Shown: positions 1-64,000 of the stretch, in pieces
How the letters are laid out: every line of letters starts with the position of its first letter
How positions within the stretch are numbered: the stretch's first letter is position 1
NCBI RefSeq assembly: GCF_014349155.1
Contig: NZ_JACSIT010000067.1
Span: forward strand, 124,001 to 188,000
DNA length: 64,000 nucleotides
Source: Neolewinella lacunae
GTDB taxonomy: Bacteria; Bacteroidota; Bacteroidia; Chitinophagales; Saprospiraceae
Direction of reading: 5' to 3'
Notes under the pieces: generated by a model
Told to the model about the DNA's origin: nothing
Databases searched by the model: none
Seen by the model: the letters and a program-made list of their open reading frames with translations, nothing else
Translations under genes and position numbers: made by a program

Positions 1-764
1 TCATGGGCCCCCAGATGATGGATGACCTGAAGCGCCAGGCCGAGCGCTTCGACACCGTGGTGAAGCACGAGTTGATTGAGCGCGTTGATTTTACCGGGCC
101 AATCCACAAGATCTACACGGAGACCGGGGAAGAAATCCTGGCCCACACCGTGATCGTCTCCACCGGCGCGAGTGCCCGCTGGCTGGGATTGGAAAGCGAG
201 CAGCGCCTGATGAACCACGGGGTAAGTGCCTGCGCGGTTTGCGACGGCTTTTTCTACCGCGGCAAGGAAACGGCCATCGTGGGGGCCGGGGACAGCGCCT
301 GCGAAGAAGCCCTCTACCTGAGCAACCTCTGCCCGACGGTCCACATGCTCGTGCGCCGCGACGAAATGCGCGCCAGCAAAATCATGCAGGACCGCGTCAT
401 CCAGCAGAAAAACATCAAGATCTACTGGAACACCGAAGTGGAAGAAATTCTGGGCGACGACCACGTCACCGGCGTGCGGGTGTTCAACAACCAGACGGGC
501 GAAAAGCAGGACATTGCGGTGGCGGGTTTCTTCATCGCCATTGGCCACGTCCCCAACACTTCCATGTTTAAGGATTGGCTGGACATGGAAAGCACGGGCT
601 ACCTGATTCACCAGCCGAACACGACCAAGACCAACGTTCCGGGCGTCTTCGTTTCCGGCGATGCGGCCGACCACGTTTACCGGCAGGCCATCACCGCCGC
701 CGGGACGGGCTGCATGGCGGCCCTTGATGCCGAGCGCTACCTGGGCAGCATCGGGGTGATTTAG
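1..764 (+). CDS. trxB: Thioredoxin reductase (5'-truncated by window edge)
   Basis: FAD/NADPH-dependent disulfide reductase that reduces thioredoxin in the cytoplasm. The visible 253 residues contain the redox-active pair in CAVCDGFFYRG, the NADPH-binding motif GAGDSACEEALYL and the C-terminal FAD motif GVFVSGDAADHVYRQAITAAGTG. All three are in the order seen in TrxB. The family is usually about 310-320 residues, so roughly 60 N-terminal residues, including the first FAD GxGxxG motif, lie before the window. The first visible Met is internal, not a start. CAVC replaces the common CATC, a conservative change. Confidence 0.95.
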   Translation, partial: MGPQMMDDLKRQAERFDTVVKHELIERVDFTGPIHKIYTETGEEILAHTVIVSTGASARWLGLESEQRLMNHGVSACAVCDGFFYRGKETAIVGAGDSACEEALYLSNLCPTVHMLVRRDEMRASKIMQDRVIQQKNIKIYWNTEVEEILGDDHVTGVRVFNNQTGEKQDIAVAGFFIAIGHVPNTSMFKDWLDMESTGYLIHQPNTTKTNVPGVFVSGDAADHVYRQAITAAGTGCMAALDAERYLGSIGVI

Positions 765-1473
765 CGCTGGTTGGGACTTTAGTGTACTGGAAATCTTCCC
801 CTGTGGCGGCGTAGCTTTCGGCGCTTGACCTACCCTGCTCTCCCCCTTTGGGGGTTGGGGGGCCAACGAACTCCCCCCTTCGGGGGGTCGGGGGGGAGCA
901 CCTGCGGCCGCGCCCTGCTGCTACTGGCTAACTGCTAATTTTCGGGCCTTGCACACTAACGCGGCAGCGGCTGTCGTTTGCCAAGCACCTTCCCCCACCC
1001 AGTTATAATTACAAGCTCGAAAATTCCGACTCATGCTGCTGCGGAGTGCCTGGCTTTTGTCTTTACTAGTCAGATCTCACTGGTCACCGTTTGGTGCTGA
1101 AACTCAAGATCCCGGGCCGCAGTGGCTACGGGGAAATCCTTGCCCGACGGGCCGGAGGCCAAGAAAAGGTTTACGGACGACGGGACAAAACCACTGCACT
1201 ACGATTCCCCACCGCTCCCTAAAGGATGGAGCGCCTTAACACCCCGAAGGAAAATTTCGTAGTACTTTTGCCCCGCTTTATCAACCAAGACCGGCCATCC
1301 GTTCACGCGGACAGCTGGCGTTTCTCCCCGGATTTGCTACAGATCCAAACATTTTGAACCTGATAACAATAGTGGGCACTGGCGACCGTTTTGCAAGCAG
1401 TACGGCGGTTCACCCTGGCCTGATATCGTTAAATTCGTAATCCCATGTCCGTACCGCGCCGGACGGTTAAACA
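765..1473. other. Intergenic region of about 700 bp
   Basis: I see no convincing gene. A 68-codon ORF at 1033-1239 has no recognisable features and is probably chance. The region holds one copy of the bipartite dispersed element (829-915). It also holds a possible Bacteroidota -7 box, TACTTTTG, at 1263-1270, about 200 bp upstream of the PorP gene. Confidence 0.6.
829..915 (-). repeat. Bipartite dispersed element, copy a (long form)
   Basis: On the minus strand the 18-bp box GGGCGCGGNCGCAGGTGC lies at 915-898 with N = C. It is followed by a C-run/G-run hairpin module and a second box, AGAGCAGGGTAGG, at 841-829. The same long form with the G/C hairpin is found at 36571-36637 and 62045-62111. 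Confidence 0.8.
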
Positions 1474-2436
1474 ATGTTTATGAAGTACGCCCGACTCTTA
1501 GGTCTGGGGATTGTATTGTCGCTGATGAGCGGCAATGGCCTCTTTGCTCAACAACTTTCGCTTTTCACCCAGTACCGGGAGAATGCCACCATTATTAACC
1601 CTGCGGCCATGGAAAGTGATTTCCTGACCTTTGGTTACAACATGTCTTTTGGGGCCAACTACCGCAGGCAGTGGGCCGGGCAGCAGAACACCCCGGAGAC
1701 GCAATCGATCCGTTTTTCCTACATCAATTCCCAGGCTTCGGGAGTGGCCCTCACCGGGGGTGGCTACCTGATGAACGACCAGACGGGGCCTACCGGGTTT
1801 ACGGGGGCTTACGGTCGGGTGGGAGCCGTCATCAGCCGGGACCCGGAAGAAGGGGGCATCAGCGTGGGGCTTTCCGCTGGCTACGTGGGCTACAGCGTGC
1901 GGGTCAGTGAGCTGGTTTTTCAGCAAAACGGCGAACCGCTCAGTGGGACGGACATCGGACAGGGGCACCCCGACATTGGCCTGGGCGTTTATGCGTACCG
2001 CTACGCCAGTGATTACAGCATGTTCTACGGCGGCATTTCGGTACCCCAGCTGCTGGGTCTGGACCTCACCTTCCAGAACGAAAACGGCCAATTCAACATC
2101 CAGCGCCTGCGGCACTTTTACGGCATGGCGGGCTGGTATTTATTTACCGGTTCTGACAGCTTCCTGGAGCTGAGCTCGTGGGTGAAGTACGTGGAAGGGG
2201 CGCCGTTGAATGCGGACATCAGCCTGCGTTACCAATTGCCCAGTGCGCCCTACATGGGTGCGGGCATCAGCACGGCGGGTAACTTCCATTTCGAGGCGGG
2301 CCTGAACATCGGGCAGTCTTACAATTCCGACACCAACTTCCGGATTGGCTATGGCTTCGACTATTCCTTCAGCAGTTTCGGCCCCAGCGTTGGTGGCACC
2401 CACGAGCTGCAAGTAGCCGTGGCGCTCATCCGCTAG
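1474..2436 (+). CDS. PorP/SprF-family type IX secretion outer-membrane protein
   Basis: Predicted outer-membrane beta-barrel of the PorP/SprF family. Members of this family help T9SS substrates with type-B C-terminal domains reach the cell surface. It has a signal peptide (residues 1 to about 25, ending near GLFAQ) and the family signature QYRENATIINPAAM near the mature N-terminus. Gly/aromatic-rich amphipathic strands run through to the C-terminus. At 320 residues the length is normal. The start could also be the Met two codons downstream (1480). The gene lies 70 bp upstream of a giant type-B cargo protein, the usual cargo/PorP pairing. Confidence 0.9.
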   Translation: MFMKYARLLGLGIVLSLMSGNGLFAQQLSLFTQYRENATIINPAAMESDFLTFGYNMSFGANYRRQWAGQQNTPETQSIRFSYINSQASGVALTGGGYLMNDQTGPTGFTGAYGRVGAVISRDPEEGGISVGLSAGYVGYSVRVSELVFQQNGEPLSGTDIGQGHPDIGLGVYAYRYASDYSMFYGGISVPQLLGLDLTFQNENGQFNIQRLRHFYGMAGWYLFTGSDSFLELSSWVKYVEGAPLNADISLRYQLPSAPYMGAGISTAGNFHFEAGLNIGQSYNSDTNFRIGYGFDYSFSSFGPSVGGTHELQVAVALIR

Positions 2437-2506
2437 CCCGGGGTAGCCGCAACGGGCTCCCACAGTAATCTCACATTCCTAGGTCTTTTTTTACAAGTTT
2501 CTACCC

Positions 2507-5500
2507 ATGCGGTACCTATTTACTCTTCTTGGCTTGGTTGCTGGCCTAACGGTCTTCAGCCAGGAGGTTTCTACCACCTTCATTCTGCCCGATGTTGCTG
2601 CCAACAATAACTCGGAGGTTTGCTTACCCATCACGGTCATCAACTTCTCGGCCGGCATTGAATTCGGGTTTGCCCTCCGGACGGAAAAGCCCGAGGACGG
2701 TGGAGCCCTTACGTTCACCCGCGTGCAGAACCTCAACCCCATGATCCCGAACTTCGACATGGGGGATTTCGACCTGACCACTTACGTCAACGATGGACTC
2801 ATCACCGTGCGTTGGAGGAATTACGGCGCCAACCAAACCTGTGTGGATGCTCCCTCCACCGTAACGCTGCCCGACAACGCCATCCTCTTCGAAGTTTGCT
2901 ACAACGTCGTAGGGGCCATCGCGACGAACCATCCGGTAACCTTTTTTGACAAGCCCGACGACGACCCCTTTGACGGGGTGGACGACTCGGTTCCCGTGAT
3001 TTTCAACAAGCGCGCCCAGTGTACGCAAGGGAACGATGCGTTTCCGGGCATCGACAACGGTTCGGTAACCATCGGCGTGAGCCCCGTGGTCTTGAACGTT
3101 GTCCCCCAGCCGGGTCTTTACCAACCGGGTGACACCTACTGTGTGGACGTAGTGGCCGAATCGGGCTTCACGGCGCTCAAGGGTTTTCAGTTTGGCCTAC
3201 AGTTTGACAATACCATCCTGCGGTCCGTTTCCGCCACGGCCAATACCATGCTTCCCCAGCATACGAACGCCAGCTACAATTTATTCGGGGGTAATTCTTT
3301 CTACGGCGTTTGGTCTCCCTTTGGGGATATTTCCGCAACACTGGCCCCGGGCACGACCATTGTCACGGCTTGTTTCGAGATCATTGGTGAGTGTAGTGAC
3401 CGCACCGATATTCAGGTTGGGCCTTCGCCGTCGAACGGCTTCCGGCCCGTGGAAGCCAATGGTACGGGACCTGGCCTGACCAGCGTCCCCGTCATCCCCG
3501 GTGGTACCCGTCTGATCGTTGACGACTGCAATCCCGCGGGTTTCGATGTGGTGGTGGATTGCCCCGATGGCCCCATCAACTTTAACGATACGGACGTTTG
3601 CGTACAAATCAAGGCCGGCACCGACTTTATGAACATGCGGGCGATGGACTACCTCATCAGCTGGGACCCCGCCGTGCTGGAGTACACGCGCATCCAGAAT
3701 CGCAACCCGGCACTTTTCATCAACGAGAACAGCGACTACGACATTACCCAAACCGGCAATGGCCGCCTGGGCTTTGACTGGGATGCTTTGACCAACCAAC
3801 AGCCTTCTCTGCCAGCGGGGGCGGTGGTTTTTGAAATTTGCTTCAACGCCATCGGCTTTGGCGGTACGAGTGCCATTTCGGTCTCCGACCTGCTCAACGA
3901 CATCCGTTCCACCACCACCACTTTCAACGGGGTGAACCCCACCAACTGCGCCATCACCATTGAGCGTCCGCAGGGAGTGGCCATTGATTTCCCCGACGAA
4001 ATCGGCTTCAGCAGCACCCAGGACGGCTGTTTTGACCTGGAGGTATCCAGTTTCAGTAACGTCAACCAATTCACTCTGTACATTTCCCTGAACGGGGCAT
4101 TGTTTGATTTCCGCAGTTTCAGTGCGGCGGTCCCCGGTGTTACCGCAGTAGAACTTGCTCCGGGACTCCTGCAACTCAACTACAACGGGCCGGTGCTCAA
4201 CCTGGCGGACGGGGCTTCTTTGGGTTCCCTCTGCTACCGCGCCGATCCGGCAGCCGACCCGGCCGACTGTGCTGAACTCGGCCTGGCCTCCTTCATCTTC
4301 AGCCAGGTCTTTACTACCGAAAGTGAAGGCAACTCCGTTCCCGTTGAATCGCTGGACGGCGAAGCCTGCGTGCTTTTCCCGAACGGATTTGGCCTCATTG
4401 TGAGCGATGCCGAAGGTTTTATCTCCGATGAAGTTTGTGTGCCCGTAAGCGTCACCCGCTTTACGGACGTCACCTCCGCTTCCATGAACTTCACTTTCGA
4501 CCCTGCCATGGTTACTTTTGACCGGGTGAACTTTTCGGGTCCGTGGACGGGCCTCACGGCGGCCAACGTAAACACGGCCAATGCAGCCATTGGCAGCATC
4601 AACATCACCTGGTCCACCACTGCTCCTGCGGGGCTCAACATCGCTAATACGGATACCGTGCAGGTATTCGAGCTTTGCTTCACCACCCTTGCCGAGGATG
4701 GTTGTATTGACATTGAGCCGGAAGACGGTGCGGACCCAACCACGACCACGGCCTCCGGTCCCGGCAGCATTGTCTACCGCGCTGGTGAATTGTGCCTGGA
4801 AGACCGCCTGGTGCTGCTCAACATTCAGGCCATCCCCGCCAGCTGTGCCGGTGCGGACGATGGCATGATCATCTTCGAAACTGCCGCACGCCCCAACAAT
4901 GAAGACATCTTCATCCGTACCGATAACCCCGTGCGTTTTGGCAACACGGGTTCGGTGGGTGGGCTCCTGCCCGGCACGCAGAGCTATACGATTTACAATG
5001 CCAGTGGAAGCGTCAGCCTGACGGGAACAATCGAGATTGGCGTTGACCCCGCCAATGCGGCAGTGGCCGTTGCCGGCGACGATACCGAACTGAGCTGTGG
5101 CCAAAACTCCTCGGCGGTCATCAACGGCCGCAACAACGTGGGCACCACTTTCCAGCTTTTCATTCTGCAACCCGACGGCAACCCCCGCTCCGTTCGTACC
5201 GGTAACGTCAGCAACGACGGCAACGTAGTAGCTTCCGTGACCGAGCCCGGCACTTACATCCTTGAAGTGACCAGTATGGCGGGCTGTAAGGCCCAGGATA
5301 CCGTCATCGTCAACAGTGCCAACCAACCCACCGCCGAAGCGGGCGAGGCCACCCTTATCCTCGATTGTACCAATGAATTCCTGACACTTTCCGGGGATGG
5401 CTCGAGTGAGGGGGCTAACGTCGGATACCTCTGGGAGCGCATCAACGGCCAAGGTGATGTTCTTGCCGAAGTAGGCACCACCCGCGACGTCAACGTCAAT

Positions 5501-8410
5501 ATGGGTGGGCGGTACCGCCTCACGGTTACTTTCCGCGATGTACAGTGCTCCAATACGGACGAGGTGGTAGTCCGTGACGAACGCGTTATCCCTAACAGCA
5601 TTCTCCCGACGGAGGCACCACTAAACTGTGATGACAGTCCCCTGATCCTCACCATTGGCCCCGCCGAAAACAACGTGGAATACGCCTGGTCGCGCCTCAA
5701 CGAAGGTATGGTGCTCGGGACCAACAATACGTTCACCCCCACGGAAACGGGTACTTACGTAGTAGAGCTGCGCAATACCCTGACCAACTGTGCGCGGGTG
5801 GATACGGTGGTGGTCATTCCCAGCATCGGTGCGCCGGGCATTCTCCCGCTGGAAGGCCTGACGATGAACTGTTCGCCGGATACCCTGCGCTTGTCTCCCA
5901 CCTACGAGAATGTTTCGGGAACGACTACTTACCTGTGGAGCACCGAAGATGGCCGGGTGGTCATTACGGAGCTCGACGAGCCCTCTCCCCGCGTTGTCCT
6001 GCCCGGCACTTACCAGGTAGTGGTGTCCAATGGTGAATGTCGGGACAGCCTCTCCATTGTGGTGGGCGACCCCGTTACGCCCACCGTTAATGCTGGCGCG
6101 GACGCCGAGATCCTTTGCCAGCAAACCTTCCGCCTGGAAGGTGCGGGCAGCACCACTACGGGTTCCAGCCTCAGCTACCAGTGGTTCACGGCAGGGGAAG
6201 CAATCCCGATGGGCGCTGCCCAGGCCGTAGTAGTAGACCAGCCCGGAACCTACGTTTTGCGGGTGACGGACGACGTCACTGGCTGTGTCGGTACCGACAC
6301 GGTAGTCCTGACCCCTCCCATGGGTTTCCCCGTGTACGAGCTTGCGGACACGATCGGTGGACTGGGCTGCGCGAACGACATGATCACTATTGGCGTTACC
6401 GTGGCCAACCCCGCCGACTATACCTACCGGTGGGCCGACCCCATGGGCAACGAAATCAGTACGAACCGCACCGCCCAGGCCAACAGCCCGGGCTTGTACT
6501 CCGTTACGATCACCAACCCGGCAACCAACTGTCAGGCCATTGACCAGGTCTTCGTCGATGACGATGCCAATACGCCCCCCTTCGTCACCTTCCGCCAGAA
6601 CAGCATTGACATCACTTGTGAATCCGGACCAGCCCTGATCGATGCCAGCGGCTCAACGGACGGGTCTTTCTTCGAGTACGTCTGGTCTTCCAGCAACGGC
6701 GGCGAAGAGCCCGCTACCCAGGGTAATGACACCCTGATTGTGCGCAGTGCGGGTACTTACCGCCTGACCATCCGCAACCTGGCTACGGAGTGTGAATCCT
6801 TCCGGGAAGTGGTCGTAACGGACAGCCGTGACTTCCCCAACGTAGAAGCCGTAGAAGGCTTGCAGTTGGATTGTGACACCCGCGAAACCGTCATTGGCGT
6901 CAACATTTTGGACCAGCCCAATAGCTACAACATCCAGTGGGTAGGACCGCCTGCAGCCGATACCCTGCCCCTTAACGTCGACCGCATCACGGTAACGGTG
7001 GGTGGTACGTACACGGCGGTGGTCATCAACCCCATTTCCAGCTGTGTTACGCCGATCACCATCCGCGTCGAGGACCTGGTGGACAGCATTGCCACGCTTT
7101 CGATCATGCAGCCTGATTCTTTCGATTGCAACAATACAACGATTACCATTGACGCTACGGATTCCGAACTGGGCAACACCTCGCCCGACAATATCCAGTG
7201 GTTGAGCCTTGATGGTAACAACATAACTCCGCCCACTGGCTCCCTCATCGTTTCCGTGGATGGCCCCGGGGATTACATCCTGGCCATCACCGACGGCAAT
7301 GGCTGTGAAGTACGCGATACCGTTACGGTGGCCGCTGCACTGGGGACTCCCTTTGCCCAGGCTGGCCCGCCGGTAGAGGTTGACTGTGGAGAGATGCCCC
7401 AGTTGGACGGCAGCATGAGTACGCCCGCGCCGGGTGCCAACGTCACCTACTTCTGGAGCTCTGCCGATGGAGGGAGCATCATTAGCGGTGAAGCTACGGC
7501 CCGCCCCTTCGTCAGTGGCCCGGGCACCTACCAGCTCGTCGTTACCAACCTGAACAACGGCTGTGCGGATACTTCGTCGACCACCGTAATGCTCAACGCC
7601 CAGATTGCCGCCGACCTGCCCGCCAACTTCAGCACCTGTGAACTGACCTTCACCGTTGACGCCAACCTGCCCGCCGGAACCACCGGGGTATGGTCCTCCT
7701 TCAACGACGACGGTGCCAGCTTCACGGCCGAAGCCAACCAGGCCACCGTCACCGAACTGGCCAACGGCATCACTTTGGTGTGGACCCTCTCCGCGCCCGA
7801 CTGTCCCGAGTACAGTTCCGATACCGTCCGCATCACCCCTGAGTCCGCTCCCACGGCCAATAACGACGTACTGGAAGTGGGTGGAACCGAAACCGTAGGC
7901 CGCGTCAATCTGCTGACCAACGACCAACGGACGGGCGCAGTTACCGTCCGGTTGCTCACGGAGCCCAGCTTTGGGGAGATCCTCTCCAACCTCAACGGAG
8001 ACATCACCTTCGAGGCACCCCAGGGCCTCTCGGCGACGACGATGATCGACTACGAACTGTGTAGCGTAGCCTGCCCGACGCGCTGTGATACGGCCACCCT
8101 GACCATTCGCAGCAGTGCCGACGGGGCCAACCCTACGGTGTTCAATGCCTTTACGCCCAACGGCGACGGCATGAATGATTTCTTCGTTTTCGACATCCTG
8201 ACGCTGCGCCCTGATGAATTTCCCGACAACGAGATCATCATCTTCAACCGCTGGGGAGACATCCTCTACGAAGCTTCTCCCTACGCAAACAACTGGGATG
8301 GCCGCAACCAGAATGGACAGGACGTGCCCGAAGGTACTTACTACTATATCCTCCGCCTGAACATCGGCGAAGGAGAGATCATCCGAGGAGACGTTACCGT
8401 CATCAGGTAA
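2507..8410 (+). CDS. Giant multidomain surface protein with T9SS type-B (gliding-type) C-terminal domain
   Basis: A 1967-residue secreted protein. Residues 1-19 form a signal peptide ending in VFSQ. Roughly residues 20-770 contain about five cohesin-like beta domains (repeated 'VCxPVxVxxF...FxxxxDPAxL...ICFxxxG' pattern). Roughly 800-1780 contain about ten PKD/Ig-like repeats (recurring 'PGTYxLxVTN..xGC' ends with paired cysteines). An Ig-like domain follows at about 1785-1870. The end is a CHU_C/gliding-associated domain (FNAFTPNGDGMNDFF ... NRWGDILYE ... WDGRNQNGQDVPEGTYYYILRL). It is probably an adhesin or surface-layer component exported by the T9SS with the upstream PorP/SprF protein. 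The domain boundaries are my estimate. Confidence 0.92.
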   Translation: MRYLFTLLGLVAGLTVFSQEVSTTFILPDVAANNNSEVCLPITVINFSAGIEFGFALRTEKPEDGGALTFTRVQNLNPMIPNFDMGDFDLTTYVNDGLITVRWRNYGANQTCVDAPSTVTLPDNAILFEVCYNVVGAIATNHPVTFFDKPDDDPFDGVDDSVPVIFNKRAQCTQGNDAFPGIDNGSVTIGVSPVVLNVVPQPGLYQPGDTYCVDVVAESGFTALKGFQFGLQFDNTILRSVSATANTMLPQHTNASYNLFGGNSFYGVWSPFGDISATLAPGTTIVTACFEIIGECSDRTDIQVGPSPSNGFRPVEANGTGPGLTSVPVIPGGTRLIVDDCNPAGFDVVVDCPDGPINFNDTDVCVQIKAGTDFMNMRAMDYLISWDPAVLEYTRIQNRNPALFINENSDYDITQTGNGRLGFDWDALTNQQPSLPAGAVVFEICFNAIGFGGTSAISVSDLLNDIRSTTTTFNGVNPTNCAITIERPQGVAIDFPDEIGFSSTQDGCFDLEVSSFSNVNQFTLYISLNGALFDFRSFSAAVPGVTAVELAPGLLQLNYNGPVLNLADGASLGSLCYRADPAADPADCAELGLASFIFSQVFTTESEGNSVPVESLDGEACVLFPNGFGLIVSDAEGFISDEVCVPVSVTRFTDVTSASMNFTFDPAMVTFDRVNFSGPWTGLTAANVNTANAAIGSINITWSTTAPAGLNIANTDTVQVFELCFTTLAEDGCIDIEPEDGADPTTTTASGPGSIVYRAGELCLEDRLVLLNIQAIPASCAGADDGMIIFETAARPNNEDIFIRTDNPVRFGNTGSVGGLLPGTQSYTIYNASGSVSLTGTIEIGVDPANAAVAVAGDDTELSCGQNSSAVINGRNNVGTTFQLFILQPDGNPRSVRTGNVSNDGNVVASVTEPGTYILEVTSMAGCKAQDTVIVNSANQPTAEAGEATLILDCTNEFLTLSGDGSSEGANVGYLWERINGQGDVLAEVGTTRDVNVNMGGRYRLTVTFRDVQCSNTDEVVVRDERVIPNSILPTEAPLNCDDSPLILTIGPAENNVEYAWSRLNEGMVLGTNNTFTPTETGTYVVELRNTLTNCARVDTVVVIPSIGAPGILPLEGLTMNCSPDTLRLSPTYENVSGTTTYLWSTEDGRVVITELDEPSPRVVLPGTYQVVVSNGECRDSLSIVVGDPVTPTVNAGADAEILCQQTFRLEGAGSTTTGSSLSYQWFTAGEAIPMGAAQAVVVDQPGTYVLRVTDDVTGCVGTDTVVLTPPMGFPVYELADTIGGLGCANDMITIGVTVANPADYTYRWADPMGNEISTNRTAQANSPGLYSVTITNPATNCQAIDQVFVDDDANTPPFVTFRQNSIDITCESGPALIDASGSTDGSFFEYVWSSSNGGEEPATQGNDTLIVRSAGTYRLTIRNLATECESFREVVVTDSRDFPNVEAVEGLQLDCDTRETVIGVNILDQPNSYNIQWVGPPAADTLPLNVDRITVTVGGTYTAVVINPISSCVTPITIRVEDLVDSIATLSIMQPDSFDCNNTTITIDATDSELGNTSPDNIQWLSLDGNNITPPTGSLIVSVDGPGDYILAITDGNGCEVRDTVTVAAALGTPFAQAGPPVEVDCGEMPQLDGSMSTPAPGANVTYFWSSADGGSIISGEATARPFVSGPGTYQLVVTNLNNGCADTSSTTVMLNAQIAADLPANFSTCELTFTVDANLPAGTTGVWSSFNDDGASFTAEANQATVTELANGITLVWTLSAPDCPEYSSDTVRITPESAPTANNDVLEVGGTETVGRVNLLTNDQRTGAVTVRLLTEPSFGEILSNLNGDITFEAPQGLSATTMIDYELCSVACPTRCDTATLTIRSSADGANPTVFNAFTPNGDGMNDFFVFDILTLRPDEFPDNEIIIFNRWGDILYEASPYANNWDGRNQNGQDVPEGTYYYILRLNIGEGEIIRGDVTVIR

Positions 8411-8435
8411 ATCTCCGGGCAAGTACCCAAATGAG

Positions 8436-8478
8436 AAGCGCCGCGGTCAGTACTGATCGCGGCGCTTTTCGTTTTTTT
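8436..8478 (+). terminator. Rho-independent terminator of the giant surface gene
   Basis: A 10-bp perfect stem (AAGCGCCGCG at 8436-8445 with CGCGGCGCTT at 8458-8467) encloses a further self-complementary TCAGTACTGA and is followed by a T-run. It lies 25 bp after the stop codon, between convergent genes. Confidence 0.9.
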
Positions 8479-8559
8479 ATGGTGTAGTAAACCTGGATTA
8501 TGGATGCGCGGCATCCTCCAAGTTCTTAAAAATTTTAGACACGCTCTAAGCGCCCTTAC

Positions 8560-8580
8560 CTCTTTAGTGGTTCAAAAAAA
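8560..8580. repeat. Single copy of the 'GTGGTTCAAAAA' repeat family
   Basis: The sequence TCTTTAGTGGTTCAAAAAAA matches the reverse-strand form of the repeat at 52363-52670, 53219-53238 and 63130-63440. Confidence 0.55.
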
Positions 8581-8614
8581 CCGTCGGGTTTACCCGGGGC
8601 GAAGGAAGCAGCGC

Positions 8615-9874
8615 CTAAGCTTTTCCCCGGCGGGCGAGTTCCTGGTGAATGAGTTTAAGCTCCCGGCCCATTTCTCCGGTGACGGAGGCATTTTCCTGGG
8701 CCCGCCGCGTAAGGTAAGGGAGTACTTCTTTTACGGGGCCGTAGACCAGGTATTTGGCCACGTTGTAGCCGCCGGCCGCCAGATTGAAGGTGAGGTTATC
8801 GCTCATGCCCAGGAGTTGGGCAAACTGGATGTGGGGGTGGCTGCGGGGCACTTGGGCTGCGGCCAGCAACTCTGTCGTCAGGCGGATGCTCGCTTCGTTG
8901 TGGCTGCCTACGCAGCAGGCGATGGTATTGATGTTGTCGATGCAGTAGCGCAGCGCCGTGTTGTAGTCGTGATGGGTAGCTTCGAGGCTCGGCTGGATGG
9001 GGCTGGGGTAGCCTTTCTCCTCCGCCCGGGCTTTTTCCTTGACCATATAGGCACCGCGCACCAGTTTGGCCCCCAGCAGATAGCCTTCCTGACGGGCGCG
9101 GGTGTGGCTATCGATCAGAAACTGTAGCCGGTCGTGGCGGTAGAGCTGGAAGGTATTCAGTACGATGACTTTCTCCCGGTTGTAGCGGGCCATCATCTTA
9201 TTGGCCAACTGATCGATGGTATTCTGCATCCACGATTCTTCGGCGTCGATGTAAACCTGGATGCCGAATTTCTCCGCCTGCCCACAGATGGCATCCAGCC
9301 TCCGCAGCAGGGCCTGGAACTGGCTATGGGTATCGTCGTCGAAGTCAATCTCCTGCTCATTGAGCCACTCCAGCATCGCATCCGAAGAAAGGCCGGTGAT
9401 CTTCACCACCACGGCCGCAGAGGCCTCGGTTTCGCGACTGAACTCAATGGCCCGCAGGACCTCCTTCATGAACACATTATAGTCTTCTTCGGAGTTCTTG
9501 GCCTCTGCACCGTAATCCAGGATGCTTTTCACATTCCGCTCGAAGAGACGCTCGATGGTGGGCAGCGCCGTTACCAGGCTGGTACCGCCCACAAATTGCC
9601 GGTAAATCGTGTTTTTCACGGACCACTCCGCCCCCGGCAGGCCGAGCTTCACCGCACCTACGCCCAAGGAAGACATAATGCTCGTGAGCCAGTTCAGGCC
9701 CATGAGCTGGAAAAGGCGAGCGGAATACTTCAACTCCGCATCGCTCAAGTGGCGGAAGGTTTTTTCCGTATCGGAAAAATCCGGCAGGGGGAGGGCTTGC
9801 TCCATCGCCACCAAGTCCTTGGCAGCTTGCTCGGCCAGGGGGAATTTCCGCACGGGGCCACTCGTATCTTTCAT
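8615..9874 (-). CDS. putA: Proline dehydrogenase (monofunctional)
   Basis: FAD enzyme oxidising L-proline to pyrroline-5-carboxylate, the first step of proline catabolism. The 419 residues carry the ProDH barrel motifs VYIDAEESW, GAKLVRGAYMVKEKA, CVGSHNE and C-terminal YGPVKEVLPYLTRRAQEN (substrate-binding arginines). No aldehyde-dehydrogenase or DNA-binding domain is fused, so it is the short type. The gene converges on the giant surface gene. An ornithine aminotransferase near 50 kb shares the pyrroline-5-carboxylate intermediate but is not linked. The symbol is used loosely; prodh would serve equally. Confidence 0.93.
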   Translation of the reverse strand: MKDTSGPVRKFPLAEQAAKDLVAMEQALPLPDFSDTEKTFRHLSDAELKYSARLFQLMGLNWLTSIMSSLGVGAVKLGLPGAEWSVKNTIYRQFVGGTSLVTALPTIERLFERNVKSILDYGAEAKNSEEDYNVFMKEVLRAIEFSRETEASAAVVVKITGLSSDAMLEWLNEQEIDFDDDTHSQFQALLRRLDAICGQAEKFGIQVYIDAEESWMQNTIDQLANKMMARYNREKVIVLNTFQLYRHDRLQFLIDSHTRARQEGYLLGAKLVRGAYMVKEKARAEEKGYPSPIQPSLEATHHDYNTALRYCIDNINTIACCVGSHNEASIRLTTELLAAAQVPRSHPHIQFAQLLGMSDNLTFNLAAGGYNVAKYLVYGPVKEVLPYLTRRAQENASVTGEMGRELKLIHQELARRGKA

Positions 9875-10016
9875 CTTCTAATCTTGATTGGGCACGCAAA
9901 TATCGTTCTAACGCAGCAATTGGGTTCAGGTTTCCCGGCGGCTCCCTGGTGGTCTTTCAAACGTAAATTTTTGGGTAATCTGCAGCACCTCGCCCAATTT
10001 TTATGGGTGCAGCCCT

Positions 10017-11492
10017 CTAGCCCGCCAATTCTCCCCGCAGCGGCAATTCAAAGCAAAAACTCGTCCCTTCCTTCAGCTTGCTATGGATGCGGATACGCTG
10101 GTCGTGCAATTCCAGAATCGATTTCACGATGGCCAGGCCCAGTCCCGCACCGGGGTTTTGCCCATCGCGGGTACGTTTCACCTTGCGGTAGCGATCGAAA
10201 ACGAAAGGCAACTCCGCTTCCGGAATTCCGGGCCCGGTATCGGCCACCTTAATCCGTACTAATGTGGCATCCGCCCGCATCTCCAGCAAGACTTCACCGC
10301 CCGCAGGGGTGAATTTCAATGCGTTGTCCATCAGGTTATTGAGTACCCGTTCCACCAGGCTCAGGTCGGCAAAAATATGGGGCAGGGCCTGGGGAACGTC
10401 CAGGCGGATGTTTACCCCTTTGGCACTCGCCAAAACGCTGAATTTGTGCGCGACATCCTGGGCCAGTTCCCCGACGTTGAAGGCCTCCTTCTGGGGAACA
10501 ATCTGCCTGGCCTCCAATTTGGAGTATTCGAAGAGCTGCCCGATCAGCCCCGAAAGTCGCTCAGCGCTGTTCAAAATTGTGTTGAGGTGCTTGCGTCTTT
10601 CCTCCGGCGGCAAGGTCTCCGTTTTCATCAGGAGTGTTTCTACGAAGCCCTGGATGATGGCCAGCGGCGTCCGCAGGTCGTGGGAGATATTGGCAATCAA
10701 CTCCCGGCGCAGGGTATCGAGGGATTTGAGCTCGTCGATACTGGCGGTGATCTGGTCCGCCATGCCGTTAAACGTCGTTGCAACGGCGGCAAATTCCCCT
10801 CCCGCGTCGGCGTCAATGCGCGCAGCGTAGTCGCCCTCCTGAAAGCGGTGTACCGCCGTCTCAATCCGCCGCAGGTTCCGCGTCAGATAGCGCATCACCA
10901 GCAGACTCACCACGAAGGCCAGTGCAAGGCTCAGGAAAAAGAAAAAGGTCCCCTGGCGAAGGATATACGACGACTGCAACGGCCCGGCAACCAGGGCCTG
11001 CTCTTCCCCACTCAGAATAATGTACACGTACCCCTCCAGCGCCCCCGTCGCGTTGCGCACCTCGGCCGCCGAAAAAATGTTGGCGCGCCCGGGGTTCCGG
11101 GGGTCGTCGCCCTTCAGGAATGGTCGTTCCTGCGGCGGGGCAGCAATAAACGCGTGAATGGGCTCCAGGTCAACCCGCTCCAGCTGCACGCGCTTGTTGG
11201 GCGCTACGTAGGTAACTATCTCCCCGTCGGGCCGCAACAAATACACCTCCACACTGGGGTTGATCACCATCATGGAGTGCATAATGTCCTGGATCATCAT
11301 GGTGTCCACCCGCCCATCCACCATGGGGCTCAACTCCGCAACCGTGTGGCTGGCAATGCTGCCGTACAGCCGCTGGTGCATCTCGGCCAGGTAGTCGTCA
11401 TTGAGGTAAGAAGAGATCGCCACGTAAGCCAGGCCGATCATCAGAAACAGGCCGAACAAGAGGGCAGAAAGCTTAAAGTAGAGTTTATTCAT
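10017..11492 (-). CDS. Sensor histidine kinase
   Basis: Membrane-bound kinase of a two-component pair with the response regulator upstream. From the chosen start (MNKLYFK, 491 residues) the order is TM1 (about 8-28), an extracytoplasmic sensor region, TM2 (about 170-195), HAMP (about 195-250), a HisKA box ELIANISHDLRTPL with phospho-acceptor His271, and HATPase motifs NLMDNALKF, DTGPGIP and GAGLGLAIVKSI. An upstream in-frame Met would add 14 residues, but that extension runs into the dispersed element and has no signal character. A 112-bp gap holding that element separates it from the regulator gene, so cotranscription may be modulated there. Confidence 0.93.
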   Translation of the reverse strand: MNKLYFKLSALLFGLFLMIGLAYVAISSYLNDDYLAEMHQRLYGSIASHTVAELSPMVDGRVDTMMIQDIMHSMMVINPSVEVYLLRPDGEIVTYVAPNKRVQLERVDLEPIHAFIAAPPQERPFLKGDDPRNPGRANIFSAAEVRNATGALEGYVYIILSGEEQALVAGPLQSSYILRQGTFFFFLSLALAFVVSLLVMRYLTRNLRRIETAVHRFQEGDYAARIDADAGGEFAAVATTFNGMADQITASIDELKSLDTLRRELIANISHDLRTPLAIIQGFVETLLMKTETLPPEERRKHLNTILNSAERLSGLIGQLFEYSKLEARQIVPQKEAFNVGELAQDVAHKFSVLASAKGVNIRLDVPQALPHIFADLSLVERVLNNLMDNALKFTPAGGEVLLEMRADATLVRIKVADTGPGIPEAELPFVFDRYRKVKRTRDGQNPGAGLGLAIVKSILELHDQRIRIHSKLKEGTSFCFELPLRGELAG

Positions 11493-11523
11493 GCCAAAAG
11501 AGGAATAGGAAGCACGGGTATTG

Positions 11524-11588
11524 CGACCCTGCATGGCTGACCGGGCGCGGGCGCAGGATGCAGGGTCGGGTGGAAGGAGCGGGGGAAG
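11524..11588 (+). repeat. Bipartite dispersed element, copy b, inside a hairpin
   Basis: The box at 11543-11561 is a variant with one extra A (GGGCGCGGGCGCAGGATGC). The second box, GGAGCGGGGGAAG, ends at 11588. An 11-bp perfect inverted repeat (CGACCCTGCAT at 11524-11534 with ATGCAGGGTCG at 11558-11568) encloses the first box. The element sits between the response regulator and its kinase. Confidence 0.75.
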
Positions 11589-11604
11589 GTCCGGCTCCGG
11601 CGTA

Positions 11605-12309
11605 TCACAGGTCTTCGTTGAAGCGGTAGCCCACGCCCCAGTTCGTCAGGATGTAAATGGGCTGTTGCGCGTCGGGCTCAATCTTGGTCCGCAGGCGATT
11701 GATGTGGGAATTGACGGTGTGTTCGTAGCCCTCAAAGTCGTAGCCCCAGATCAGGCTGAGGATTTTTCCCCGGTCGAAAGACTTTCCCGGGTTGGACGCC
11801 AGCAGCGTAAGCAACTCAAACTCCTTGGGAGAAAGATCAATGCGCACCCCGCCCCGTGCCACCTTACGCTTATCCAGGTCGATGGTGAGCTCACCGTAGC
11901 GGTAGGTGACCGCTTTTGGTGCGCTCGTCGGGACGTTTTGCCGTTCCGCCCGCCGCAACAAAGCTTTGACGCGAGCGATGAATTCCCGAATGGAAAAGGG
12001 CTTGGTGATGTAATCATCCGCCCCCATCTCCAGGCCGAGGACTTTGTCGAACTCTTCGGACCGGGCGGTGAGCATCAAAATGGGCGTATCGATGTCTTTA
12101 CCGCGGATGCGCCGGCAAATTTCCGTCCCCTCCATCCCGGGCAAGGTCACGTCCAAGACCATGAGATCGTAGGCCTCGGCCAGGGCCATTTCCAGTCCGG
12201 TGCGCCCGTCGTGGGCCACGCTGATGGCGCAGCCGAGATCGGCCATGTGGATGCGGAGCAGTTCGACGATGTCGGGGTCGTCTTCAACAATTAAAGCGTT
12301 GCGTTGCAT
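11605..12309 (-). CDS. OmpR/PhoB-family response regulator
   Basis: Phosphorylation-dependent transcription factor, partner of the kinase downstream. Receiver domain at residues 1-120 with acidic pocket EDD (10-12), phospho-acceptor Asp53 in VLDVTLPG, and KPFS. Winged-helix DNA-binding domain at about 135-232 with LSPKEFELLTLLASNPGK, the recognition segment HTVNSHINRLRTKIE and the terminal YRF wing. Length (234) is typical. Upstream are two TATCACG half-sites spaced exactly 11 bp apart (12353-12370), the geometry used by this family, which suggests autoregulation. Confidence 0.95.
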   Translation of the reverse strand: MQRNALIVEDDPDIVELLRIHMADLGCAISVAHDGRTGLEMALAEAYDLMVLDVTLPGMEGTEICRRIRGKDIDTPILMLTARSEEFDKVLGLEMGADDYITKPFSIREFIARVKALLRRAERQNVPTSAPKAVTYRYGELTIDLDKRKVARGGVRIDLSPKEFELLTLLASNPGKSFDRGKILSLIWGYDFEGYEHTVNSHINRLRTKIEPDAQQPIYILTNWGVGYRFNEDL

Positions 12310-12338
12310 ACTTGCGGCTTTTAAAAGTCAAACCACAA

Positions 12339-12388
12339 GATAATCCGACAGTTATCACGGAAGTATCACGCTTTCTTTGCGGATTATC
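12339..12388. promoter_or_regulatory. Candidate operator upstream of the response regulator
   Basis: Direct repeat TATCACG at 12353-12359 and 12364-12370 (11-bp period). It lies within a 9-bp perfect inverted repeat, GATAATCCG (12339-12347) and CGGATTATC (12380-12388). The site is 30-80 bp upstream of the regulator start. The autoregulatory role is inferred. Confidence 0.5.
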
Positions 12389-12426
12389 CCGGTGCCTGCA
12401 AAGTGTTGCGGTGCCGACAGTTGGGC

Positions 12427-12469
12427 GAGCCCTGCTCTTTCACTTTCCCTGGCACCTGCGGCCGCGCCC
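12427..12469 (-). repeat. Bipartite dispersed element, copy c
   Basis: Box at 12452-12469 (minus orientation, N = C) with second box AGAGCAGGGCTC near 12439-12428. It lies 20 bp beyond the stop codon of the SET-domain gene. Confidence 0.8.
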
Positions 12470-12488
12470 CGCTACGCTCCCGCATGGC

Positions 12489-13091
12489 CTAGCGTGCTGC
12501 GGCGGACTGCTGCAAACGCAGCGCGTAAACGGAGCGGTACAGCTCCGGCTGCGCGAAAAACTGGTCGAGCGACTCCCGCGTTTCGGCGTCGAGGAAGGGC
12601 ATCAGGGGCTGGTCCACCTGGAATAATTTAGGGATAGAGGCCTTGATCTTTTCGTCCCAGTCGCGGTAGTAGGTATCGAAGTCTGCCGGACGAATCACCT
12701 TCCGGCAGGTGGGTTCGCCGCAAACGAGGGTCATCTCCCGGTCGAGGTTAAAAATGCCGTATTCGTCGGTGATCTGCTCGCCCGCCTGGATGTCGCGGAT
12801 GGCAATTTCAAAGCCGTAGCCCGTGCTGATGGTATTGCAATTGCAGCAGTGGTTTACGTATTTGGCAAAATCCCAACTGACGATGCGGTTGCCCTTTTCA
12901 TCGATGTAGGAATACTTTTCGATGACCTCCTGCATGTCGCTGCCGTGCATGAGGTAATCGGTGGGAGAAATGACCAGCTCGAGGCTGTCTTTTACGTAAA
13001 CGATGGTTCCTTCGGGGATGTAGGCGGTTGCGAAAACGCCGTAGCCAATAGGCTCACCAATGTTGCGCAGTTCGGTATCTGGATGAATCAT
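12489..13091 (-). CDS. SET domain protein (putative lysine methyltransferase)
   Basis: A 200-residue protein with a bacterial SET fold. It shows GEPIGYGVFATAYIPEGTIVY at the N-terminus, the catalytic/SAM motif YVNHCCNCNT (NHxCxxN) near residue 85, and GEQITDEYG. CGEPTC followed later by further cysteines resembles a post-SET zinc cluster but is incomplete. SET enzymes transfer methyl groups from SAM to protein lysines. The substrate here is unknown and the neighbours give no hint. Confidence 0.85.
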   Translation of the reverse strand: MIHPDTELRNIGEPIGYGVFATAYIPEGTIVYVKDSLELVISPTDYLMHGSDMQEVIEKYSYIDEKGNRIVSWDFAKYVNHCCNCNTISTGYGFEIAIRDIQAGEQITDEYGIFNLDREMTLVCGEPTCRKVIRPADFDTYYRDWDEKIKASIPKLFQVDQPLMPFLDAETRESLDQFFAQPELYRSVYALRLQQSAAAR

Positions 13092-13224
13092 TCAGGTTGG
13101 CGATAAATTAAAAGCCAAGGTACTGTATTCCAACAATTTGGGTAGCTTAAACAAAGGAAGCTCACTCAAGCCTGCTGAAAGACAAGAGAGGAAGGGGGGA
13201 AACGGGAAAAGGGAAGCAGGGGGG

Positions 13225-14088
13225 CTAGAATTTGTAGCAACCCGACTTATTGCTGCCGCCTTCGCCCAGGGTGATCCCAAAGGTGAGGCCGCCGACGAAG
13301 TAGTAATCGTTGTTTTCGCCACCGCGGCGGTACTCCAGATCGGTAACTTCCGCAGGGTTGGTTACGGCGGGGTTAGAGAAGCGCGCGGCACGGCTGCCAT
13401 CGGGGCTGCCCGTCAGGACATCAAGGTAATTGACTTGCGTGAACCCGATATCGTCCAGGTAATCCGTGCCCGTGATGCGGCCACCGAGTTCGAGGCCCAC
13501 GACGAAGCGTTCGGCGAAGCGGAAACGCACGCCTCCGCCCAGGATGAAGACGGCGCGGGTCAGTTCGTAGGGCGCTGCGGCGTAGCGGGTGGGGTCAAGG
13601 CCCTGCCCTTCGGTGCGCAGGGGCTGCAGTTCGCTGTACTCGCCGTCGAGCAGGCCCTCGGGGTTGAAACTCAGCACGCCGATGCCGCCGTAAACGTAGG
13701 GGGCAACGAAATTGCTGCCGGGGTCGCCGAGGTAAAAGAGGTCGTATTCGGCAACGACGTTGAATTCCGTGAGTTTGGAGCGGAAGTTGCGGTTGACGAT
13801 GGGGTTGTTGCCCATGCCGTCGGGGGCGGGCGCGTCGCGGTCTCCACTCAACTGGCCGAAATTGCCGTTAATGCGGATGCCGAAGCGGTTGGTGGGGCGG
13901 TAGCGCAGGTAAGCACCGGCGGCAAAGTTGAGGTCCTCGAAGAAGAAGCCAAACTGGCTGGGGCTTAAATCTCCGGTGTAGGCGGCACCACCGGCCTTAA
14001 CACCCAGTTCCAGGCTCTGGGCCGAAACGAAGGAAATGCTCCCGAGGCCAAGTAGCAAGCAAAGGAGGGTACGTAAACGGATCCGCAT
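13225..14088 (-). CDS. DUF6089-like outer-membrane beta-barrel protein
   Basis: A 287-residue protein with signal peptide MRIRLRTLLCLLLGLGSISF...SAQ. A repetitive amphipathic strand pattern follows, including LELGVKAGGAAYTGDLSP, YVYGGIGVLSFNPEG, and a closing barrel strand near YYFVGGLTFGITLGEGG ending in CYKF. The N-terminal 'GxxxYxGDL' segment and terminal aromatic are typical of Bacteroidota barrels annotated DUF6089. Function is unknown. It is transcribed divergently from the ABC transporter, about 120 bp away. Confidence 0.8.
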   Translation of the reverse strand: MRIRLRTLLCLLLGLGSISFVSAQSLELGVKAGGAAYTGDLSPSQFGFFFEDLNFAAGAYLRYRPTNRFGIRINGNFGQLSGDRDAPAPDGMGNNPIVNRNFRSKLTEFNVVAEYDLFYLGDPGSNFVAPYVYGGIGVLSFNPEGLLDGEYSELQPLRTEGQGLDPTRYAAAPYELTRAVFILGGGVRFRFAERFVVGLELGGRITGTDYLDDIGFTQVNYLDVLTGSPDGSRAARFSNPAVTNPAEVTDLEYRRGGENNDYYFVGGLTFGITLGEGGSNKSGCYKF

Positions 14089-14211
14089 AAGTAGGTATGG
14101 TTGGTTTTTGGGAAATATTCCGGCGTGTATCTCATAGAAAGTTCAAAGTTAGGGGAAAAATTGTGCGGGGCAAGACATTTTCTTCCCGGATGCGTTTCCT
14201 TTGCACTGCTT

Positions 14212-16017
14212 ATGACGCAATCCAAAGAAAATACTGCCCCCACGGCCCCGACCCGCTCTCAAAAAGAGAAGCTCAGTCGGTCGGTCCACATCTTCAGTTA
14301 CGTCTGGCGATACCGTTGGAAGTTTCTCCTCAGTTTCCTCACCCTGGTGCTCAGCAGCCTGGTCTTTCTGGTCATCATGCAGCTGCCGGGGGAGGCGATC
14401 AATATCCTCAACGGCGAGAACAAGTACGGACTGACGACGGAGGAAGTCTTTGGCATCCTCGCCATCCTGCTGGTGTTCCAGGCTCCGCTGAGTTTTTTGC
14501 GGGTCCGGCTCCAGGCGGAAGTCAGCGAAAGAGCCATGGCGTCCCTGCGTAAAGACCTGTACACGAAGATCTTACGGCTCAACATCCCCTTCTTCGAAAG
14601 CAACCGGGTGGGCGAGCTCACCAGCCGCATCACCAACGACATCAGCCAGATCCAGGGCGTTTTTTCGCTCACCCTGGCGGAGTTTTTGCGGCAGATCATC
14701 ATCCTCCTCGGCGGCATCACCTACATCCTGGTAACGATGCTCAAGCTGGCCCTGGTGAGCCTTTCCATCTTCCCGGTGGTCGTCATTTCGGCGATGGTCT
14801 TCGGCAGCTACGTCCGTAAAATGACCAAGGCCCGGCAGGAGCAACTCGCCGCCTCCAACGTCATCGTCGAAGAAAGCCTCCAAAGCATCAGCACCGTAAA
14901 GGCCTACACCAACGAGGCCTTCGAAATTGCCCGCTACGGCAAGAGCATCGACGAAACGGTGCGCATCTCCCTGAAAACGGCCAGCGCCCGGGGCATTTTC
15001 GCCGCCTTTATCGTCACGGTCATGTTCGGTGCCCTTTTCTACATCATCTACCGGGCCGTGTTGTTGGTGCAAACGGGCGATTTGCCCGTCGGCGACCTCT
15101 TCAGCTTCGTCATCTTCACCGCCCTCATCGGCGGATCCATCGCCAGCCTGGGGAATTTCTACACCGAGATCGTCTCCGCCCTCGGTGCTTCCGACCGCGT
15201 GATCGACATCCTGCAAAGCAAAGAGACGGAGCCCACGGCCAAGCAACAGCCCGCCGCGGCCCCGGCCCTGGAAGGCCTCATCCGCTACGAAAACGTGCAC
15301 TTCCACTACCCTACGCGCCCCGATGTGAAGGTGCTCAAAGGAATTGACCTGACGATCCAACCCGGCGAAAAAGTAGCCATCGTGGGCGCCAGCGGCAGCG
15401 GAAAATCGACGATCATGAAGCTCCTGCTCCGCTTCTACCCCATTGCCGAGGGCCGCATTACGGTGGACGGCCAGGACATCGAAGATTACCCACTGGAGGG
15501 TTTTCGCAAAAACCTCGCCCTTGTCCCCCAGGAAGTACTGCTCTTCGGGGGTAGTATCCGGGAGAACATTGCCTACGGAGACCTGACGGCTACCGACGAA
15601 GCCATCCGCGAAGCCGCCCGGCAGGCCAATGCCCTCGATTTCATCGAGGGTTTCCCCGAAGGCCTCGATACGGTGGTGGGCGACCGCGGCATCCAGCTCA
15701 GTGGCGGACAGCGGCAGCGCGTGGCCATCGCCCGGGCCATCCTCAAAAATCCGTCCATTCTCCTGCTCGACGAAGCCACCAGCAGCCTCGACGCCGAAAG
15801 CGAGCGCGTGGTACAGGAGGCCCTGAACCGCCTGATGGTGGGCCGCACCAGCATCATCATCGCCCACCGCCTGGCCACGATCCGGGAGGTCGACCGCATC
15901 TACGTCCTCGAAAACGGCACCATCGTCGAAACCGGCACCCACGCCGAGTTGAGCGAGCGGCCCGATGGGGCGTATTCTGCACTGGCGCGGCTCCAATTTC
16001 AGGCCATTCCCGACTGA
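14212..16017 (+). CDS. ABC exporter, fused permease and ATPase (MsbA/HlyB-like half transporter)
   Basis: A 601-residue half-transporter that dimerises in the inner membrane to export lipids, peptides or drugs. Six TM helices lie in the first ~330 residues. The ATPase follows with Walker A GASGSGKST (about 391), Q-loop LVPQE, signature LSGGQRQR (about 496), Walker B ILLLDEATSSLD and H-loop IIIAHRLAT. The start MTQSKENTAP is preferred over an upstream Met, because a promoter-like TTCCTTTG lies just before it at 14196-14203. The stop overlaps the murB start (TGATG), so the two are translationally coupled. Substrate is not predictable. Confidence 0.93.
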   Translation: MTQSKENTAPTAPTRSQKEKLSRSVHIFSYVWRYRWKFLLSFLTLVLSSLVFLVIMQLPGEAINILNGENKYGLTTEEVFGILAILLVFQAPLSFLRVRLQAEVSERAMASLRKDLYTKILRLNIPFFESNRVGELTSRITNDISQIQGVFSLTLAEFLRQIIILLGGITYILVTMLKLALVSLSIFPVVVISAMVFGSYVRKMTKARQEQLAASNVIVEESLQSISTVKAYTNEAFEIARYGKSIDETVRISLKTASARGIFAAFIVTVMFGALFYIIYRAVLLVQTGDLPVGDLFSFVIFTALIGGSIASLGNFYTEIVSALGASDRVIDILQSKETEPTAKQQPAAAPALEGLIRYENVHFHYPTRPDVKVLKGIDLTIQPGEKVAIVGASGSGKSTIMKLLLRFYPIAEGRITVDGQDIEDYPLEGFRKNLALVPQEVLLFGGSIRENIAYGDLTATDEAIREAARQANALDFIEGFPEGLDTVVGDRGIQLSGGQRQRVAIARAILKNPSILLLDEATSSLDAESERVVQEALNRLMVGRTSIIIAHRLATIREVDRIYVLENGTIVETGTHAELSERPDGAYSALARLQFQAIPD

Positions 16018-17072
16018 TGCGCAGCAACGTTTCCCTCACTTCCTTCAACACCTTTGGCCTGCCCGCCGTGGCGGAGCGCTACCTGCCGCTGACGGATCCG
16101 CAGCAGCTTCAGGACCCCATTTTTCAGCGTCCGCCGGCCCTGGTGCTGGGCGGGGGCAGCAACCTGCTCTTGCTGGAGCATTTATCTGGCCTGACGGTGC
16201 ACGTCCAGCTGGGAGGCGTGCAGGTGCTGGGCGCGGCCGCAGGTGCAGGGGCCGGGACGAGGAGCGAGGACAGTCCGCACTACTACCAGCCCGAAGTCAT
16301 TTTGCACGTCGGGGCGGGCGTGGATTGGAACCAACTGGTGCGCTACACCCTCGACCAGGGCTGGTACGGCCTCGAAAACCTGATTTTGATTCCGGGGACG
16401 GTCGGCGCAGCCCCCGTGCAGAACATCGGTGCCTACGGCGCGGAAGTGGCCGAGCGCATCGTGGCCGTCCACGTCTGGGAATACGGCGTGGGCCCGCGGG
16501 TGCTCCGCCCGGAAGAATGTCATTTCGGCTACCGGGACAGCCGTTTCAAGCAGGAGCCCGACCGCTTCCTGATCACGGCCGTAGACCTGCGCCTCAACGG
16601 GGAGCACCGCCTGAAGACCGGCTACGGAGACATCCAGCGTGAACTGGAACGCCTCGGCAAAACGGACCCTCGCCCGGCCGACGTAGCCCTGGCCGTCACC
16701 AACATCCGCCGCAGCAAACTGCCCGACTGGTTTTTCCTCGGCAACAGCGGGAGTTTTTTCAAGAACCCGGTGGTTCCCCTGTCCGTCGCCACCAGCCTCC
16801 AGCAGCGCTACCCGGAATTGCCCGTTTACCCCGTTGATGGGCAGTCCGCCAAGCTCGCCGCCGGTTGGCTCATCGACCAGGCCGACCTGAAGGGTGTGCG
16901 CCACGGGGCGGTGGGCAGCTACGCGCGGCAGGCGCTTGTCTTGGTCAACCACGGCGGGGCTACCGGACGGGAGGTGCTGGCTTTCAGTGCTTTTGTCCGG
17001 CAAACCGTGTTTGAGAAATTCGGGGTGGAGCTGGAGCGGGAGGTGCAGTTGGTGGGGAGTAGTCCTGGCTAA
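16017..17072 (+). CDS. murB: UDP-N-acetylenolpyruvoylglucosamine reductase
   Basis: FAD/NADPH enzyme making UDP-N-acetylmuramate for peptidoglycan. Motifs are NTFGLPA, LGGGSNLLL, HVGAGVDWNQLV, GLENLILIPGTVGAAPVQNIGAYG, the active-site GNSGSFFKNP, and C-terminal AAGWLIDQADLKG...GAVGSYARQALVLVN. The length of 351 is normal for the longer E. coli-like type. Oddly, the loop between the first and second FAD motifs contains a complete dispersed element (16229-16273), translated in frame as LGAAAGAGAGTRSEDS. The start codon overlaps the ABC transporter stop. Confidence 0.95.
   Translation: MRSNVSLTSFNTFGLPAVAERYLPLTDPQQLQDPIFQRPPALVLGGGSNLLLLEHLSGLTVHVQLGGVQVLGAAAGAGAGTRSEDSPHYYQPEVILHVGAGVDWNQLVRYTLDQGWYGLENLILIPGTVGAAPVQNIGAYGAEVAERIVAVHVWEYGVGPRVLRPEECHFGYRDSRFKQEPDRFLITAVDLRLNGEHRLKTGYGDIQRELERLGKTDPRPADVALAVTNIRRSKLPDWFFLGNSGSFFKNPVVPLSVATSLQQRYPELPVYPVDGQSAKLAAGWLIDQADLKGVRHGAVGSYARQALVLVNHGGATGREVLAFSAFVRQTVFEKFGVELEREVQLVGSSPG
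16229..16273 (+). repeat. Bipartite dispersed element, copy d, inside murB
   Basis: Box GGGCGCGGCCGCAGGTGC at 16229-16246 and second box GGAGCGAGGACAG ending at 16273. Both lie in the murB coding sequence and keep its frame. Confidence 0.8.
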
Positions 17073-17112
17073 GCGCGTGTATAAAGGTGGCGGTGAAATC
17101 TAATATGGTTGA

Positions 17113-17167
17113 ATCGACCCGGAGGGTCTCAACCTAGGGGGGAGATCGACCCAGAGGGTCTCAACCT
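17113..17167. repeat. Two direct copies of a 23-bp repeat
   Basis: The unit starting ATCGACCC and ending GGGTCTCAACCT occurs at 17113-17135 and 17145-17167 with one mismatch. It lies in the short gap between the convergent murB and LysE-like genes. Confidence 0.7.
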
Positions 17168-17168
17168 A

Positions 17169-17795
17169 CTAGCCCGCCAGGCGCAACCATTGCACCATGG
17201 CCAGAATCAGGAAAAAGCCGCCGATGACGAAGTTGATGTTGCGGGTAAACATGGCGGCGTGGCGGCTGAACCACCCCGCCAGGTGGGCGTAGAGGGAAAA
17301 AACGCCGATGGCCCCCACGCCAACGCCGATGGTGTAGGCAAACTTGGGCAGGAAACCCGTGCGGAGGAAGCCGGCCGATACCAACCAACCACCAAGGGCG
17401 AAAAAGACCGGAATATTGAGCAGATTCATGGCCGCCATGCCCGCGCCGCGCCAGAAGGGGCCGCCTTTGTAGGGAGCCGCTACCTCCGCCCGCCGCTCCG
17501 CCAGCGCCTGGATGCCCTTGATGATGAAGGCCCCCGCCAGAATCAAGAACAGCGGCAAGGCCCAGTTTTTCATCGCCTCCAGGATCTCGGCGTGCTTGGA
17601 TAGGAAATTGGCAAAAAAGATGGTCGTCCCCGCCTGGATGGCCAAAACCACGGCCAAACCGGCCGAAAAGAGGTAACCCGCCCGCTTCCCTACGCGGAGG
17701 GAAGTGGCGACCGATTGCATGTTGAGCATCCCCGGGAACCACGTGGCAGAAAATGCAACGGCGATGCCCAGAAGAAATCCGGTAACTATATCCAC
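17169..17795 (-). CDS. LysE/RhtB-type membrane exporter
   Basis: A 208-residue integral membrane protein with about six hydrophobic segments. The N-terminal PGMLNMQSVATSLRVGKRAGYLF resembles the LysE/RhtB signature (PGP....V....L..G.R.G). The family exports amino acids or other small molecules. The start appears to be GTG at 17795. A perfect -7 promoter box TACCTTTG (17807-17800) ends only 4 bp before it, implying a leaderless or nearly leaderless mRNA. The next Met would delete the first membrane helix. Confidence 0.75.
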   Translation of the reverse strand: MDIVTGFLLGIAVAFSATWFPGMLNMQSVATSLRVGKRAGYLFSAGLAVVLAIQAGTTIFFANFLSKHAEILEAMKNWALPLFLILAGAFIIKGIQALAERRAEVAAPYKGGPFWRGAGMAAMNLLNIPVFFALGGWLVSAGFLRTGFLPKFAYTIGVGVGAIGVFSLYAHLAGWFSRHAAMFTRNINFVIGGFFLILAMVQWLRLAG

Positions 17796-17799
17796 GCCG

Positions 17800-17807
17800 C
17801 AAAGGTA
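17800..17807 (-). promoter_or_regulatory. -7 promoter box for the LysE-type gene
   Basis: TACCTTTG on the minus strand matches the Bacteroidota consensus TAnnTTTG. It lies 4 bp upstream of the GTG start. Confidence 0.6.
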
Positions 17808-18010
17808 AATTGCCCCGCCAAACTGACGGCCACTTTCCGATCAGTAGCAGAGGGGATTCGATGATCGCCGGGTTGGGGGCGGCCCGGGTGGGTGGAGAGA
17901 GCCGGGGGGCGGAAGTCCGCTTTGCTCTGCTGCTTTGGCTGGCGGATGGTCCGTTGCCCTAAAAAATCCTTCGGCTGGCAGTTGTTTTCCCAGCTAAAAT
18001 CCCCACCTTC

Positions 18011-18028
18011 GCACCTGCGTCCGCGCCC
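18011..18028 (-). repeat. Bipartite dispersed element, copy e (first box only)
   Basis: 18-bp box in minus orientation with N = A. No clear second box follows. It is the only feature seen in the 300-bp gap between the LysE-type gene and phosphoglucomutase. Confidence 0.75.
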
Positions 18029-18095
18029 GGTTACCCTAAATTTGGGTACGGAATTTTGGGCAGCTTAAAGGATCACCATAAAAAGAAGCCACGCG

Positions 18096-19505
18096 ATGAA
18101 CCCAGTAAAGATCAAATTCGGTACCGACGGCTGGCGGGCCATCATTGCCCAGGAATACACCGTGGACAACGTCATGCGGGTCGCCGAAGGAACCGCGCTG
18201 TGGCTGAAGCAGCAGGGCAGCTCGCGGGTAGTGATCGGCTACGATTGCCGCTTCGCGGGCGAACTTTTTACCGAGACGACTGCGCGGGTTTTTGGTAAGC
18301 ACGGCATTACTTCTCTGGTGGCTCCGGGCTACATCACCACCCCCATGGTCAGCCTGGGCGTAGTGAAAACCGGTGCGGACCTCGGCGTGGTCATCACCGC
18401 CAGCCACAACCCCCCGAGCTACAACGGCTACAAACTTAAGTCCCGCCTGGGTGGCCCATCCGTCCCCGACGACGTCAGCGCCGTGGAAGCCCTCATCCCC
18501 GATGCCGTACCGCAAGACCTGCCCAGCTACGCCGACCTGGTAGAGAAGGGCCTGGTAGAGGTCCACGACTTCGAGCAAATGTACCTTGACCACGTCTACG
18601 CCAACTTCGACGTGCCCCTGATCCGCAACAGCGGCATCGGCATTGCCACCGACGCGATGTACGGGGCGGGACAGCGGGCCATGAAAATCCTCTTGCCCGG
18701 GGCGGTGCACCTGCACAACGAGTACAACCCCAGCTTCTACGGGCAGGCGCCCGAGCCGATTGGCCGCAACCTCACGGAACTGGCCGAAACCATCAAAAAC
18801 GACCCCAAACTCGCCTTGGGTATTGCTACCGACGGCGATGCGGACCGCATTGGCCTTTTCGATGCCGACGGAGAGTTCGTCGATAGCCACCACATCCTCC
18901 TGCTGCTGCTCATGTACCAGTACGAGTACAAGAACATCAAGCAGGGCGAAGTCATCCTGACCTTCTCCGTCACCGATAAGCTCAAGCAGCTGGCCACGAT
19001 GTACGGCCTGCCTTACGAAGTGACCAAGATTGGCTTCAAGTACATTGCCGAGATCATGGCTACGCGCGACGTCATTGTGGGCGGCGAAGAATCCGGCGGA
19101 CTGGCCGTTTCGGGCCACATCCCCGAACGCGACGGCATCTGGATCGGCCTGATGATTGCCGAATACATGGCCAAGACGGGAAAATCCCTCAAGGCCCTCA
19201 TTGCCGACCTCTACGCCAAAGTGGGTTCGTTCCACTGCGACCGCGACGACGTCCACGTGGAAAACGACCGCAAGTGGGCGCTGGTCAAGCAAGCCGAAGA
19301 AAACCCCTGGAAAAAGATTGGTCCCTATACCGTTACCGACGTCCAGCACGTCGACGGCTCCAAATTTTTCCTCGACGGCGAAGACCGCTGGTTTATGGTC
19401 CGGCCCAGCGGCACGGAGCCTGTGTTGCGGGTTTACGCCCAGGGTGCGGATGCTGCGGAAGTTCGCAAGATTTTGGATGCGGCTCGGGAGACTATGGGGA
19501 TATAG
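18096..19505 (+). CDS. Phosphoglucomutase/phosphomannomutase family protein
   Basis: Alpha-D-phosphohexomutase interconverting hexose-1- and hexose-6-phosphates for glycan precursor supply. The 469 residues show all four domain signatures: N-terminal KFGTDGWR, catalytic phosphoserine loop TASHNP (Ser103), Mg-binding DGDADR (246-251), sugar-binding GEESGG, and the C-terminal phosphate loop RPSGTEP. Which sugar is preferred cannot be told from sequence. It is the last ordinary GC-rich gene before the accessory island. Confidence 0.93.
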   Translation: MNPVKIKFGTDGWRAIIAQEYTVDNVMRVAEGTALWLKQQGSSRVVIGYDCRFAGELFTETTARVFGKHGITSLVAPGYITTPMVSLGVVKTGADLGVVITASHNPPSYNGYKLKSRLGGPSVPDDVSAVEALIPDAVPQDLPSYADLVEKGLVEVHDFEQMYLDHVYANFDVPLIRNSGIGIATDAMYGAGQRAMKILLPGAVHLHNEYNPSFYGQAPEPIGRNLTELAETIKNDPKLALGIATDGDADRIGLFDADGEFVDSHHILLLLLMYQYEYKNIKQGEVILTFSVTDKLKQLATMYGLPYEVTKIGFKYIAEIMATRDVIVGGEESGGLAVSGHIPERDGIWIGLMIAEYMAKTGKSLKALIADLYAKVGSFHCDRDDVHVENDRKWALVKQAEENPWKKIGPYTVTDVQHVDGSKFFLDGEDRWFMVRPSGTEPVLRVYAQGADAAEVRKILDAARETMGI

Positions 19506-19592
19506 TTTTTTTCCTCGGTCCCTCTTAAGCACCGGACGCTCAAAGGTTCGAGGTCCTGAAATGGACTCCGAACTGCAACGCAAATTGCTGAT

Positions 19593-19840
19593 GCAACGAA
19601 AACGTCGGGCTTTACCCGACGCTACCCAAGCGTCCCTTCCAGGTGACGGTAAGCGGTGGACCTTTTATAAGTCAGCTGGAGCATCGAACCAACCGCCGAT
19701 AGGCAGTAACGTAGTGACGCAACGAAAACGTCGGGCTTTACCCGACGCTACACAAGCGTCCCTTCCAGGGACAGTAAGCGGTGGACCTTTTATAAGTCAG
19801 CTGGAGCATCGAACCGAACGCCGATAGGCAGTAACGTAGT
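19593..19840 (+). repeat. Tandem repeat, two copies, 126-bp period
   Basis: Copies start at 19593 and 19719 and differ at a handful of positions, including a 3-4 nt length difference. Each contains the hairpin CGTCGGG-CTTTA-CCCGACG (first copy 19603-19621). The period is a multiple of three and the first copy reads open from an ATG at 19561. The second copy loses that frame, so I do not call a gene. Confidence 0.8.
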
Positions 19841-20179
19841 TATAGTTGCCGATTTGGGCTCGTTACTTATCCAATCCACACGGCATGACGAAGGGCCTCT
19901 TTTTCAGCTGGGAAGGTTGCAGTAAAACACTTTTCCGAAGCCTAACTCCCCTACCCCATCCCTGGCTAATTCACTCCGAATCCAATATCTTTCTCCCCCG
20001 ATGAAATCCTTCGCCCTGTTCCTATTCTCACCATACCTGCCCGATGCTCGCTTCGACGTATGGGGGGCGGAGACTTGTTGGGGGGGGAGGACATATCATC
20101 TCTCTAGAAAATATTTTTTGCGGAGGGGTGGATTTTTAGGGGAGTTCACTTACCTTGCGTTTGAACAAGTGCCAAATGG

Positions 20180-20370
20180 GGTGCTTTGCAAACACCTTGC
20201 GGCTTTGCTTTGTCCACCTATTTACTCGAACGCGGTACTGACGTGTGCTATAGCCAGGAGGTGCTGGGCTACAAAGACAGCAAGACCACTTTGCTTTATA
20301 CTCATGTTTCGGATCAGTACCTGCGCAGTATCTTCAAACCTTTGGATGACCTGCTGGGTGGGTGGGGGGG
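20180..20370 (+). pseudogene. Tyrosine recombinase/integrase remnant (C-terminal catalytic part)
   Basis: Two overlapping frames reconstruct the end of a phage/integron-type tyrosine recombinase. TLRLCF in one frame corresponds to the usual TLRHSF. After a frameshift comes STYLLERGTDVCYSQEVLGYKDSKTT and then LLYTHVSDQYLRSIFKPLDDLL. The catalytic Tyr (in YTHVS) remains, but the conserved His after the Arg is lost and no upstream domain is present. It marks past mobility at the island border. Confidence 0.75.
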
Positions 20371-20435
20371 GAGTTGTGAGGGTTGTTGCGGGGATAGGGT
20401 AGTTAGCTGCAAAAAAATAATTGAAAACAGTTAGA

Positions 20436-22223
20436 ATGAAAGAATTAAGAGAGGTAATTAACTATTATCTTAAAACGCATGATACAGAATGGCTACAAGA
20501 TGATATGAGTTTCATAATATCATTAATTGCATTAATTGGCACTATAACAATTATTTTATTAAAATTTTTTAGATATGTAATCGAAAATTACAAAAAAAGG
20601 TTACTAATAAAAGATATGTCGCCGTTTTATACGTATTCCGAGGTTCACAAAGCAACAAATAATTTTATCGAACCAAGAAGCCAGAATGTACCACCAAATG
20701 ATTTTGAAGAATTATCCGAGAATAACTCGATAGTAATATCTAAACCCATAATCGACTTCTTTATGGATGAAGGCTTTACAGATAATAATAATAGTAGCGG
20801 AAAATTCTATTTTATCCTTGCTGGCGCAGGGATGGGGAAAACCACCTTTTTGCTGAACCTTTATTTAAAATATAAATATTCGTTTTTTAAATTTTGGGCC
20901 AGAAATAAGTATTCAATTCTGATGTTTCCTTTAGGATATGAAGACGTAGATAGCGAAATTGAAAAAATTAAAAATAAAGAAAACACCATTTTATTACTTG
21001 ATGCTTTTGATGAAGACATGAAAGCTTCTCATGACATAGAAAAGAGATTGGATGACTTATATGAATTGACATGGAGATTCAGAAAAGTTGTTATTACATG
21101 TAGGACACAGTTTTTCGCGAATGAAAACAGCGAACCTAATTTAACCAAAGTTAAGAAGTATGGAGGAGAAAAAGGTTTTCATAATGTTGGAAAGTTGTAT
21201 TTATCTCCGTTTGATGATAAAGAAGTCACGACTTATTTGAAAAGGAAATTTATATACAGATTATTCCCTAAGTTTAGAAAATATAGTAATGCCAAATCAG
21301 TAATGAATCACTCAGGTGACTTATTAGTTAGACCCATGTTGCTTTCTTATATAGATACAATACTGGATACTCCTATTCCTAAGTATTCATTACCTAATCT
21401 GACATATAGCAGTTTAATTAAGTCTTGGCTTCAGCGAGAATCAAATCGAAATACACCTGATGATAGAGAAGTTTACTTCAACAATCTCTATGACTTCTCA
21501 GTTGAAGTTGCCAAGCATGTGTACGTGAATAGCATATCTGATTTAAGAATTTCACAAGAAGAGGCTATTAAAATTGCAGATGACAATCATATAGTCCTTA
21601 ACAAAATAGACGTTACGAGTAGGTCACTATTAAATCGAGACTCAAAGGGCTTCTATAAGTTCTCCCATAAATCAATACTTGAATATTTTTTGTCAATATA
21701 TCTTCTTAGGAACAATTCCGAAGTTTTAAAATTTGATTTTAAATCATTTGATTTATGTGGCAGGTTTTATTTATTTTACGGCTTGACAATAGGTTATAAA
21801 AAACTTCAGTATTTAAAAATTAGAGATATTCATCAAGGAAAGTCTATTTATTTCGACGATTCCGAATGGAGTGATTTTTGTAGGCATGGTGCAAATAGAT
21901 GTATTGGGGAAATTGAAAATATATTGTACTTGTACATCAACTTTAGAAATAAAATCGGGCTGGAATACAGTGGAATGATTTCGTACCCTCATTACGAGTA
22001 TTCAGTCATGCGTTCAAAAAGCGAGAATTTGCTTGATGGAGAAGAATCTTTTTTAAAAGCAAGAATAGAACTTAGTTCAGTTTATGAATCAATTAAGAAT
22101 AATAAAAGCTATATGGAATACTTGCAAACTTATCAGAAGAAGAATGCTTATAATAACTCAGTAGATGAATCACTTTACGAAGGTTTAGAGTTAGAGGTTA
22201 ATGAAAAATCGATTAGACCATAA
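20436..22223 (+). CDS. Membrane-anchored NACHT-type STAND NTPase
   Basis: A 595-residue protein from an ATG at 20436; a TTG five codons upstream is possible. A single hydrophobic helix (about residues 24-49) is followed by a NACHT-like NTPase: Walker A GAGMGKTT (130-137), Walker B ILLLDAFDED (about 185-194) with the extra acidic residues typical of NACHT, and sensor VVITCRTQFF. The conserved FSHKSILEYFLSIYLL motif lies near residue 408, followed by about 170 residues of unclassified C-terminal region. No WD, LRR or TPR repeats are seen. Bacterial NACHT proteins include antiphage defence proteins; that role here is inference. The gene is strongly AT-rich against its surroundings and has a possible partner 80 bp downstream. 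Confidence 0.85.
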   Translation: MKELREVINYYLKTHDTEWLQDDMSFIISLIALIGTITIILLKFFRYVIENYKKRLLIKDMSPFYTYSEVHKATNNFIEPRSQNVPPNDFEELSENNSIVISKPIIDFFMDEGFTDNNNSSGKFYFILAGAGMGKTTFLLNLYLKYKYSFFKFWARNKYSILMFPLGYEDVDSEIEKIKNKENTILLLDAFDEDMKASHDIEKRLDDLYELTWRFRKVVITCRTQFFANENSEPNLTKVKKYGGEKGFHNVGKLYLSPFDDKEVTTYLKRKFIYRLFPKFRKYSNAKSVMNHSGDLLVRPMLLSYIDTILDTPIPKYSLPNLTYSSLIKSWLQRESNRNTPDDREVYFNNLYDFSVEVAKHVYVNSISDLRISQEEAIKIADDNHIVLNKIDVTSRSLLNRDSKGFYKFSHKSILEYFLSIYLLRNNSEVLKFDFKSFDLCGRFYLFYGLTIGYKKLQYLKIRDIHQGKSIYFDDSEWSDFCRHGANRCIGEIENILYLYINFRNKIGLEYSGMISYPHYEYSVMRSKSENLLDGEESFLKARIELSSVYESIKNNKSYMEYLQTYQKKNAYNNSVDESLYEGLELEVNEKSIRP

Positions 22224-22232
22224 ATGAAGCTA

Positions 22233-22287
22233 ACACTGCGCCACCCTCAACCGGCTAAGGCCGGCTGCGGTGGCCCTTCCGTTACCA
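22233..22287. other. GC-rich hairpin between the NACHT gene and the next gene
   Basis: Nested stems GCCACC/GGTGGC and CCGGC-TAAG-GCCGG, flanked by GCTAAC on the left and GTTACC on the right, in otherwise AT-rich DNA. It could be a terminator or an attC-like recombination site. It matches the integron consensus only loosely. Confidence 0.45.
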
Positions 22288-22303
22288 TCCATAAAAGTAA
22301 TTA

Positions 22304-23740
22304 ATGGAAGAAGATAATAAATTCAAACCAGTGGATATTACCAAGATTGGCCCAATGTGGCAATTAGAAGGCGATATTATATGGTGGCCAGTCAAATCAA
22401 GACCTTTAGTTGGTTTTGAAATTAAAGATATCGAAGGAACAGAACAGTTTTTTCAATCAATACATAATGCCGCAAACAGTTGGTGGGAATCTTTTCCCAA
22501 CTGTTGTGATACACATAAAAAATTTAACTCTTTACCTAACTTTGACAAAGAAGAATACAATTTTGTCAAAGATCAGATTTATAACAGTGTACGATATTTC
22601 ATTCATTGCTTAGAAACTAATATAGATAAAGAAGATTGGTTTCAAAGAATTACAGAATATTATGATTATCTTAATTGGAATTTTGGAAGTCCAAGATGGG
22701 GAAGCCATCTGTTCGATAATTCAATTACAAACTTTATTGACTGGGCTAAATTTGACCATATTGAATTCACAGATGAAATGAAACTCAGTCTCTTAGAACA
22801 CATCTCACCAGGTAGACTTGAAATCGAAAATCGGAAGAAAAAAAATGGTGATATTGGAGAGTTGTATCAAATATTTGAAAAATGGCTAAACTCAATGCCA
22901 AGTATAGGTGAAATATCGAAAATAAAGGAAAGGCTCACTGGTAAATTGCCCATGAATTTATTCATAACCAATACAACTCCAAATAGATACTCTGGAATCG
23001 CTATATCTAATGTAAAGAGTAATGATCAATTGGTTTTAGATCTGGAATCATACAGTAAAACTCTACTTTTAGCAGTTGAGACAACAATCAAAAATAAATT
23101 CTTAGAAGATAATCAGGCAGTTATACAATTGATCAATGAAAAATTAAGAATTAGACAAGTAAAATTGTTTAAATCAAATTCAAATATTAATCAAGCGGCA
23201 GAAAAATTGGTTTCAGAATGGCTCAATATGTGGATTGATTATTTCCTTGAATTTAAATCTGTTGATACAGATGGTAAATTAAATGAACTTATAAGAGATA
23301 CTAATACATTTATGCATAGGTATATCGAAATATTTGACGTATTAGATTCAAAAATCGCAGAACTTAAATGTGTGGTTACTGATTTTATGGAATCAGTAGA
23401 TCAACATATAAAGGATGCTTTACAATTATCGACTGAAGAAATAATCAATGATCCAAAAATAGGAAGTCTATCAGAAGGTGAACTAACAAAAATTCTAAAG
23501 GCCATCACAACCAAGTTAGAAACAGCGGGTAACAATAAAACAACAAATGTCATTAACGCTACCAACAAATCAACTATAGCTGTTAAACATAAACTAAAAT
23601 TATCTATCCCATTGTTTTTATTTACCAAGTATGAGGGAGAAATAGAGTTAGGAAATAACCAACATTTGCCAAAAAATCTGAAAGAATTGAAATCGCTATT
23701 GTTTAAAAACAAAGAAAATACGGATGGTAACAAGCCGTGA
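22304..23740 (+). CDS. Hypothetical protein, 478 residues (island gene)
   Basis: I do not recognise a family. It is AT-rich, soluble, acidic-to-neutral, without signal peptide or membrane helix. The first 200 residues are rich in Trp and aromatic residues (GPMWQLEGDIIWWPVKSRP, ANSWWESFPN, LNWNFGSPRWGS). The middle (about 230-400) is predicted helical. The C-terminus contains an NNKTTNVINATNKSTIAVKHKLK segment followed by a short hydrophobic stretch, IPLFLFTKY. It lies 80 bp downstream of the NACHT gene in the same direction and could be its effector or regulator, but nothing in the sequence proves this. Confidence 0.75.
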   Translation: MEEDNKFKPVDITKIGPMWQLEGDIIWWPVKSRPLVGFEIKDIEGTEQFFQSIHNAANSWWESFPNCCDTHKKFNSLPNFDKEEYNFVKDQIYNSVRYFIHCLETNIDKEDWFQRITEYYDYLNWNFGSPRWGSHLFDNSITNFIDWAKFDHIEFTDEMKLSLLEHISPGRLEIENRKKKNGDIGELYQIFEKWLNSMPSIGEISKIKERLTGKLPMNLFITNTTPNRYSGIAISNVKSNDQLVLDLESYSKTLLLAVETTIKNKFLEDNQAVIQLINEKLRIRQVKLFKSNSNINQAAEKLVSEWLNMWIDYFLEFKSVDTDGKLNELIRDTNTFMHRYIEIFDVLDSKIAELKCVVTDFMESVDQHIKDALQLSTEEIINDPKIGSLSEGELTKILKAITTKLETAGNNKTTNVINATNKSTIAVKHKLKLSIPLFLFTKYEGEIELGNNQHLPKNLKELKSLLFKNKENTDGNKP

Positions 23741-24040
23741 CCACGATCATGCCTTCTAAGTCAGCACGATGGGTACGACCGATCCATTAACCACCTGCCA
23801 CCCCTCAATCATAAGGAACGAGCCTCTGCAAAAATTGTAACCCGAATCTCCCCCAATACCCAGCAGCTTTCCGCTGGAGAAGTAAGGGTCAAAGCGTGAT
23901 GGGCTATAGTTTTGAGCCGGAAGATTTGGATAGGAGGAGGGGAAGGCGTAGATTTGGCTGGTGGCTAATAATGGCTGTGCGGGAGGCCCTTCCATTCGAT
24001 CGGGGGGGCGCATAGCCTGGGCGTTAGCAAGCATTAAAAA
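23741..24040. other. Intergenic stretch with GC-rich insert in the AT-rich island
   Basis: This 300-bp stretch is noticeably more GC-rich than the genes on either side. A 92-codon minus-strand ORF (24034-23756) is open but matches nothing I recognise and has no visible ribosome-binding context. The stretch ends in GGGCGTTAGC just before the next gene, reminiscent of a cassette boundary. Confidence 0.4.
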
Positions 24041-24448
24041 ATGAACGACAAGGTTTACATAAAAATTGACGCCCCGAAAGGGAAACCTTCACCTCCACCA
24101 GAACGACTAAAAAGGACAATGGAGAATGCCGTTGTCAAAATCTTGACGACAATTATTCCAAAAGCAAATCCCGACTTTGAACACCTGCTGGACAAAGTCG
24201 ACCACTGGAAAATTGAATTTGACAAAACGGAAAACGCGGCTTGGAGAGAAATAGGGTTTGACAAGGACGGAGTTTCGATTGTAGCAATGCCGCTCGGAGA
24301 CAATTATGGTTTTTGGACAGACAACCAACTGACGATGGACGACTACGAAAATTTTGACCCGAAACTAATAACAAAGGAAGAGTTTGACAGCGACTGGACA
24401 GACTTTGAAAAGAAAAATCAAAAAATAAAGCTTGCCAACAAAGGTTAA
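24041..24448 (+). CDS. Small hypothetical protein, 135 residues (island gene)
   Basis: Unrecognised acidic, soluble protein. It begins MNDKVYIKIDAPKGKPSPPPERL, has a hydrophobic helix NAVVKILTTIIPKANPDFEHLL, then a beta-rich part (WREIGFDKDGVSIVAMPLGDNYGFWTD) and ends in a lysine-rich tail. The layout (one short ORF between CGTTAGC and a TTAAC...GTTAGC hairpin) resembles a mobile gene cassette. It could be an immunity-type or toxin-antidote protein, which is speculation. Confidence 0.6.
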   Translation: MNDKVYIKIDAPKGKPSPPPERLKRTMENAVVKILTTIIPKANPDFEHLLDKVDHWKIEFDKTENAAWREIGFDKDGVSIVAMPLGDNYGFWTDNQLTMDDYENFDPKLITKEEFDSDWTDFEKKNQKIKLANKG

Positions 24449-24482
24449 CAAAACATGCCCTTCGGGACACGTTGGTTAGCCG
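24443..24482 (+). other. Imperfect hairpin resembling an attC-like site
   Basis: GGTTAAC at the left pairs with GTTAGCC at the right. Inside, AACATGCCC pairs imperfectly with GGGACACGTT around a TTC loop, leaving one bulged A. Extrahelical bases in an imperfect stem are a feature of integron attC sites. The outer boxes deviate from RYYYAAC/GTTRRRY. It could equally be a terminator of the preceding small gene. Confidence 0.4.
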
Positions 24483-24536
24483 AGACCACTACATAGCCAA
24501 ATTAAAATTGACGTTTTCCTTTTGGACAAATGAAAT

Positions 24537-25619
24537 ATGAATAAAGTTCTCAAAATTGGGGTGGTAGGATTCAGTAGCAATCAATTTGATCGACAAGCTG
24601 CTGTCAGAATACTGGAAGCTGAATTTAAAAAACTAGCCCAAAAACATTTGGGGCATCGATCCATAGAAATTGTCAGTGGCTACACCGCTATGGGGGTCCC
24701 TAAAATTGCTTACGAACTGGCGGAAAAATTTGGCTTTACTAAAGTGGGGTTTAGCGCCCGCCAAGCTTTCAAGGTGAAAAGCGGATTGTATAAAGTAGAT
24801 AAAGAAATAATTATAGGAGAAAAATTCGGAGACGAATCCGTTGATTTTATCGAATACATCGATGGATTGATTAGGGTAGGCGGTGGACAACAAAGTAGAA
24901 ACGAAGTTGAACTATTCAAGGAAGCAAATAAAGAATTGCCCATAGATAAAATTTTGAAAGAGTACGAAATAGCATGGCTTGGGATCAAACCCAATATCAC
25001 TTCACCACCATCAAATGTGCCGCCAATGGAAAAAAATACGAACGAGAAAATTATTTTAAAGCTAGATGAAGACCACGAAATCACCATTTACCGAGGGATC
25101 CAGGAATTTCAACTTTCGGCACCTGACTTTAAGCACTTATGGGAAAGCCATCCAAGTGAATTTCACGAAGTTATGATGCATGGGAAGTTAGTGAAAACCC
25201 CAAGATGGCAGCAAGCCTACGGTAAAAGCTATGAGTATACCGGATCAAAAAACAATGCCCTACCAATAACTGAAGAGCATTTAAAATATCTAGCCTGGTG
25301 CAAGAAAGAGGTGGACGACAGAATAAACGGGTTGCTGATCAATTGGTATTCTGGAGAATTACAGCACTACATAGGGAAGCACCGAGACTCCACCAAAGGC
25401 CTCATGAGCGGCAGCCCAATCGTCACCATCTCCCATGGCGGTGAGAGGGTATTCAGATTCCGGCCTTTCCGTGGAGAAGGTTTTATGGACATCACAGTAG
25501 AAGATGGGGATGTTGTTATAGTTCCCTGGAAAACCAATAAAAGTTTCACCCACGAAGTTCCCTATCACAAGAAGTTCACGAAGGACAGAATCTCCATAAC
25601 GCTGAGGGCGTATGAGTAA
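24537..25619 (+). CDS. SLOG/LOG-like Rossmann domain fused to an AlkB-like 2OG-Fe(II) dioxygenase
   Basis: A 360-residue two-domain protein. Residues 1-135 look like a SLOG-superfamily Rossmann fold: KIGVVGFSS, then IVSGYTAMGVPKIAYELAEKFG (44-66), and VGGGQQSRNEVELFKEANK (114-132), which resembles the GG..T..E motif. Residues 175-360 look like AlkB: RWQQAYGKSYEYTG, NWYSGELQHYIGKHRD with iron ligands His282/Asp284, the third ligand His339 in FTHEV, and the 2OG/substrate arginines 351 and 357 in RISITLRAY. AlkB proteins oxidatively demethylate nucleic acids; SLOG domains bind or cleave nucleotides. The fusion is unusual. Role in modifying or sensing nucleic acid is inferred. Confidence 0.8.
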   Translation: MNKVLKIGVVGFSSNQFDRQAAVRILEAEFKKLAQKHLGHRSIEIVSGYTAMGVPKIAYELAEKFGFTKVGFSARQAFKVKSGLYKVDKEIIIGEKFGDESVDFIEYIDGLIRVGGGQQSRNEVELFKEANKELPIDKILKEYEIAWLGIKPNITSPPSNVPPMEKNTNEKIILKLDEDHEITIYRGIQEFQLSAPDFKHLWESHPSEFHEVMMHGKLVKTPRWQQAYGKSYEYTGSKNNALPITEEHLKYLAWCKKEVDDRINGLLINWYSGELQHYIGKHRDSTKGLMSGSPIVTISHGGERVFRFRPFRGEGFMDITVEDGDVVIVPWKTNKSFTHEVPYHKKFTKDRISITLRAYE

Positions 25620-25709
25620 TCTTGAACAGTATGGACTACAAAACCCACTACCTAGAGTACACCTGTGCCCTCGGCCAACCCTCAAACCATTCACCAAAAC
25701 GACTAAACA

Positions 25710-26165
25710 ATGAAATCATCACATCACCTAAATGCTTTAGCTTTCACCATTCCACTCCTTTTGCTTGCCTGCGTCAAGGCAGATAAGGCACCCATCAGCG
25801 CTGCTGACATGTGGGGTTGCCATCGCGCCGTAACTTGGGATTCCTTAAGTGTAAAAGAAGCTTTGACGGGCGAATGGAAGTGGGAATACATCGGTTGCTA
25901 CTGGAATTATGAGGATGCCAACTACGATGAATTTGCTGGATTAACCATCGAATTTAACGCCGATAGCACGCTGGAGGTAAGAGAAAACGGGGTACTGACC
26001 CAAACCTCGAATTGGGAAGTTGTCATTCGCGATGGCGACTTATTTGGGATTGACGTCGACCCACGGGTGCATCAACTTTATGGACGAATATTACTCTGTA
26101 ACGACCGAGTAAAATTTGACCACAGCTACATTGACGGATGCGACAACTTTTTCAAAAGGCGGTAG
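25710..26165 (+). CDS. Putative lipoprotein with lipocalin-like C-terminal part
   Basis: A 151-residue protein with a lipoprotein signal (lipobox LLLAC, Cys at about residue 21). The mature part contains LTGEWKWEYIGCYW...GLTIEFNADSTLEVRENG, the pattern of small lipocalin-like lipoproteins of Bacteroidota that measure 'GxWxW...F..D.T'. Four further cysteines may form disulfides. Function is unknown. It is the last gene of the accessory segment, and its composition is intermediate between island and core. Confidence 0.7.
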   Translation: MKSSHHLNALAFTIPLLLLACVKADKAPISAADMWGCHRAVTWDSLSVKEALTGEWKWEYIGCYWNYEDANYDEFAGLTIEFNADSTLEVRENGVLTQTSNWEVVIRDGDLFGIDVDPRVHQLYGRILLCNDRVKFDHSYIDGCDNFFKRR

Positions 26166-26241
26166 TCGGAACCATTGAATCCTCAAACTGCCCAGCCATT
26201 GGTGTCTTAAAAAGGTACGCTACAAAAGCCTAAACCCCGAT

Positions 26242-26931
26242 TTAAAAACGCTCCTCCTCCAGCATCTTAAAAAACCACCAAACGAGCAAAGCCGATTCCC
26301 CCTGGTAATCGCTCGGGCGCAAGGCGGCCTGGTACCGTTCCATGACGACTTCGTCTTTGGCCAAAAAGCTGCGCAGGGTGACCAATAACTTGGTGTAACG
26401 GGGGAAGTCAGCGGCCAGCGGCACCTCCCGCGCGCCGAGTTTTGAACAGACGGTTTGCAAAGTGGCGGTGCTGTAGGGAGCGTAAATCAACGGGTACTGC
26501 CCGCTGAGGTAGAGCGAGGCCATTTCGTAATCGTCCTGGTGATAATGACTGGGCGTGCGGTCTTTGGGATGTTGATCCCGGTAGCGGTTGAACAGTTCGT
26601 TGATGTAAAAAACGAAGCGGGAAACCCGGCCTTCTACGGAGCGGTCTTCGCTGAAGAGATCGCGGAAGGCTTCGCGGACGAACTCCGTTTCCCAGCGCAT
26701 GAGCAGGAGCATGGACTGCTTGGGGTCGTAGCCGTTGCGGCGGTAGTGGCGGCGGTTGGTTTTGCTATCGAGGGCCAGATCGTAGGCGGCAGCCAGGTCC
26801 TTAGCCTCTACGTTGAAGTGCTGTTGCCAATTTTGCTGGGTTTCCCAGTAGGGTAAAAACCGGGCGGCGGCTTCGGTGGGCAGCCAATCGCGAAAGGTGG
26901 CAACGGCAGCTTGAATTTTGGGAACTTGCAT
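26242..26931 (-). CDS. Hypothetical protein, 229 residues
   Basis: Soluble, helical and aromatic-rich protein with no signal peptide. Recognisable blocks are LRWETEFVREAFRDLFSEDRSVEGRVSRFVFYINELFNRYR, HYHQDDYEMASLYLSGQYPLIYAPY and PRYTKLLVTLRSFLAKDE. From memory these resemble an uncharacterised N-terminal module found in some McrB-like ATPases of Bacteroidota. Here it stands alone with no ATPase nearby. The start is back-to-back with murF-alr, about 40 bp apart. Confidence 0.65.
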   Translation of the reverse strand: MQVPKIQAAVATFRDWLPTEAAARFLPYWETQQNWQQHFNVEAKDLAAAYDLALDSKTNRRHYRRNGYDPKQSMLLLMRWETEFVREAFRDLFSEDRSVEGRVSRFVFYINELFNRYRDQHPKDRTPSHYHQDDYEMASLYLSGQYPLIYAPYSTATLQTVCSKLGAREVPLAADFPRYTKLLVTLRSFLAKDEVVMERYQAALRPSDYQGESALLVWWFFKMLEEERF

Positions 26932-26961
26932 CTTGGCGGGGTTAGGCCGCGAAATTACGTT

Positions 26962-26969
26962 TACTTTCG
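26962..26969 (+). promoter_or_regulatory. -7-like promoter box for murF-alr
   Basis: TACTTTCG, one mismatch to TAnnTTTG, ending 4 bp before the GTG at 26974. This is the same spacing as for the LysE-type gene. Confidence 0.45.
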
Positions 26970-26973
26970 CCGG

Positions 26974-29364
26974 GTGAATACCTCGTACGACGGTTCGGCA
27001 GCGGCTTTGGCCGCACTATACGCCACTTACGGTGGCTTCGACCTGCTGGTGGACTCCCGGCGGCTGACCCAACCCGCGCGCACTTTGTTTTTTGCCCTGC
27101 CCGGCAGTCGGGTGGATGGGCACAGTTTTTTGGGTCCCCTCGTGGCAGCCGGGGTGCGGCACTTTGTCGTCCGGCACTCCCCCACCCCGGAGGATTTGGC
27201 CGCTTGGCTACCGGAAGGAGAAGAGGAGGCACCCCACTTCATCGTTACCGAAGCCGTTTTGGACTTACTACAAGACCTGGCTGCGCACCACCGACGGCAG
27301 TTCACGCTACCGGTATTGGCCATTACGGGCAGTAATGGCAAGACGATCGTCAAAGACTGGTTGGCGGAGGCTTTGGGTCGGCATTTTCGGGTCTGCGCCA
27401 GTCCCCGCTCCTTCAATTCCCAGATCGGAGTACCGCTTTCCGTCTGGCAGCTGCGCCCCGAGCACGAGATAGCCATCTTCGAAGCCGGGATCAGCGAGGC
27501 GGGAGAAATGGACCGCCTGGCCCGCATCATCCAACCGACGCTCGGCTTGTTCACGGTTTTGGGCAGTGCCCACGCCGCTGGTTTTGCTAGTGAAGAAGCG
27601 AAACACTTGGAAAAACTTCGTCTTTTTAACGGCGTAGCGCGCGTGATTGTGGCGGAAAGCGACGTGGCGACGCGCGAGATTTTGGCGGCGCAGGACATTC
27701 CCACCGTCCTGCACCGCGGAGTAGGCGAAGAGGCCGTTGAAGTAGTGGGTAAAACGCTAGCGCTGGCCCTGCCTCCCGGGCTGCCGGGCATTTACCGGGA
27801 AAACGCCTACGCGACGGCGGCGGCGGCCTATTCCCTGGGCCTGGAACCCGCTGCCATTCTTGAAGCTTCGCGACTTTTCCAGCCCCTGGCCAATCGCCTG
27901 GAGCAGCGGGCGGGCCTGCACGGCGGACCGGTGATCAACGACAGCTACAGCAACGACCGCAGCGCCCTGGCCGCCGCCCTGGATTTTGCCGAGGCCCAGA
28001 ACCCCTTCCCCCGGCTCTGCCTTATCCTGGGCACCCTGCAAAGCACGGGAAATGGCGCAGACCTCGACGATCTCCTGGCCCTCCTGCGCCCGCGGGTGAG
28101 CCGACTCATCACCGTAGGGCAGAGCAATGCGGCGCTGGCCCAGGCCTTCCAGCCCAGCCAACATTTTGCAACGGTAGAAGCACTCTTGGCGGAACTGGAC
28201 ACCCTCAGCTTCGGCGCGGAAAGTATTCTGGTGAAAGGGGCCAGTCGGGAGCGCTTCGACCGCATTGCCGATGCCTTGAGCCGGCAGCAGCACCGGACGC
28301 TCCTTAGGTTGGATCTCTCCGCGCTGCGCCACAACTTCGCCCACTACCGTAGTTTGGCGGGCAGCGGTATGATCGTCATGGTCAAAGCCTCCGCTTACGG
28401 CGGCGGCTCCTTGCCAGTGGCGCGGGCCCTGGCCAGCGCCGGAGCGGAATACCTGGCGGTGGCCTACGCCGACGAAGGAAAGACGCTCCGCGCCGGTGGC
28501 ATTACCCTGCCCATCATGGTGTTGAACGCCGAGCCATTTGCTTACCACCAACTGGAGTCCGCCCGCCTGGAGCCGGTGGTTTACGACCTCGAAGGGCTGC
28601 GGCAGGCGGCGCGCTGGGGACTCCGCGTTCACCTGGAACTGGACACGGGCATGGGGCGTCTGGGCTTCGGGACGGCCGACCTCCCTGGCCTCCTGGCCGC
28701 CCTACCCCACCTGGGGGCGGAAGGACGCATCGCCTCCGTTTTCACCCACCTGGCGGCCAGCGAGGCCGCTGAACACGACGCATTTACCCGCGAACAGATC
28801 ACCCAATTTGCCGCAGCCTGGGAAGCCATCGTTGACGCGCTGGGCTACCCGCCCCCCCGGCACGTTTTGAACACCAATGGCATCAGTCGTTTCCGGGCAT
28901 TTGCCTACGAGTTCGTCCGGCTCGGCATCGGGCTGTACGGCATTGGTGACCCGGCGCAAGCGGGGATGACCCGGCCGGTGCTCCAGTTGAGTACGCGGGT
29001 GAGCCAGGTCTACACCCGGCCGGCGGGAACGAGCGTAGGCTACGGGCGGCGGGGCCGGCTGGAGGAAGAAAGCCAAATTGCGGTGCTCAGCATTGGCTAC
29101 GCCGACGGCTTACCCCGGCTGGCAGGCGAAGGACGTTTTGCGGTGTTGCTCCACGGAAAACTGGCCCCGACGGTGGGCGCGATTTGTATGGACATGACGA
29201 TGGTGGACGTCAGCGCCATCCCCGAAGTACGGGCGGGCGATGAAGCCATCATCTTCGGCCCCAGCCACCCCATCGAGCTGTTGGCGACGGCTGCCCAGAC
29301 GATTCCCTACGAGCTGCTGACCGGCATCGGGGAACGGGTACACCGGGTATATTCCGGGGAATAA
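26974..29364 (+). CDS. murF-alr: Bifunctional UDP-MurNAc-tripeptide:D-Ala-D-Ala ligase / alanine racemase
   Basis: Fusion typical of Bacteroidota that links alanine racemisation to addition of D-Ala-D-Ala to the peptidoglycan precursor. The N-terminal half has LLVDSRRL, FFALPGSRVDGHSF, the ATP loop ITGSNGKT (about 121-126), and NDSYSNDRSALAAAL. The C-terminal half begins near residue 445 with the racemase: PLP lysine in MVKASAYGGG (Lys471), catalytic Tyr690 in SVGYGRR, IGYADGLPRL and CMDMTMVDVS. I chose GTG at 26974. An ATG at 26911 would place the start inside the divergent neighbour and upstream of the likely -7 box. Confidence 0.9.
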   Translation: MNTSYDGSAAALAALYATYGGFDLLVDSRRLTQPARTLFFALPGSRVDGHSFLGPLVAAGVRHFVVRHSPTPEDLAAWLPEGEEEAPHFIVTEAVLDLLQDLAAHHRRQFTLPVLAITGSNGKTIVKDWLAEALGRHFRVCASPRSFNSQIGVPLSVWQLRPEHEIAIFEAGISEAGEMDRLARIIQPTLGLFTVLGSAHAAGFASEEAKHLEKLRLFNGVARVIVAESDVATREILAAQDIPTVLHRGVGEEAVEVVGKTLALALPPGLPGIYRENAYATAAAAYSLGLEPAAILEASRLFQPLANRLEQRAGLHGGPVINDSYSNDRSALAAALDFAEAQNPFPRLCLILGTLQSTGNGADLDDLLALLRPRVSRLITVGQSNAALAQAFQPSQHFATVEALLAELDTLSFGAESILVKGASRERFDRIADALSRQQHRTLLRLDLSALRHNFAHYRSLAGSGMIVMVKASAYGGGSLPVARALASAGAEYLAVAYADEGKTLRAGGITLPIMVLNAEPFAYHQLESARLEPVVYDLEGLRQAARWGLRVHLELDTGMGRLGFGTADLPGLLAALPHLGAEGRIASVFTHLAASEAAEHDAFTREQITQFAAAWEAIVDALGYPPPRHVLNTNGISRFRAFAYEFVRLGIGLYGIGDPAQAGMTRPVLQLSTRVSQVYTRPAGTSVGYGRRGRLEEESQIAVLSIGYADGLPRLAGEGRFAVLLHGKLAPTVGAICMDMTMVDVSAIPEVRAGDEAIIFGPSHPIELLATAAQTIPYELLTGIGERVHRVYSGE

Positions 29365-29442
29365 GCGCAAAAAGAGCCCGAACCCGCAGGAATCTGCACG
29401 ATATTGTTTCACAAAAGCTAATTTAGCTGCTAAAACACCACT

Positions 29443-30156
29443 ATGATTGAGTTCTTTCACCGGGCCAGGCACTGGATGCTCTTCATTCCTCTGTTGTTCC
29501 CTACCCTTTTACAGATCTATCTGCAATCGGCCTACTTTCAGGCGATCAGTCGCTTTCAGGTCGAAATGCAGACGAACCCCGGCAACGTTGATGCGGTTAT
29601 TCCAGACTTACACGCCTACGCTGGTCAGTTTAATATCTACCTGTTGGTCATGGCCGTCAGTTTTGCCGTTATGCTGGTTTGGTACTTCGCCGTGGGGGGA
29701 GGTTTGCAGCACTACCTCCCGGAGGGCACTGGCCTGAAACCCCAGCGCATGCGCCTAGCCCTGCTTGCGCTGGGCATCCTGATGCTGGTCTTTTTGGGCA
29801 CGCTGCACCAGGTTTACCACTGGGCCGCAGATACCTTTTCCGGCTTCGATCTGGAGGGGCAGGAGGAGCCGCCGGGCTTTGACGGCGAAAATTTCCTCAC
29901 CACTTTCATGACCTGGTTTGGGGCAACCATGCTGTTTTTCTTGCTGTACGCCCTTGCCTACATTTACTGCGCTTACTACGCGGGCAAGACCCTGAAATCG
30001 ATCGAACTGGGCCGTCCTGCGCGGGGCAGCGAGGTGGCCGGGTACGCCGTGTTATCCGCCTTCCTCGTCATTGGCGTGTGGATTTTACAGCCCAAAATCA
30101 ATCGCCTGGTGGAAACGGGCACGATGGCCAATCCGGGCGACAATTCAGTTTGGTAA
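29443..30156 (+). CDS. Hypothetical membrane protein with four transmembrane segments
   Basis: A 237-residue inner-membrane protein. Hydrophobic segments lie near residues 12-32, 66-88, 104-122 and 157-180, with a final one at about 200-218. There is a long periplasmic or cytoplasmic loop after the first, and an acidic DLEGQEEPPGFDGE loop. No family recognised. It follows murF-alr by 78 bp in the same direction and may be cotranscribed. Confidence 0.7.
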   Translation: MIEFFHRARHWMLFIPLLFPTLLQIYLQSAYFQAISRFQVEMQTNPGNVDAVIPDLHAYAGQFNIYLLVMAVSFAVMLVWYFAVGGGLQHYLPEGTGLKPQRMRLALLALGILMLVFLGTLHQVYHWAADTFSGFDLEGQEEPPGFDGENFLTTFMTWFGATMLFFLLYALAYIYCAYYAGKTLKSIELGRPARGSEVAGYAVLSAFLVIGVWILQPKINRLVETGTMANPGDNSVW

Positions 30157-30210
30157 GGCGGACATTTCAGTTACAAAGCCTAGCAAACGGCAATAGCTTA
30201 CCCTAATATT

Positions 30211-30489
30211 TGCGCGGACGCAGGTGCAGGGGAAGGTCAACTGCGCCCCCGGCCCTGCAATGGGCTAATGCGCCCTCCCTTCCCAAAACTGCGGGACGAG
30301 CGCAGCTCCGCAACGGTCCCCCGGCACGAAAAGTACTTTCGAACATATTCGAATGTTGGTGCGGTTTGCCTGCGCCGCCCCACCCCATCCGGAGTACTTT
30401 CGAACATGTTCGAATGTTGGGGAAAATGGCCACACTAGCCCTCCCCCCCTTTGCTCTTACCGACCTTCCCAGCACCTGCGCCCGCGCCC
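30211..30489. mobile_element. MITE-like composite bounded by two inverted dispersed elements (copies f and g)
   Basis: Left box at 30211-30227 (plus, N = A; first bases degraded) and right box at 30472-30489 (minus, N = G), with the second-box sequence of the right copy at 30449-30471. The boxes form 17-18 bp inverted ends about 280 bp apart. The interior has no gene. It contains two copies of a 28-bp direct repeat (30332-30359, 30393-30420) centred on a TTCGAACATRTTCGAA palindrome. The whole unit fills the gap between two genes. Confidence 0.65.
30338..30414. promoter_or_regulatory. Two copies of the palindrome TTCGAACATRTTCGAA
   Basis: 30338-30353 (one mismatch from perfect) and 30399-30414 (perfect 16-bp palindrome), 61 bp apart. 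The geometry is that of a dimeric repressor operator pair, but there is no adjacent promoter that I can identify. Confidence 0.5.
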
Positions 30490-30499
30490 GTAAATTGAC

Positions 30500-32047
30500 C
30501 TACCGCACCAGGTTTTCCCACAGTACGAAGGGCAGGCCCTGACGGAGCCAGTTGGCCATTCGATTTTTATCTGGCACGGCCTCCAGCGCCAGACAACCGG
30601 CCACTAAATCAGCGTCCCCATCGCCGTCAAAGTCTCCCGCGTCGAGCACCATGAAGCGTCCCCGGTCGCCACCCGGCAAGCGCCTGGCGAGAAAAGTACC
30701 CGAGGCCTGGGCTTCAAAAAGTACCGCACCAGCCTCCGATGTCTCCGTATAATCCGGAAAAAAGGAAATGGCCGCAATGTCTTGCCTGCCATCCTGGTTA
30801 AAATCGGCTACCGCAGCGCCGTAGGCCCCGGGAAAAGGGAGAAAAACCGCTTCGGAAAAATGTCCCGCAGCATCCCCGGTGTAGATCCGGATGCCGTGGT
30901 AGGGTTTTACTGGCGCGACGTAATCTGCGTTGTCTCCGTTCGTGTAAAGGATGTCGGGAAATGCATCGCCGTTCCAATCGACCAACTGCAGCGAGCTGGA
31001 ACCGTAAGCGGCCGGGAAGGCCAGCACCCGCTCCTGCTCCACCCCAGCGGCCGTGAAGCGATAGCGGATGATTTCCTCCTTACCCTGCCCGAACAGCACG
31101 TAAACCGTGGGCACTTGCGCCGCCGTATCGGCCACCACCGCCAGCGCACCGCTGCGCGGGGAGAGGGTCGTGGCCTTATAGCGCCCATCCGCCCCGGGTG
31201 TCCAGCGGGATACCCGGCCGGTCCACTTGCCAAATTCGGTGACCACAATTTCCGGTGGTCCCGGGAGACCGTTCTCCAGCAAAACCAGGCTGGTGGGGCG
31301 TTGCAAGCCGTCGGCCAGTACCGTCTGCCCGCGGGGCGTAAAGTGCAGTAATTGTCCGGTCCCTTCCTCCGTTGGCGAAAAGCTGCCAATGGTTACCCCA
31401 TAGGCGGCCGGGCCGTTTTCCGCCAGGTCCGTAAGACCACGCCCGGTCGCAACCGTCCCGACGGCGGCCAGCGTACGATCAAAGGTCAGCAGTTGGGCTT
31501 TGTTGATGTCCGCCATCGCCAGCCCTCCCTCCGGGAGTATCCGGACCCAGGAAGTGGAAGGTGGAGACAGGAACACCGCGGGGTAGCGGACCCGGAAGCC
31601 ACTTGCGGTTTCCTCCGCTTTAAATGCCGTGGGGGGCAGGCGTAGGGGCGCGCTGCTCAGGTAGTAGTCTTTGATCCGCTGCCAATCGGCCGGGTCAATC
31701 TTTGGGGTCGGAGGAAAAACATTGGCTGTTTCCAGGCGCATCCGTTCTGCGGGTGCGTCACCCAGCAAGCTGGCACGGGAAACGTCCGCCGGATAAATGC
31801 CCACGAAATACCCCATGCGTGGGAAAACTACGCTGTCCCAGATTCCCCGGGGCAACTCAGCAGGATCGGGACGAAGGTGGCAACTGCCGCAATTGCCTTC
31901 TACGAGCTCCGCCAGGTCAGGATCTCCGGTTGGCCGATCGGGGCGGTCTCCTGCCGTTTGGTGCGGAGCCGGGGGAGCGCTTTTCTCCTCCCTTCCGCAG
32001 GAGGGTGCAAAGAGCAAAAGCAGTGAAAGAAGAAAGACTGACTTCAT
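30500..32047 (-). CDS. FG-GAP/VCBS-repeat lipoprotein with N-terminal haem-binding motif
   Basis: A 515-residue lipoprotein (lipobox LFAPSC, Cys at about residue 17). A single c-type haem motif CGSCH (about residues 53-57) is followed by a C-terminal propeller-like region with FG-GAP calcium motifs DWNGDAFPDIL, DFNQDGRQDIA and DFDGDGDADLV. The start overlaps the stop of the haem peroxidase gene upstream by 4 bp, so they form a tight operon. It is probably a surface or periplasmic electron-transfer partner; this is inference from the shared haem motif and coupling. Confidence 0.85.
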   Translation of the reverse strand: MKSVFLLSLLLLFAPSCGREEKSAPPAPHQTAGDRPDRPTGDPDLAELVEGNCGSCHLRPDPAELPRGIWDSVVFPRMGYFVGIYPADVSRASLLGDAPAERMRLETANVFPPTPKIDPADWQRIKDYYLSSAPLRLPPTAFKAEETASGFRVRYPAVFLSPPSTSWVRILPEGGLAMADINKAQLLTFDRTLAAVGTVATGRGLTDLAENGPAAYGVTIGSFSPTEEGTGQLLHFTPRGQTVLADGLQRPTSLVLLENGLPGPPEIVVTEFGKWTGRVSRWTPGADGRYKATTLSPRSGALAVVADTAAQVPTVYVLFGQGKEEIIRYRFTAAGVEQERVLAFPAAYGSSSLQLVDWNGDAFPDILYTNGDNADYVAPVKPYHGIRIYTGDAAGHFSEAVFLPFPGAYGAAVADFNQDGRQDIAAISFFPDYTETSEAGAVLFEAQASGTFLARRLPGGDRGRFMVLDAGDFDGDGDADLVAGCLALEAVPDKNRMANWLRQGLPFVLWENLVR

Positions 32048-34005
32048 CGGCTTGGCCCGCCCACCTGGCGGAGGTTCCAGTCGGGGTGGTTCTCGAAGGC
32101 GGGGAGGGCCTCCGGGCGCTGGCTGAGTTCCGTAAAATCGGTAAGGCTTTCCATAAAGATAATAATGGCCTGGATCTCTTGGTCCGCTAGTTCCAAAGGA
32201 TCGGGCGGCAGGGTCTGGTGGTCGAGGTGAATGCCAATGCCGGCCCCGCCGCCGCGATTGTAAAAGTCAATTACCTCATGGAGGGTTTGGTAAACGCCGT
32301 TGTGCATGTAGGGCGCGGTGGCGGAGACGTTACGCACGGTGGGCGTCTTGAAGGCGTAGGCATTAAAGTAGGCCTCGTCCCGGGGTTTGCCACTGCGCAG
32401 GCGGCCCGGATCGGGGTCCACCACCGCCCCTTCCCACTGGAGGCTGGCGGGCACGCCCAGTACTTCGCTTTCGTTTTCATCGTAGAACGGGGGCACCAGC
32501 CCCGCAAAGGTGGGGGCAAAGTGACAGGTCCCACACGCAGCTTTGCCCATGAAGAGGTTGAAGCCCAGGCGCACCTCCCCGGCAATTTCCTCCGTTTCAC
32601 CGCGGGCGTAGCGGTCAAAGGGACTGTTCAACCCTTGCAGGCCCATTACGTAGTGGCTCAAGGCATCGGAAATGCTCCACTTGCTGATTTCGTAGCCGGG
32701 CTGGTCGGCGTAGGCCAGGCCAAACAGGTCGCGGTACTCCCGGCTTTCCCGCAGGCGGTTTTCCAAAGTCACGAAGTCGGTGGCAAACTCTGCGTGGCTG
32801 CTCACCACGTGCTGCATCTGCCGCTCCAGGAAGTCTTCGCGCAGGTCGTAGAAAAAGGCTGCGGCGAATACGCTGTTGACCAGCGTGGGGGAGTTGCGGA
32901 GCAAATGCCTGCTTCCTTCGTTGCCCAGGCTGCGGGGGTACCCATCGGTAAAGGCGCGTTCGGGCTGGTGGCAGCTGGCGCAACTCATTTGCAGGTTGGC
33001 GCTGAGGACGGGATCAAAAAAGAGCAATTCCCCCAGCTTTTGGCGGGCGGCGGAGTTGTCCGTTTCCGTCAGGTTGGCGTAGTAGTTGGCGTTGAGCCAG
33101 TCGGCATCGAAGAGGGAACCGGCGGCTTTGACGGGCGAAGGCAGTGCCTGCCAATCCCGGGAAGACTCGATGTCGAGTATTTTTTGGGCCAAGGGCAGCG
33201 AACGGGTAAGGGGGTTGATGACCTCCCGCAGAAAACGCAGGCGGTCAAAGTCAGAGAACTCCACCTCTCCCCGCAGCAAAGTCTGGGCGGCGGCAAAAGC
33301 AGCCGTGATGGTAACGTCAAGTGCCGTATCGCGTGCCGCCACAAAAGGTGAGTAATACCCATAGGCGGTGGCCATCGCTTGCAAGGCAACCGCCGCTTCG
33401 GGCAGTGCTGCAACGGAGCCGGGAGTGTCAAAGCCGGTCACCCCGAGGGTAAAGACGCGGATGGCCTCCTGCTGCAAGGCTTCAAAAACATAGCGGTGCT
33501 GAAGCTGGATGCCCAGCATTTGCCGGTGGAGCAGCGTGTAGTCTTTACGCAACTTTTCCGCCAGTACGAGGATTTCTTCCCGCTGAAATTCTTCGCTGAA
33601 CGCCAATTCATCCAACACCTGTAAACCCGAAGGAGCGATCACGTTAACGTAGGGCACCGAGGGCTCCGCTTTGGGCAGCGGGGCACCGTTGAGGTGGAGA
33701 TTTACGGTAGATGGCTGGGCAAAAGCCAACCAATACTCAATTTTCTTGAAAGCCATCCGCGCTTGGGTGTGTACCGCGCGCACGTCCGCTGGGCCGGTTT
33801 CTTGCTGGCCAGCGAGAGCAACGTAGCGGTCCAGGCAGTAGGCAAAGTGGTCCATATCCCGCTTTAAGTCCTGAGAAGTTTGGGTCAGTGCCACTTCGAG
33901 GGCGGGGGAAGCAGCATATGGCCGGCCAAGTTCCAGGGTGTGGCCAATGCTGATGTAGCCAAGGGACAAAAGGAAAAACTTTAATCCGAACTCTAGTAAT
34001 CTCAT
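32044..34005 (-). CDS. Di-haem cytochrome c peroxidase-like protein with N-terminal helical extension
   Basis: A 653-residue secreted protein. Residues 1-~24 form a signal/anchor. About 30-290 is a helical domain resembling the imelysin-like extension seen on some Bacteroidota CCP proteins. About 300-640 is the CCP/MauG domain with haem motifs CASCH (about 340) and CGTCH (about 490), RNSPTLVNSVFA, and KTPTVRNVSATAPYMHNGVYQTLHEVIDFYNRGGG. Classic family members reduce H2O2 or oxidise protein side chains. It is coupled to the FG-GAP lipoprotein downstream. The extension assignment is tentative. Confidence 0.88.
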   Translation of the reverse strand: MRLLEFGLKFFLLSLGYISIGHTLELGRPYAASPALEVALTQTSQDLKRDMDHFAYCLDRYVALAGQQETGPADVRAVHTQARMAFKKIEYWLAFAQPSTVNLHLNGAPLPKAEPSVPYVNVIAPSGLQVLDELAFSEEFQREEILVLAEKLRKDYTLLHRQMLGIQLQHRYVFEALQQEAIRVFTLGVTGFDTPGSVAALPEAAVALQAMATAYGYYSPFVAARDTALDVTITAAFAAAQTLLRGEVEFSDFDRLRFLREVINPLTRSLPLAQKILDIESSRDWQALPSPVKAAGSLFDADWLNANYYANLTETDNSAARQKLGELLFFDPVLSANLQMSCASCHQPERAFTDGYPRSLGNEGSRHLLRNSPTLVNSVFAAAFFYDLREDFLERQMQHVVSSHAEFATDFVTLENRLRESREYRDLFGLAYADQPGYEISKWSISDALSHYVMGLQGLNSPFDRYARGETEEIAGEVRLGFNLFMGKAACGTCHFAPTFAGLVPPFYDENESEVLGVPASLQWEGAVVDPDPGRLRSGKPRDEAYFNAYAFKTPTVRNVSATAPYMHNGVYQTLHEVIDFYNRGGGAGIGIHLDHQTLPPDPLELADQEIQAIIIFMESLTDFTELSQRPEALPAFENHPDWNLRQVGGPSR

Positions 34006-34051
34006 GGTAGTAGATAAATTTTATCGGCCGCCTAAGACGGGAGAAAAAGTG

Positions 34052-34081
34052 GGGCTGGCACGAAACGATTCCTGCCAGCCC
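34052..34081. other. Hairpin upstream of the haem peroxidase operon
   Basis: GGGCTGGCA (34052-34060) pairs with TGCCAGCCC (34073-34081). It is 47 bp upstream of the operon start codon and could be a leader structure or the remains of a terminator. Confidence 0.45.
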
Positions 34082-34170
34082 AAAGACTCGATAAAACTGG
34101 TAATACAAAAAAAACTGTTCCTCATCACCAAACGGCTTGAATCCTCCGCAAAGGAAGGATTCAACCGTTG

Positions 34171-34216
34171 GAAAAAAAGCTAGGTGGCTGCTATTCCTCC
34201 GTGGAATAGCAGCCAC
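34171..34216 (-). terminator. Rho-independent terminator of the PhoX-like gene
   Basis: Perfect 14-bp stem GTGGCTGCTATTCC (34184-34197) with GGAATAGCAGCCAC (34203-34216). On the minus strand it is followed by a run of seven T, 10 bp after the PhoX-like stop. A second weaker hairpin (TTGAATCCT/AGGATTCAA) follows at 34137-34164. Confidence 0.85.
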
Positions 34217-34224
34217 GGGAAGAC

Positions 34225-36138
34225 TTACTGCTTCACCAGCTCAACAACCTGCCCTTCGCCGTTGCGGAGGTAGTAGATGCCACTGGGGAGGAGCGATACG
34301 TCGATCTGGCTGACGTTGCGGTAAACTTGCAGGCGTTGGCCCTGGGCATTGTACAGTGCGATGTCCTGTACTTTGTTCAGGAAAACTTCCTGCAGCGTGG
34401 GGTTCGGGTAAATGTTGAAGGCGTCGCCCTCTTCAATATCCGGAGCGGTGAGGTTGCTGACCGTCAGCTCGTCGAAGCCGTGGATGGCAAAGGTCAGCGA
34501 GTGGTTGAAGGGGAAAGGGTTAGAACCGCTGGGGTGCTGGCTGTTGACGAGCAGGCTCTTACCATCGGGCGTGGGCATTGCACCAGTGATTTCGGCACCG
34601 AGTGGCGTAGCGGTAATGCGGATGAGGTCTTCGGTGGTCGCGTCCTCAATTTCCAGGTCCAGCAGGAACAACTCACACATCCGGTGGCGAATGCCCATAC
34701 CAGCGCCAGCGGAGGTGTTTTCGAAGGGCATGCGACCGAAAGTCTCCCCGTTCAGGTCTTCACAAATCACCAAAAACTGGTGGTCATCGATGGTCATTAC
34801 GTTGAGGCCGTCGGGGTTGGAGAGGTGCTTGGAGGGGTAGTCGGCCTGGGTCGGGCTGACGGCGAAGAAGGGGCCACCCTCGATCTGTACGCTGATTTCC
34901 TCGGTGGTAGGGTCGTACTTGAGTACGCGGCCGTAGTAATCCCGGTAAGTGTCGTTAACGTCGGGCTCGGTAAGGCCCTGCTCCTCGGCGCGGGCCTGGT
35001 GGTGGGGGGCGTAAACGGCACCGGCGGCGCGGGCGGCACGCCAGTCGCTGCCGGGAGTATCGGCACCGGTTTCGGTCATGTAGATCATGCCGGTAGCGGG
35101 GTCAACGGTTACCCACTCAATGCGATCGAACATCGTTGCCCCTACGGCGATGGCCTGGGCGGAGAAGTCCAGCATATTGGCCTTGGTCTCGCTGATGGTG
35201 ATCCACTTCTGGCTGCCATCGTGCTTGAACACCTGTACCTCGCCCTTAGTAAAATCGCCGGGGGTATCGGCCACGAAGCGTACCCAGAAGGCGGGGGTGT
35301 CATCTACTCCGAGGTAGATGTATTTGTTATCGGGGGATACCGTGCCTCCTTCGAAGCCCTGGCGGCCGAAGTTGTACTGCTTGCGGATGGCCTTGGCCTG
35401 GCGGGGATCGATTTCTACCATCCAGTTGAAATTCTCGTATTTCCTGATGGTTTCGCCATCCATGAAGGGGAACTCGGGGGCATCAACCGTAAAGTCGGCC
35501 GTATCGCGAACGCCCTGGTTGGTGGTGCTTCCGATGCCATAAGGACCCGATCCATTGGGGTTGTTGTTAGAGAAACTGCCGTTGTTGATGGAGCTGTTGT
35601 CACCCCGGAACCACTCTTCTGCGGTCCAGATGCGGCCATCCACTACACTGGAAATGCCACCGCAGTTCATGCCGGTTTCACCGACGGTATTGGCGAAGTC
35701 AACATTGAAGAATTTGCCCTTGCGGCCGTCTTCCAGGGTCTGGTCCATGACGACGAGGTCGCCGGTGATTTCGTCGCGCTTTACGCGGAAGGTCGTCATG
35801 CCCCCACCGTCGCCGATGCGGTCGTCGCGGTAGATGCTTTCGTGGTTTACGGATACCCAGCCCAGACTGCCGCCGTCGGTGTCGGGGGTAAAGCCAATGA
35901 AGTCGTGCCATTCCTTGGCGTGGGTCTGGCCAGCTTCGTTGCCGTAGGTAGCGGTAGTCTGTACCATATCGGTACCGCCGATGAAGAGCACCTGCAGGCT
36001 CAGTGGGCTGCCGGGCATAACCACACGGCGGGGGGTGTAGTCGGCCGGAGCGTCAATTTCGAAGGGGAAGACCAGCTGGGCGGAAGCCTGGCTGGCCCCG
36101 AGCAGGATTAAAAGGGAAAGAATGTAGAGTGATCTCAT
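34225..36138 (-). CDS. PhoX-like (DUF839) phosphatase-family protein with T9SS type-A sorting domain
   Basis: A 637-residue secreted protein. Signal peptide ends near ASQASAQ. The DUF839/PhoX-like propeller follows with MNCGGISSVVDGRIWTAEEW, EGGTVSPDNKYIYLGVDD, IEWVTVDPATGMIYMTETGAD, and HLSNPDGLNVMTIDDHQFLVICED. A type-A C-terminal sorting domain closes it (NIYPNPTLQEVFLN...SGIYYLRNGEGQVVELVKQ). PhoX enzymes are Ca/Fe-dependent alkaline phosphatases. Whether this remote member is catalytic is uncertain. The start at MRSLYILS is chosen because it begins the signal peptide; a longer ORF adds nine residues. Confidence 0.85.
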   Translation of the reverse strand: MRSLYILSLLILLGASQASAQLVFPFEIDAPADYTPRRVVMPGSPLSLQVLFIGGTDMVQTTATYGNEAGQTHAKEWHDFIGFTPDTDGGSLGWVSVNHESIYRDDRIGDGGGMTTFRVKRDEITGDLVVMDQTLEDGRKGKFFNVDFANTVGETGMNCGGISSVVDGRIWTAEEWFRGDNSSINNGSFSNNNPNGSGPYGIGSTTNQGVRDTADFTVDAPEFPFMDGETIRKYENFNWMVEIDPRQAKAIRKQYNFGRQGFEGGTVSPDNKYIYLGVDDTPAFWVRFVADTPGDFTKGEVQVFKHDGSQKWITISETKANMLDFSAQAIAVGATMFDRIEWVTVDPATGMIYMTETGADTPGSDWRAARAAGAVYAPHHQARAEEQGLTEPDVNDTYRDYYGRVLKYDPTTEEISVQIEGGPFFAVSPTQADYPSKHLSNPDGLNVMTIDDHQFLVICEDLNGETFGRMPFENTSAGAGMGIRHRMCELFLLDLEIEDATTEDLIRITATPLGAEITGAMPTPDGKSLLVNSQHPSGSNPFPFNHSLTFAIHGFDELTVSNLTAPDIEEGDAFNIYPNPTLQEVFLNKVQDIALYNAQGQRLQVYRNVSQIDVSLLPSGIYYLRNGEGQVVELVKQ

Positions 36139-36518
36139 GATGAATTGGATGGTTTTGAACCACAAAAGTCCTGCCCCAACGTCAAGCCCAGATGCCCTGA
36201 AGTTTAGGAAAAGATGAAGACAAGAAATTGATTGTCAATTCTTTGTTAGTGGAGTGTTACGCAATTATTGCCAAAAATCTTCCGCAATTTTACTTCTAGT
36301 TTACCTGCAGCCCTTTACAGTGGCACCCGCATTAAATGGAAGTTAAGCGACGCCTCGTCAGGGGTGGTTCAGGGAGAACAAATCATGAAGGAAGGGTAAA
36401 TTTTTGGGCCTTTACCTCCACCGGGAGGCGGGTTTACCCACCTTGCGTTTACGCTGGTTTTCATGGTGGAAACGCCCGAAGAGCGCGGCGAGCAGTCCTG
36501 TTCCCATTCTGCATCTCG

Positions 36519-36637
36519 GGGCGCGAACGCAGGTGCAGAGGAGGTTGGGAGGAGCCGGGCAAGCGCCCCCCTACCCTTGCTCCTTGTCCAAACTCCCCCT
36601 TTCGGGGGGCCGGGGGGGAGCACCTGCGACCGCGCCC
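36519..36637. mobile_element. Composite of two inverted dispersed elements (copies h and i)
   Basis: Plus-strand copy 36519-36563 (N = A; second box GGAGCCGGGCAAG) faces minus-strand copy 36637-36571 (N = T; long form with the C/G hairpin; second box GGAGCAAGGGTAG). The outer 18-bp boxes form terminal inverted repeats 119 bp apart end to end, with almost nothing between the two copies. Confidence 0.65.
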
Positions 36638-36711
36638 GCTTCACCCTGAAACGATTCGGAAGGAAGGGAACTTTAGTCGGGCCGCCATTACTGTTTTTTG
36701 CCGCAGACAAC

Positions 36712-36719
36712 TACCTTTG
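36712..36719 (+). promoter_or_regulatory. -7 promoter box for the NYN-cold-shock gene
   Basis: Perfect TACCTTTG 44 bp upstream of the chosen ATG. It supports the start at 36764 over a Met at 36698 upstream of the promoter. Confidence 0.65.
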
Positions 36720-36763
36720 CGGCCCTGATAGAAAGGTACATTAGGATTTTAGCCATAGAAAGT

Positions 36764-37729
36764 ATGAATGATAGCTTAACGAAGATCGGCGTTTTTTACG
36801 ACGGTAATTATTTCCTCCACGTTTCCAACTACTACAACTACGACCACGCCCGCCGCGCCCGACTAAGCATCGCCGGTCTTCACCGGTTCATTGAAGCCCG
36901 CGTCGCCAACGCCGAAGGCCGTCCGGGCATGGCCAAGATCGTCGATAGCCACTATTTCCGCGGGCGTCTCTCCGCCCAGGAAGCCCAGCAGCGCGGCACC
37001 GTACTGTACTACGACCGGGTGTTTGATGACATCCTGATGAGCAGCGGCGTCACGACCCACTACAGCCCCATCCGCTCCAACCACGGTCGCCGGACGGAAA
37101 AGGGCATCGACGTGTGGTTTGCCCTCGAGGCCTACGAATCGGCCCTGCTGCGCAAGCTCGATGTCGTCGTCCTCATTGCCAGCGACAGCGACTACGTCCC
37201 CCTGGTCCGCAAACTCCAGGCCCTCGGCTGCCGCGTCGTCATCCTGGGCTGGGATTTTGAGTTTACCACCGACAACGGCTCGCAGATGATCACCCGCACC
37301 AGCCAGGACCTGCTCGAAGAGGCCAGCCACCCCATCCTGATGAACCACATCATCGATGACCCCCGCTCGGCCAGCGAACGCGACCTGGTGGATAACCTCT
37401 TCGTAGTCGGCAACTCCGATAAAAAGCGCCGCAAGTCCACCAGCGACCACTCCACTGAGCACGCCGAAGACGACGACGTGGAACTCGAGCAGCCCACCGA
37501 AGGCAACATCGGTGACCGCATGGAAGGCGAAATTTTCAGCCTCAAAAACGGCTACGGCTTCATCAAGTACCCGCCCAACAACCTCTTTTTCCACCACACG
37601 ACCCTGGAAAACGCCGATTTTAGCGAGCTTTACGTCAATGACCACGTCGCCTTCACGCTCGCCCACAGCGACCGGGGCCAGCTGATCGCCATCGACGTTA
37701 AGCTGCTCGAAGAGTTTGAGCAGGAGTAG
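36764..37729 (+). CDS. NYN-domain (PIN-like RNase) protein with C-terminal cold-shock domain
   Basis: A 321-residue protein. The NYN/LabA-type nuclease domain occupies about residues 1-180 with the acidic metal-site residues in GVFYDGNYF, EKGIDVWFALEAYE and VLIASDSDYVPLVRKLQALG. A charged linker (KKRRKSTSDHSTEHAEDDDVELEQ) precedes a cold-shock-like OB fold near 253-320 (GEIFSLKNGYGFIKYPPNNLFFHHTTLENADF). NYN domains cleave RNA and CSDs bind single-stranded nucleic acid, so an RNA-processing role is likely. Preceded by a -7 box. Confidence 0.88.
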   Translation: MNDSLTKIGVFYDGNYFLHVSNYYNYDHARRARLSIAGLHRFIEARVANAEGRPGMAKIVDSHYFRGRLSAQEAQQRGTVLYYDRVFDDILMSSGVTTHYSPIRSNHGRRTEKGIDVWFALEAYESALLRKLDVVVLIASDSDYVPLVRKLQALGCRVVILGWDFEFTTDNGSQMITRTSQDLLEEASHPILMNHIIDDPRSASERDLVDNLFVVGNSDKKRRKSTSDHSTEHAEDDDVELEQPTEGNIGDRMEGEIFSLKNGYGFIKYPPNNLFFHHTTLENADFSELYVNDHVAFTLAHSDRGQLIAIDVKLLEEFEQE

Positions 37730-37753
37730 TTTGGTCAGGGAAAAAACCCGCGT

Positions 37754-38392
37754 ATGACGGTATTCATTTCCCGCGCTGTGGCAGCAACGAGTCCTTTGCT
37801 GGCCTGGGCGGAGCAGCGCGGCGCTACCCTGCTGGCCCGTAGTTTGCTGCGCTTTGCGGCGCTGCCTTTTGCGGCTCCAGAGGCGGCCGACTGGTGGTTT
37901 TTCTACAGCTCGCGGGCGGTGCAGTTCAGCGCAGCAGCCCTGCCTACGCCCCGGCCCCGGCTGGCTGCCCTCGGCCCCGGTACCGCCGCCGCCCTGGTCG
38001 CACGGGGCCTGACGCCCGACTTTGTGGGCGAAGGAAACCCCGAAGCAGTGGCCAGCGCTTTTCAGGACCATTGCCGGGGGCAGCGGGTTTTCTTTCCCCG
38101 GGCCCGGCAGTCGCGCCAGACCGTCCAGCGGGCCATCCAGGACACCGCAACGGTACTCGATGCGGTCTGCTACGACAACGTGGCGGTGGCCCAGACGGAG
38201 CCGATTTTGGCCGACGTCTACATCTTTACCAGTCCGCTCAACGTGGCCGCCTACCTGGATCATCAGCCGCTGGCCCCGGGCGCAAGGGTGCTGGCGATTG
38301 GGCCGAGTACGGGGGCGGCGCTGGCGGAAAGAGGGGTCGAGTGTGAGCTTGCGGAGCAGCCAGGAGAAGAATGGGTAGTAGCGATGCTCTAA
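37754..38392 (+). CDS. hemD: Uroporphyrinogen-III synthase
   Basis: Cyclises hydroxymethylbilane in haem biosynthesis. The 212 residues fit the poorly conserved HemD pattern: MTVFISRAVA, DWWFFYSSRAVQFS, LAALGPGTAAALVARG, VFFPRARQSRQTVQRAI, the C-terminal YIFTSPLNVAAYL (classic F/TSp..v) and VLAIGPSTGAALAERG. It starts 25 bp after the NYN gene in the same direction. Other hem genes are not in the window. Confidence 0.88.
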   Translation: MTVFISRAVAATSPLLAWAEQRGATLLARSLLRFAALPFAAPEAADWWFFYSSRAVQFSAAALPTPRPRLAALGPGTAAALVARGLTPDFVGEGNPEAVASAFQDHCRGQRVFFPRARQSRQTVQRAIQDTATVLDAVCYDNVAVAQTEPILADVYIFTSPLNVAAYLDHQPLAPGARVLAIGPSTGAALAERGVECELAEQPGEEWVVAML

Positions 38393-38477
38393 GGGTTTCT
38401 TCTCGCGCTGAGTTAGGCTGAGTTGGAGAAAGGCGAAAATTCATGGTTCTTACCTAGAATGATTTTAGATTTACACG

Positions 38478-39155
38478 ATGAAAGTCTCTGAATTACCGCT
38501 CTTTTTCGATCAGCTACAAGAAGCCCGTCAGGTTTTGACTACCTCCTCAATCAGAGAAGCTATTCAGGGCGAGATTGATGAGTTCGCTGACGAACGAAAT
38601 GTTTATCTGGATGCAGATTCAGGTTGGCCGGAAGAATTGAAGCGTAATTTTTTGATCTTACTTCAGGATGTAGAGGGAATTGAAGTCTTGGAAAAATGGA
38701 GAGGGGAACTTTTGGCGGGTAAGCCTCGGGTAGCTCCAGGTACTCTTGACCTATTCATCCAGGAGTTCCTCCATCACTTTGATCGCTTCGGTACCGAAAA
38801 AATTGATGTGGTATGTCTCATGTATGATGAAATGCCACAAATGCACATTGATCTCTGGCAATTTGATACGGACGATCCGGAAACAGACTATGGTATTTAT
38901 CTTAAGGGCAAAGAGCTGACTAAGTATGGTGATATTGGCCCTCTTGATCTCCAGCCCTTCGGGTTTTTCGATTATTCGATCGAGGATGATTTTCCCGCTC
39001 TCAATTTTTTCGATGGCTATTTCAGTTATATGATGTGGTTGAGAGAGATGAATATTTTGCTGCAAATCACGGAGGCTATCGCTGCCGTTGTACCTAAAGA
39101 TGGGGTAACTCTAATCGTTGGCAAGTATAACGAGGGGTTAAGTCGGTTTAGATAA
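38478..39155 (+). CDS. Hypothetical protein, 225 residues
   Basis: Unrecognised soluble acidic protein, no signal peptide. It contains FIQEFLHHFDRFGTEKIDVVCLMYDEMPQMHIDLWQFDTDDPETDYGIYLKG and a helical C-terminus. Codon use is less GC-biased than neighbours, suggesting later acquisition or weak expression. It precedes the VWA gene by about 120 bp in the same direction. Confidence 0.65.
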   Translation: MKVSELPLFFDQLQEARQVLTTSSIREAIQGEIDEFADERNVYLDADSGWPEELKRNFLILLQDVEGIEVLEKWRGELLAGKPRVAPGTLDLFIQEFLHHFDRFGTEKIDVVCLMYDEMPQMHIDLWQFDTDDPETDYGIYLKGKELTKYGDIGPLDLQPFGFFDYSIEDDFPALNFFDGYFSYMMWLREMNILLQITEAIAAVVPKDGVTLIVGKYNEGLSRFR

Positions 39156-39276
39156 GTGGAGTCTGTCCTGCTTCGCTTTTAGATTCTCCCTTAACCTCCA
39201 TCTCCGGGGGAATACCCCACTCCTCAAAACCCAAAAGCCCCTCCAACCGTTCTCCCAACACAAGACCCAAGAACCT

Positions 39277-40374
39277 ATGATCGGCTGGCGCTTCCGACAC
39301 TATTTTCCCGGCGAAGGAGACGAAAGTGAATTCGACAAACTCCTGAAACTCTTCCAGGAATTGCTCACGCATACTTCCGGCAACGTCCAGGAAGCCCTCC
39401 AGTGGCTTACCCAGCTCGATAAGCAGTACGAACTGACCAGCGACGACTACTCCCTGGGCGACTTCATCCAGGAACTGATCGACAAAAACTTCATCAAACC
39501 CGGCGACGGCCCCGGTGCCCCACCCTACGTACCCACCGCCAAAATGGAGGGCGAACTCCGCCACAAGGCCCTCAAAGACATCTTCGGCGACATTAAAAAG
39601 TCGACCCGCGGCGACCACAGTACCCGCTACAGCGGCCGGGGCGACGAACGTACCAGCGAACGCCGCCCCTTCGAATTCGGCGACGCCCTCGATAAACTGG
39701 CCGTCTCGGAATCCTTGCGCAACGCCCAGATCAACCACGGCATCGACGAGTTTCGTCTTCAGCACGACGACCTCGAGGTGTACGAAACCCACTACCAGGC
39801 CCAGATGAGCACCGTGCTGATGATCGACATCAGCCACTCCATGATCCTCTACGGCGAAGACCGCATCACCCCCGCCAAAAAGGTGGCCATGGCCCTGAGC
39901 GAGTACATCACCACCCGCTTCCCGAAAGACACGCTCGACATCATCGTCTTCGGTAACGACGCCTGGCCCGTGCAGATCAAAGACCTGCCCTACCTCCAGG
40001 TCGGCCCCTACCACACCAACACCGTCGCTGGCCTCGAACTGGCCATGGACATCCTCCGCCGCCGCCGCAACCCCAACAAGCAGATCTTCATGATCACCGA
40101 CGGCAAGCCAACCTGCATCAAGCGCGGCAACCGCTACATCAAAAACAGCGCGGGGCTGGACCGCACCATCGTCAACCGCACCCTCAACCTCGCCGGGCGG
40201 CTGCGCAAGCTCTCCATCCCGGTAACGACCTTCATGATCGCGCGCGATCCCTGGTTGGTACAGTTCGTCCAGACCTTCACCGAAACCAACGGCGGTAAGG
40301 CCTACTACAGTGGTCTGCAGGGCCTGGGCGACTTCGTTTTCCGCGACTACAAGAACAACAAAAACAAGCGCTGA
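39277..40374 (+). CDS. VWA-domain protein (MoxR/CoxE-associated type)
   Basis: A 365-residue cytoplasmic protein. A variable N-terminal region is followed by a von Willebrand A domain from about residue 175 with the MIDAS motif DISHS (184-188), the Thr in TNTVAGLELAMDILR, and the Asp in MITDGKPTC. The family normally pairs with MoxR-type AAA chaperones that insert cofactors or remodel complexes; no such ATPase is in the window. The stop overlaps the ATG of a small secreted protein gene (TGATG). Confidence 0.85.
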   Translation: MIGWRFRHYFPGEGDESEFDKLLKLFQELLTHTSGNVQEALQWLTQLDKQYELTSDDYSLGDFIQELIDKNFIKPGDGPGAPPYVPTAKMEGELRHKALKDIFGDIKKSTRGDHSTRYSGRGDERTSERRPFEFGDALDKLAVSESLRNAQINHGIDEFRLQHDDLEVYETHYQAQMSTVLMIDISHSMILYGEDRITPAKKVAMALSEYITTRFPKDTLDIIVFGNDAWPVQIKDLPYLQVGPYHTNTVAGLELAMDILRRRRNPNKQIFMITDGKPTCIKRGNRYIKNSAGLDRTIVNRTLNLAGRLRKLSIPVTTFMIARDPWLVQFVQTFTETNGGKAYYSGLQGLGDFVFRDYKNNKNKR

Positions 40375-40745
40375 TGGCGGGGCTGCGCGTGGGCATACTG
40401 CTGTTGTTGTGCTGCACTGTTGCGGCTTTGCCGGGGCAGTTGCGGGTGCAGCCGGTGGCCGATCCAGTGCTTTCGAACGGCTTTATGTCTTTTTGGGGCG
40501 CGGCCGCAGGTGCCGGAATAAGTCTTAGGAGCCAGGCAAGTCTGAATACACCGCCGCTCCGCTTACTGAGTTTGGAAAGCACCGTCAGCCAGTCTGCGCC
40601 AGCGTTCGACTTTACCCGCACCGCTCCCCACCTCGCCTTTTTCTGCCGGCTGGAAATCAACGAAAAAGCTGGAGCCATCATTCCCGCTAAGTTTCGCCTC
40701 GGTGGCCATACGCACTGGCAAGACGCCCTCTGGCGGCGGGAGTGA
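40374..40745 (+). CDS. Small secreted hypothetical protein containing an in-frame dispersed element
   Basis: A 123-residue protein with a signal peptide (MAGLRVGILLLLCCTVAALPGQ). The C-terminal block PHLAFFCRLEINEKAGAIIPAKFRLGGHTHWQDALW matches a motif common in small Bacteroidota hypotheticals (FFCRLE...P.RFRLG...Y...LE), so the gene is probably real. Residues WGAAAGAGISLRSQASL in the middle are encoded by a dispersed element (40496-40540). Translationally coupled to the VWA gene. Function is unknown. Confidence 0.7.
   Translation: MAGLRVGILLLLCCTVAALPGQLRVQPVADPVLSNGFMSFWGAAAGAGISLRSQASLNTPPLRLLSLESTVSQSAPAFDFTRTAPHLAFFCRLEINEKAGAIIPAKFRLGGHTHWQDALWRRE
40496..40540 (+). repeat. Bipartite dispersed element, copy j, inside the small secreted gene
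   Basis: Box GGGCGCGGCCGCAGGTGC at 40496-40513 and second box GGAGCCAGGCAAG ending at 40540, in the same reading frame as the murB copy (GAAAGAG). Confidence 0.8.
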
Positions 40746-40765
40746 GTACTGGTCTGGTGAGCCCC

Positions 40766-40848
40766 GCAGTTCCGGTGACACCCCCGATGAGCCCCCGCAC
40801 TGACTAAGGTCAGGTGCGGGGTACACATCGGAGGAGCACCGGAACTGC
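40766..40848. repeat. 83-bp imperfect palindrome / long hairpin
   Basis: Outer arms GCAGTTCCGGTG (40766-40777) and CACCGGAACTGC (40837-40848) are perfect. Inner arms CCGATG/CATCGG and CCCGCACTGAC/GTCAGGTGCGGG continue the stem to a short loop. It lies 20 bp after the small secreted gene. It could terminate transcription, act as a REP-like element, or form a structured RNA. Confidence 0.75.
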
Positions 40849-40989
40849 TGAAGGTTTTGCGGGAAAGGGTTATGCTTCTGACACATGGATTGCTTCACAG
40901 CGGTTTTTCCTCCGAGACAACTTTTGCCGTACGAGGTGTAAATCGTACCCGGGGTCGGCAACCCTCGGAAAAAGGACCTTTGGTCTTGG

Positions 40990-41145
40990 GGTCGGGCTAA
41001 AGCCGCGACAATACCTTGGCGGTCCAAACACTCCCTGCAACTCTATATCCAACTCCAGGCAACTCCATGGGCACAAAGGTAGGTCGGGCTAAAGCCGCGA
41101 CAATACCTTGGCAAACTCCAAGCAACTCCATGCAACTCCATGAGC
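40990..41145. repeat. 31-bp direct repeat plus 'ACTCCATG' repeat cluster
   Basis: The unit beginning GGTCGGGCTAAAGCCGCGAC occurs at 40990 and 41082. Each is followed by short variants of CAACTCCATGCAACTCCATG. The second motif recurs at 63290-63545. Confidence 0.75.
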
Positions 41146-41153
41146 AAATAAAA

Positions 41154-41184
41154 GCGCCCCACTGTATGGGCTACAGCGGGGCGC
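41154..41184 (-). terminator. Hairpin terminator of the PepSY-like lipoprotein gene
   Basis: GCGCCCCACTGTA pairs with TACAGCGGGGCGC (one mismatch) around a 5-base loop. On the minus strand it is followed by TTTTATTTG. It is about 70 bp after the stop. Confidence 0.75.
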
Positions 41185-41251
41185 AAAAACGATAGATTCC
41201 AAAAAACACATTTACGAGGTAGTGAACAGTAGCGGGGAGATCGTCTGTTCG

Positions 41252-42721
41252 TTAGCTGCGGTCGGAGCAGAAGAGTACACCTGCGGCAGTGTAGATGAGG
41301 TCGTAGTCGTCATCATCGTTTACTTCCACCTCAAAGTAGTACTGTACCGACCCGTCGGGGAAGTTCAGGCGCTCGATATCATCGCGGTCAATGACGGCAC
41401 CGGGGAAGTCGTTGGCCAGGGCATTGATTACGGCGGCGGGTAGTTCGGAAAGGGAAATTTCCGTAGCGGTGAAGCGGAATTCCCAGTTCAGGCTGAAGTA
41501 GAGATCGATGTCGCGGCCAGGACCATCTTCCAGTTCCACCTTAAAGAAGTACTGGTCGTCGCAAAGGTCTTCGCGGTGGAAGTTGTCAATGCGGTACCCG
41601 GCATACTGGCTGCCGATGAAGGTGCGGATGCTGTCGGGCAAGCCTGTCGTGCCGCCATTGCCGCCGCCGTTGTCATCACCGCCACCGTTGCCGCCTCCGT
41701 TGTCATCGCCGCCACCGTTGCCGCCGCCATTGTCATCGCCGCCACCATTGCCGCTGCGATCATCGCAAAGCAGGGTGCCGTCGGCGGCGTAGATCAGGTC
41801 GCGGTCCCGGCTGCCAGCAGTTTCGATTTCAACGTAGTATTCGACTACCCCGCTGGGGTAATTCAGTCGCTCGGTCTTGCCCGGAATGATCTGGTAGTTC
41901 GGGAAATTTGCGGTGATGGCCGCGGTAACGGAAGCCGGTAGTGCGGAGGTGGAGATATCGGTACTGGAAAACTGGAATACCCAGGTCAGGCTGAAGTAGA
42001 GATTGATGTCGGGACCGGGGCCGTCCTCTAATTCCACTTTGTAGAAGTAACGGTCATTGCAAAGGTCGTCACGCTCAGCTTTATCAATGCGGTAGCCTGC
42101 GTACTGGCCGTTGATGAAGGCGCGAATGCTGTCGGGCAGGGTCACGACGCCGCTGGTATCGCCACCGCCGTTGCCACCGCCGCCGTTGCCACCACCGTTG
42201 CCACCGCCGTTGTCGTCGGGGAAGTTCCGTTCCCAGCAAATGATGGTGCCGTCGGGGGCTAAAACGAGATCGTCGTCTTCGCCGCTGCTGTCTACCAATT
42301 CCACTTTGTACTGGATGGTGCCGTCGGGGAATTCATAACGGTCAATTTTCCGGGTATCGATGGAGTAGGCGGAAAAGGCGCTATCGATGGTATTGCGCAC
42401 GGCTGCGGGAAGTTCCTCCAGGCGGAGGTCGGTAGAAGAGAACAGGTAGTCTCCGGAAAGGGAGAAGTAGAGGTCGATGTCGGGGCCGGGACCATCTTCC
42501 AGTTCGACCTTCAGGACACGGGTGTTGTCACAAAGGTCTTCGTCACCGCGGCGGCGGATCAGGTGATTGGGGAAGTTGGACTGGATGAAACTCGCAGCCG
42601 TGGGGGGCAGCGTCGAGGGATCGACGCTGGTTACCTCAAAGTCGTCATCGCTGAGCAGCTCACAGCCGGAGGAAAGGAGGATGCTGAAGAGCAGCATGGA
42701 CAAATAAAATAGCTTCTTCAT
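41252..42721 (-). CDS. Lipoprotein with three PepSY-like repeat modules and Gly/Asn linkers
   Basis: A 489-residue lipoprotein (lipobox LLSSGC) from the start MKKLFYLSML. Three ~140-residue modules each contain two PepSY-like (DUF2874-type) units: 'LPxSIRxFIxxQYAGYRIDxxxxxDLCxDxYFxKVELEDGPGxDIxLYFSL' and 'LPAAVxxAIxxxFPxxxIxxxERLNFPDGxVxYYVEVE'. Low-complexity linkers such as GGGNGGGDDNGGG join them. Paired cysteines in each module may be disulfide-bonded. The fold resembles putative protease-inhibitor-like domains; function is unknown. A longer ORF starting at 42805 only adds a non-signal extension. Confidence 0.82.
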   Translation of the reverse strand: MKKLFYLSMLLFSILLSSGCELLSDDDFEVTSVDPSTLPPTAASFIQSNFPNHLIRRRGDEDLCDNTRVLKVELEDGPGPDIDLYFSLSGDYLFSSTDLRLEELPAAVRNTIDSAFSAYSIDTRKIDRYEFPDGTIQYKVELVDSSGEDDDLVLAPDGTIICWERNFPDDNGGGNGGGNGGGGNGGGDTSGVVTLPDSIRAFINGQYAGYRIDKAERDDLCNDRYFYKVELEDGPGPDINLYFSLTWVFQFSSTDISTSALPASVTAAITANFPNYQIIPGKTERLNYPSGVVEYYVEIETAGSRDRDLIYAADGTLLCDDRSGNGGGDDNGGGNGGGDDNGGGNGGGDDNGGGNGGTTGLPDSIRTFIGSQYAGYRIDNFHREDLCDDQYFFKVELEDGPGRDIDLYFSLNWEFRFTATEISLSELPAAVINALANDFPGAVIDRDDIERLNFPDGSVQYYFEVEVNDDDDYDLIYTAAGVLFCSDRS

Positions 42722-42839
42722 GGTAATTCGCTTTGGTTGGTTTACGGTTAAAATTTGCTTGGGTCTGGGGATGCGTTTCCCCGGGCACCGCGTGGATGCC
42801 AGCAACAGACCTTATTTTTTTGGGTGAAAAGTCCCGCGT

Positions 42840-43949
42840 TTAGCGGGTGATGATGAGTTTCTTCTGGCAGTCGCCCTGCGCCGTGCGCAGCCGCAGGTAG
42901 TAAAGGCCGGTGGGCAAATCAGGGGGAAGGGGCACCCACTGCCGGTCGTGCGGCGGCAACAGTGGCCACTGCCGGCCCAGCGCGTCGGTGAGGGTAAGTT
43001 GTTGTACCGCAAAGGGTGTGTTCAGCCGGAAACCCGCGTCGGTCGGGTTGGGGTACACCTGGATCCCGGCTTCCAACTGCCGGGGCGAAAGGTAGCCAGC
43101 GGAGGAGGTAAGCTTGGAGGTATCGCGGGCCACGATGATCCGCACGGTATCGGGCACCGTCGCTACCGTCGAAAAATCCGCCCCCACCAAATACACACTG
43201 TCAATCTGGATCACGAAAGTATCTACTTCCAAACCAACGATAATGTCTTCCACAATGACCCGAAACTGACCAATGGCACCAGCCTCAATGGGCACGGACG
43301 TTTGGTTGGTACGCGTAAAGGCCAGCTCTGCCGCGCCGCTGCCGTCTCCGTCCACAAACAGTTCCTGGGCATTGTCGTCCCCAGCCTCCAACCAACTGTT
43401 TTCCTCGAAATCGAAGTCCGGACCATCATCATCCATCAGCAAGCCCGTTGTGTAGCTCATCTTCAGGGCCAGGCCGTAGAAATCGTTCGGGCCCGTTTCG
43501 CTTTCGTCCAGAAACAGGTCAATGTCGACCATTGCCCCTAAGGGAACCAAGGTGGCACTGGGCACCATCCGGAGGCGTGGACCCGCACCAGGGCGGGCGT
43601 TGGCAAATCCGTCGGGCAGGAGCGTTCCCTGCGTGAGGCCAAAATTTTCGTCAATGGCATCGTTGTAGTCTTCTTCATCAACCACACCGTTGCCGTCGCA
43701 GTCCGCAAAGGCATAGTTCGGGCCCGTGGGAAAAGACTGCGCCCAGGGTGCACCGGGGGTTTGGGGTGCCCAGGCTACCGACATCGTCGGGCGGGCCGGG
43801 CCATTCGCTCCGAAGGCAAAACCCCAGTAGAGTAAGTCCACCCCGTTCACTACGCCATTGTTGTTTACATCCCCCGGCCAAACCGGCTGCGCAGACAGCG
43901 AAGCGTGGCCAAGTACGCACAACAGCAGAAAGAGCACGACTCGAGACAT
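42840..43949 (-). CDS. Dockerin-like T9SS type-A secreted protein
   Basis: A 369-residue protein with signal peptide MSRVVLFLLLCVLGHASLSAQ. It has a dockerin-like pair of calcium loops (GDVNNNGVVNGVDLLYWG and DCDGNGVVDEEDYNDAI, about residues 25-110), a cohesin-like/beta region with 'LKMSYTTGLL...AELAFTRTNQ', and a C-terminal sorting domain (VYPNPTDAGFRL...LPTGLYYLRLRT...KKLIITR). The start is set at the signal peptide; upstream codons are AT-rich leader. Partner and ligand are unknown. It shares direction with the PepSY-like gene. Confidence 0.82.
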   Translation of the reverse strand: MSRVVLFLLLCVLGHASLSAQPVWPGDVNNNGVVNGVDLLYWGFAFGANGPARPTMSVAWAPQTPGAPWAQSFPTGPNYAFADCDGNGVVDEEDYNDAIDENFGLTQGTLLPDGFANARPGAGPRLRMVPSATLVPLGAMVDIDLFLDESETGPNDFYGLALKMSYTTGLLMDDDGPDFDFEENSWLEAGDDNAQELFVDGDGSGAAELAFTRTNQTSVPIEAGAIGQFRVIVEDIIVGLEVDTFVIQIDSVYLVGADFSTVATVPDTVRIIVARDTSKLTSSAGYLSPRQLEAGIQVYPNPTDAGFRLNTPFAVQQLTLTDALGRQWPLLPPHDRQWVPLPPDLPTGLYYLRLRTAQGDCQKKLIITR

Positions 43950-44165
43950 AAGGAATTTTCTTTGGTTGATCATTTGATAAGGCAAAGATGAAGCCCCAAA
44001 AGGGCTTTCACAATTACACTTTTCGTAGATTGCCAGCATGAAAAACCCTGAATAGAATACTAATGAATTTTTTATAATATTCAATCAGCTGTCAATCAGC
44101 AATTTACATTTTTAAATTGTTACTTATCTTAATATGTTTATATTTTTTGCCGTACCAAAGCTCCA

Positions 44166-45581
44166 ATGAACTCCACCAAACTGCTGCAAATACTGAAAAC
44201 GCTGGACCCGGGAGAGTGGGAAAAACTGTATTTTTTCCTCCAATCGCCTTACTTCACCCAGGAAAAGGTCTCTCCCCGGCTCTTTACCCTGCTCCACCCC
44301 TACTTTGCCGATTCCGCCGCCGGACTTCCCAAAGCCGAAACCCTCTTCCAGGCCCTCTGGCCCGACCAGCCCTTCGACCGCAAGCAACTCAACTACGCGC
44401 TCAGCCGCCTCAATAAACTCACCGAACGCTTTTTGGTCTTCCAGCAACTGGAGCAACAAACCGACCGCCAGCAACTCACTGCCCTCGAAGTCTTTTCCGA
44501 ACGCCACCTGGAAAAGCACCTCGCTGCAACCCAGCGCTCCTTCAACGAGCGGCTACTGCCGGCACCGGATGAAAAAGACGACTTCTACCTCGTGCGCTCC
44601 GATTACGCAGACCTGCTCGACCAACATTACGTCCGCACCAAAGCCAGAAAACAGGACAATAACATCCAGCTCGCCACCGACGATCTCGACCGTTTCTACT
44701 ACTTCCGCCGCCTGCGCTACGCTTGCTCGATGCTCGACCGGCAGAATATCCTGGAAGCAAACTACCGCATCGGCCTTTCCCAGGCCTGGCTGGACCATCT
44801 GGAAGGCAGTACGCTGGTCGAAGAACCCATGATCGGGCTCTATCTGACCATCTTTCGCGCGCTGCAGGAAGAGGAGCAGGAACAGCACTTTCGCGAACTC
44901 AAATCCCGTTTGCTCCAACTCGTCGGCAAGGGCCTCGCAGAATCCCTTGCCGAGCCCCTGCTTTTCGCCATCAATTACTGCGCACGCAAGATCCGCGCCG
45001 GCCAGGAAGCCTACGTCAAGGAGGCCATCGACCTCTACCACCGCGGCATCGATTCGGGCCTGCTGCTCCAGGATGGGCAGGTTTCTCCCTGGACTTACAC
45101 CAACCTCGTCAAACTCACCCTCCGCCTCCAGCAGTACGCCGAAGCCCGGGAATTCATCAGCAAGTACACCGATTTGCTGCCCGAAAGTTTCCGGGAAAAT
45201 GCCCACAACTACAACTACGCTGAGCTGCTCTACTGTACCAATGAAAAAGAAAAAGCCCAGGAATACCTCAATCGGGTGGCGTTTTCTGACCTTGGCTACT
45301 ACCTCGGCGCGCGGGTCTTACTGGCCAAAATCTACTACGAAACGGACGCGGAGGAGGCCCTGCTCTCCTTGCTGGCCTCCTTCACCATCTTCCTTCAACG
45401 CAACAAACAAATCTCGCGCAACCTCAAAAAAACCTACCTCAACTTCTGCCAGTTGCTCAGCCGCTTACTCCGTACCGAACCCGGCAAAACCGGTAAGATC
45501 ATAGACCTCATCACCCACACCCAGCCGCTGACCGACCGAAGCTGGTTGCTGGCCCTGGCACAGGAAAAATCGCGCACCTAG
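44166..45581 (+). CDS. Hypothetical helical-repeat protein, 471 residues
   Basis: No signal peptide or catalytic motif. The protein is almost wholly alpha-helical with TPR-like character (for example YAEAREFISKYTDLLPESFRENAHNYNYAELLYCTNEKEKAQEYLNRVAFSDLGYYLGARVLLAKIYYE). The N-terminus MNSTKLLQILKTLDPGEWEKLYFFLQSPYF and 'LNYALSRLNKLTERFLVFQQLE' recall a paralogous family in Saprospiraceae-like genomes. Probable scaffold function is inferred only from the repeats. It follows an AT-rich promoter region. Confidence 0.75.
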   Translation: MNSTKLLQILKTLDPGEWEKLYFFLQSPYFTQEKVSPRLFTLLHPYFADSAAGLPKAETLFQALWPDQPFDRKQLNYALSRLNKLTERFLVFQQLEQQTDRQQLTALEVFSERHLEKHLAATQRSFNERLLPAPDEKDDFYLVRSDYADLLDQHYVRTKARKQDNNIQLATDDLDRFYYFRRLRYACSMLDRQNILEANYRIGLSQAWLDHLEGSTLVEEPMIGLYLTIFRALQEEEQEQHFRELKSRLLQLVGKGLAESLAEPLLFAINYCARKIRAGQEAYVKEAIDLYHRGIDSGLLLQDGQVSPWTYTNLVKLTLRLQQYAEAREFISKYTDLLPESFRENAHNYNYAELLYCTNEKEKAQEYLNRVAFSDLGYYLGARVLLAKIYYETDAEEALLSLLASFTIFLQRNKQISRNLKKTYLNFCQLLSRLLRTEPGKTGKIIDLITHTQPLTDRSWLLALAQEKSRT

Positions 45582-45612
45582 CACGGCTTTTTCCTGCGCC
45601 GTATTGCCCGCT

Positions 45613-45659
45613 GGGCGCGGCCGCAGGTGCCGCAGTTGGGACTTAGGAGCAAGGGAAGG
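45613..45659 (+). repeat. Bipartite dispersed element, copy k
   Basis: Box at 45613-45630 (N = C) and second box GGAGCAAGGGAAG ending at 45659. It starts 32 bp after the stop of the helical-repeat gene and lies in the leader of the GNAT gene. Confidence 0.85.
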
Positions 45660-45735
45660 AAAAAACCCTGCACTATTCCCCCCACCGTCCTTTCTTTGCC
45701 TTCAGATGTGGAGCCAGCCAACCACAAACCCCGCT

Positions 45736-46242
45736 ATGATCCGCTCCCTGGGCCCCGCCGATCTCAACGCATTCATCGCCCTCCGCCGCCAATCCTTTGC
45801 CACCGATCCACTTTCCTGGGACTATGACCCGGGCCACGAAGTAAGCGCCGAAGAATGGCTGCCCAAAATCCTGGAAACCGACGGCCAGTTTGTCCTCGGG
45901 TATTTCCTGACGGAGGGCCGTCAGAAGCCGGAGCTGGCAGGCGTCATCGGCCTTACCCGCTACGAGAAACTGAAGCGGCGCCACCGGGCTCTGGTATGGG
46001 GCGTGTACGTAAGTCCCGCAGCCCGCGGACAGCAAGCCGCCAGGCAACTCCTCACCGAAACCATCCGCCGCGCCCGGGCCATGGAGGGGCTGGAGCGGAT
46101 CATCCTGACGGTATCCCACCACGCCAGTGCCGCCCGGGCCTTGTATACTGCCGCCGGCTTCGTCGAGTTTGGCCGCGAACCCGGCGCTTCCCGCAACGAA
46201 GGGGTAGGAATGGACGAAATCTACATGCTGTTGGAGCTTTGA
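45736..46242 (+). CDS. GNAT-family N-acetyltransferase
   Basis: A 168-residue acetyl-CoA-dependent transferase. It has an N-terminal strand MIRSLGPADLNAFIALR, a central GVIGLTRYEKLKRRHRALVWGVYVSPAARGQQAARQLL with the pyrophosphate-binding R-G-x-x-A variant, and C-terminal ILTVSHHASAARALYTAAGFVEFGREPGA. The substrate is unknown. The chosen ATG follows the end of the dispersed element; the longer frame upstream reads through that element and is rejected. Confidence 0.88.
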   Translation: MIRSLGPADLNAFIALRRQSFATDPLSWDYDPGHEVSAEEWLPKILETDGQFVLGYFLTEGRQKPELAGVIGLTRYEKLKRRHRALVWGVYVSPAARGQQAARQLLTETIRRARAMEGLERIILTVSHHASAARALYTAAGFVEFGREPGASRNEGVGMDEIYMLLEL

Positions 46243-46318
46243 CCGGAGGGAATGGAACGGCCCCGGCAGGGCGCACTGCCTGGGTAAAGAGGTCAGCAAT
46301 ACGCCCATTTACCCCATT

Positions 46319-46353
46319 AAAAAAGCCGAGCACCTCAATCGGTACTCGGCTTT
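46319..46353. terminator. Hairpin terminator between convergent genes
   Basis: AAAGCCGAG (46322-46330) and CTCGGCTTT (46345-46353) form a 9-bp stem. On the minus strand it is followed by TTTTTTAAT. On the plus strand it is about 80 bp past the GNAT stop. Confidence 0.75.
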
Positions 46354-46406
46354 CAATAATCCCATGAACATATATCTTGTCACTGAGCAGCTGCCGTAAA
46401 AGTGAT

Positions 46407-46449
46407 TTCGCGTTCCGGCCTGAAGGGATGAAAGCGGCCGGAACGCGAA
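46407..46449. terminator. Perfect 14-bp hairpin
   Basis: TTCGCGTTCCGGCC (46407-46420) and GGCCGGAACGCGAA (46436-46449) with a 15-base loop. It probably ends or stabilises transcripts of the coiled-coil gene, but the T-run is poor. Confidence 0.6.
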
Positions 46450-46663
46450 GATTCACAAAGACAATCGTAATCTCAGAATTTTAACTTGTTGGGTCCTTGT
46501 CAGGGGGCATTCCCCCTCCGGACAATACAAAAGTGCGGCAAGACCGCAGCCGGGCAAAAGACAGATTCCTAGTATTGTGAACGAACTTCCAGCCTTCGAT
46601 TCAACTAAAAACCTGATAATGAATTATTTGCAGACTGAAAAGTGAAAATTTTCAGCCCTAAAA

Positions 46664-48289
46664 TTACTCTTCTTCGCCCGAAAATTTCTCTTTTACGTCC
46701 TCAACGACCTCTTCGACGGTGTCTTCTACCCGATCGGCGGCGTGGTTGAACTTCTCGGCGGCAACGTGGGCAACGGCTTTGGCGGTGTCCGTTACGTCCT
46801 CGAGCGCCTCCGAAACGTCCTCGAAGGCCTCGGCCAGGAAGTCTCCGGCGCGGTCCAGTAAACCTCCCTCCCGGGTGACGGCCTGGGCGGCAGCGCCTAC
46901 CCCGGTGATGGCCGCAGCGATGGTATCGCCCGCCTGCTCGGCAAAGGTGCTATCCTTGGCGGCTTCGGTTGCGGGGCTGGCAACGACTTCGCTGAAGGCC
47001 ACCATGCTGGCAACGGCAGCGCCGGACTCCACCGTTGCGGCGGGGGCGGGGCTGGCGGGCTCCTCTTTGCTCTTCTGCTTGCCTTCCACGATGGCGGCGG
47101 CAGCGGCTTCGAGCTTGGCGGCTTCTTCGGCGGAAACTTCCCGGCTGGAAATTTCGGCGGCAATTTTTGCTTTGGCAGCCTCAGCGGCAGCGCGTTCAGC
47201 GGCTTTTTTGGCGTCCTTTGCCGCGCGTTCGTTGTCTTTGACGATCTTATCTTCGAGCATGGCCTTGGTCTTTTCCATGTCGTCGAGCTTGGCCTGCTTG
47301 CTGGCAATGCGGCTTTCGATCATGAGGACTTTGGCCTGGCGAATTTGCTTTTCCAATTGTCCCTCCGACTTTTCGATCCGCTTGCGCTCAAATTTGAGGT
47401 CTTCCTCATCCCGGCCAATCCCGCTTTTCATGCGGTCCATGGCCTTGAGCAAGCCCTGCAGACGGCTTTCGGAACGACCTACGGCACCGCCGCCGCCTTT
47501 GCCACCTTCGCCTGCGCTTCCGCTGCTGCCGCCACTGCGCACTTCCTTGACGGCTTTGAAAGCTGCGTCGATGCGGGTGTAGATGGCGTCACGGTCTTCT
47601 TTGGTGAATTTCACGTTGTGAAACTTCCGCTGGATTTCCCGCAGGTCGTTGAAGACCTTATTCAGGTGGGTACCTTCACTGATCGACTTTTCCGCCTCGG
47701 TAAGCATCTCGCCAAACCTGGCAACGTGCTTTTCAGATTCGGCTTTGTACTTTTCGTTCAGCGCATCCCGCATGACCTTGAGCTTCTCGAAGGTGACGTC
47801 CACTTGCTTGCGGATGTCGTTGCCTTGCTCACGCAGGAGGGTTTTGTCTTCCAGTTGCCGCTGCACTTTTTGCCAAAAGGATTTGGCTTGGTTCCAGAGG
47901 TCGGAAGAATACTGGGTGGCGCGGTCAATACGGTCTTCAATTTCGGCCAGTTCGGCTTTATAAGACTGGGCCAGCTTGTCACTCAGTACGTGAAAGTGCC
48001 ACTCGGTTTGCGCGCGCAGGATCATGTCCGTTTGCTCGGCCCGCAGGTCATCGGGCAGCAAGCCTTCGGTGACGCTCAGTTCGCGGGCGATGACGCGGTC
48101 GGGCTCGGGCAGTTCTACGTCCTCTTCCTTGCGCCATTTGTCCATGAACAACTGGTAGATCTCGTCGGTAACGTCCTTTTCAGGGTAAGTCTGGATGCGA
48201 ACGATGTTGTCGCTCACTTGCAGCTCGATCGTGATCAGTACGCGTTTTTCCTGGGCATCGCGCCCCCAGACGGCAATTCGGTTTCTCAT
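46664..48289 (-). CDS. Coiled-coil protein, possibly DUF349-like
   Basis: A 541-residue cytoplasmic protein without signal peptide. The N-terminal ~90 residues are beta-rich. About 110-235 is helical with repeated FW..V...L / R.D.I pattern (SFWQKVQRQLEDKTLL, IQRKFHNVKFTKEDRDAIYTRIDAAFKAVKE) suggestive of DUF349. A GGSSGSAGEGGKGGGG linker, a long coiled coil (about 265-400) and an Ala-rich, acidic C-terminal tail follow. The tail DRAGDFLAEAFEDVSEALEDVTDTAKAVAH is amphipathic. Function is unknown. Confidence 0.75.
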   Translation of the reverse strand: MRNRIAVWGRDAQEKRVLITIELQVSDNIVRIQTYPEKDVTDEIYQLFMDKWRKEEDVELPEPDRVIARELSVTEGLLPDDLRAEQTDMILRAQTEWHFHVLSDKLAQSYKAELAEIEDRIDRATQYSSDLWNQAKSFWQKVQRQLEDKTLLREQGNDIRKQVDVTFEKLKVMRDALNEKYKAESEKHVARFGEMLTEAEKSISEGTHLNKVFNDLREIQRKFHNVKFTKEDRDAIYTRIDAAFKAVKEVRSGGSSGSAGEGGKGGGGAVGRSESRLQGLLKAMDRMKSGIGRDEEDLKFERKRIEKSEGQLEKQIRQAKVLMIESRIASKQAKLDDMEKTKAMLEDKIVKDNERAAKDAKKAAERAAAEAAKAKIAAEISSREVSAEEAAKLEAAAAAIVEGKQKSKEEPASPAPAATVESGAAVASMVAFSEVVASPATEAAKDSTFAEQAGDTIAAAITGVGAAAQAVTREGGLLDRAGDFLAEAFEDVSEALEDVTDTAKAVAHVAAEKFNHAADRVEDTVEEVVEDVKEKFSGEEE

Positions 48290-48377
48290 CTCAGTTAGCT
48301 TAAAGCCGGGGGCGGGTGATGGAGAAAGACCCGGTCGCGGCGGTGTACGGTAAAGTCGGTATACGTGTGTTCAGGCC

Positions 48378-49394
48378 CTAGGCTTCCACCCGGTTGCCAA
48401 TCATTTTTTTCTCGGCCAGGTACTCGGCGATCTGGACGGCATTGGTAGCGGCGCCCTTACGCAGGTTATCGGCCACGATCCACAGGTTGAGGCCATTTTC
48501 GATGGATTCGTCCCGGCGGATGCGGCCCACAAAGACTTCGTCCCGGTGCTTGGCCAGCAGCGGCATCGGGTAGACGTGGTTCTTGATGTCGTCTTGAACA
48601 ATGATGCCCGGCGTAGCTTCGAGCAGGGAGCGCACCTCTTCAACGGTGTAGGGGCGGTGAAATTCTACGTTGACACTCTCACTGTGGCCGCCGTGTACGG
48701 GTACCCGCACGGCCGTAGCGGTAATGGCAATGCTGTCGTCGCCCAGGATTTTACGGGTTTCGTGGACGAGCTTCATTTCTTCTTTGGTGTAGGCATTGTC
48801 CAGGAAAACGTCGCACTGCGGAATACAGTTCTCGAAGATGGGGTAATGGTAGGGCCGGTCGGTGCCTGCCGTATCCTCCCCGCGCTTTTCGGCCTCGTAC
48901 TGCTGTACGGCGGGAACGCCCGTGCCGGTGAACGACTGGTAGGTGGAAATGACCAGGCGCTTGATGCCAAAAGCCTTGTGCAGCGGGGCCAGGGCCAGTA
49001 CCATCTGGATGGTCGAACAGTTGGGGTTGGCAATGATGAGGTCTTGTTCCGTCAGTCCCGCAGCGTTCACTTCGGGCACCACCAGTTTTTTATCGGGGTG
49101 CATGCGCCAGGCGCTGGAATTGTCGATCACGACGCAACCAACTTCCGCAAAACGGGGAGCCCATTCGAGGCTGGTGCTGCCGCCGGCGGAGAAGATCGCT
49201 ACGTCAGGACGGCGCGCGATGGCTTCTTCCATACTCACTACGGGGTATTCCTTGCCTTCGTAGGTAATCAGCTTGCCGACGGAACGTGCCGAAGCCACCG
49301 GAAGCAACTCAGTGATGGGGAAGCGGTGCTCTTTCAGCACTTCAAACATCACGCCACCCACCAAACCGGTGGCGCCTACAACGGCAACTCTCAT
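48378..49394 (-). CDS. asd: Aspartate-semialdehyde dehydrogenase
   Basis: NADPH-dependent reduction of aspartyl phosphate in lysine, threonine, methionine and diaminopimelate synthesis. The 338 residues show GATGLVGGVMFEVL (nucleotide binding), the catalytic Cys126 in NPNCSTIQ, SFTGTGVPAVQQYEAE, and the active-site His in RVPVHGGHSESVNVEF. A -7 box TATTTTTG lies at 49422-49415, 20 bp upstream of the ATG. Normal length. Confidence 0.95.
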   Translation of the reverse strand: MRVAVVGATGLVGGVMFEVLKEHRFPITELLPVASARSVGKLITYEGKEYPVVSMEEAIARRPDVAIFSAGGSTSLEWAPRFAEVGCVVIDNSSAWRMHPDKKLVVPEVNAAGLTEQDLIIANPNCSTIQMVLALAPLHKAFGIKRLVISTYQSFTGTGVPAVQQYEAEKRGEDTAGTDRPYHYPIFENCIPQCDVFLDNAYTKEEMKLVHETRKILGDDSIAITATAVRVPVHGGHSESVNVEFHRPYTVEEVRSLLEATPGIIVQDDIKNHVYPMPLLAKHRDEVFVGRIRRDESIENGLNLWIVADNLRKGAATNAVQIAEYLAEKKMIGNRVEA

Positions 49395-49414
49395 TATGGT
49401 ATATTTTGGGGCGA

Positions 49415-49422
49415 CAAAAATA
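49415..49422 (-). promoter_or_regulatory. -7 promoter box for asd
   Basis: TATTTTTG on the minus strand matches TAnnTTTG and lies 20 bp upstream of the start codon. Confidence 0.6.
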
Positions 49423-49491
49423 CGCCCTTTTCCCGGCTTTGCCTACTCTGATTTCCTTTTCCGGATTGCGGAAAGGGCATGGAAGCAGGCA

Positions 49492-49529
49492 TTGCCCTGG
49501 TCTTTCACCCGGCACCTGCGTCCGCGCCC
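49492..49529 (-). repeat. Bipartite dispersed element, copy l
   Basis: Box at 49512-49529 in minus orientation (N = A) with a weak second box, AGACCAGGGCAA. It lies 25 bp beyond the stop of the ornithine aminotransferase gene. Confidence 0.75.
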
Positions 49530-49554
49530 AAGGAAGGCCAATGATTCGGAACGA

Positions 49555-50853
49555 CTAGCGCTCGAAGCGCTCCACCACCCCGGCGATGATGGCGCAGGCC
49601 TCCAGCAACTGCCGTTCGGTGATGACCAGCGGCGGGGCGAAACGGATGATGTTGCCGTGGGTGGGTTTGGCCAGGAGGCCATTTTCGGCGAGGGCCAGGC
49701 AAAAATTCCAGGCGGTTTTGCTCTCCGGCGAGTCGTTGATGACCAGGGCATTGAGCAGGCCCTTGCCCCGCACGAGCGTAAGCAACTGGGGGTGTGCATC
49801 GACCAATTCCTGCATTTTGGCGCGGAAAATATGGCCCAGGTGCCGGGCATTCTGGATGAGGCCTTCGTCTTTAACCACTTCCAGCGCCGCGCGGGCCACG
49901 GCACAGGCCACGGGGTTGCCGCCGAAGGTGGAGCCGTGTTGCCCGGGTTTGATGACTTCCATGATGTGGTCGTCGGCCAGCACGGCGGAGACGGGATAAG
50001 TGCCGCCACTGAGGGCTTTGCCGAGGATGAGAATGTCGGGCCGCACGTAAGTCTGCGGCTGCCGTTCGCACTGCTTTTCGCAGCTGCAATCGCCGCACAC
50101 CCGCAGCAGCGCCCCGGTGCGGGCCACCCCCGTCTGGATTTCGTCGGCGATGAACAAGACATTATGTTTCCGGCAAGCCTCGGCCACGCCGCGCAGGTAA
50201 TCATCCGCCGGCACAAAAACACCCGCCTCGCCCTGGATCGGTTCCACGAGCACCCCGGCGATGGTCGCCGGATCGTCGGCCAGGGCAGCCTGGAGTGCGG
50301 GCAGATCGGCGTAGGGCACACTGACAAAACCGGGGGTGTAGGGCCCGAAATTGCCCTTTGCCCCGGGGTCGGAACTGAAGGAGATGATGGTGGTGGTGCG
50401 ACCGTGGAAGTTTTGGCCGCACACGATGATGCGGGCCTGGTTGGTGGGGATGCCCTTCTTTTCGTAGCCCCACTTGCGGCAGAGCTTGATGGCCGTTTCT
50501 ACGCCTTCCGCACCGGTGTTCATGGCCAGTACCTTCCCGAAGCCGAAGTATTCGCACAGGTATTGCTCGTAGGGGCCGAGCTGGTCGTTGTAAAACGCAC
50601 GGCTGGTCAGGGTCAGCTGTTGGCTCTGCCGGACCAGCGCATCGATGATCCGGGGGTGGCAATGCCCCTGGTTGACGGCCGAGTAGGCGCTGAGGAAATC
50701 AAAGTACTGCTTGCCTTCCACGTCCCACACGTAACAACCCCGCCCTTCGCTGAGCACCACGGGGAGCGGATGATAGTTGTGCGCGCCGTAGCGGTCTTCC
50801 AAGGCAATGAAATCGGCGGCCGTAGCGGCGGTGGTGGTGGGAGAGGACTGCAT
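49555..50853 (-). CDS. rocD: Ornithine aminotransferase with a cysteine-rich insert
   Basis: PLP enzyme converting ornithine and 2-oxoglutarate to glutamate semialdehyde and glutamate. Motifs are [59 protein letters not shown] Lys279 in [16 protein letters not shown], and [11 protein letters not shown]. An insertion after ARTGALL ([11 protein letters not shown]) adds four clustered cysteines absent from well-studied OATs but, from memory, present in some Bacteroidota. It might bind metal. Length 432. A perfect -7 box lies 26 bp upstream. Confidence 0.92.
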
Positions 50854-51210
50854 GGTTATCGAATCTTTTCAGTTACAGCAAAGGTAGCGCACCGCGCAGG
50901 AACCCGCCCTATGCAGTAGATCGGGAGTTGGGTAGTTGGGTAGTTCGGTAGAGGACGACTCCCTACTTCCAAACCACCGAACTTAAAGCCATTGCGATCC
51001 AGGCATCTGAATAGCAGCGAAAAGCTTCGTTGCCTACCCGACGGCAGTGGCTCCGACAATATTCCGGGGAATTGACGTAATGGGAACGTTAATTAATCCC
51101 CAAAGCGCGGCCTACACCGGGGGGAAGCCTTACCTTGTGGTCTCGGCACACCAGCGGGAAAGCATTTTACTTGCCTGGGGCCGGACTCTGAAAACAGCTT
51201 TGAATTTGTT
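50854..51210. other. Intergenic region of about 350 bp
   Basis: Holds the -7 box of the aminotransferase gene (minus strand TACCTTTG at 50886-50879) and a short GGGTAGTTG tandem repeat near 50927-50950. Nothing else is recognised. Confidence 0.55.
50879..50886 (-). promoter_or_regulatory. -7 promoter box for the ornithine aminotransferase gene
   Basis: Perfect TACCTTTG on the minus strand, 25 bp before the ATG. Confidence 0.65.
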
Positions 51211-52362
51211 ATGGTAAAATACCTACCTACGCTTGCCCTATTCCTGTGGTCCTTTGGTTTGGTGGCCCAGGTGCAGTTATCCAATGCCTATTTCCCGGCC
51301 GTTGGGGATACCCTCCACATCGTCGATGCCGATAGCGCTTACGCCGCTTCTTTGGACTTGCAAACCGCCGGCGGAGCCAACCTGGAGTGGAACTTCGGTA
51401 CGCCGGTGCCTAATTTTACGACCTCCATTCCAGTCCTGGCCGTCACTGCCAGTGATCTGTTTCCTGAGGCGGACCTGAAAATCCAGACCAACGTTTTTAC
51501 GGAGAGCTACTACCGCGTCAATGCCACGTCTTTTGACCTGGTGGGCATCAACAGCCGACTCGCCATTTTGCCCGACTTCGCCTTTTCCACCGCAGTATTG
51601 CCCGCCCGTCCCACGCGCCGGGCACCGCTGAACTTTGGCGACAACTTCTCTACCGTGACGGAAAACAGCGCCGTTTTCTCTCCCGATAGCCTGCCCGCCG
51701 AGGCCCTCGTTTTGGTGGGCGATTTGCTGGACAACGTCGACTCCGTTCGCATCACCACCATTTCGACCCGCGCCGATGTGGCCGATGCCTACGGTTCCCT
51801 CACCCTGGGTTCCGATGTCTTCGATGTATTGCGGGAAAAAAGAGTAGAAAGCATCTTCATTCGCCTGGAGGTGAAAACCAACCCCTTGCCCTTCATCGAC
51901 ATCACCAACCTGGTGATTGCTACCAGCCCCACGCTGGCTCCCTTCGTAGGGCAACAACCCAGCACCACGACCTACTTTTTCTGGAGTAACGAGCATAAAG
52001 AGCCCATCGCCGAGGTGGTCACCAACACCGTCAGCGGAGCAGTGGAAGACATGATGTACCGGCGGCCGGATACCCGGACGTCCACCAGCGCACCCGGGCT
52101 GCTCCGCGTCACGGTTAATGTCTTCCCCAACCCTGCGGCCGACTGGGCAACTATCCAGGTGGATGGACTGCCCCAGGGGCAGTATGCCCTCACCCTACTC
52201 AATATGCTGGGCCGTACGGTAGCCGAGCGGTCTTTTTCCCCGGTGGGTAACCAAACGCGCCTGCGCCTGGACGTCAGCCACCTCCCGGGTGGAACCTACC
52301 TCTACAGTATCCGTAATGCGCGGGGGCGGATTATTACGACGCGGAGATTGCGGGTTAATTAG
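51211..52362 (+). CDS. T9SS type-A secreted protein of unknown function
   Basis: A 383-residue secreted protein. Signal peptide MVKYLPTLALFLWSFGLVAQ is followed by a beta-rich body without recognised domain and a type-A sorting domain (VNVFPNPAADWATIQVDGLPQGQYALTLLNMLGRTVAERSF...LPGGTYLYSIRNARGRIITTRRLRVN). It is presumably attached to or released from the cell surface by the T9SS. It is followed immediately by a repeat array. Confidence 0.85.
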   Translation: MVKYLPTLALFLWSFGLVAQVQLSNAYFPAVGDTLHIVDADSAYAASLDLQTAGGANLEWNFGTPVPNFTTSIPVLAVTASDLFPEADLKIQTNVFTESYYRVNATSFDLVGINSRLAILPDFAFSTAVLPARPTRRAPLNFGDNFSTVTENSAVFSPDSLPAEALVLVGDLLDNVDSVRITTISTRADVADAYGSLTLGSDVFDVLREKRVESIFIRLEVKTNPLPFIDITNLVIATSPTLAPFVGQQPSTTTYFFWSNEHKEPIAEVVTNTVSGAVEDMMYRRPDTRTSTSAPGLLRVTVNVFPNPAADWATIQVDGLPQGQYALTLLNMLGRTVAERSFSPVGNQTRLRLDVSHLPGGTYLYSIRNARGRIITTRRLRVN

Positions 52363-52670
52363 TGTTTTTTTGAGCTTCGCTCTTTTTTGAACTACTAAGT
52401 TCACTAAGTCCTGGAGCTTCGCTCTTTTTTTGAACCACTAAGTTCACTAAGTACACTAAGCTTTTGGGAGCTTCGCTCTTTTTTTGAACCACTAAGTTCA
52501 CTAAGAGCACTAAGCTTTTGGGAGCTTCGCTCTTTTTTTGAACCACTAAGTTCACTAAGTTTTTGGGCGCTACACTTGGTTGTTGAACCACTAAGGGCAC
52601 GAAGAGGGACCAAGGAGTATTTGAGCTTCGCTCTTGTTTTCGAACCACTAAAGACACGAAGAGGGACTAA
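52363..52670. repeat. Array of 'GAGCTTCGCTCTT..GAACCACTAAG' repeats
   Basis: At least five imperfect units starting near 52371, 52414, 52468, 52521 and 52621. Each has GAGCTTCGCTCTT, a T-run and GAACCACTAAG followed by TTCACTAAG or GACACGAAGAGGGACTAAG. The unit recurs at 63130. Open frames across it on the minus strand encode repetitive VVQKKSEAPK peptides and are not genes. Confidence 0.85.
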
Positions 52671-52729
52671 GTATGGGATGGGAGCTTAGCCACTTAGCTA
52701 ACATTCTGTCTTCATCATGCGCAAAGCCA

Positions 52730-52975
52730 TCATTTGGCGCGCCGATGTCGCCAACGAAATACCGTTCTGTACATGCTGATGAATGTAGCTACCAGTAAGC
52801 TCGCCACAGACAAAACAATCAGTGTTTGTCCCTGTACCACGGTACATCCGGCATCCAAACAAAACCAAGTTCGGGTCGAATTGCCTTCCATCATTGACAG
52901 CCCACGGACAATACCCGCGGTGGTGAAGATGAGCACATAGCAATAGTCGGGCACTTTCCTCAGCAACTTTATCAT
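52730..52975 (-). CDS. Possible small membrane protein, 81 residues
   Basis: Begins MIKLLRKVPDYCYVLIFTTAGIV and contains a second hydrophobic stretch LIVLSVASLLVATFISMY, ending in a basic RTVFRWRHRRAK tail. A two-helix topology is plausible. No homologue is recognised and the location between repeat arrays makes a non-coding origin possible. Confidence 0.3.
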   Translation of the reverse strand: MIKLLRKVPDYCYVLIFTTAGIVRGLSMMEGNSTRTWFCLDAGCTVVQGQTLIVLSVASLLVATFISMYRTVFRWRHRRAK

Positions 52976-53177
52976 CTAGCGTAGTTTACAACTAAGTTAC
53001 TCGTGGCTTAGCTTTTGCTAAAATCCAAGCGACAAACCAAGAAGAATGCTCTACCAAATGATCGTTTTACCTCGAAACTAGCTTGCACCCTACTACTCAG
53101 TTGTAATCTACATCCCTAAACGCCCCCCGAGGAACTAGCTTAGATCACTAAGTTTTGGAATAAGTCGGGATAAAAAA

Positions 53178-53212
53178 CTAAGAGACACCAAGCTTCCGCT
53201 GGTGTCTCTTAG
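53178..53212. repeat. Perfect 13-bp hairpin
   Basis: CTAAGAGACACCA (53178-53190) and TGGTGTCTCTTAG (53200-53212) around a 9-base loop. It directly adjoins a reverse copy of the CCACTAAG-type repeat and is about 60 bp after the stop of the thioredoxin-like gene, so it could act as its terminator. Confidence 0.7.
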
Positions 53213-53268
53213 TTCCTCTTCGTGCCCTTAGTGGTTCAAAAAGGAGGCTGAAAGCCGACCTTCCAATG

Positions 53269-54375
53269 CTAAATGTGCTCCTTCAGCGCCTGCTCAATCG
53301 CCGCAGCGCCGCGTAAGCCCACCGCTGCAATTTTGCCCTCCCGGTCGATGAGGAAAGTCTTGGGAATACCAGTTACGCCGTAGGTCCGGCCCGCAGAGCT
53401 GTCCCACTTGGTCAGTTCACTGACGTGGTAGGGCCAGGAGAGTTTGTCTGCCGCAATGGCGTCCACCCAGCGGCGTTTTTGGTCTTCGTTGGCGGCGGCG
53501 ATGTCCTGCGGGCTCATGCCCTGGGCGCGGCGGGTGTCAATGCCGTCGAGGCTGACGCTGAAGATGGTAAATCCGTCCTTTTTGTACTTGTTGTACACTT
53601 CCACCACGTGGGGATTTTCACGGCGGCAAGGACCACACCAGCTGGCCCAAAAGTCGAGCAGGACAACCTGTCCTTTGAGGTCAGAAAGGGAATACTGCTT
53701 GCCATCGGGGCTCGACATCGTAATGTCGGGCGCGGGTTGGCCCACCTGGATGAGTTCCTGGCTCTGCTGCATGGCCAACTGCTGTTCCATGCTGCTGATG
53801 AAATTGGCGTAGGTCGCTTTCATGGGGTCGTTCGCATCCAGGCGCGCAACGGCAGCTTTGTGGACGGGCAAACCGGCCGCACCGGCCCGCAGCAGGGCGT
53901 TGAAGGCGATAAAAGCGCCCGTCTGGGGGTTTTTGGTGCCCTCCACGATTGACTGGAGCTCTTCAATCGTCATGGTGCCCTGCCGCAAACGCTGCATGGC
54001 GGCCACCATTTCGGCCGAAGCCTCTGAGCCTTCCACGGTAAAGTCGTACTCGCCAAAGCTGGCCAGATTGCCTTTTACTTCCACTACCCCATCGCCTTTT
54101 TCTAGTACAATGAGGCCTTTTTGCGCGCCTACCCGGAGTTGATAAACACCGGGATCCAGCCCTTCTACAAAGCCGAGGGCAAAGCTGCCATCCGGCCCGA
54201 TCGCCGCGCTGGCCAGTACTTCGTTCGAACCGTTAATGGCCACTTTATCGAGGTTGACCTGCAAGTTGGCCCCGCCGGCCAGTTCTCCTTTAATGAGGGT
54301 GCCTTCCGTTCCGCCGTTGCAGGCAAAAAAGACCGCCGCCAGCAGCAGTCCAGTAAAGTATTGCAAGAATTTCAT
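53269..54375 (-). CDS. TlpA-type thioredoxin-like lipoprotein with DUF4369-like N-terminus
   Basis: A 368-residue envelope disulfide oxidoreductase. Lipobox AVFFAC (Cys at about 19). The N-terminal beta domain at about 25-120 resembles DUF4369 (IKGELAGGANLQVNLDKV...GVYQLRVG). A helical middle is followed by a thioredoxin fold from about 215 with GQPAPDITMSSPDGK, catalytic WASWCGPCRRE (Cys247/Cys250) and the cis-Pro loop GVTGIPKTFLIDREG. The start is at MKFLQYF; a longer frame would begin upstream of a -7 box (54435-54442). Confidence 0.92.
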   Translation of the reverse strand: MKFLQYFTGLLLAAVFFACNGGTEGTLIKGELAGGANLQVNLDKVAINGSNEVLASAAIGPDGSFALGFVEGLDPGVYQLRVGAQKGLIVLEKGDGVVEVKGNLASFGEYDFTVEGSEASAEMVAAMQRLRQGTMTIEELQSIVEGTKNPQTGAFIAFNALLRAGAAGLPVHKAAVARLDANDPMKATYANFISSMEQQLAMQQSQELIQVGQPAPDITMSSPDGKQYSLSDLKGQVVLLDFWASWCGPCRRENPHVVEVYNKYKKDGFTIFSVSLDGIDTRRAQGMSPQDIAAANEDQKRRWVDAIAADKLSWPYHVSELTKWDSSAGRTYGVTGIPKTFLIDREGKIAAVGLRGAAAIEQALKEHI

Positions 54376-54434
54376 GGGGAAATTATTTGAATTCAGAAAA
54401 GGTGTCAGGACCGTAGTTTGTTGTACGCACCCCG

Positions 54435-54442
54435 CAAATATA
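54435..54442 (-). promoter_or_regulatory. -7 promoter box for the TlpA-type gene
   Basis: TATATTTG on the minus strand, 59 bp upstream of the chosen start. Because it lies inside the longer ORF, it argues for the shorter start. Confidence 0.55.
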
Positions 54443-54500
54443 CACACATTCACTTTTAAACGACACTTGTAGTTTCGTATTTTCCACGCTCCTTCAAAAG

Positions 54501-54547
54501 TGGCGCGGTCGCAGGTGCAAGGGAAGGTCGTAAGGAGCAGGGTAAGG
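54501..54547 (+). repeat. Bipartite dispersed element, copy m
   Basis: Box at 54501-54518 (first G replaced by T; N = T) and second box AAGGAGCAGGGTAAGG ending at 54547, 16 bp from the purL stop. Confidence 0.85.
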
Positions 54548-54563
54548 CCGTACCCGGGCCAAT

Positions 54564-56804
54564 TTATTCTTCAAGGACAGCCCCAAGGGTAAGTTCGTGC
54601 ATCACCATCCACTCCGCCAGTTCGCCCCAGTTTTCGCCGTCAACGGTCAGGTCATCCCCTTCCACGCGGCCCAGGACGGTAAAGCCCACGCCGGATTCCC
54701 GCAGGAAGTCTTCAAGCTGGGAGGTGCGGGCTTCGTCGGCCGTCACCACTACCCTACCCTGGGCCTCGCCGAACAAGAAGGCGTCTTTGCGGAAGGCCGC
54801 GCTGGTATCGATCCGGAAACCGTGGCCGCCCGCCATGGCCGACTCGGTCAGGCTCTGGAACAAGCCCCCATCGGAAACGTCGTGCGCCGACTTAATCAAC
54901 TCCTTGCGGATGAGGCCGGCGACGGCAGCGTGGAGTTCCTGCTCTTTTTTCAGGTCGAAGAAGGGCACCGGGCTGTGCTCAATGCCGTGGACCCGCCGCA
55001 GGTACTCGCTGGAGGCAATGTCGTCGTGGCTGTCGCCGAGCAGGTAAATGACGTCGTTCTGGTCTTTGAAGTCGAGCGTCATCCGGAACTTGACGTTGTC
55101 GAGGATGCCCAGCATGCCGATGGTGGGGGTTGGGTATACCGGCTCTACCCGGCCGCCCTCAAACTGGGATTGGTTATAGAAACTGACGTTGCCCCCGGTT
55201 ACCGGCGTATTGAAAGCGCGGCAGGCATCGCCCATCCCTTTGATGGCGTGGACGAACTGGTAGTAGGCTTCCTTATTGTAAGGATTGCCGAAGTTGAGGC
55301 AGTTGGTAATCGCCACCGGCTCGCCGCCGGAACAGACGATGTTGCGGGCCGCTTCCGCTACGGCAATCATCGTCCCGCGGTAGGGGTCGGCGTAGACGTA
55401 GGTCGCGTTGCAGTCGGTAGTCACCACCAGGGCTTTTTTCGTGCCTTTGATCCGGACGAGCGCCGCATCGGAAGGCCGGTTTTCCGACATGCTGTTGGTG
55501 CGCACGGTACCGTCGTACTGATCGGTCACCCAGGCTTTTGACACCAGGTTAGGGCTCAGGAAGGTAGTGCGGGCGGCGGCTTTGAGGTCGTGGGGGACGG
55601 GTACGTTTTCCGTCCGGAAGGCCTCCACCTTATCGAGGTAGGCGGGTCGGCTGTATTCCCGTTCGTAGACGGGGGCTCCGCCGCCGAGCACGAGGGGTTC
55701 GGAAGGGACGTCGGCCACCAACTTGCCCCCTGCGTAGAATTCCAGGCGGCCGGTGTCGGTCACTTCGCCGATCTGGGCGCATTCCAGGTCCCACTTTTCG
55801 AAGACGGCCAGCAAATCGGCTTCGCGTCCTTTCTTACCGACGATGAGCATGCGTTCCTGGCTTTCACTCAGGAGGATTTCCCACGGTGCCATGTTGGCCT
55901 GGCGGGTCGGGACCTTATCGAGGTCGATGCGCATTCCCGTGCCCGACTTGGCGGACATTTCGGAGGTAGAGCAGGTGATGCCCGCCGCGCCCATATCCTG
56001 CATACCGACAACGGCACCGGTTTTGATGACTTCCAGGCTGGCTTCCAGCAGGAGTTTTTCCTGGAAGGGGTCGCCCACCTGGACGGCTGGCAGGTCTTCA
56101 GCGCTGTCTTCGGTGAGGTCGGCCGAAGAAAAAGTAGCGCCGTGGATGCCGTCTTTGCCCGTAGCAGAGCCGACGATGAAAACGGGGTTGCCCGGGCCAT
56201 CGGCTACGGCACTGATCGTCTCTCCGTGGCGGACGATGCCGACGGACATGGCATTGACCAGGATGTTTTGGTTGTAGCTGGGGTGGAAGAAAACCTCTCC
56301 ACCTACCACGGGCACGCCGAAGCAGTTGCCGTAGTCGCCAATACCTTTTACTACACCAGCGACCAGGTGTTTGGTGTGCCGCAGCGAGGGATCTCCGAAA
56401 CGGAGGCTGTTGAGCGAGGCAATGGGACGGGCGCCCATGGTGAAAATATCGCGGTGGATGCCTCCTACGCCGGTGGCCGCGCCCTGGTAAGGCTCGATGG
56501 CGCTGGGGTGGTTGTGGCTTTCAATTTTGAAGGCACAGGCCAGTCCATCGCCGATGTCTACCAGGCCCGCATTCTCTTCGCCGGCACCTACGAGCAGCTT
56601 TTCGCCGTCGCGCGGCAGGGTCTTAAGCCAGGTGATCGAGTTCTTGTAGGAGCAGTGCTCGGACCACATGACCGAAAAAATGCTGAGCTCATTGAAGTTG
56701 GGGACCCGGCCCATCAGGTCAACAATGCGCTGGTATTCCTCCGCCGTCAGGCCCAGGTTTTGGGCTACGGTAACGTCTACTTTTACTTCGGTGGCTGCCG
56801 CCAT
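54564..56804 (-). CDS. purL: Phosphoribosylformylglycinamidine synthase subunit PurL
   Basis: ATP-dependent FGAM synthase of purine synthesis, the ~745-residue form that works with PurS and PurQ. Motifs are FSVMWSEHCSYKNS, GAGEENAGLVDIGDGLACAFKIESHNHPSAIEPYQGAATGVGG, VPVVGGEVFFHPSY, and C-terminal SDGGLFQSLTESAMAGGHGF. Neither PurS nor PurQ is in the window. A -7 box TATCTTTG lies 26 bp upstream of the ATG. Confidence 0.96.
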   Translation of the reverse strand: MAAATEVKVDVTVAQNLGLTAEEYQRIVDLMGRVPNFNELSIFSVMWSEHCSYKNSITWLKTLPRDGEKLLVGAGEENAGLVDIGDGLACAFKIESHNHPSAIEPYQGAATGVGGIHRDIFTMGARPIASLNSLRFGDPSLRHTKHLVAGVVKGIGDYGNCFGVPVVGGEVFFHPSYNQNILVNAMSVGIVRHGETISAVADGPGNPVFIVGSATGKDGIHGATFSSADLTEDSAEDLPAVQVGDPFQEKLLLEASLEVIKTGAVVGMQDMGAAGITCSTSEMSAKSGTGMRIDLDKVPTRQANMAPWEILLSESQERMLIVGKKGREADLLAVFEKWDLECAQIGEVTDTGRLEFYAGGKLVADVPSEPLVLGGGAPVYEREYSRPAYLDKVEAFRTENVPVPHDLKAAARTTFLSPNLVSKAWVTDQYDGTVRTNSMSENRPSDAALVRIKGTKKALVVTTDCNATYVYADPYRGTMIAVAEAARNIVCSGGEPVAITNCLNFGNPYNKEAYYQFVHAIKGMGDACRAFNTPVTGGNVSFYNQSQFEGGRVEPVYPTPTIGMLGILDNVKFRMTLDFKDQNDVIYLLGDSHDDIASSEYLRRVHGIEHSPVPFFDLKKEQELHAAVAGLIRKELIKSAHDVSDGGLFQSLTESAMAGGHGFRIDTSAAFRKDAFLFGEAQGRVVVTADEARTSQLEDFLRESGVGFTVLGRVEGDDLTVDGENWGELAEWMVMHELTLGAVLEE

Positions 56805-56829
56805 GGGGTGCTGTATTTGGGGTAAGGGG

Positions 56830-56837
56830 CAAAGATA
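56830..56837 (-). promoter_or_regulatory. -7 promoter box for purL
   Basis: TATCTTTG on the minus strand matches TAnnTTTG and lies 25 bp from the start codon. Confidence 0.6.
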
Positions 56838-56888
56838 TAAGCGCCGGGCGACTTTTACAGGCTTAGCGGCAAGTATCGGCTGCCAGCC

Positions 56889-56934
56889 TAAGCTTTCTCC
56901 TATAAGACTTCCCCTGCATCCTGCGCCCGCGCCC
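56889..56934 (-). repeat. Bipartite dispersed element, copy n
   Basis: Box at 56916-56934 is the 19-bp variant with the extra base, as in copy b. The second box is degraded (GGAGAAAGCTTAG). It begins 2 bp after the stop of the adjoining lipoprotein gene. Confidence 0.75.
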
Positions 56935-56936
56935 CA

Positions 56937-57596
56937 TCAATCTTCGTAATAACTGAAACCGACGGAAAGGGGCCCAATGGCCAGTTCATAATCCCCCGGC
57001 TTGGTGATCCATTGCTCGTTGGGCCCGCGGGAGGCGAGGTCCTGGGGAGAGATGGTGAAACTGATCACTTTGCTTTCCCCGGCGGCGAGGCCTACCGGTT
57101 GGAAACTGCGCAGGCGGGGGGCACTGGCTTTAGGGTCCGCATTTTCCTCCCTGCTGAACAGCAGGACGGAGTGTTGGCCCGGCGCGCCACCCTTGTTCGT
57201 GACCATTACCGAGATGGTGAGGCTATCGCCTTTTTCCAGGCCCGGGGCGCTGAGCAGCAGGTTTTGGTAGACAAAATCCGGGTTGTGGAGGCCATCGCCA
57301 AACGGAGCGAGGGGGTTTACAGCGTTGGGCAGGGTCAGGTCATAGAGCTTGCCCTGGAGCAGCAGATCGATGACGGCCTGGGGTGTTGGACGGTCTTTCT
57401 CTTCCTGGGCCAGCCGGGCCATTTCGCTGTCCACGAAGGCCCGTTCGGCGGGGGTGAGGGAAGAGGAGTCGGACAACTCGGAGTGTGGCGCAGCGTTGGC
57501 CTGCCGCCCCAGTTCCGCTACGGGCAACTTTGAGGCGTGGGCGGATGCGGGGGTGTTGCAGGAAAGGAAGCTGAGCAGAAGCAGTGTTGTGATCAT
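56937..57596 (-). CDS. Putative lipoprotein with fibronectin-III-like domain
   Basis: A 219-residue protein with signal sequence and lipobox (LLSFLSC, Cys at 13). An acidic spacer with TPAERAFVDSEMARLAQEEKDRPTPQAVIDLLLQGKLYDL is followed by an Fn3-like domain of the type found at the C-terminus of GH3 glucosidases: VTNKGGAPGQHSVLLFSREE...LRSFQPVGLAAGESKVISFTISPQDL...PGDYELAIGPLS. No catalytic domain is present. It may bind carbohydrate or act as a structural module. Confidence 0.75.
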   Translation of the reverse strand: MITTLLLLSFLSCNTPASAHASKLPVAELGRQANAAPHSELSDSSSLTPAERAFVDSEMARLAQEEKDRPTPQAVIDLLLQGKLYDLTLPNAVNPLAPFGDGLHNPDFVYQNLLLSAPGLEKGDSLTISVMVTNKGGAPGQHSVLLFSREENADPKASAPRLRSFQPVGLAAGESKVISFTISPQDLASRGPNEQWITKPGDYELAIGPLSVGFSYYED

Positions 57597-57674
57597 GGAG
57601 AGACGAAACTTAGGTTTACAGAATGGCCTAAATTTAATTCATTTGCCGCAGCTTTCTCCATCCATCCGCCGAAA

Positions 57675-58325
57675 TTACAGAAGCCCCTGGACGAGACTGA
57701 CCAGGCCGGAAATCAGCATTTCAATGCCGATGCTCATTACCAGGAAGCCCATGATGCGGCTCAGGGCGGAAAGGCCCGTACGCCCCAGCAGGCGGAACAG
57801 TACGGGGGCAAACTGCAGCACCACCCAGATGAGGAGGGCCATGGTCAGGATCACCGCCACAATGAGGCCGCGGCTCACCCATTCGCTCTGGGCGGCGAAC
57901 AGGCCGATGAGGAGCGAAATACTGCCCGGACCGGAAAGCATCGGCATGGCCATGGGCGTAAAACTGATGTCTTCGTTGTGCTGCACCTCGTCAGTCATTT
58001 CCGGGCTCATGCGCCGTTTTTCGAACTGGTTATTGAGCAAACCGAAGCCGCTGTTGACGATGATGAGTCCGCCGGCAATACGCAATGCGTTGAGGCTGAT
58101 GCCAAAGAAATCGAGGATGAAAGAGCCGGCAAAGAAGAAGGTAATCAGGATGACGGAAAACCACAGGGAGGTCTTGCGCGCCATCACCGCCCGGTTGGTA
58201 GCCGGCATGTGGGAAGTGAGGGTGAGATACATCGGGACGGCGCCGAGGGGATTGACCACCGAAAAGAGGGAGCCGAGGGTGGCGAGAAAAAAAGTAAGCA
58301 CTGGCGTAAATTCGAGTTGGGGCAA
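57675..58325 (-). CDS. MarC-family (UPF0056) integral membrane protein
   Basis: A 216-residue protein with six hydrophobic segments. The signature FSVVNPLGAVPMYLTLT is at the N-terminus, and a mirrored PMAMPMLSGPGSISLLIG halfway through reflects the internal repeat of the family. GLxVMSIGIEMLISG lies near the end. The family was once linked to antibiotic resistance, but its transport substrate is unknown. It is divergent from the Sua5-type gene, with the start codons about 160 bp apart. Confidence 0.92.
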   Translation of the reverse strand: MPQLEFTPVLTFFLATLGSLFSVVNPLGAVPMYLTLTSHMPATNRAVMARKTSLWFSVILITFFFAGSFILDFFGISLNALRIAGGLIIVNSGFGLLNNQFEKRRMSPEMTDEVQHNEDISFTPMAMPMLSGPGSISLLIGLFAAQSEWVSRGLIVAVILTMALLIWVVLQFAPVLFRLLGRTGLSALSRIMGFLVMSIGIEMLISGLVSLVQGLL

Positions 58326-58481
58326 AATGGGTGTCCGGCGGCTAACTCACCACTGGGCAATCAGGGAAAACGCGCGGTGCAAAGACAAGTTGCAACGCGG
58401 AGCGACTGCACCAAAATATCGCAAAAAATCCGGACTTTTGCGGCGCGTCCGCCGCTTTTGGCGACGCCACACCCCATCGCT

Positions 58482-59459
58482 TTGCCCGCCCCGATTACTA
58501 CCGACATTGCTGCTGCCGCCGAAGTGCTCCGCGCCGGAGGCCTGGTGGCCATCCCGACGGAAACGGTCTACGGCCTGGCCGGCAATGCCCTGAACGAAGC
58601 GGCGGTCGCCAAGATTTTTGCGGCCAAGAACCGCCCCAGCTTCGATCCGCTGATCCTGCACCAGTCCAGCGCCGAGCGGATCTTTGCTTTTACAACGGCC
58701 CCTTCACCTGCGGCCGCGCAACTCGCTGCCCACTGTTGGCCCGGGCCGCTGACCCTGGTGCTCAACAAACAAGCCGTGGTGCCCGACTTGGTATCGGCGG
58801 GCCTGGAGACGGTAGCCGTACGGGTTCCGCAACACCCCGTGGCGCGGCAGTTGCTGGAGCTGCTCGATTTCCCCCTGGCCGCCCCCAGCGCCAACCCCTT
58901 TGGCTACGTGAGCCCCACTACCGCCCAGCACGTAGCCGACCAACTCGGCGACCGCATCGACCTGATTCTCGACGGCGGTCCCTGCCAGATCGGCCTGGAA
59001 AGTACCATCGTCGGCTTCCCGGAGGGCGTCCCCACGGTGTACCGCAAAGGAGGCCTGCCCGTAGAAAGCCTGGAACAACTCCTGGGCCACCCCCTGGCGA
59101 TCAATACCCACAGCAGCAGCCACCCTACGGCGCCGGGCATGCTCAGCCGCCATTATTCTCCGGGCGTGCCGTTGGACCTTTGGGCCGACCTGAAGCAAGT
59201 GGATGAGTTGCCTCCCGACAGCGCCGTAATTGGCTTTGGAATGGGCGGAACGCACTACCGCCGCGACGAAAATCGCCACCTGGACTTTTATGATCTTTCC
59301 CCCACGGGAAGTCTGGAGGAAGCGGCCCAGCAGCTCTTTTCCGTCCTGCGCCAAGTAGCCAAGCAAGACTACCTGCGGGCCGCCGCCGTCTTGGTGCCCG
59401 AACGGGGGCTAGGCCGCGCAATCAACGACCGGCTACGCCGCGCGGCAGTGGAGGAGTAA
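58482..59459 (+). CDS. L-threonylcarbamoyladenylate synthase (Sua5/TsaC type)
   Basis: Makes threonylcarbamoyl-AMP for the t6A37 modification of tRNA. The YrdC-like domain (about 1-200) has GGLVAIPTETVYGLAGNAL, KNRPSFDPLILH, HCWPGPLTLVL, FPLAAPSANPFGYVSPT, and GLESTIVGF. A C-terminal Sua5 extension follows from TAPGMLSRHYSPG. No ATG precedes the domain, so the start is probably TTG at 58482 (or TTG 58458). The longer ORF upstream is antisense to marC. A partial dispersed element (58705-58719) is translated in frame as SPAAAQ. Confidence 0.88.
   Translation: MPAPITTDIAAAAEVLRAGGLVAIPTETVYGLAGNALNEAAVAKIFAAKNRPSFDPLILHQSSAERIFAFTTAPSPAAAQLAAHCWPGPLTLVLNKQAVVPDLVSAGLETVAVRVPQHPVARQLLELLDFPLAAPSANPFGYVSPTTAQHVADQLGDRIDLILDGGPCQIGLESTIVGFPEGVPTVYRKGGLPVESLEQLLGHPLAINTHSSSHPTAPGMLSRHYSPGVPLDLWADLKQVDELPPDSAVIGFGMGGTHYRRDENRHLDFYDLSPTGSLEEAAQQLFSVLRQVAKQDYLRAAAVLVPERGLGRAINDRLRRAAVEE
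58705..58719 (-). repeat. Partial bipartite-element box, copy o, inside the Sua5-type gene
   Basis: Fifteen bases match the minus-strand box (CACCTGCGGCCGCGC, N = C on the minus strand). The outermost C run has been replaced by AAC. No clear second box. Confidence 0.5.
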
Positions 59460-59632
59460 GGAAGATAAGCGGAACGGACGCGCGCTGGCCGCATACGAAA
59501 AGTACCGACAATTGCTAACTTTGTCCGCCGCAAATGCGTTGCCAACGGGAACGACACTGCGGCTGAACACCGGATCAGCCGATCGTTTACTTGCCGACTG
59601 CCAACCAATTTTTGTAGGACCAATCCACACTC

Positions 59633-60022
59633 ATGCGCTTTCCTCTTGCCCTGTGCTTCACCAGTTTATTTTTGGCCTCCTGCGGTGGTGATGTCAACCC
59701 CGAGGCGGCCGCAACCATTGAAGGGCACTGGGAACTTTCCCGTGCCCTGCGCAACAACCTCGAAACGGGGATGCTCGAAGACCTGACTTTTACCTTCCGG
59801 CCCGACGGTACCTTTGAAACCAATCTGATGGGCAACGAAAGCCCTGGCACCTACGAATTCACGGGTACCGAACTGGTCACCGCTGGCGTCAGTTTACCGC
59901 TGACCTACAATGTCCGGGAGCTGACGGACAGCACACTGCACCTGCGCAGCACCTACCAGAGCTACCAGTTTGACTTCGAGATGAAACGTGCGGCGGCCAA
60001 CGGCCACTCCGACGAATTGTAA
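59633..60022 (+). CDS. Small lipocalin-like lipoprotein
   Basis: A 129-residue lipoprotein with lipobox LFLASC (Cys at 17). The mature part has IEGHWELSRALRNNLETGMLEDLTFTFRPDGTFETNLMG...GTYEFTGTELV, a pattern of small one-domain lipocalin-like proteins in Bacteroidota. Ligand and role are unknown. It follows the Sua5-type gene by about 170 bp and converges with the ACP-like gene. Confidence 0.75.
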   Translation: MRFPLALCFTSLFLASCGGDVNPEAAATIEGHWELSRALRNNLETGMLEDLTFTFRPDGTFETNLMGNESPGTYEFTGTELVTAGVSLPLTYNVRELTDSTLHLRSTYQSYQFDFEMKRAAANGHSDEL

Positions 60023-60068
60023 TCGGTTGGATGGGCATTTGGTCAGTAATCAAATGCCCGAACAATAA

Positions 60069-60329
60069 CTAGCGGAGGAAAAAGTGCTGGATGTCTCCCA
60101 CGGTCTCGATCTGCGCCATTTCCTCTTCGGTGAGGTAATACTCCATGCGGCTCTCGAGGGAGGCAATGAGCAGCTTTACGTCCATTTGATCAAGGAACAG
60201 ATCGTCCTGGAGGCGGGTAAAGGTGTGCAGGCGTTCACCGGGGATGCGTAATTCATTGCTGAGGTTCGTCATCAGGTCGGCGGAGCGGGTAACAAAGCCC
60301 GTGGCCGGGTAAGCGGTTAAGTTGGTCAT
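60069..60329 (-). CDS. Acyl-carrier-protein-like protein lacking the phosphopantetheine serine
   Basis: An 86-residue protein. Its C-terminal two-thirds align with ACP helices II-IV: LQDDLFLDQMDVKLLIASLESRMEYYLTEEEMAQIETVGDIQHFF corresponds to the ACP pattern DL..DSLD...L...LE..F...I..EE...I.TV.D....I. The carrier serine of DSLD is Gln here (DQMD), so it could not be loaded in the usual way. The start MTNLTAYP is preferred to a Met 45 codons upstream, whose extension is low-complexity and Cys/Pro-rich. Role unknown. Confidence 0.75.
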   Translation of the reverse strand: MTNLTAYPATGFVTRSADLMTNLSNELRIPGERLHTFTRLQDDLFLDQMDVKLLIASLESRMEYYLTEEEMAQIETVGDIQHFFLR

Positions 60330-60565
60330 TTGGGTACAAAAGATTGGTTGGGGCCAATGGCAACTGCCCGGCGAAGGGGCGGGAATGTGCTGCCGGGCGT
60401 TGATTCCATTAGCGAATATTCGCTGCAAAGAACGTTGTGAGACCGCCAAGCGTTGCCTCGACAAAAAAAATTAGCCGCTTTTTTTTTACAGGCCCGGCTG
60501 GCCCGGAAACCCAAACTTAAGCCCGCCCGCCCGCACGCAGGGTACGCGATGTGCCCCCCCGGGCT

Positions 60566-60573
60566 TACCTTTG
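60566..60573 (+). promoter_or_regulatory. -7 promoter box for the LOG-family gene
   Basis: Perfect TACCTTTG 19 bp upstream of the ATG at 60593. Confidence 0.65.
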
Positions 60574-60592
60574 CCCTCCCAAAAAAAATAGC

Positions 60593-61312
60593 ATGAGTGA
60601 GCACGCAGGACTAAACCGCCACGCCCCCCGCCACTGGCACCAGAATTTTACCGGCGAAAACAGCTGGACCATGTTCAAGGTCATCAGTGAATTCGTGGAA
60701 GGCTACGAGGTAATGAACCGGGTAGGCCCCTGTGTTTCCATCTTCGGCTCGGCCCGGACCAAGCCCGACCACAAGTACTACCAGCTGGCCACCGAAATCG
60801 GGCAGCTCCTCGTCCGCGAGGGCTACGGCGTCATCACCGGCGGCGGGCCCGGCATTATGGAAGCGGGCAACCGCGGCGCCCACCTGGAAAAAGGAGCCAG
60901 CATCGGGCTCAACATCGATCTGCCCTTCGAAACCAGCAGTAATCCTTACGTAGACCTCGACAAAAACATCGATTTTCGCTACTTCTTCGTCCGCAAAGTC
61001 ATGTTCGTAAAATACGCCCAGGCCTTCGTTTGCTGCCCGGGCGGCTTCGGGACGATGGACGAACTTTTTGAAGTCCTCACCCTCATCCAGACCCGCAAAA
61101 TCAATAAGGTTCCCGTCATCCTGGTCGGGACAGAATACTGGAGCGGACTGCGCGACTGGATCTTCGAGACCATGTCGGAAAAGGAGGCCACCATCAGCCC
61201 GCAGGACATGGACCTGATCCCCATCGTCGACACGGCTGACGCCGTTTTGGAAATCATCCGTGACTTCTACGACCGGCAGGGGCACACGCTTTCGCCGAAT
61301 TTTAAGCTCTAG
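60593..61312 (+). CDS. LOG-family (TIGR00730) Rossmann-fold nucleotide hydrolase
   Basis: A 239-residue protein of the family that removes ribose-5-phosphate from nucleoside monophosphates, named for cytokinin activation in plants. It contains VSIFGSARTKPDHKYY, GYGVITGGGPGIMEAGNRGAHLEKGASIGLNI, and the hallmark CCPGGFGTMDELFEVLTLIQTRK (PGGxGTxxE). The N-terminal ~40 residues (RHWHQNFTGENSWTMFKVISEFVEGYEVM) are a common extension in Bacteroidota. Start chosen by the -7 box. Confidence 0.9.
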   Translation: MSEHAGLNRHAPRHWHQNFTGENSWTMFKVISEFVEGYEVMNRVGPCVSIFGSARTKPDHKYYQLATEIGQLLVREGYGVITGGGPGIMEAGNRGAHLEKGASIGLNIDLPFETSSNPYVDLDKNIDFRYFFVRKVMFVKYAQAFVCCPGGFGTMDELFEVLTLIQTRKINKVPVILVGTEYWSGLRDWIFETMSEKEATISPQDMDLIPIVDTADAVLEIIRDFYDRQGHTLSPNFKL

Positions 61313-61473
61313 TGGGCCAAACGGTAAATATCGTTACATTAAGTTGCCGCTATTTTTTGGTATGGCAAGGCGGCGAAACCGGAGTACAGCCAAAGCTACA
61401 TGAGGATTTCGCTAACGCAGCCAGAGCAAAAAAGAGCAAGGCTTGGATGTAATAGTATTTACCGGTTGGCCCA

Positions 61474-62007
61474 CTAGCCATTCCCCGTTCCCTTGAAGTG
61501 GTCTTCTTTGTATTTGAAGAGGACGTTGAAGGAGGTCAGCGAGCCGTAAATCCGGGTGATGTACTGCTGAAGGTTCACTTTTTCTTCGTCGCTGAGGTTG
61601 CTGGCGTTGATACGTTGTTCCATCACGCGGAGGCGATCACGGACCATGACGATTTTGTGAAAAAAGTCTTCGATGGGCATTTCTTTGGTCGCCAGGCCGG
61701 CCTCCCCGGGTTGGAGGATGAGGGTACCGTCGATCCAGCGGTCGCCGAGCTTGGTCGTTTCGTCGATGCCGTTATAGGTGCGTAAAATCCGGATGAGGGC
61801 CTGCTCGGCCTCGTTGAAGGAAGCCACTTCTTCGGCTTCCAGGGCTTCGATGATTTCCCAGTCGCGGTAGTCGCGGCCGACGGTTTTGAGGCCGTAGGTC
61901 ATAAAAGTAACGTCGTAGGCGGCCTTATAGAGTTTGACGATCACGCCGTCGCCGAAGGCGGGGTGGCGGACCCGGCTGCCGGCGCCGAGGGTAATGGGTT
62001 GGTTCAT
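61474..62007 (-). CDS. Hypothetical protein with Tudor/CarD-like N-terminus
   Basis: A 177-residue soluble protein. The first ~50 residues (ITLGAGSRVRHPAFGDGVIVKLYKAAYDVTFMTYGLKTVGRDYRDWEII) look like the small SH3/Tudor-like barrels found in CarD or at the C-terminus of UvrD-type helicases ('G..V.H..fG.G.V'). The rest is helical with no known motif. It could bind RNA polymerase or nucleic acid, but that is inference. A -7-like box TACTTTCG is at 62037-62030. Confidence 0.65.
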   Translation of the reverse strand: MNQPITLGAGSRVRHPAFGDGVIVKLYKAAYDVTFMTYGLKTVGRDYRDWEIIEALEAEEVASFNEAEQALIRILRTYNGIDETTKLGDRWIDGTLILQPGEAGLATKEMPIEDFFHKIVMVRDRLRVMEQRINASNLSDEEKVNLQQYITRIYGSLTSFNVLFKYKEDHFKGTGNG

Positions 62008-62044
62008 GAGGGGATTAAATTAGCTGGCGCGAAAGTAAGCAAAA

Positions 62045-62111
62045 GGGCGCGGACGCAGGTGCTCCCCCCCGGCCCCCCGAAGGGGGGAGTGAGGACAAAG
62101 AGCAAGGGAAG
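62045..62111 (+). repeat. Bipartite dispersed element, copy p (long form)
   Basis: Box at 62045-62062 (N = A), then the C-run/G-run hairpin CCCCCCGAAGGGGGG, then second box AGAGCAAGGGAAG ending at 62111. It lies between the divergent Tudor-like and ChaN-like genes. Confidence 0.85.
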
Positions 62112-62190
62112 AGCGCCGTAAACCCTATCTTTCGCCCGGGAAGCAGGCAAGTTCCGCCCATCCGCTTCCCCCCAAAACTACTGTTTACTG

Positions 62191-63060
62191 ATGCGTTTAT
62201 CCCTCGCCTTTCTGCTGCTGCTATTCACCGCTAACGTACCGCTTATGGCCCAGTCTGATCCGCGCCCCTACGCCCTGTTCGACCGGGCGGGGAAACCCAC
62301 GAAGTACAAAAAACTCTTGAAAGCCGCCCAGGAGGCCGACGTCATCCTCTTCGGCGAGTCCCACAACAGCGCCATTGCTCACTGGCTGCAGCACACCCTG
62401 GCCCGCGATCTGTACGCGGCCAGCGGCGCTTTCACCCTCGGCCTGGAGATGTTCGAATCCGACCAACAGGAGGGTCTCGATGCCTACCTGCAAGGCGCAG
62501 CGACGACCGAGCAGCTCGACTCCATCGGTTCCGGATTGTGGCCCAACTTTGCGACGGATTACCAGCCGGTGGTCAATTTTGCCCGCGAGCAGAAAATGAC
62601 GGTGGTGGCCACCAACGTCCCCCGCGCCTACGCCCGCCTGGTTTTCAAGGGTGGATTTGCTGCGCTGGACGAGTTACCGGCGTCGGCCAAAGCCCAGCTC
62701 CCTCCCCTACCCATTCCTTACGACAAAGACCTGCCCGGCTACGTAAAAATGCTCGAAATGATGCCCGGCGGCCACGGCGGCGAGACCTTCCCCATGGCCC
62801 AGGCCATCAAGGATGCCACGATGGCCCACTTCATCGCCGCCCGGCACCAGCCCGGCGTGCCTTTCATCCACCTCAACGGCAGCTACCACTCCGATGATTT
62901 TGAAGGCATCGGCTGGTACCTCCAGCAGTATGCGCCGCAACTGAAAGTGCTCACCATCACGACCATCGAACAGGGCAGCGTGGAGCAGTTGGCAGCAGAA
63001 AATACGGGCAAGGCCCACTTCACGATCGCGGTGCCGGAGTTGATGACGAAGACTTATTGA
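62191..63060 (+). CDS. ChaN-like (DUF399) haem/iron-related exported protein
   Basis: A 289-residue protein with signal peptide ending near VPLMAQ. The ChaN/DUF399 domain has VILFGESHNSAIAHWLQHTLARDL (LGExH...H motif), LGLEMFESDQQEGLDAYL, WPNFATDYQPVVNFAREQKMTVVATNVPR, and PFIHLNGSYHSDDFEGIGWYL. ChaN homologues bind haem and are tied to iron uptake; the His residues that would matter are retained here. There is no lipobox, so it is probably periplasmic rather than lipidated. A -7-like TATCTTTC is at 62126-62133. Confidence 0.85.
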   Translation: MRLSLAFLLLLFTANVPLMAQSDPRPYALFDRAGKPTKYKKLLKAAQEADVILFGESHNSAIAHWLQHTLARDLYAASGAFTLGLEMFESDQQEGLDAYLQGAATTEQLDSIGSGLWPNFATDYQPVVNFAREQKMTVVATNVPRAYARLVFKGGFAALDELPASAKAQLPPLPIPYDKDLPGYVKMLEMMPGGHGGETFPMAQAIKDATMAHFIAARHQPGVPFIHLNGSYHSDDFEGIGWYLQQYAPQLKVLTITTIEQGSVEQLAAENTGKAHFTIAVPELMTKTY

Positions 63061-63660
63061 GGTCGAGTCGTTCCACGTAGAGTTTTGGCTCCTACGGAGC
63101 TTTTTTCCACGCGGAGGGCTGAGATTTTGGAGAGCTTCGCTCTTCTCTTTGAACCACTAAGGACACGAAGAGGGACTAAGCTGAGGTCAAGACGTTTTAC
63201 GTCGCAGTGTCAGACGGGCTAGAGGGTGTTACAACACCGGTAAACATCTCCAGCAGAGGTTTACAGTCGACGTGAAACGAATCAAACTCACCAAACTCCA
63301 TGCAACTCCATGCCCCAACTCCATGCCACTCCATGGGCTAAAAAGATGCAGTCGCCGTACAATGGCTCCACCATTTTTGAACCACTAAGCCTGTCCCGTA
63401 CAGAACTTAGCACCTCTTCGTGCCCTAAGTGGTTCAAAAAGGACTGCGCAGCAGGCCGAATCCCTCCGTGGTTCCACTTTGGGTGGATTACAACTGAAAA
63501 GGGTACCAACTCACCAAACTCCATGCAACTCCATGCCACTCCATGGGCTAAAAGGACTGCGCAGCAGGCCCAAAAGCAAAAAACCACCCCGCTCTAAAAA
63601 TATTTTCTACCTTACCCCTCCCAACCCGCTCTGAAAAGAGCTGCTATAAAACCGGAAAAA
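63061..63660. repeat. Intergenic repeat cluster of 600 bp
   Basis: No gene seen. It carries one full 'GAGCTTCGCTCTT..GAACCACTAAGGACACGAAGAGGGACTAAG' unit (63130-63182). An inverted pair GAACCACTAAG (63379-63389) / CTAAGTGGTTC (63425-63438) forms a potential hairpin. Two clusters of CAACTCCATGCCACTCCATGGGCTAAAA repeats (63295-63345 and 63510-63555) are also present. Confidence 0.8.
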
Positions 63661-64000
63661 ATGAAAAATCGCGTTCTTCTCCTGCTGTTGCTATTTGTCA
63701 CCCCCTTCGCCCTGGCCCAAGCCCAGGAAAAGGTGAATGACGAACTCAATGCCCTCATCCGTAAGCACGGCCTGGAGCTGAGCCAGGCGGGAGAAATTGC
63801 CGGGTGGATGACGGACGTATACGGTCCCCGCCTGACGGGGTCGCCCATGCTCGACAAGGCCACGGATTGGGCCCAAAAGACCCTGAAAGAGTGGGGAATG
63901 AAAAACGTCCACCTCGAGAGCTGGGGCCCCTTCGGCCGTGGCTGGGAGTTGAGCCATTTTGAGATGCACGCTACGGCCCCCTCCTACTTCCCCATCATTG
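63661..64000 (+). CDS. M28-family peptidase (3'-truncated by window edge)
   Basis: The first 113 residues of a secreted metallopeptidase. Signal peptide MKNRVLLLLLLFVTPFALAQAQ is followed by LSQAGEIAGWMTDVYGPRLTGSPMLDKATDWAQKTLKEWGMKNVHLESWGPFGRGWELSHFEMHATAP. This is the characteristic N-terminal part of Bacteroidota M28 aminopeptidases (propeptide-like 'RLTGSP...A..W....L...G'). The zinc-binding residues lie beyond the window. Confidence 0.85.
   Translation, partial: MKNRVLLLLLLFVTPFALAQAQEKVNDELNALIRKHGLELSQAGEIAGWMTDVYGPRLTGSPMLDKATDWAQKTLKEWGMKNVHLESWGPFGRGWELSHFEMHATAPSYFPII

What the first reader, a model, noticed from the sequence alone, without database searches (positions are those of the whole stretch)
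829..62111. A bipartite dispersed element with one freely variable base, about 16 copies in 64 kb
The box GGGCGCGGNCGCAGGTGC is near-invariant at 17 positions while the central base is A, C, G or T. Copies are at 898-915, 11543-11561, 12452-12469, 16229-16246, 18011-18028, 30211-30227, 30472-30489, 36519-36536, 36620-36637, 40496-40513, 45613-45630, 49512-49529, 54501-54518, 56916-56934, 58705-58719 (partial) and 62045-62062. Most have a directional second box RGAGCARGGNAAG downstream, and three have a C-run/G-run hairpin module between. Both strands are used. Invariance around one variable base suggests recent spread, protein recognition with a spacer base, or selection on an RNA. I know of no named family matching it.
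Basis: seen in the sequence. Interest (0 to 1): 0.78.

Follow-up and report, generated by a model that had tools for sequence, protein, structure and literature searches.

The report
Strand-spaced genome watermark in Neolewinella bacteria
A marine bacterium carries well over a thousand copies of a short DNA word, relatives in its genus use their own versions of it, and copies on the same DNA strand keep a few kilobases apart, which looks like a signal by which cells recognise their own kind's DNA, though this has not been tested in the laboratory.

Summary
The repeat is real: 16 boxes in the window (0.64 expected) and 1362 in the 5.8-Mb genome (up to 2 mismatches) against 17 for the reversed control. 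It belongs to Lewinella/Neolewinella, where several relatives have their own abundant "dialect". The core is sharp (153 of 222 copies perfect, no excess at 3 or more mismatches). At some orthologous places inside genes each species writes its own form, on either strand. This resembles DNA uptake sequences of Neisseria and Haemophilus. Weaker than for those: 16 of 20 in-gene sites have a gap-free homologue without the box, but gaps around boxes are common, so some copies may have come by insertion.

One property is new: copies in the same orientation avoid each other within about 4 kb (25 pairs seen, 110 expected) while opposite copies are independent (119 against 110). A second 398-kb set repeats this, and ten other species pooled show it within 3 kb. 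USS in two genomes and Chi in E. coli, tested alike, do not. Type IV pilins were not detected (0 of 21 genomes); ComEC was (21 of 21).

Best reading: a strand-polar, uptake-type self-DNA signal maintained by biased DNA exchange. Function is inferred, not shown.

The parts
898..915 (-). box, perfect
871..897 (-). C-run/G-run hairpin directly 3' of the box
829..842 (-). second box, after two nested hairpins
11543..11560 (+). weak box (3 mismatches)
12452..12469 (-). box, perfect
16229..16246 (+). box, perfect, inside the murB gene (16017-17072), coding within LGAAAGA in a loop that is short in ten relatives
16260..16273 (+). second (purine) box of the murB copy
14101..16017 (+). ABC transporter gene (MsbA type, name from recall); orthologues in six sampled relatives carry a box in its linker, this copy does not
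18011..18028 (-). box, perfect
30210..30227 (+). box, 2 mismatches
30472..30489 (-). box, perfect
36519..36536 (+). box, 1 mismatch
36550..36563 (+). second box
36620..36637 (-). box, perfect; convergent with 36519
36593..36619 (-). C-run/G-run hairpin
36571..36584 (-). second box
40496..40513 (+). box, perfect
40527..40540 (+). second box
45613..45630 (+). box, perfect
45645..45658 (+). second box
49512..49529 (-). box, perfect
54501..54518 (+). box, 1 mismatch
54533..54546 (+). second box
56917..56934 (-). weak box (3 mismatches)
58704..58721 (-). weak box (3 mismatches)
62045..62062 (+). box, perfect
62063..62089 (+). C-run/G-run hairpin
62098..62111 (+). second box

Best explanation
The box plus its purine-rich tail (about 45 nt) is a self-recognition signal for DNA exchange, of the uptake-sequence type. 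A species-specific receptor recognises it on incoming DNA; fragments that carry it enter or recombine more often, so the signal accumulates and is kept uniform by this bias (molecular drive), and it drifts into dialects as receptors change. Unlike USS it appears to be read with strand polarity: one copy serves one strand, or one direction, over roughly 3-4 kb, so a second copy in the same orientation nearby brings no further gain, while opposite copies are independent. SHOWN: abundance, dialects, own-dialect copies at some orthologous sites, sharp core, strand-specific spacing. INFERRED: that the process is DNA uptake or transfer, that a receptor exists, and the direction of action.
For: 1362 copies, control 17. 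Genus-specific: 7 to 1657 matches in 20 congeners, 0-10 in 39 genomes of other genera of the family and order. Dialects, whole genomes, exact: one form 350 in G001 and at most 45 in each of the other 20; another 191 in G006, at most 39 elsewhere; a third 95 in G010, none in the other 20; a fourth 663 in G013, at most 111 elsewhere; forward and reverse nearly equal in each of these four genomes. Core sharp: 83/27/16 copies at 0/1/2 mismatches, then control level (23 against 29 at 3). Orthologous sites in each species' own form (within one mismatch): murB and an ABC-transporter linker in six species, two antisense and four sense. A small gene where the box of G005 and G002 lies over codons that G010 also has. 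Strand-specific spacing: discovery set same/opposite neighbours 31/90 (p 7.5e-8); replication set 24/71 (p 1.5e-6); all 861 kb 55/161 (p 3e-13); same-strand pairs under 4 kb 25 against 110 expected, opposite 119 against 110; ten other species 43/114 (p 1.3e-8), same-strand pairs under 3 kb 8 against 53.5, opposite 57. In-gene copies within 100 nt of a start are antisense in 24 of 28 (nine species), like the reported bias of reverse-complement USS to gene 5' ends in most Pasteurellaceae (PMC2346458). Some phage contigs carry the box, as Pasteurellaceae phages carry USS (PMC6776037). ComEC 21 of 21.
Against: No uptake experiment for this genus was found in my searches. Type IV pilins are not detected (0 of 21); PF00437 matched 20 of 21 genomes, 11 just over its cut-off, but each over at most 84 of 370 positions, so the machinery is unknown. 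ComEC proves little (10 of 14 control genomes have it). Strand-specific spacing is not seen for USS, so the analogy is incomplete. Gaps: of 34 alignments to a scored homologue without a box, 12 have a gap in the box segment and 23 within 12 residues of it, against 10 and 49 of 1240 random segments; for USS 115 of 474 alignments had gaps, mostly outside the core (PMC1626085). Some of the 16 gap-free sites are weak evidence, because the murB partners share the longer loop. A hairpin module fixed at one position of the element in G000 looks like copying or targeted insertion. Near gene starts orientation is not random, so gene context matters somewhat. The three most divergent dialects showed no clear alternation (G001 4/6, G006 7/7, G010 10/11; small samples). 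After the recount I lowered this reading from 0.55 to 0.5.
Confidence: 0.5

Rival explanations
1. Binding site of a chromosomal protein with directional action (Chi-like recombination control, segregation, replication or chromosome folding), kept by ordinary selection, one per strand per several kb.
For: A saturating, strand-specific reach of a few kb is what a directional translocase signal would give. Dialects could follow changes of the protein.
Against: E. coli Chi, tested alike on 400 kb (103 sites), clusters on the same strand instead of repelling. Strands are balanced within contiguous stretches (25/22, 14/15, 13/12, 8/6, 6/5), unlike replication-oriented signals. The sharp core (about 28 bits) and many simultaneous dialect changes are hard to explain by selection site by site (inference).
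Confidence: 0.25
2. A MITE/REP-type mobile element whose box was later kept by function or trans-mobilisation.
For: A recognisable 45-nt unit with a looser tail; the murB loop is a net insertion shared by one group of species; frequent gaps around boxes; a uniform hairpin module in 46 of 222 copies.
Against: No decayed copies; orthologous in-gene sites in each species' own form and in either orientation; 16 of 20 sites have a gap-free homologue without the box; same-strand repulsion over kilobases. Target duplications were not tested systematically and close strains were not available.
Confidence: 0.13
3. Directional packaging signal of a phage-like gene transfer particle: packaging starts at a box and runs one way for a headful of several kb, and transfer of that DNA drives the box.
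For: A one-way reach of a few kb fits a small headful (inference). Some phage contigs carry boxes.
Against: No particle genes were looked for genome-wide; no direct evidence. Phages carrying the signal are also expected under uptake (PMC6776037).
Confidence: 0.1
4. Transcription terminator, promoter or structured RNA.
For: 95 of 126 copies in G000 are intergenic; hairpins in a minority; near called gene starts intergenic copies mostly point against the gene (21 of 23 within 70 nt in G000, 19 of 25 in eight other species).
Against: In G000 the four gene arrangements are used about equally (28, 22, 22, 19 of 91); 31 copies lie inside genes, 15 sense and 16 antisense; no Rfam match.
Confidence: 0.02

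Closest known systems
Uptake signal sequence (USS) of Pasteurellaceae
   Same: Hundreds or more dispersed copies, both strands, many perfect matches and few near-misses, dialects, reverse-complement bias to gene starts in most genomes, presence in phages (PMC1626085, PMC2346458, PMC6776037). A weak flanking tail is recalled for USS.
   Different: Box about twice as long; purine-rich tail; more gaps at in-gene sites (against PMC1626085); strand-specific spacing not seen for USS in two genomes (neighbours 95 same, 111 opposite); no type IV pilin found here.
DNA uptake sequence (DUS) of Neisseriaceae
   Same: Species-specific dialects, strong conservation within a species, spacing close to conversion-fragment length (PMC3630211, PMC2397512).
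   Different: Shorter; bound by ComP (a pilin, by recall); no pilins found here. Strand-specific spacing of DUS was not tested.
Chi sites
   Same: Orientation-dependent, about one per few kb, G-rich (recall).
   Different: Short (recall); E. coli Chi clusters on a strand and is uneven between strands in the stretch tested (62/41); here strands are balanced and same-strand sites repel.
REP/MITE repeats
   Same: Dispersed, many copies, some with hairpins; some copies here may be insertions.
   Different: Not palindromic as a whole, no decayed copies, dialects at orthologous sites.

Membership tests
DNA uptake sequence (DUS/USS) | Strong genome-wide over-representation with a sharp consensus | tested here: met
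DNA uptake sequence (DUS/USS) | Dialects among related species | tested here: met
DNA uptake sequence (DUS/USS) | Sites arise in place, not by insertion | tested here: inconclusive
   22 of 34 alignments gap-free in the box segment, 16 of 20 sites with a gap-free homologue, but gap rates far above random segments and above those reported for USS
DNA uptake sequence (DUS/USS) | Sequence increases DNA uptake or transformation | not testable with these tools
   needs a competent strain
DNA uptake sequence (DUS/USS) | Type IV pilus machinery with a pilin receptor | tested here: not met
   PF07963 in 0 of 21 genomes; only short PF00437 matches. A diverged machinery would be missed
USS | Spacing indifferent to strand (as measured here on USS) | tested here: not met
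Chi site | Orientation bias along the chromosome and no same-strand repulsion (as measured on E. coli) | tested here: not met
MITE/REP | Decayed copies besides fresh ones | tested here: not met
MITE/REP | Inserted unit with empty sites or target duplications | tested here: inconclusive
   target duplications not tested
Known RNA family | Rfam match at the gathering score | tested here: not met

The most novel reading that the evidence does not exclude
A strand-polar self-DNA signal: each DNA strand of the chromosome is tiled independently by its own evenly spaced array of one-directional transfer signals with a reach of 3-4 kb, read by a machinery without type IV pili, and maintained by molecular drive in species dialects. 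This would be a new kind of sexual-isolation system, outside the two families known to have uptake sequences.
Probability: 0.33. Interest if true: 0.93.

Novelty: new variant of a known kind. Interest (0 to 1): 0.8.

Why it matters
The papers I saw describe uptake sequences in two families, Pasteurellaceae and Neisseriaceae, both using type IV pili. A third, independent case in Bacteroidota without detectable pilins would show that self-recognition watermarks evolve repeatedly and by other machinery. The strand-specific spacing gives a direct, testable clue to mechanism (which strand, which direction, how far). It could also mark host and recently acquired DNA in a marine genus and its phages.

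Tried and rejected
RNA, promoter or terminator reading: rejected for G000 by gene-context counts and Rfam, with the orientation bias near gene starts left as a caveat. Transposon reading: lowered, not excluded. Chi and USS as exact equivalents: controls (USS sites show mild avoidance below about 600 nt in both orientations, apart from close inverted pairs). Directional base composition around copies: little beyond 1-1.5 kb; of four upstream/downstream tests one (AT skew) gave p 0.01. Other genera of the family: samples of 13-80 kb from seven genomes showed no comparable word by word counts (profiles were run on four of them); an eighth (G024, 1.5 kb) was too small. G010's motif resembles a promoter element (recall) and 15 of 16 intergenic copies have a gene reading away on the 5' side, so its homology to the box is only suggested. 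For G004 and G020 I found no clear own dialect. In the spacing test I used ten other species and left out G001, G006, G010 (tested apart: 4/6, 7/7, 10/11), G004, G020, and those with little or no sequence (G003, G007, G009, G016, G018). Gap tests: one search was redundant and loose; (58 alignments, 17 gaps; 33 sites, 27 with a gap-free homologue) counted duplicated loci and partners whose dialect was not scored (G004, G020); one search replaces both and is less favourable, so I lowered the best reading from 0.55 to 0.5 and the novel case from 0.35 to 0.33, and raised the mobile-element rival from 0.08 to 0.13. Phage tails: an impression of about 30 tailed copies did not hold; one search gives 14 of 46 stretches of GC 0.50-0.60 with 9 or more of 14 tail matches (random 8.4%). 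Target-site duplications were not tested. Literature: PMC2346458 part 1 of 3 read; PMC7965970 section 16 and passages; PMC3630211, PMC1626085, PMC7811141, PMC2397512 and PMC6776037 as passages; the others only as listings. No paper on this repeat was found in the ten searches.
Full report
What is there. The window holds 16 boxes GGGCGCGGNCGCAGGTGC (up to 3 mismatches; expected 0.64; ten perfect). The whole genome (G000, 5.8 Mb, 154 contigs) holds 688 forward and 674 reverse matches with up to 2 mismatches, and 8+9 for the pattern read backwards. In 463 kb examined closely the counts at 0, 1 and 2 mismatches are 83, 27 and 16; at 3 and 4 they are 23 and 87 against 29 and 120 in the control, so there is no cloud of decayed copies. 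A purine-rich tail follows, ending in a second box AGGAGCARGGNAAG, most often 12-14 nt downstream. It is looser, and weaker inside genes than between them (23% against 43% of copies with 11 or more of 14 matches; random sequence 0.4%).

Who has it. Of 20 congeners, 17 have 222-1657 matches to the G000 form, G006 has 64, and G001 and G010 are at background (7 and 9); the reversed control gives 5-21 in 18 of the 20 and 46 and 62 in the other two. In 39 genomes of other genera of the family and order there are 0-10.

Dialects. The genomes that lack the G000 form have their own. Word counts without a seed gave GGCGGAGCGCAGG in G001, GCGCCGGAGCGC in G006 and CAAAGTAGCAATG in G010. Profile refinement, with the threshold set so that the reversed profile gives about one hit, gave related but distinct consensuses at 15-43 sites per 100 kb in G000, G005, G002, G014, G013, G019, G011, G017, G015, G008, G012, G001, G006 and G010, and nothing clear in G004 and G020. 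Exact whole-genome counts: KGCGGCGGAGCGCAGG 176+174 in G001, at most 45 elsewhere; GGGCGCCGGRGCGCRGG 98+93 in G006, at most 39 elsewhere; GGNTANCAAAGTAGCAATG 50+45 in G010, none in the other 20; GGGCGCTGNCGCRGGTGC 329+334 in G013, at most 111 elsewhere. Whether the G010 motif is homologous is uncertain.

Orthologous sites. In murB a loop is longer in G000, G018, G002, G003, G014, G007, G005, G013 and G019 than in ten congeners (G010 has a different longer loop; G009 had no match). The box there reads GGGCGCGGCCGC in G000, GGGCGGGGCCGC in G005, AGGCGCTGCCGC in G013 and AGGCGCGGACGCGGG in G019, forms found in their own species. In an ABC-transporter linker six sampled species hold a box near the same spot, two antisense and four sense, each within one mismatch of its own form. 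In a small gene (TPR-like by recall) the box of G005 and G002 lies over codons that G010 also has, without a gap. Counting in-gene boxes by strict patterns against homologues whose own dialect was scored and absent: 34 alignments, 12 with a gap in the box segment and 23 with a gap within 12 residues; 20 sites, 16 with at least one gap-free homologue. Random segments of the same pairs: 10 and 49 of 1240. Redfield and colleagues applied this kind of test to USS and found gaps in 115 of 474 alignments, mostly outside the core (PMC1626085, passages). So in-place origin is shown for some sites, and the whole set is more gap-ridden than USS: boxes sit in indel-prone segments, or some came by insertion.

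Position. In G000, 31 of 126 copies are in genes (15 sense, 16 antisense) and 91 intergenic copies with neighbours on both sides use the four gene arrangements 28, 22, 22 and 19 times. Orientation is not random near gene starts. Over nine species, copies inside genes within 100 nt of the start are 24 antisense and 4 sense, elsewhere 30 and 46; intergenic copies within 70 nt upstream of a called start point against the gene in 21 of 23 (G000) and 19 of 25 (eight others). My gene starts are predicted, so some of these may be inside genes. Read antisense the box encodes APAxAP, which a signal peptide may tolerate (inference). Van Passel reported that reverse-complement USS favour gene 5' ends in most Pasteurellaceae (PMC2346458).

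Strand-specific spacing. Neighbouring copies alternate in orientation: in the window 13 of 15 steps; in the 463-kb set 90 opposite, 31 same. Same-orientation pairs are nearly absent at short range and opposite pairs are at expectation. In a second 398-kb set of the same genome, fetched after the first result: same-orientation 0/5.4, 0/5.8, 1/11.5, 3/11.4, 4/11.4 (observed/expected in bins up to 0.5, 1, 2, 3, 4 kb), opposite 12/5.4, 4/5.8, 11/11.5, 11/11.4, 7/11.4; neighbours 24 same, 71 opposite. Over all 861 kb (223 copies) neighbours are 55 same, 161 opposite (p 3e-13), and same-strand spacing has mean 7.6 kb and coefficient of variation 0.46 (random 0.96 +- 0.06). Ten other species with their own dialects, 760 kb and 167 copies: 43 same, 114 opposite (p 1.3e-8); same-strand pairs under 3 kb 8 against 53.5 expected and opposite 57, while at 3-4 kb same-strand pairs are at expectation (19/17.5). 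Chi in 400 kb of E. coli K-12 (103 sites): same-strand pairs clustered. So each strand carries its own even array, and the acting process reads one strand or one direction and saturates within a few kb.

Mechanism. A process that rewards a copy only if no same-oriented copy lies within a few kb, keeps the core uniform, and changes dialect across hundreds of sites is best explained by biased DNA exchange, as for uptake sequences. Polarity suggests that one strand, or DNA on one side of the site, is what is taken. ComEC is present in 21 of 21 genomes (also in 10 of 14 control genomes); type IV pilin signatures in none; T2SSE matches are short and weak, 11 of 21 just over the cut-off. A member of the same phylum, Riemerella columbina, prefers its own DNA in transformation; its authors listed only A/T-rich frequent words and left their function open (PMC7965970 section 16). 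Direct evidence for uptake in Neolewinella is lacking.

Phages and a nested module. Exact boxes occur in 83 stretches of viral contigs, 80 of them held. Many may be chance in GC-rich DNA. Of 46 stretches with GC 0.50-0.60, 14 have a tail with 9 or more of 14 matches (random 8.4%); stretches are not independent, since several come from one contig or from related phages. Three such loci encode terminase and head protease (L226), tape measure (L248) and tail fibre (L223) proteins. In G000, 46 of 222 copies carry a C-run/G-run hairpin, 38 of them starting at the second base after the box; 52 of 57 such double-run hairpins in 861 kb lie within 70 nt 3' of a box, and 1 of 32 hairpin copies is in a gene against 30 of 93 others. 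None were seen in samples of eight congeners.

Verdict. A real, genus-wide, dialect-forming signal that works like an uptake sequence but does not meet two tested features of the known ones (pilins; spacing indifferent to strand) and is inconclusive on a third (in-place origin). New variant of a known kind, possibly a new kind.

Noticed in passing
window 871-897, 36593-36619, 62063-62089; 46 of 222 G000 copies: A C-run/G-run hairpin module sits right after the box (38 of 46 at one position), 52 of 57 such hairpins in 861 kb are at a box, hardly any in genes, and none in samples of eight congeners: a nested module that targets or travels with the box.
   Followed up: partly
L223, L226, L248 and other viral loci: Some tailed-phage contigs carry the box, part of them with a purine tail; if these infect Neolewinella, host and dialect could be read from it.
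   Followed up: partly
window about 18.1-30.2 kb: The largest box-free gap contains an AT-rich island (GC 0.34 at 20-24 kb) with a possible STAND NTPase (below the Pfam cut-off) and, nearby, a 2OG-Fe(II) oxygenase: perhaps recently acquired DNA.
   Followed up: no
G000 whole genome, 26 places: A minority of copies of the G006-type form coexist with the main form, also 39 in G002 and 33 in G009: a possible second dialect in one genome.
   Followed up: no
first 100 nt of genes, nine species: Antisense copies gather at gene starts (24 of 28), perhaps coding for part of signal peptides (APAxAP).
   Followed up: partly
G010, 120-kb sample: Its abundant motif TTTTGGCTAnCAAAGTAGCAATG mostly has a gene reading away on its 5' side and resembles a Bacteroidota promoter element (recall); relation to the box unclear.
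   Followed up: partly
G000, G002 and G019 samples: Other short words (ACTATGAACT, TAGTCGGTAG, CTACCGCCTA), apparently tandem, are also strongly over-represented.
   Followed up: no
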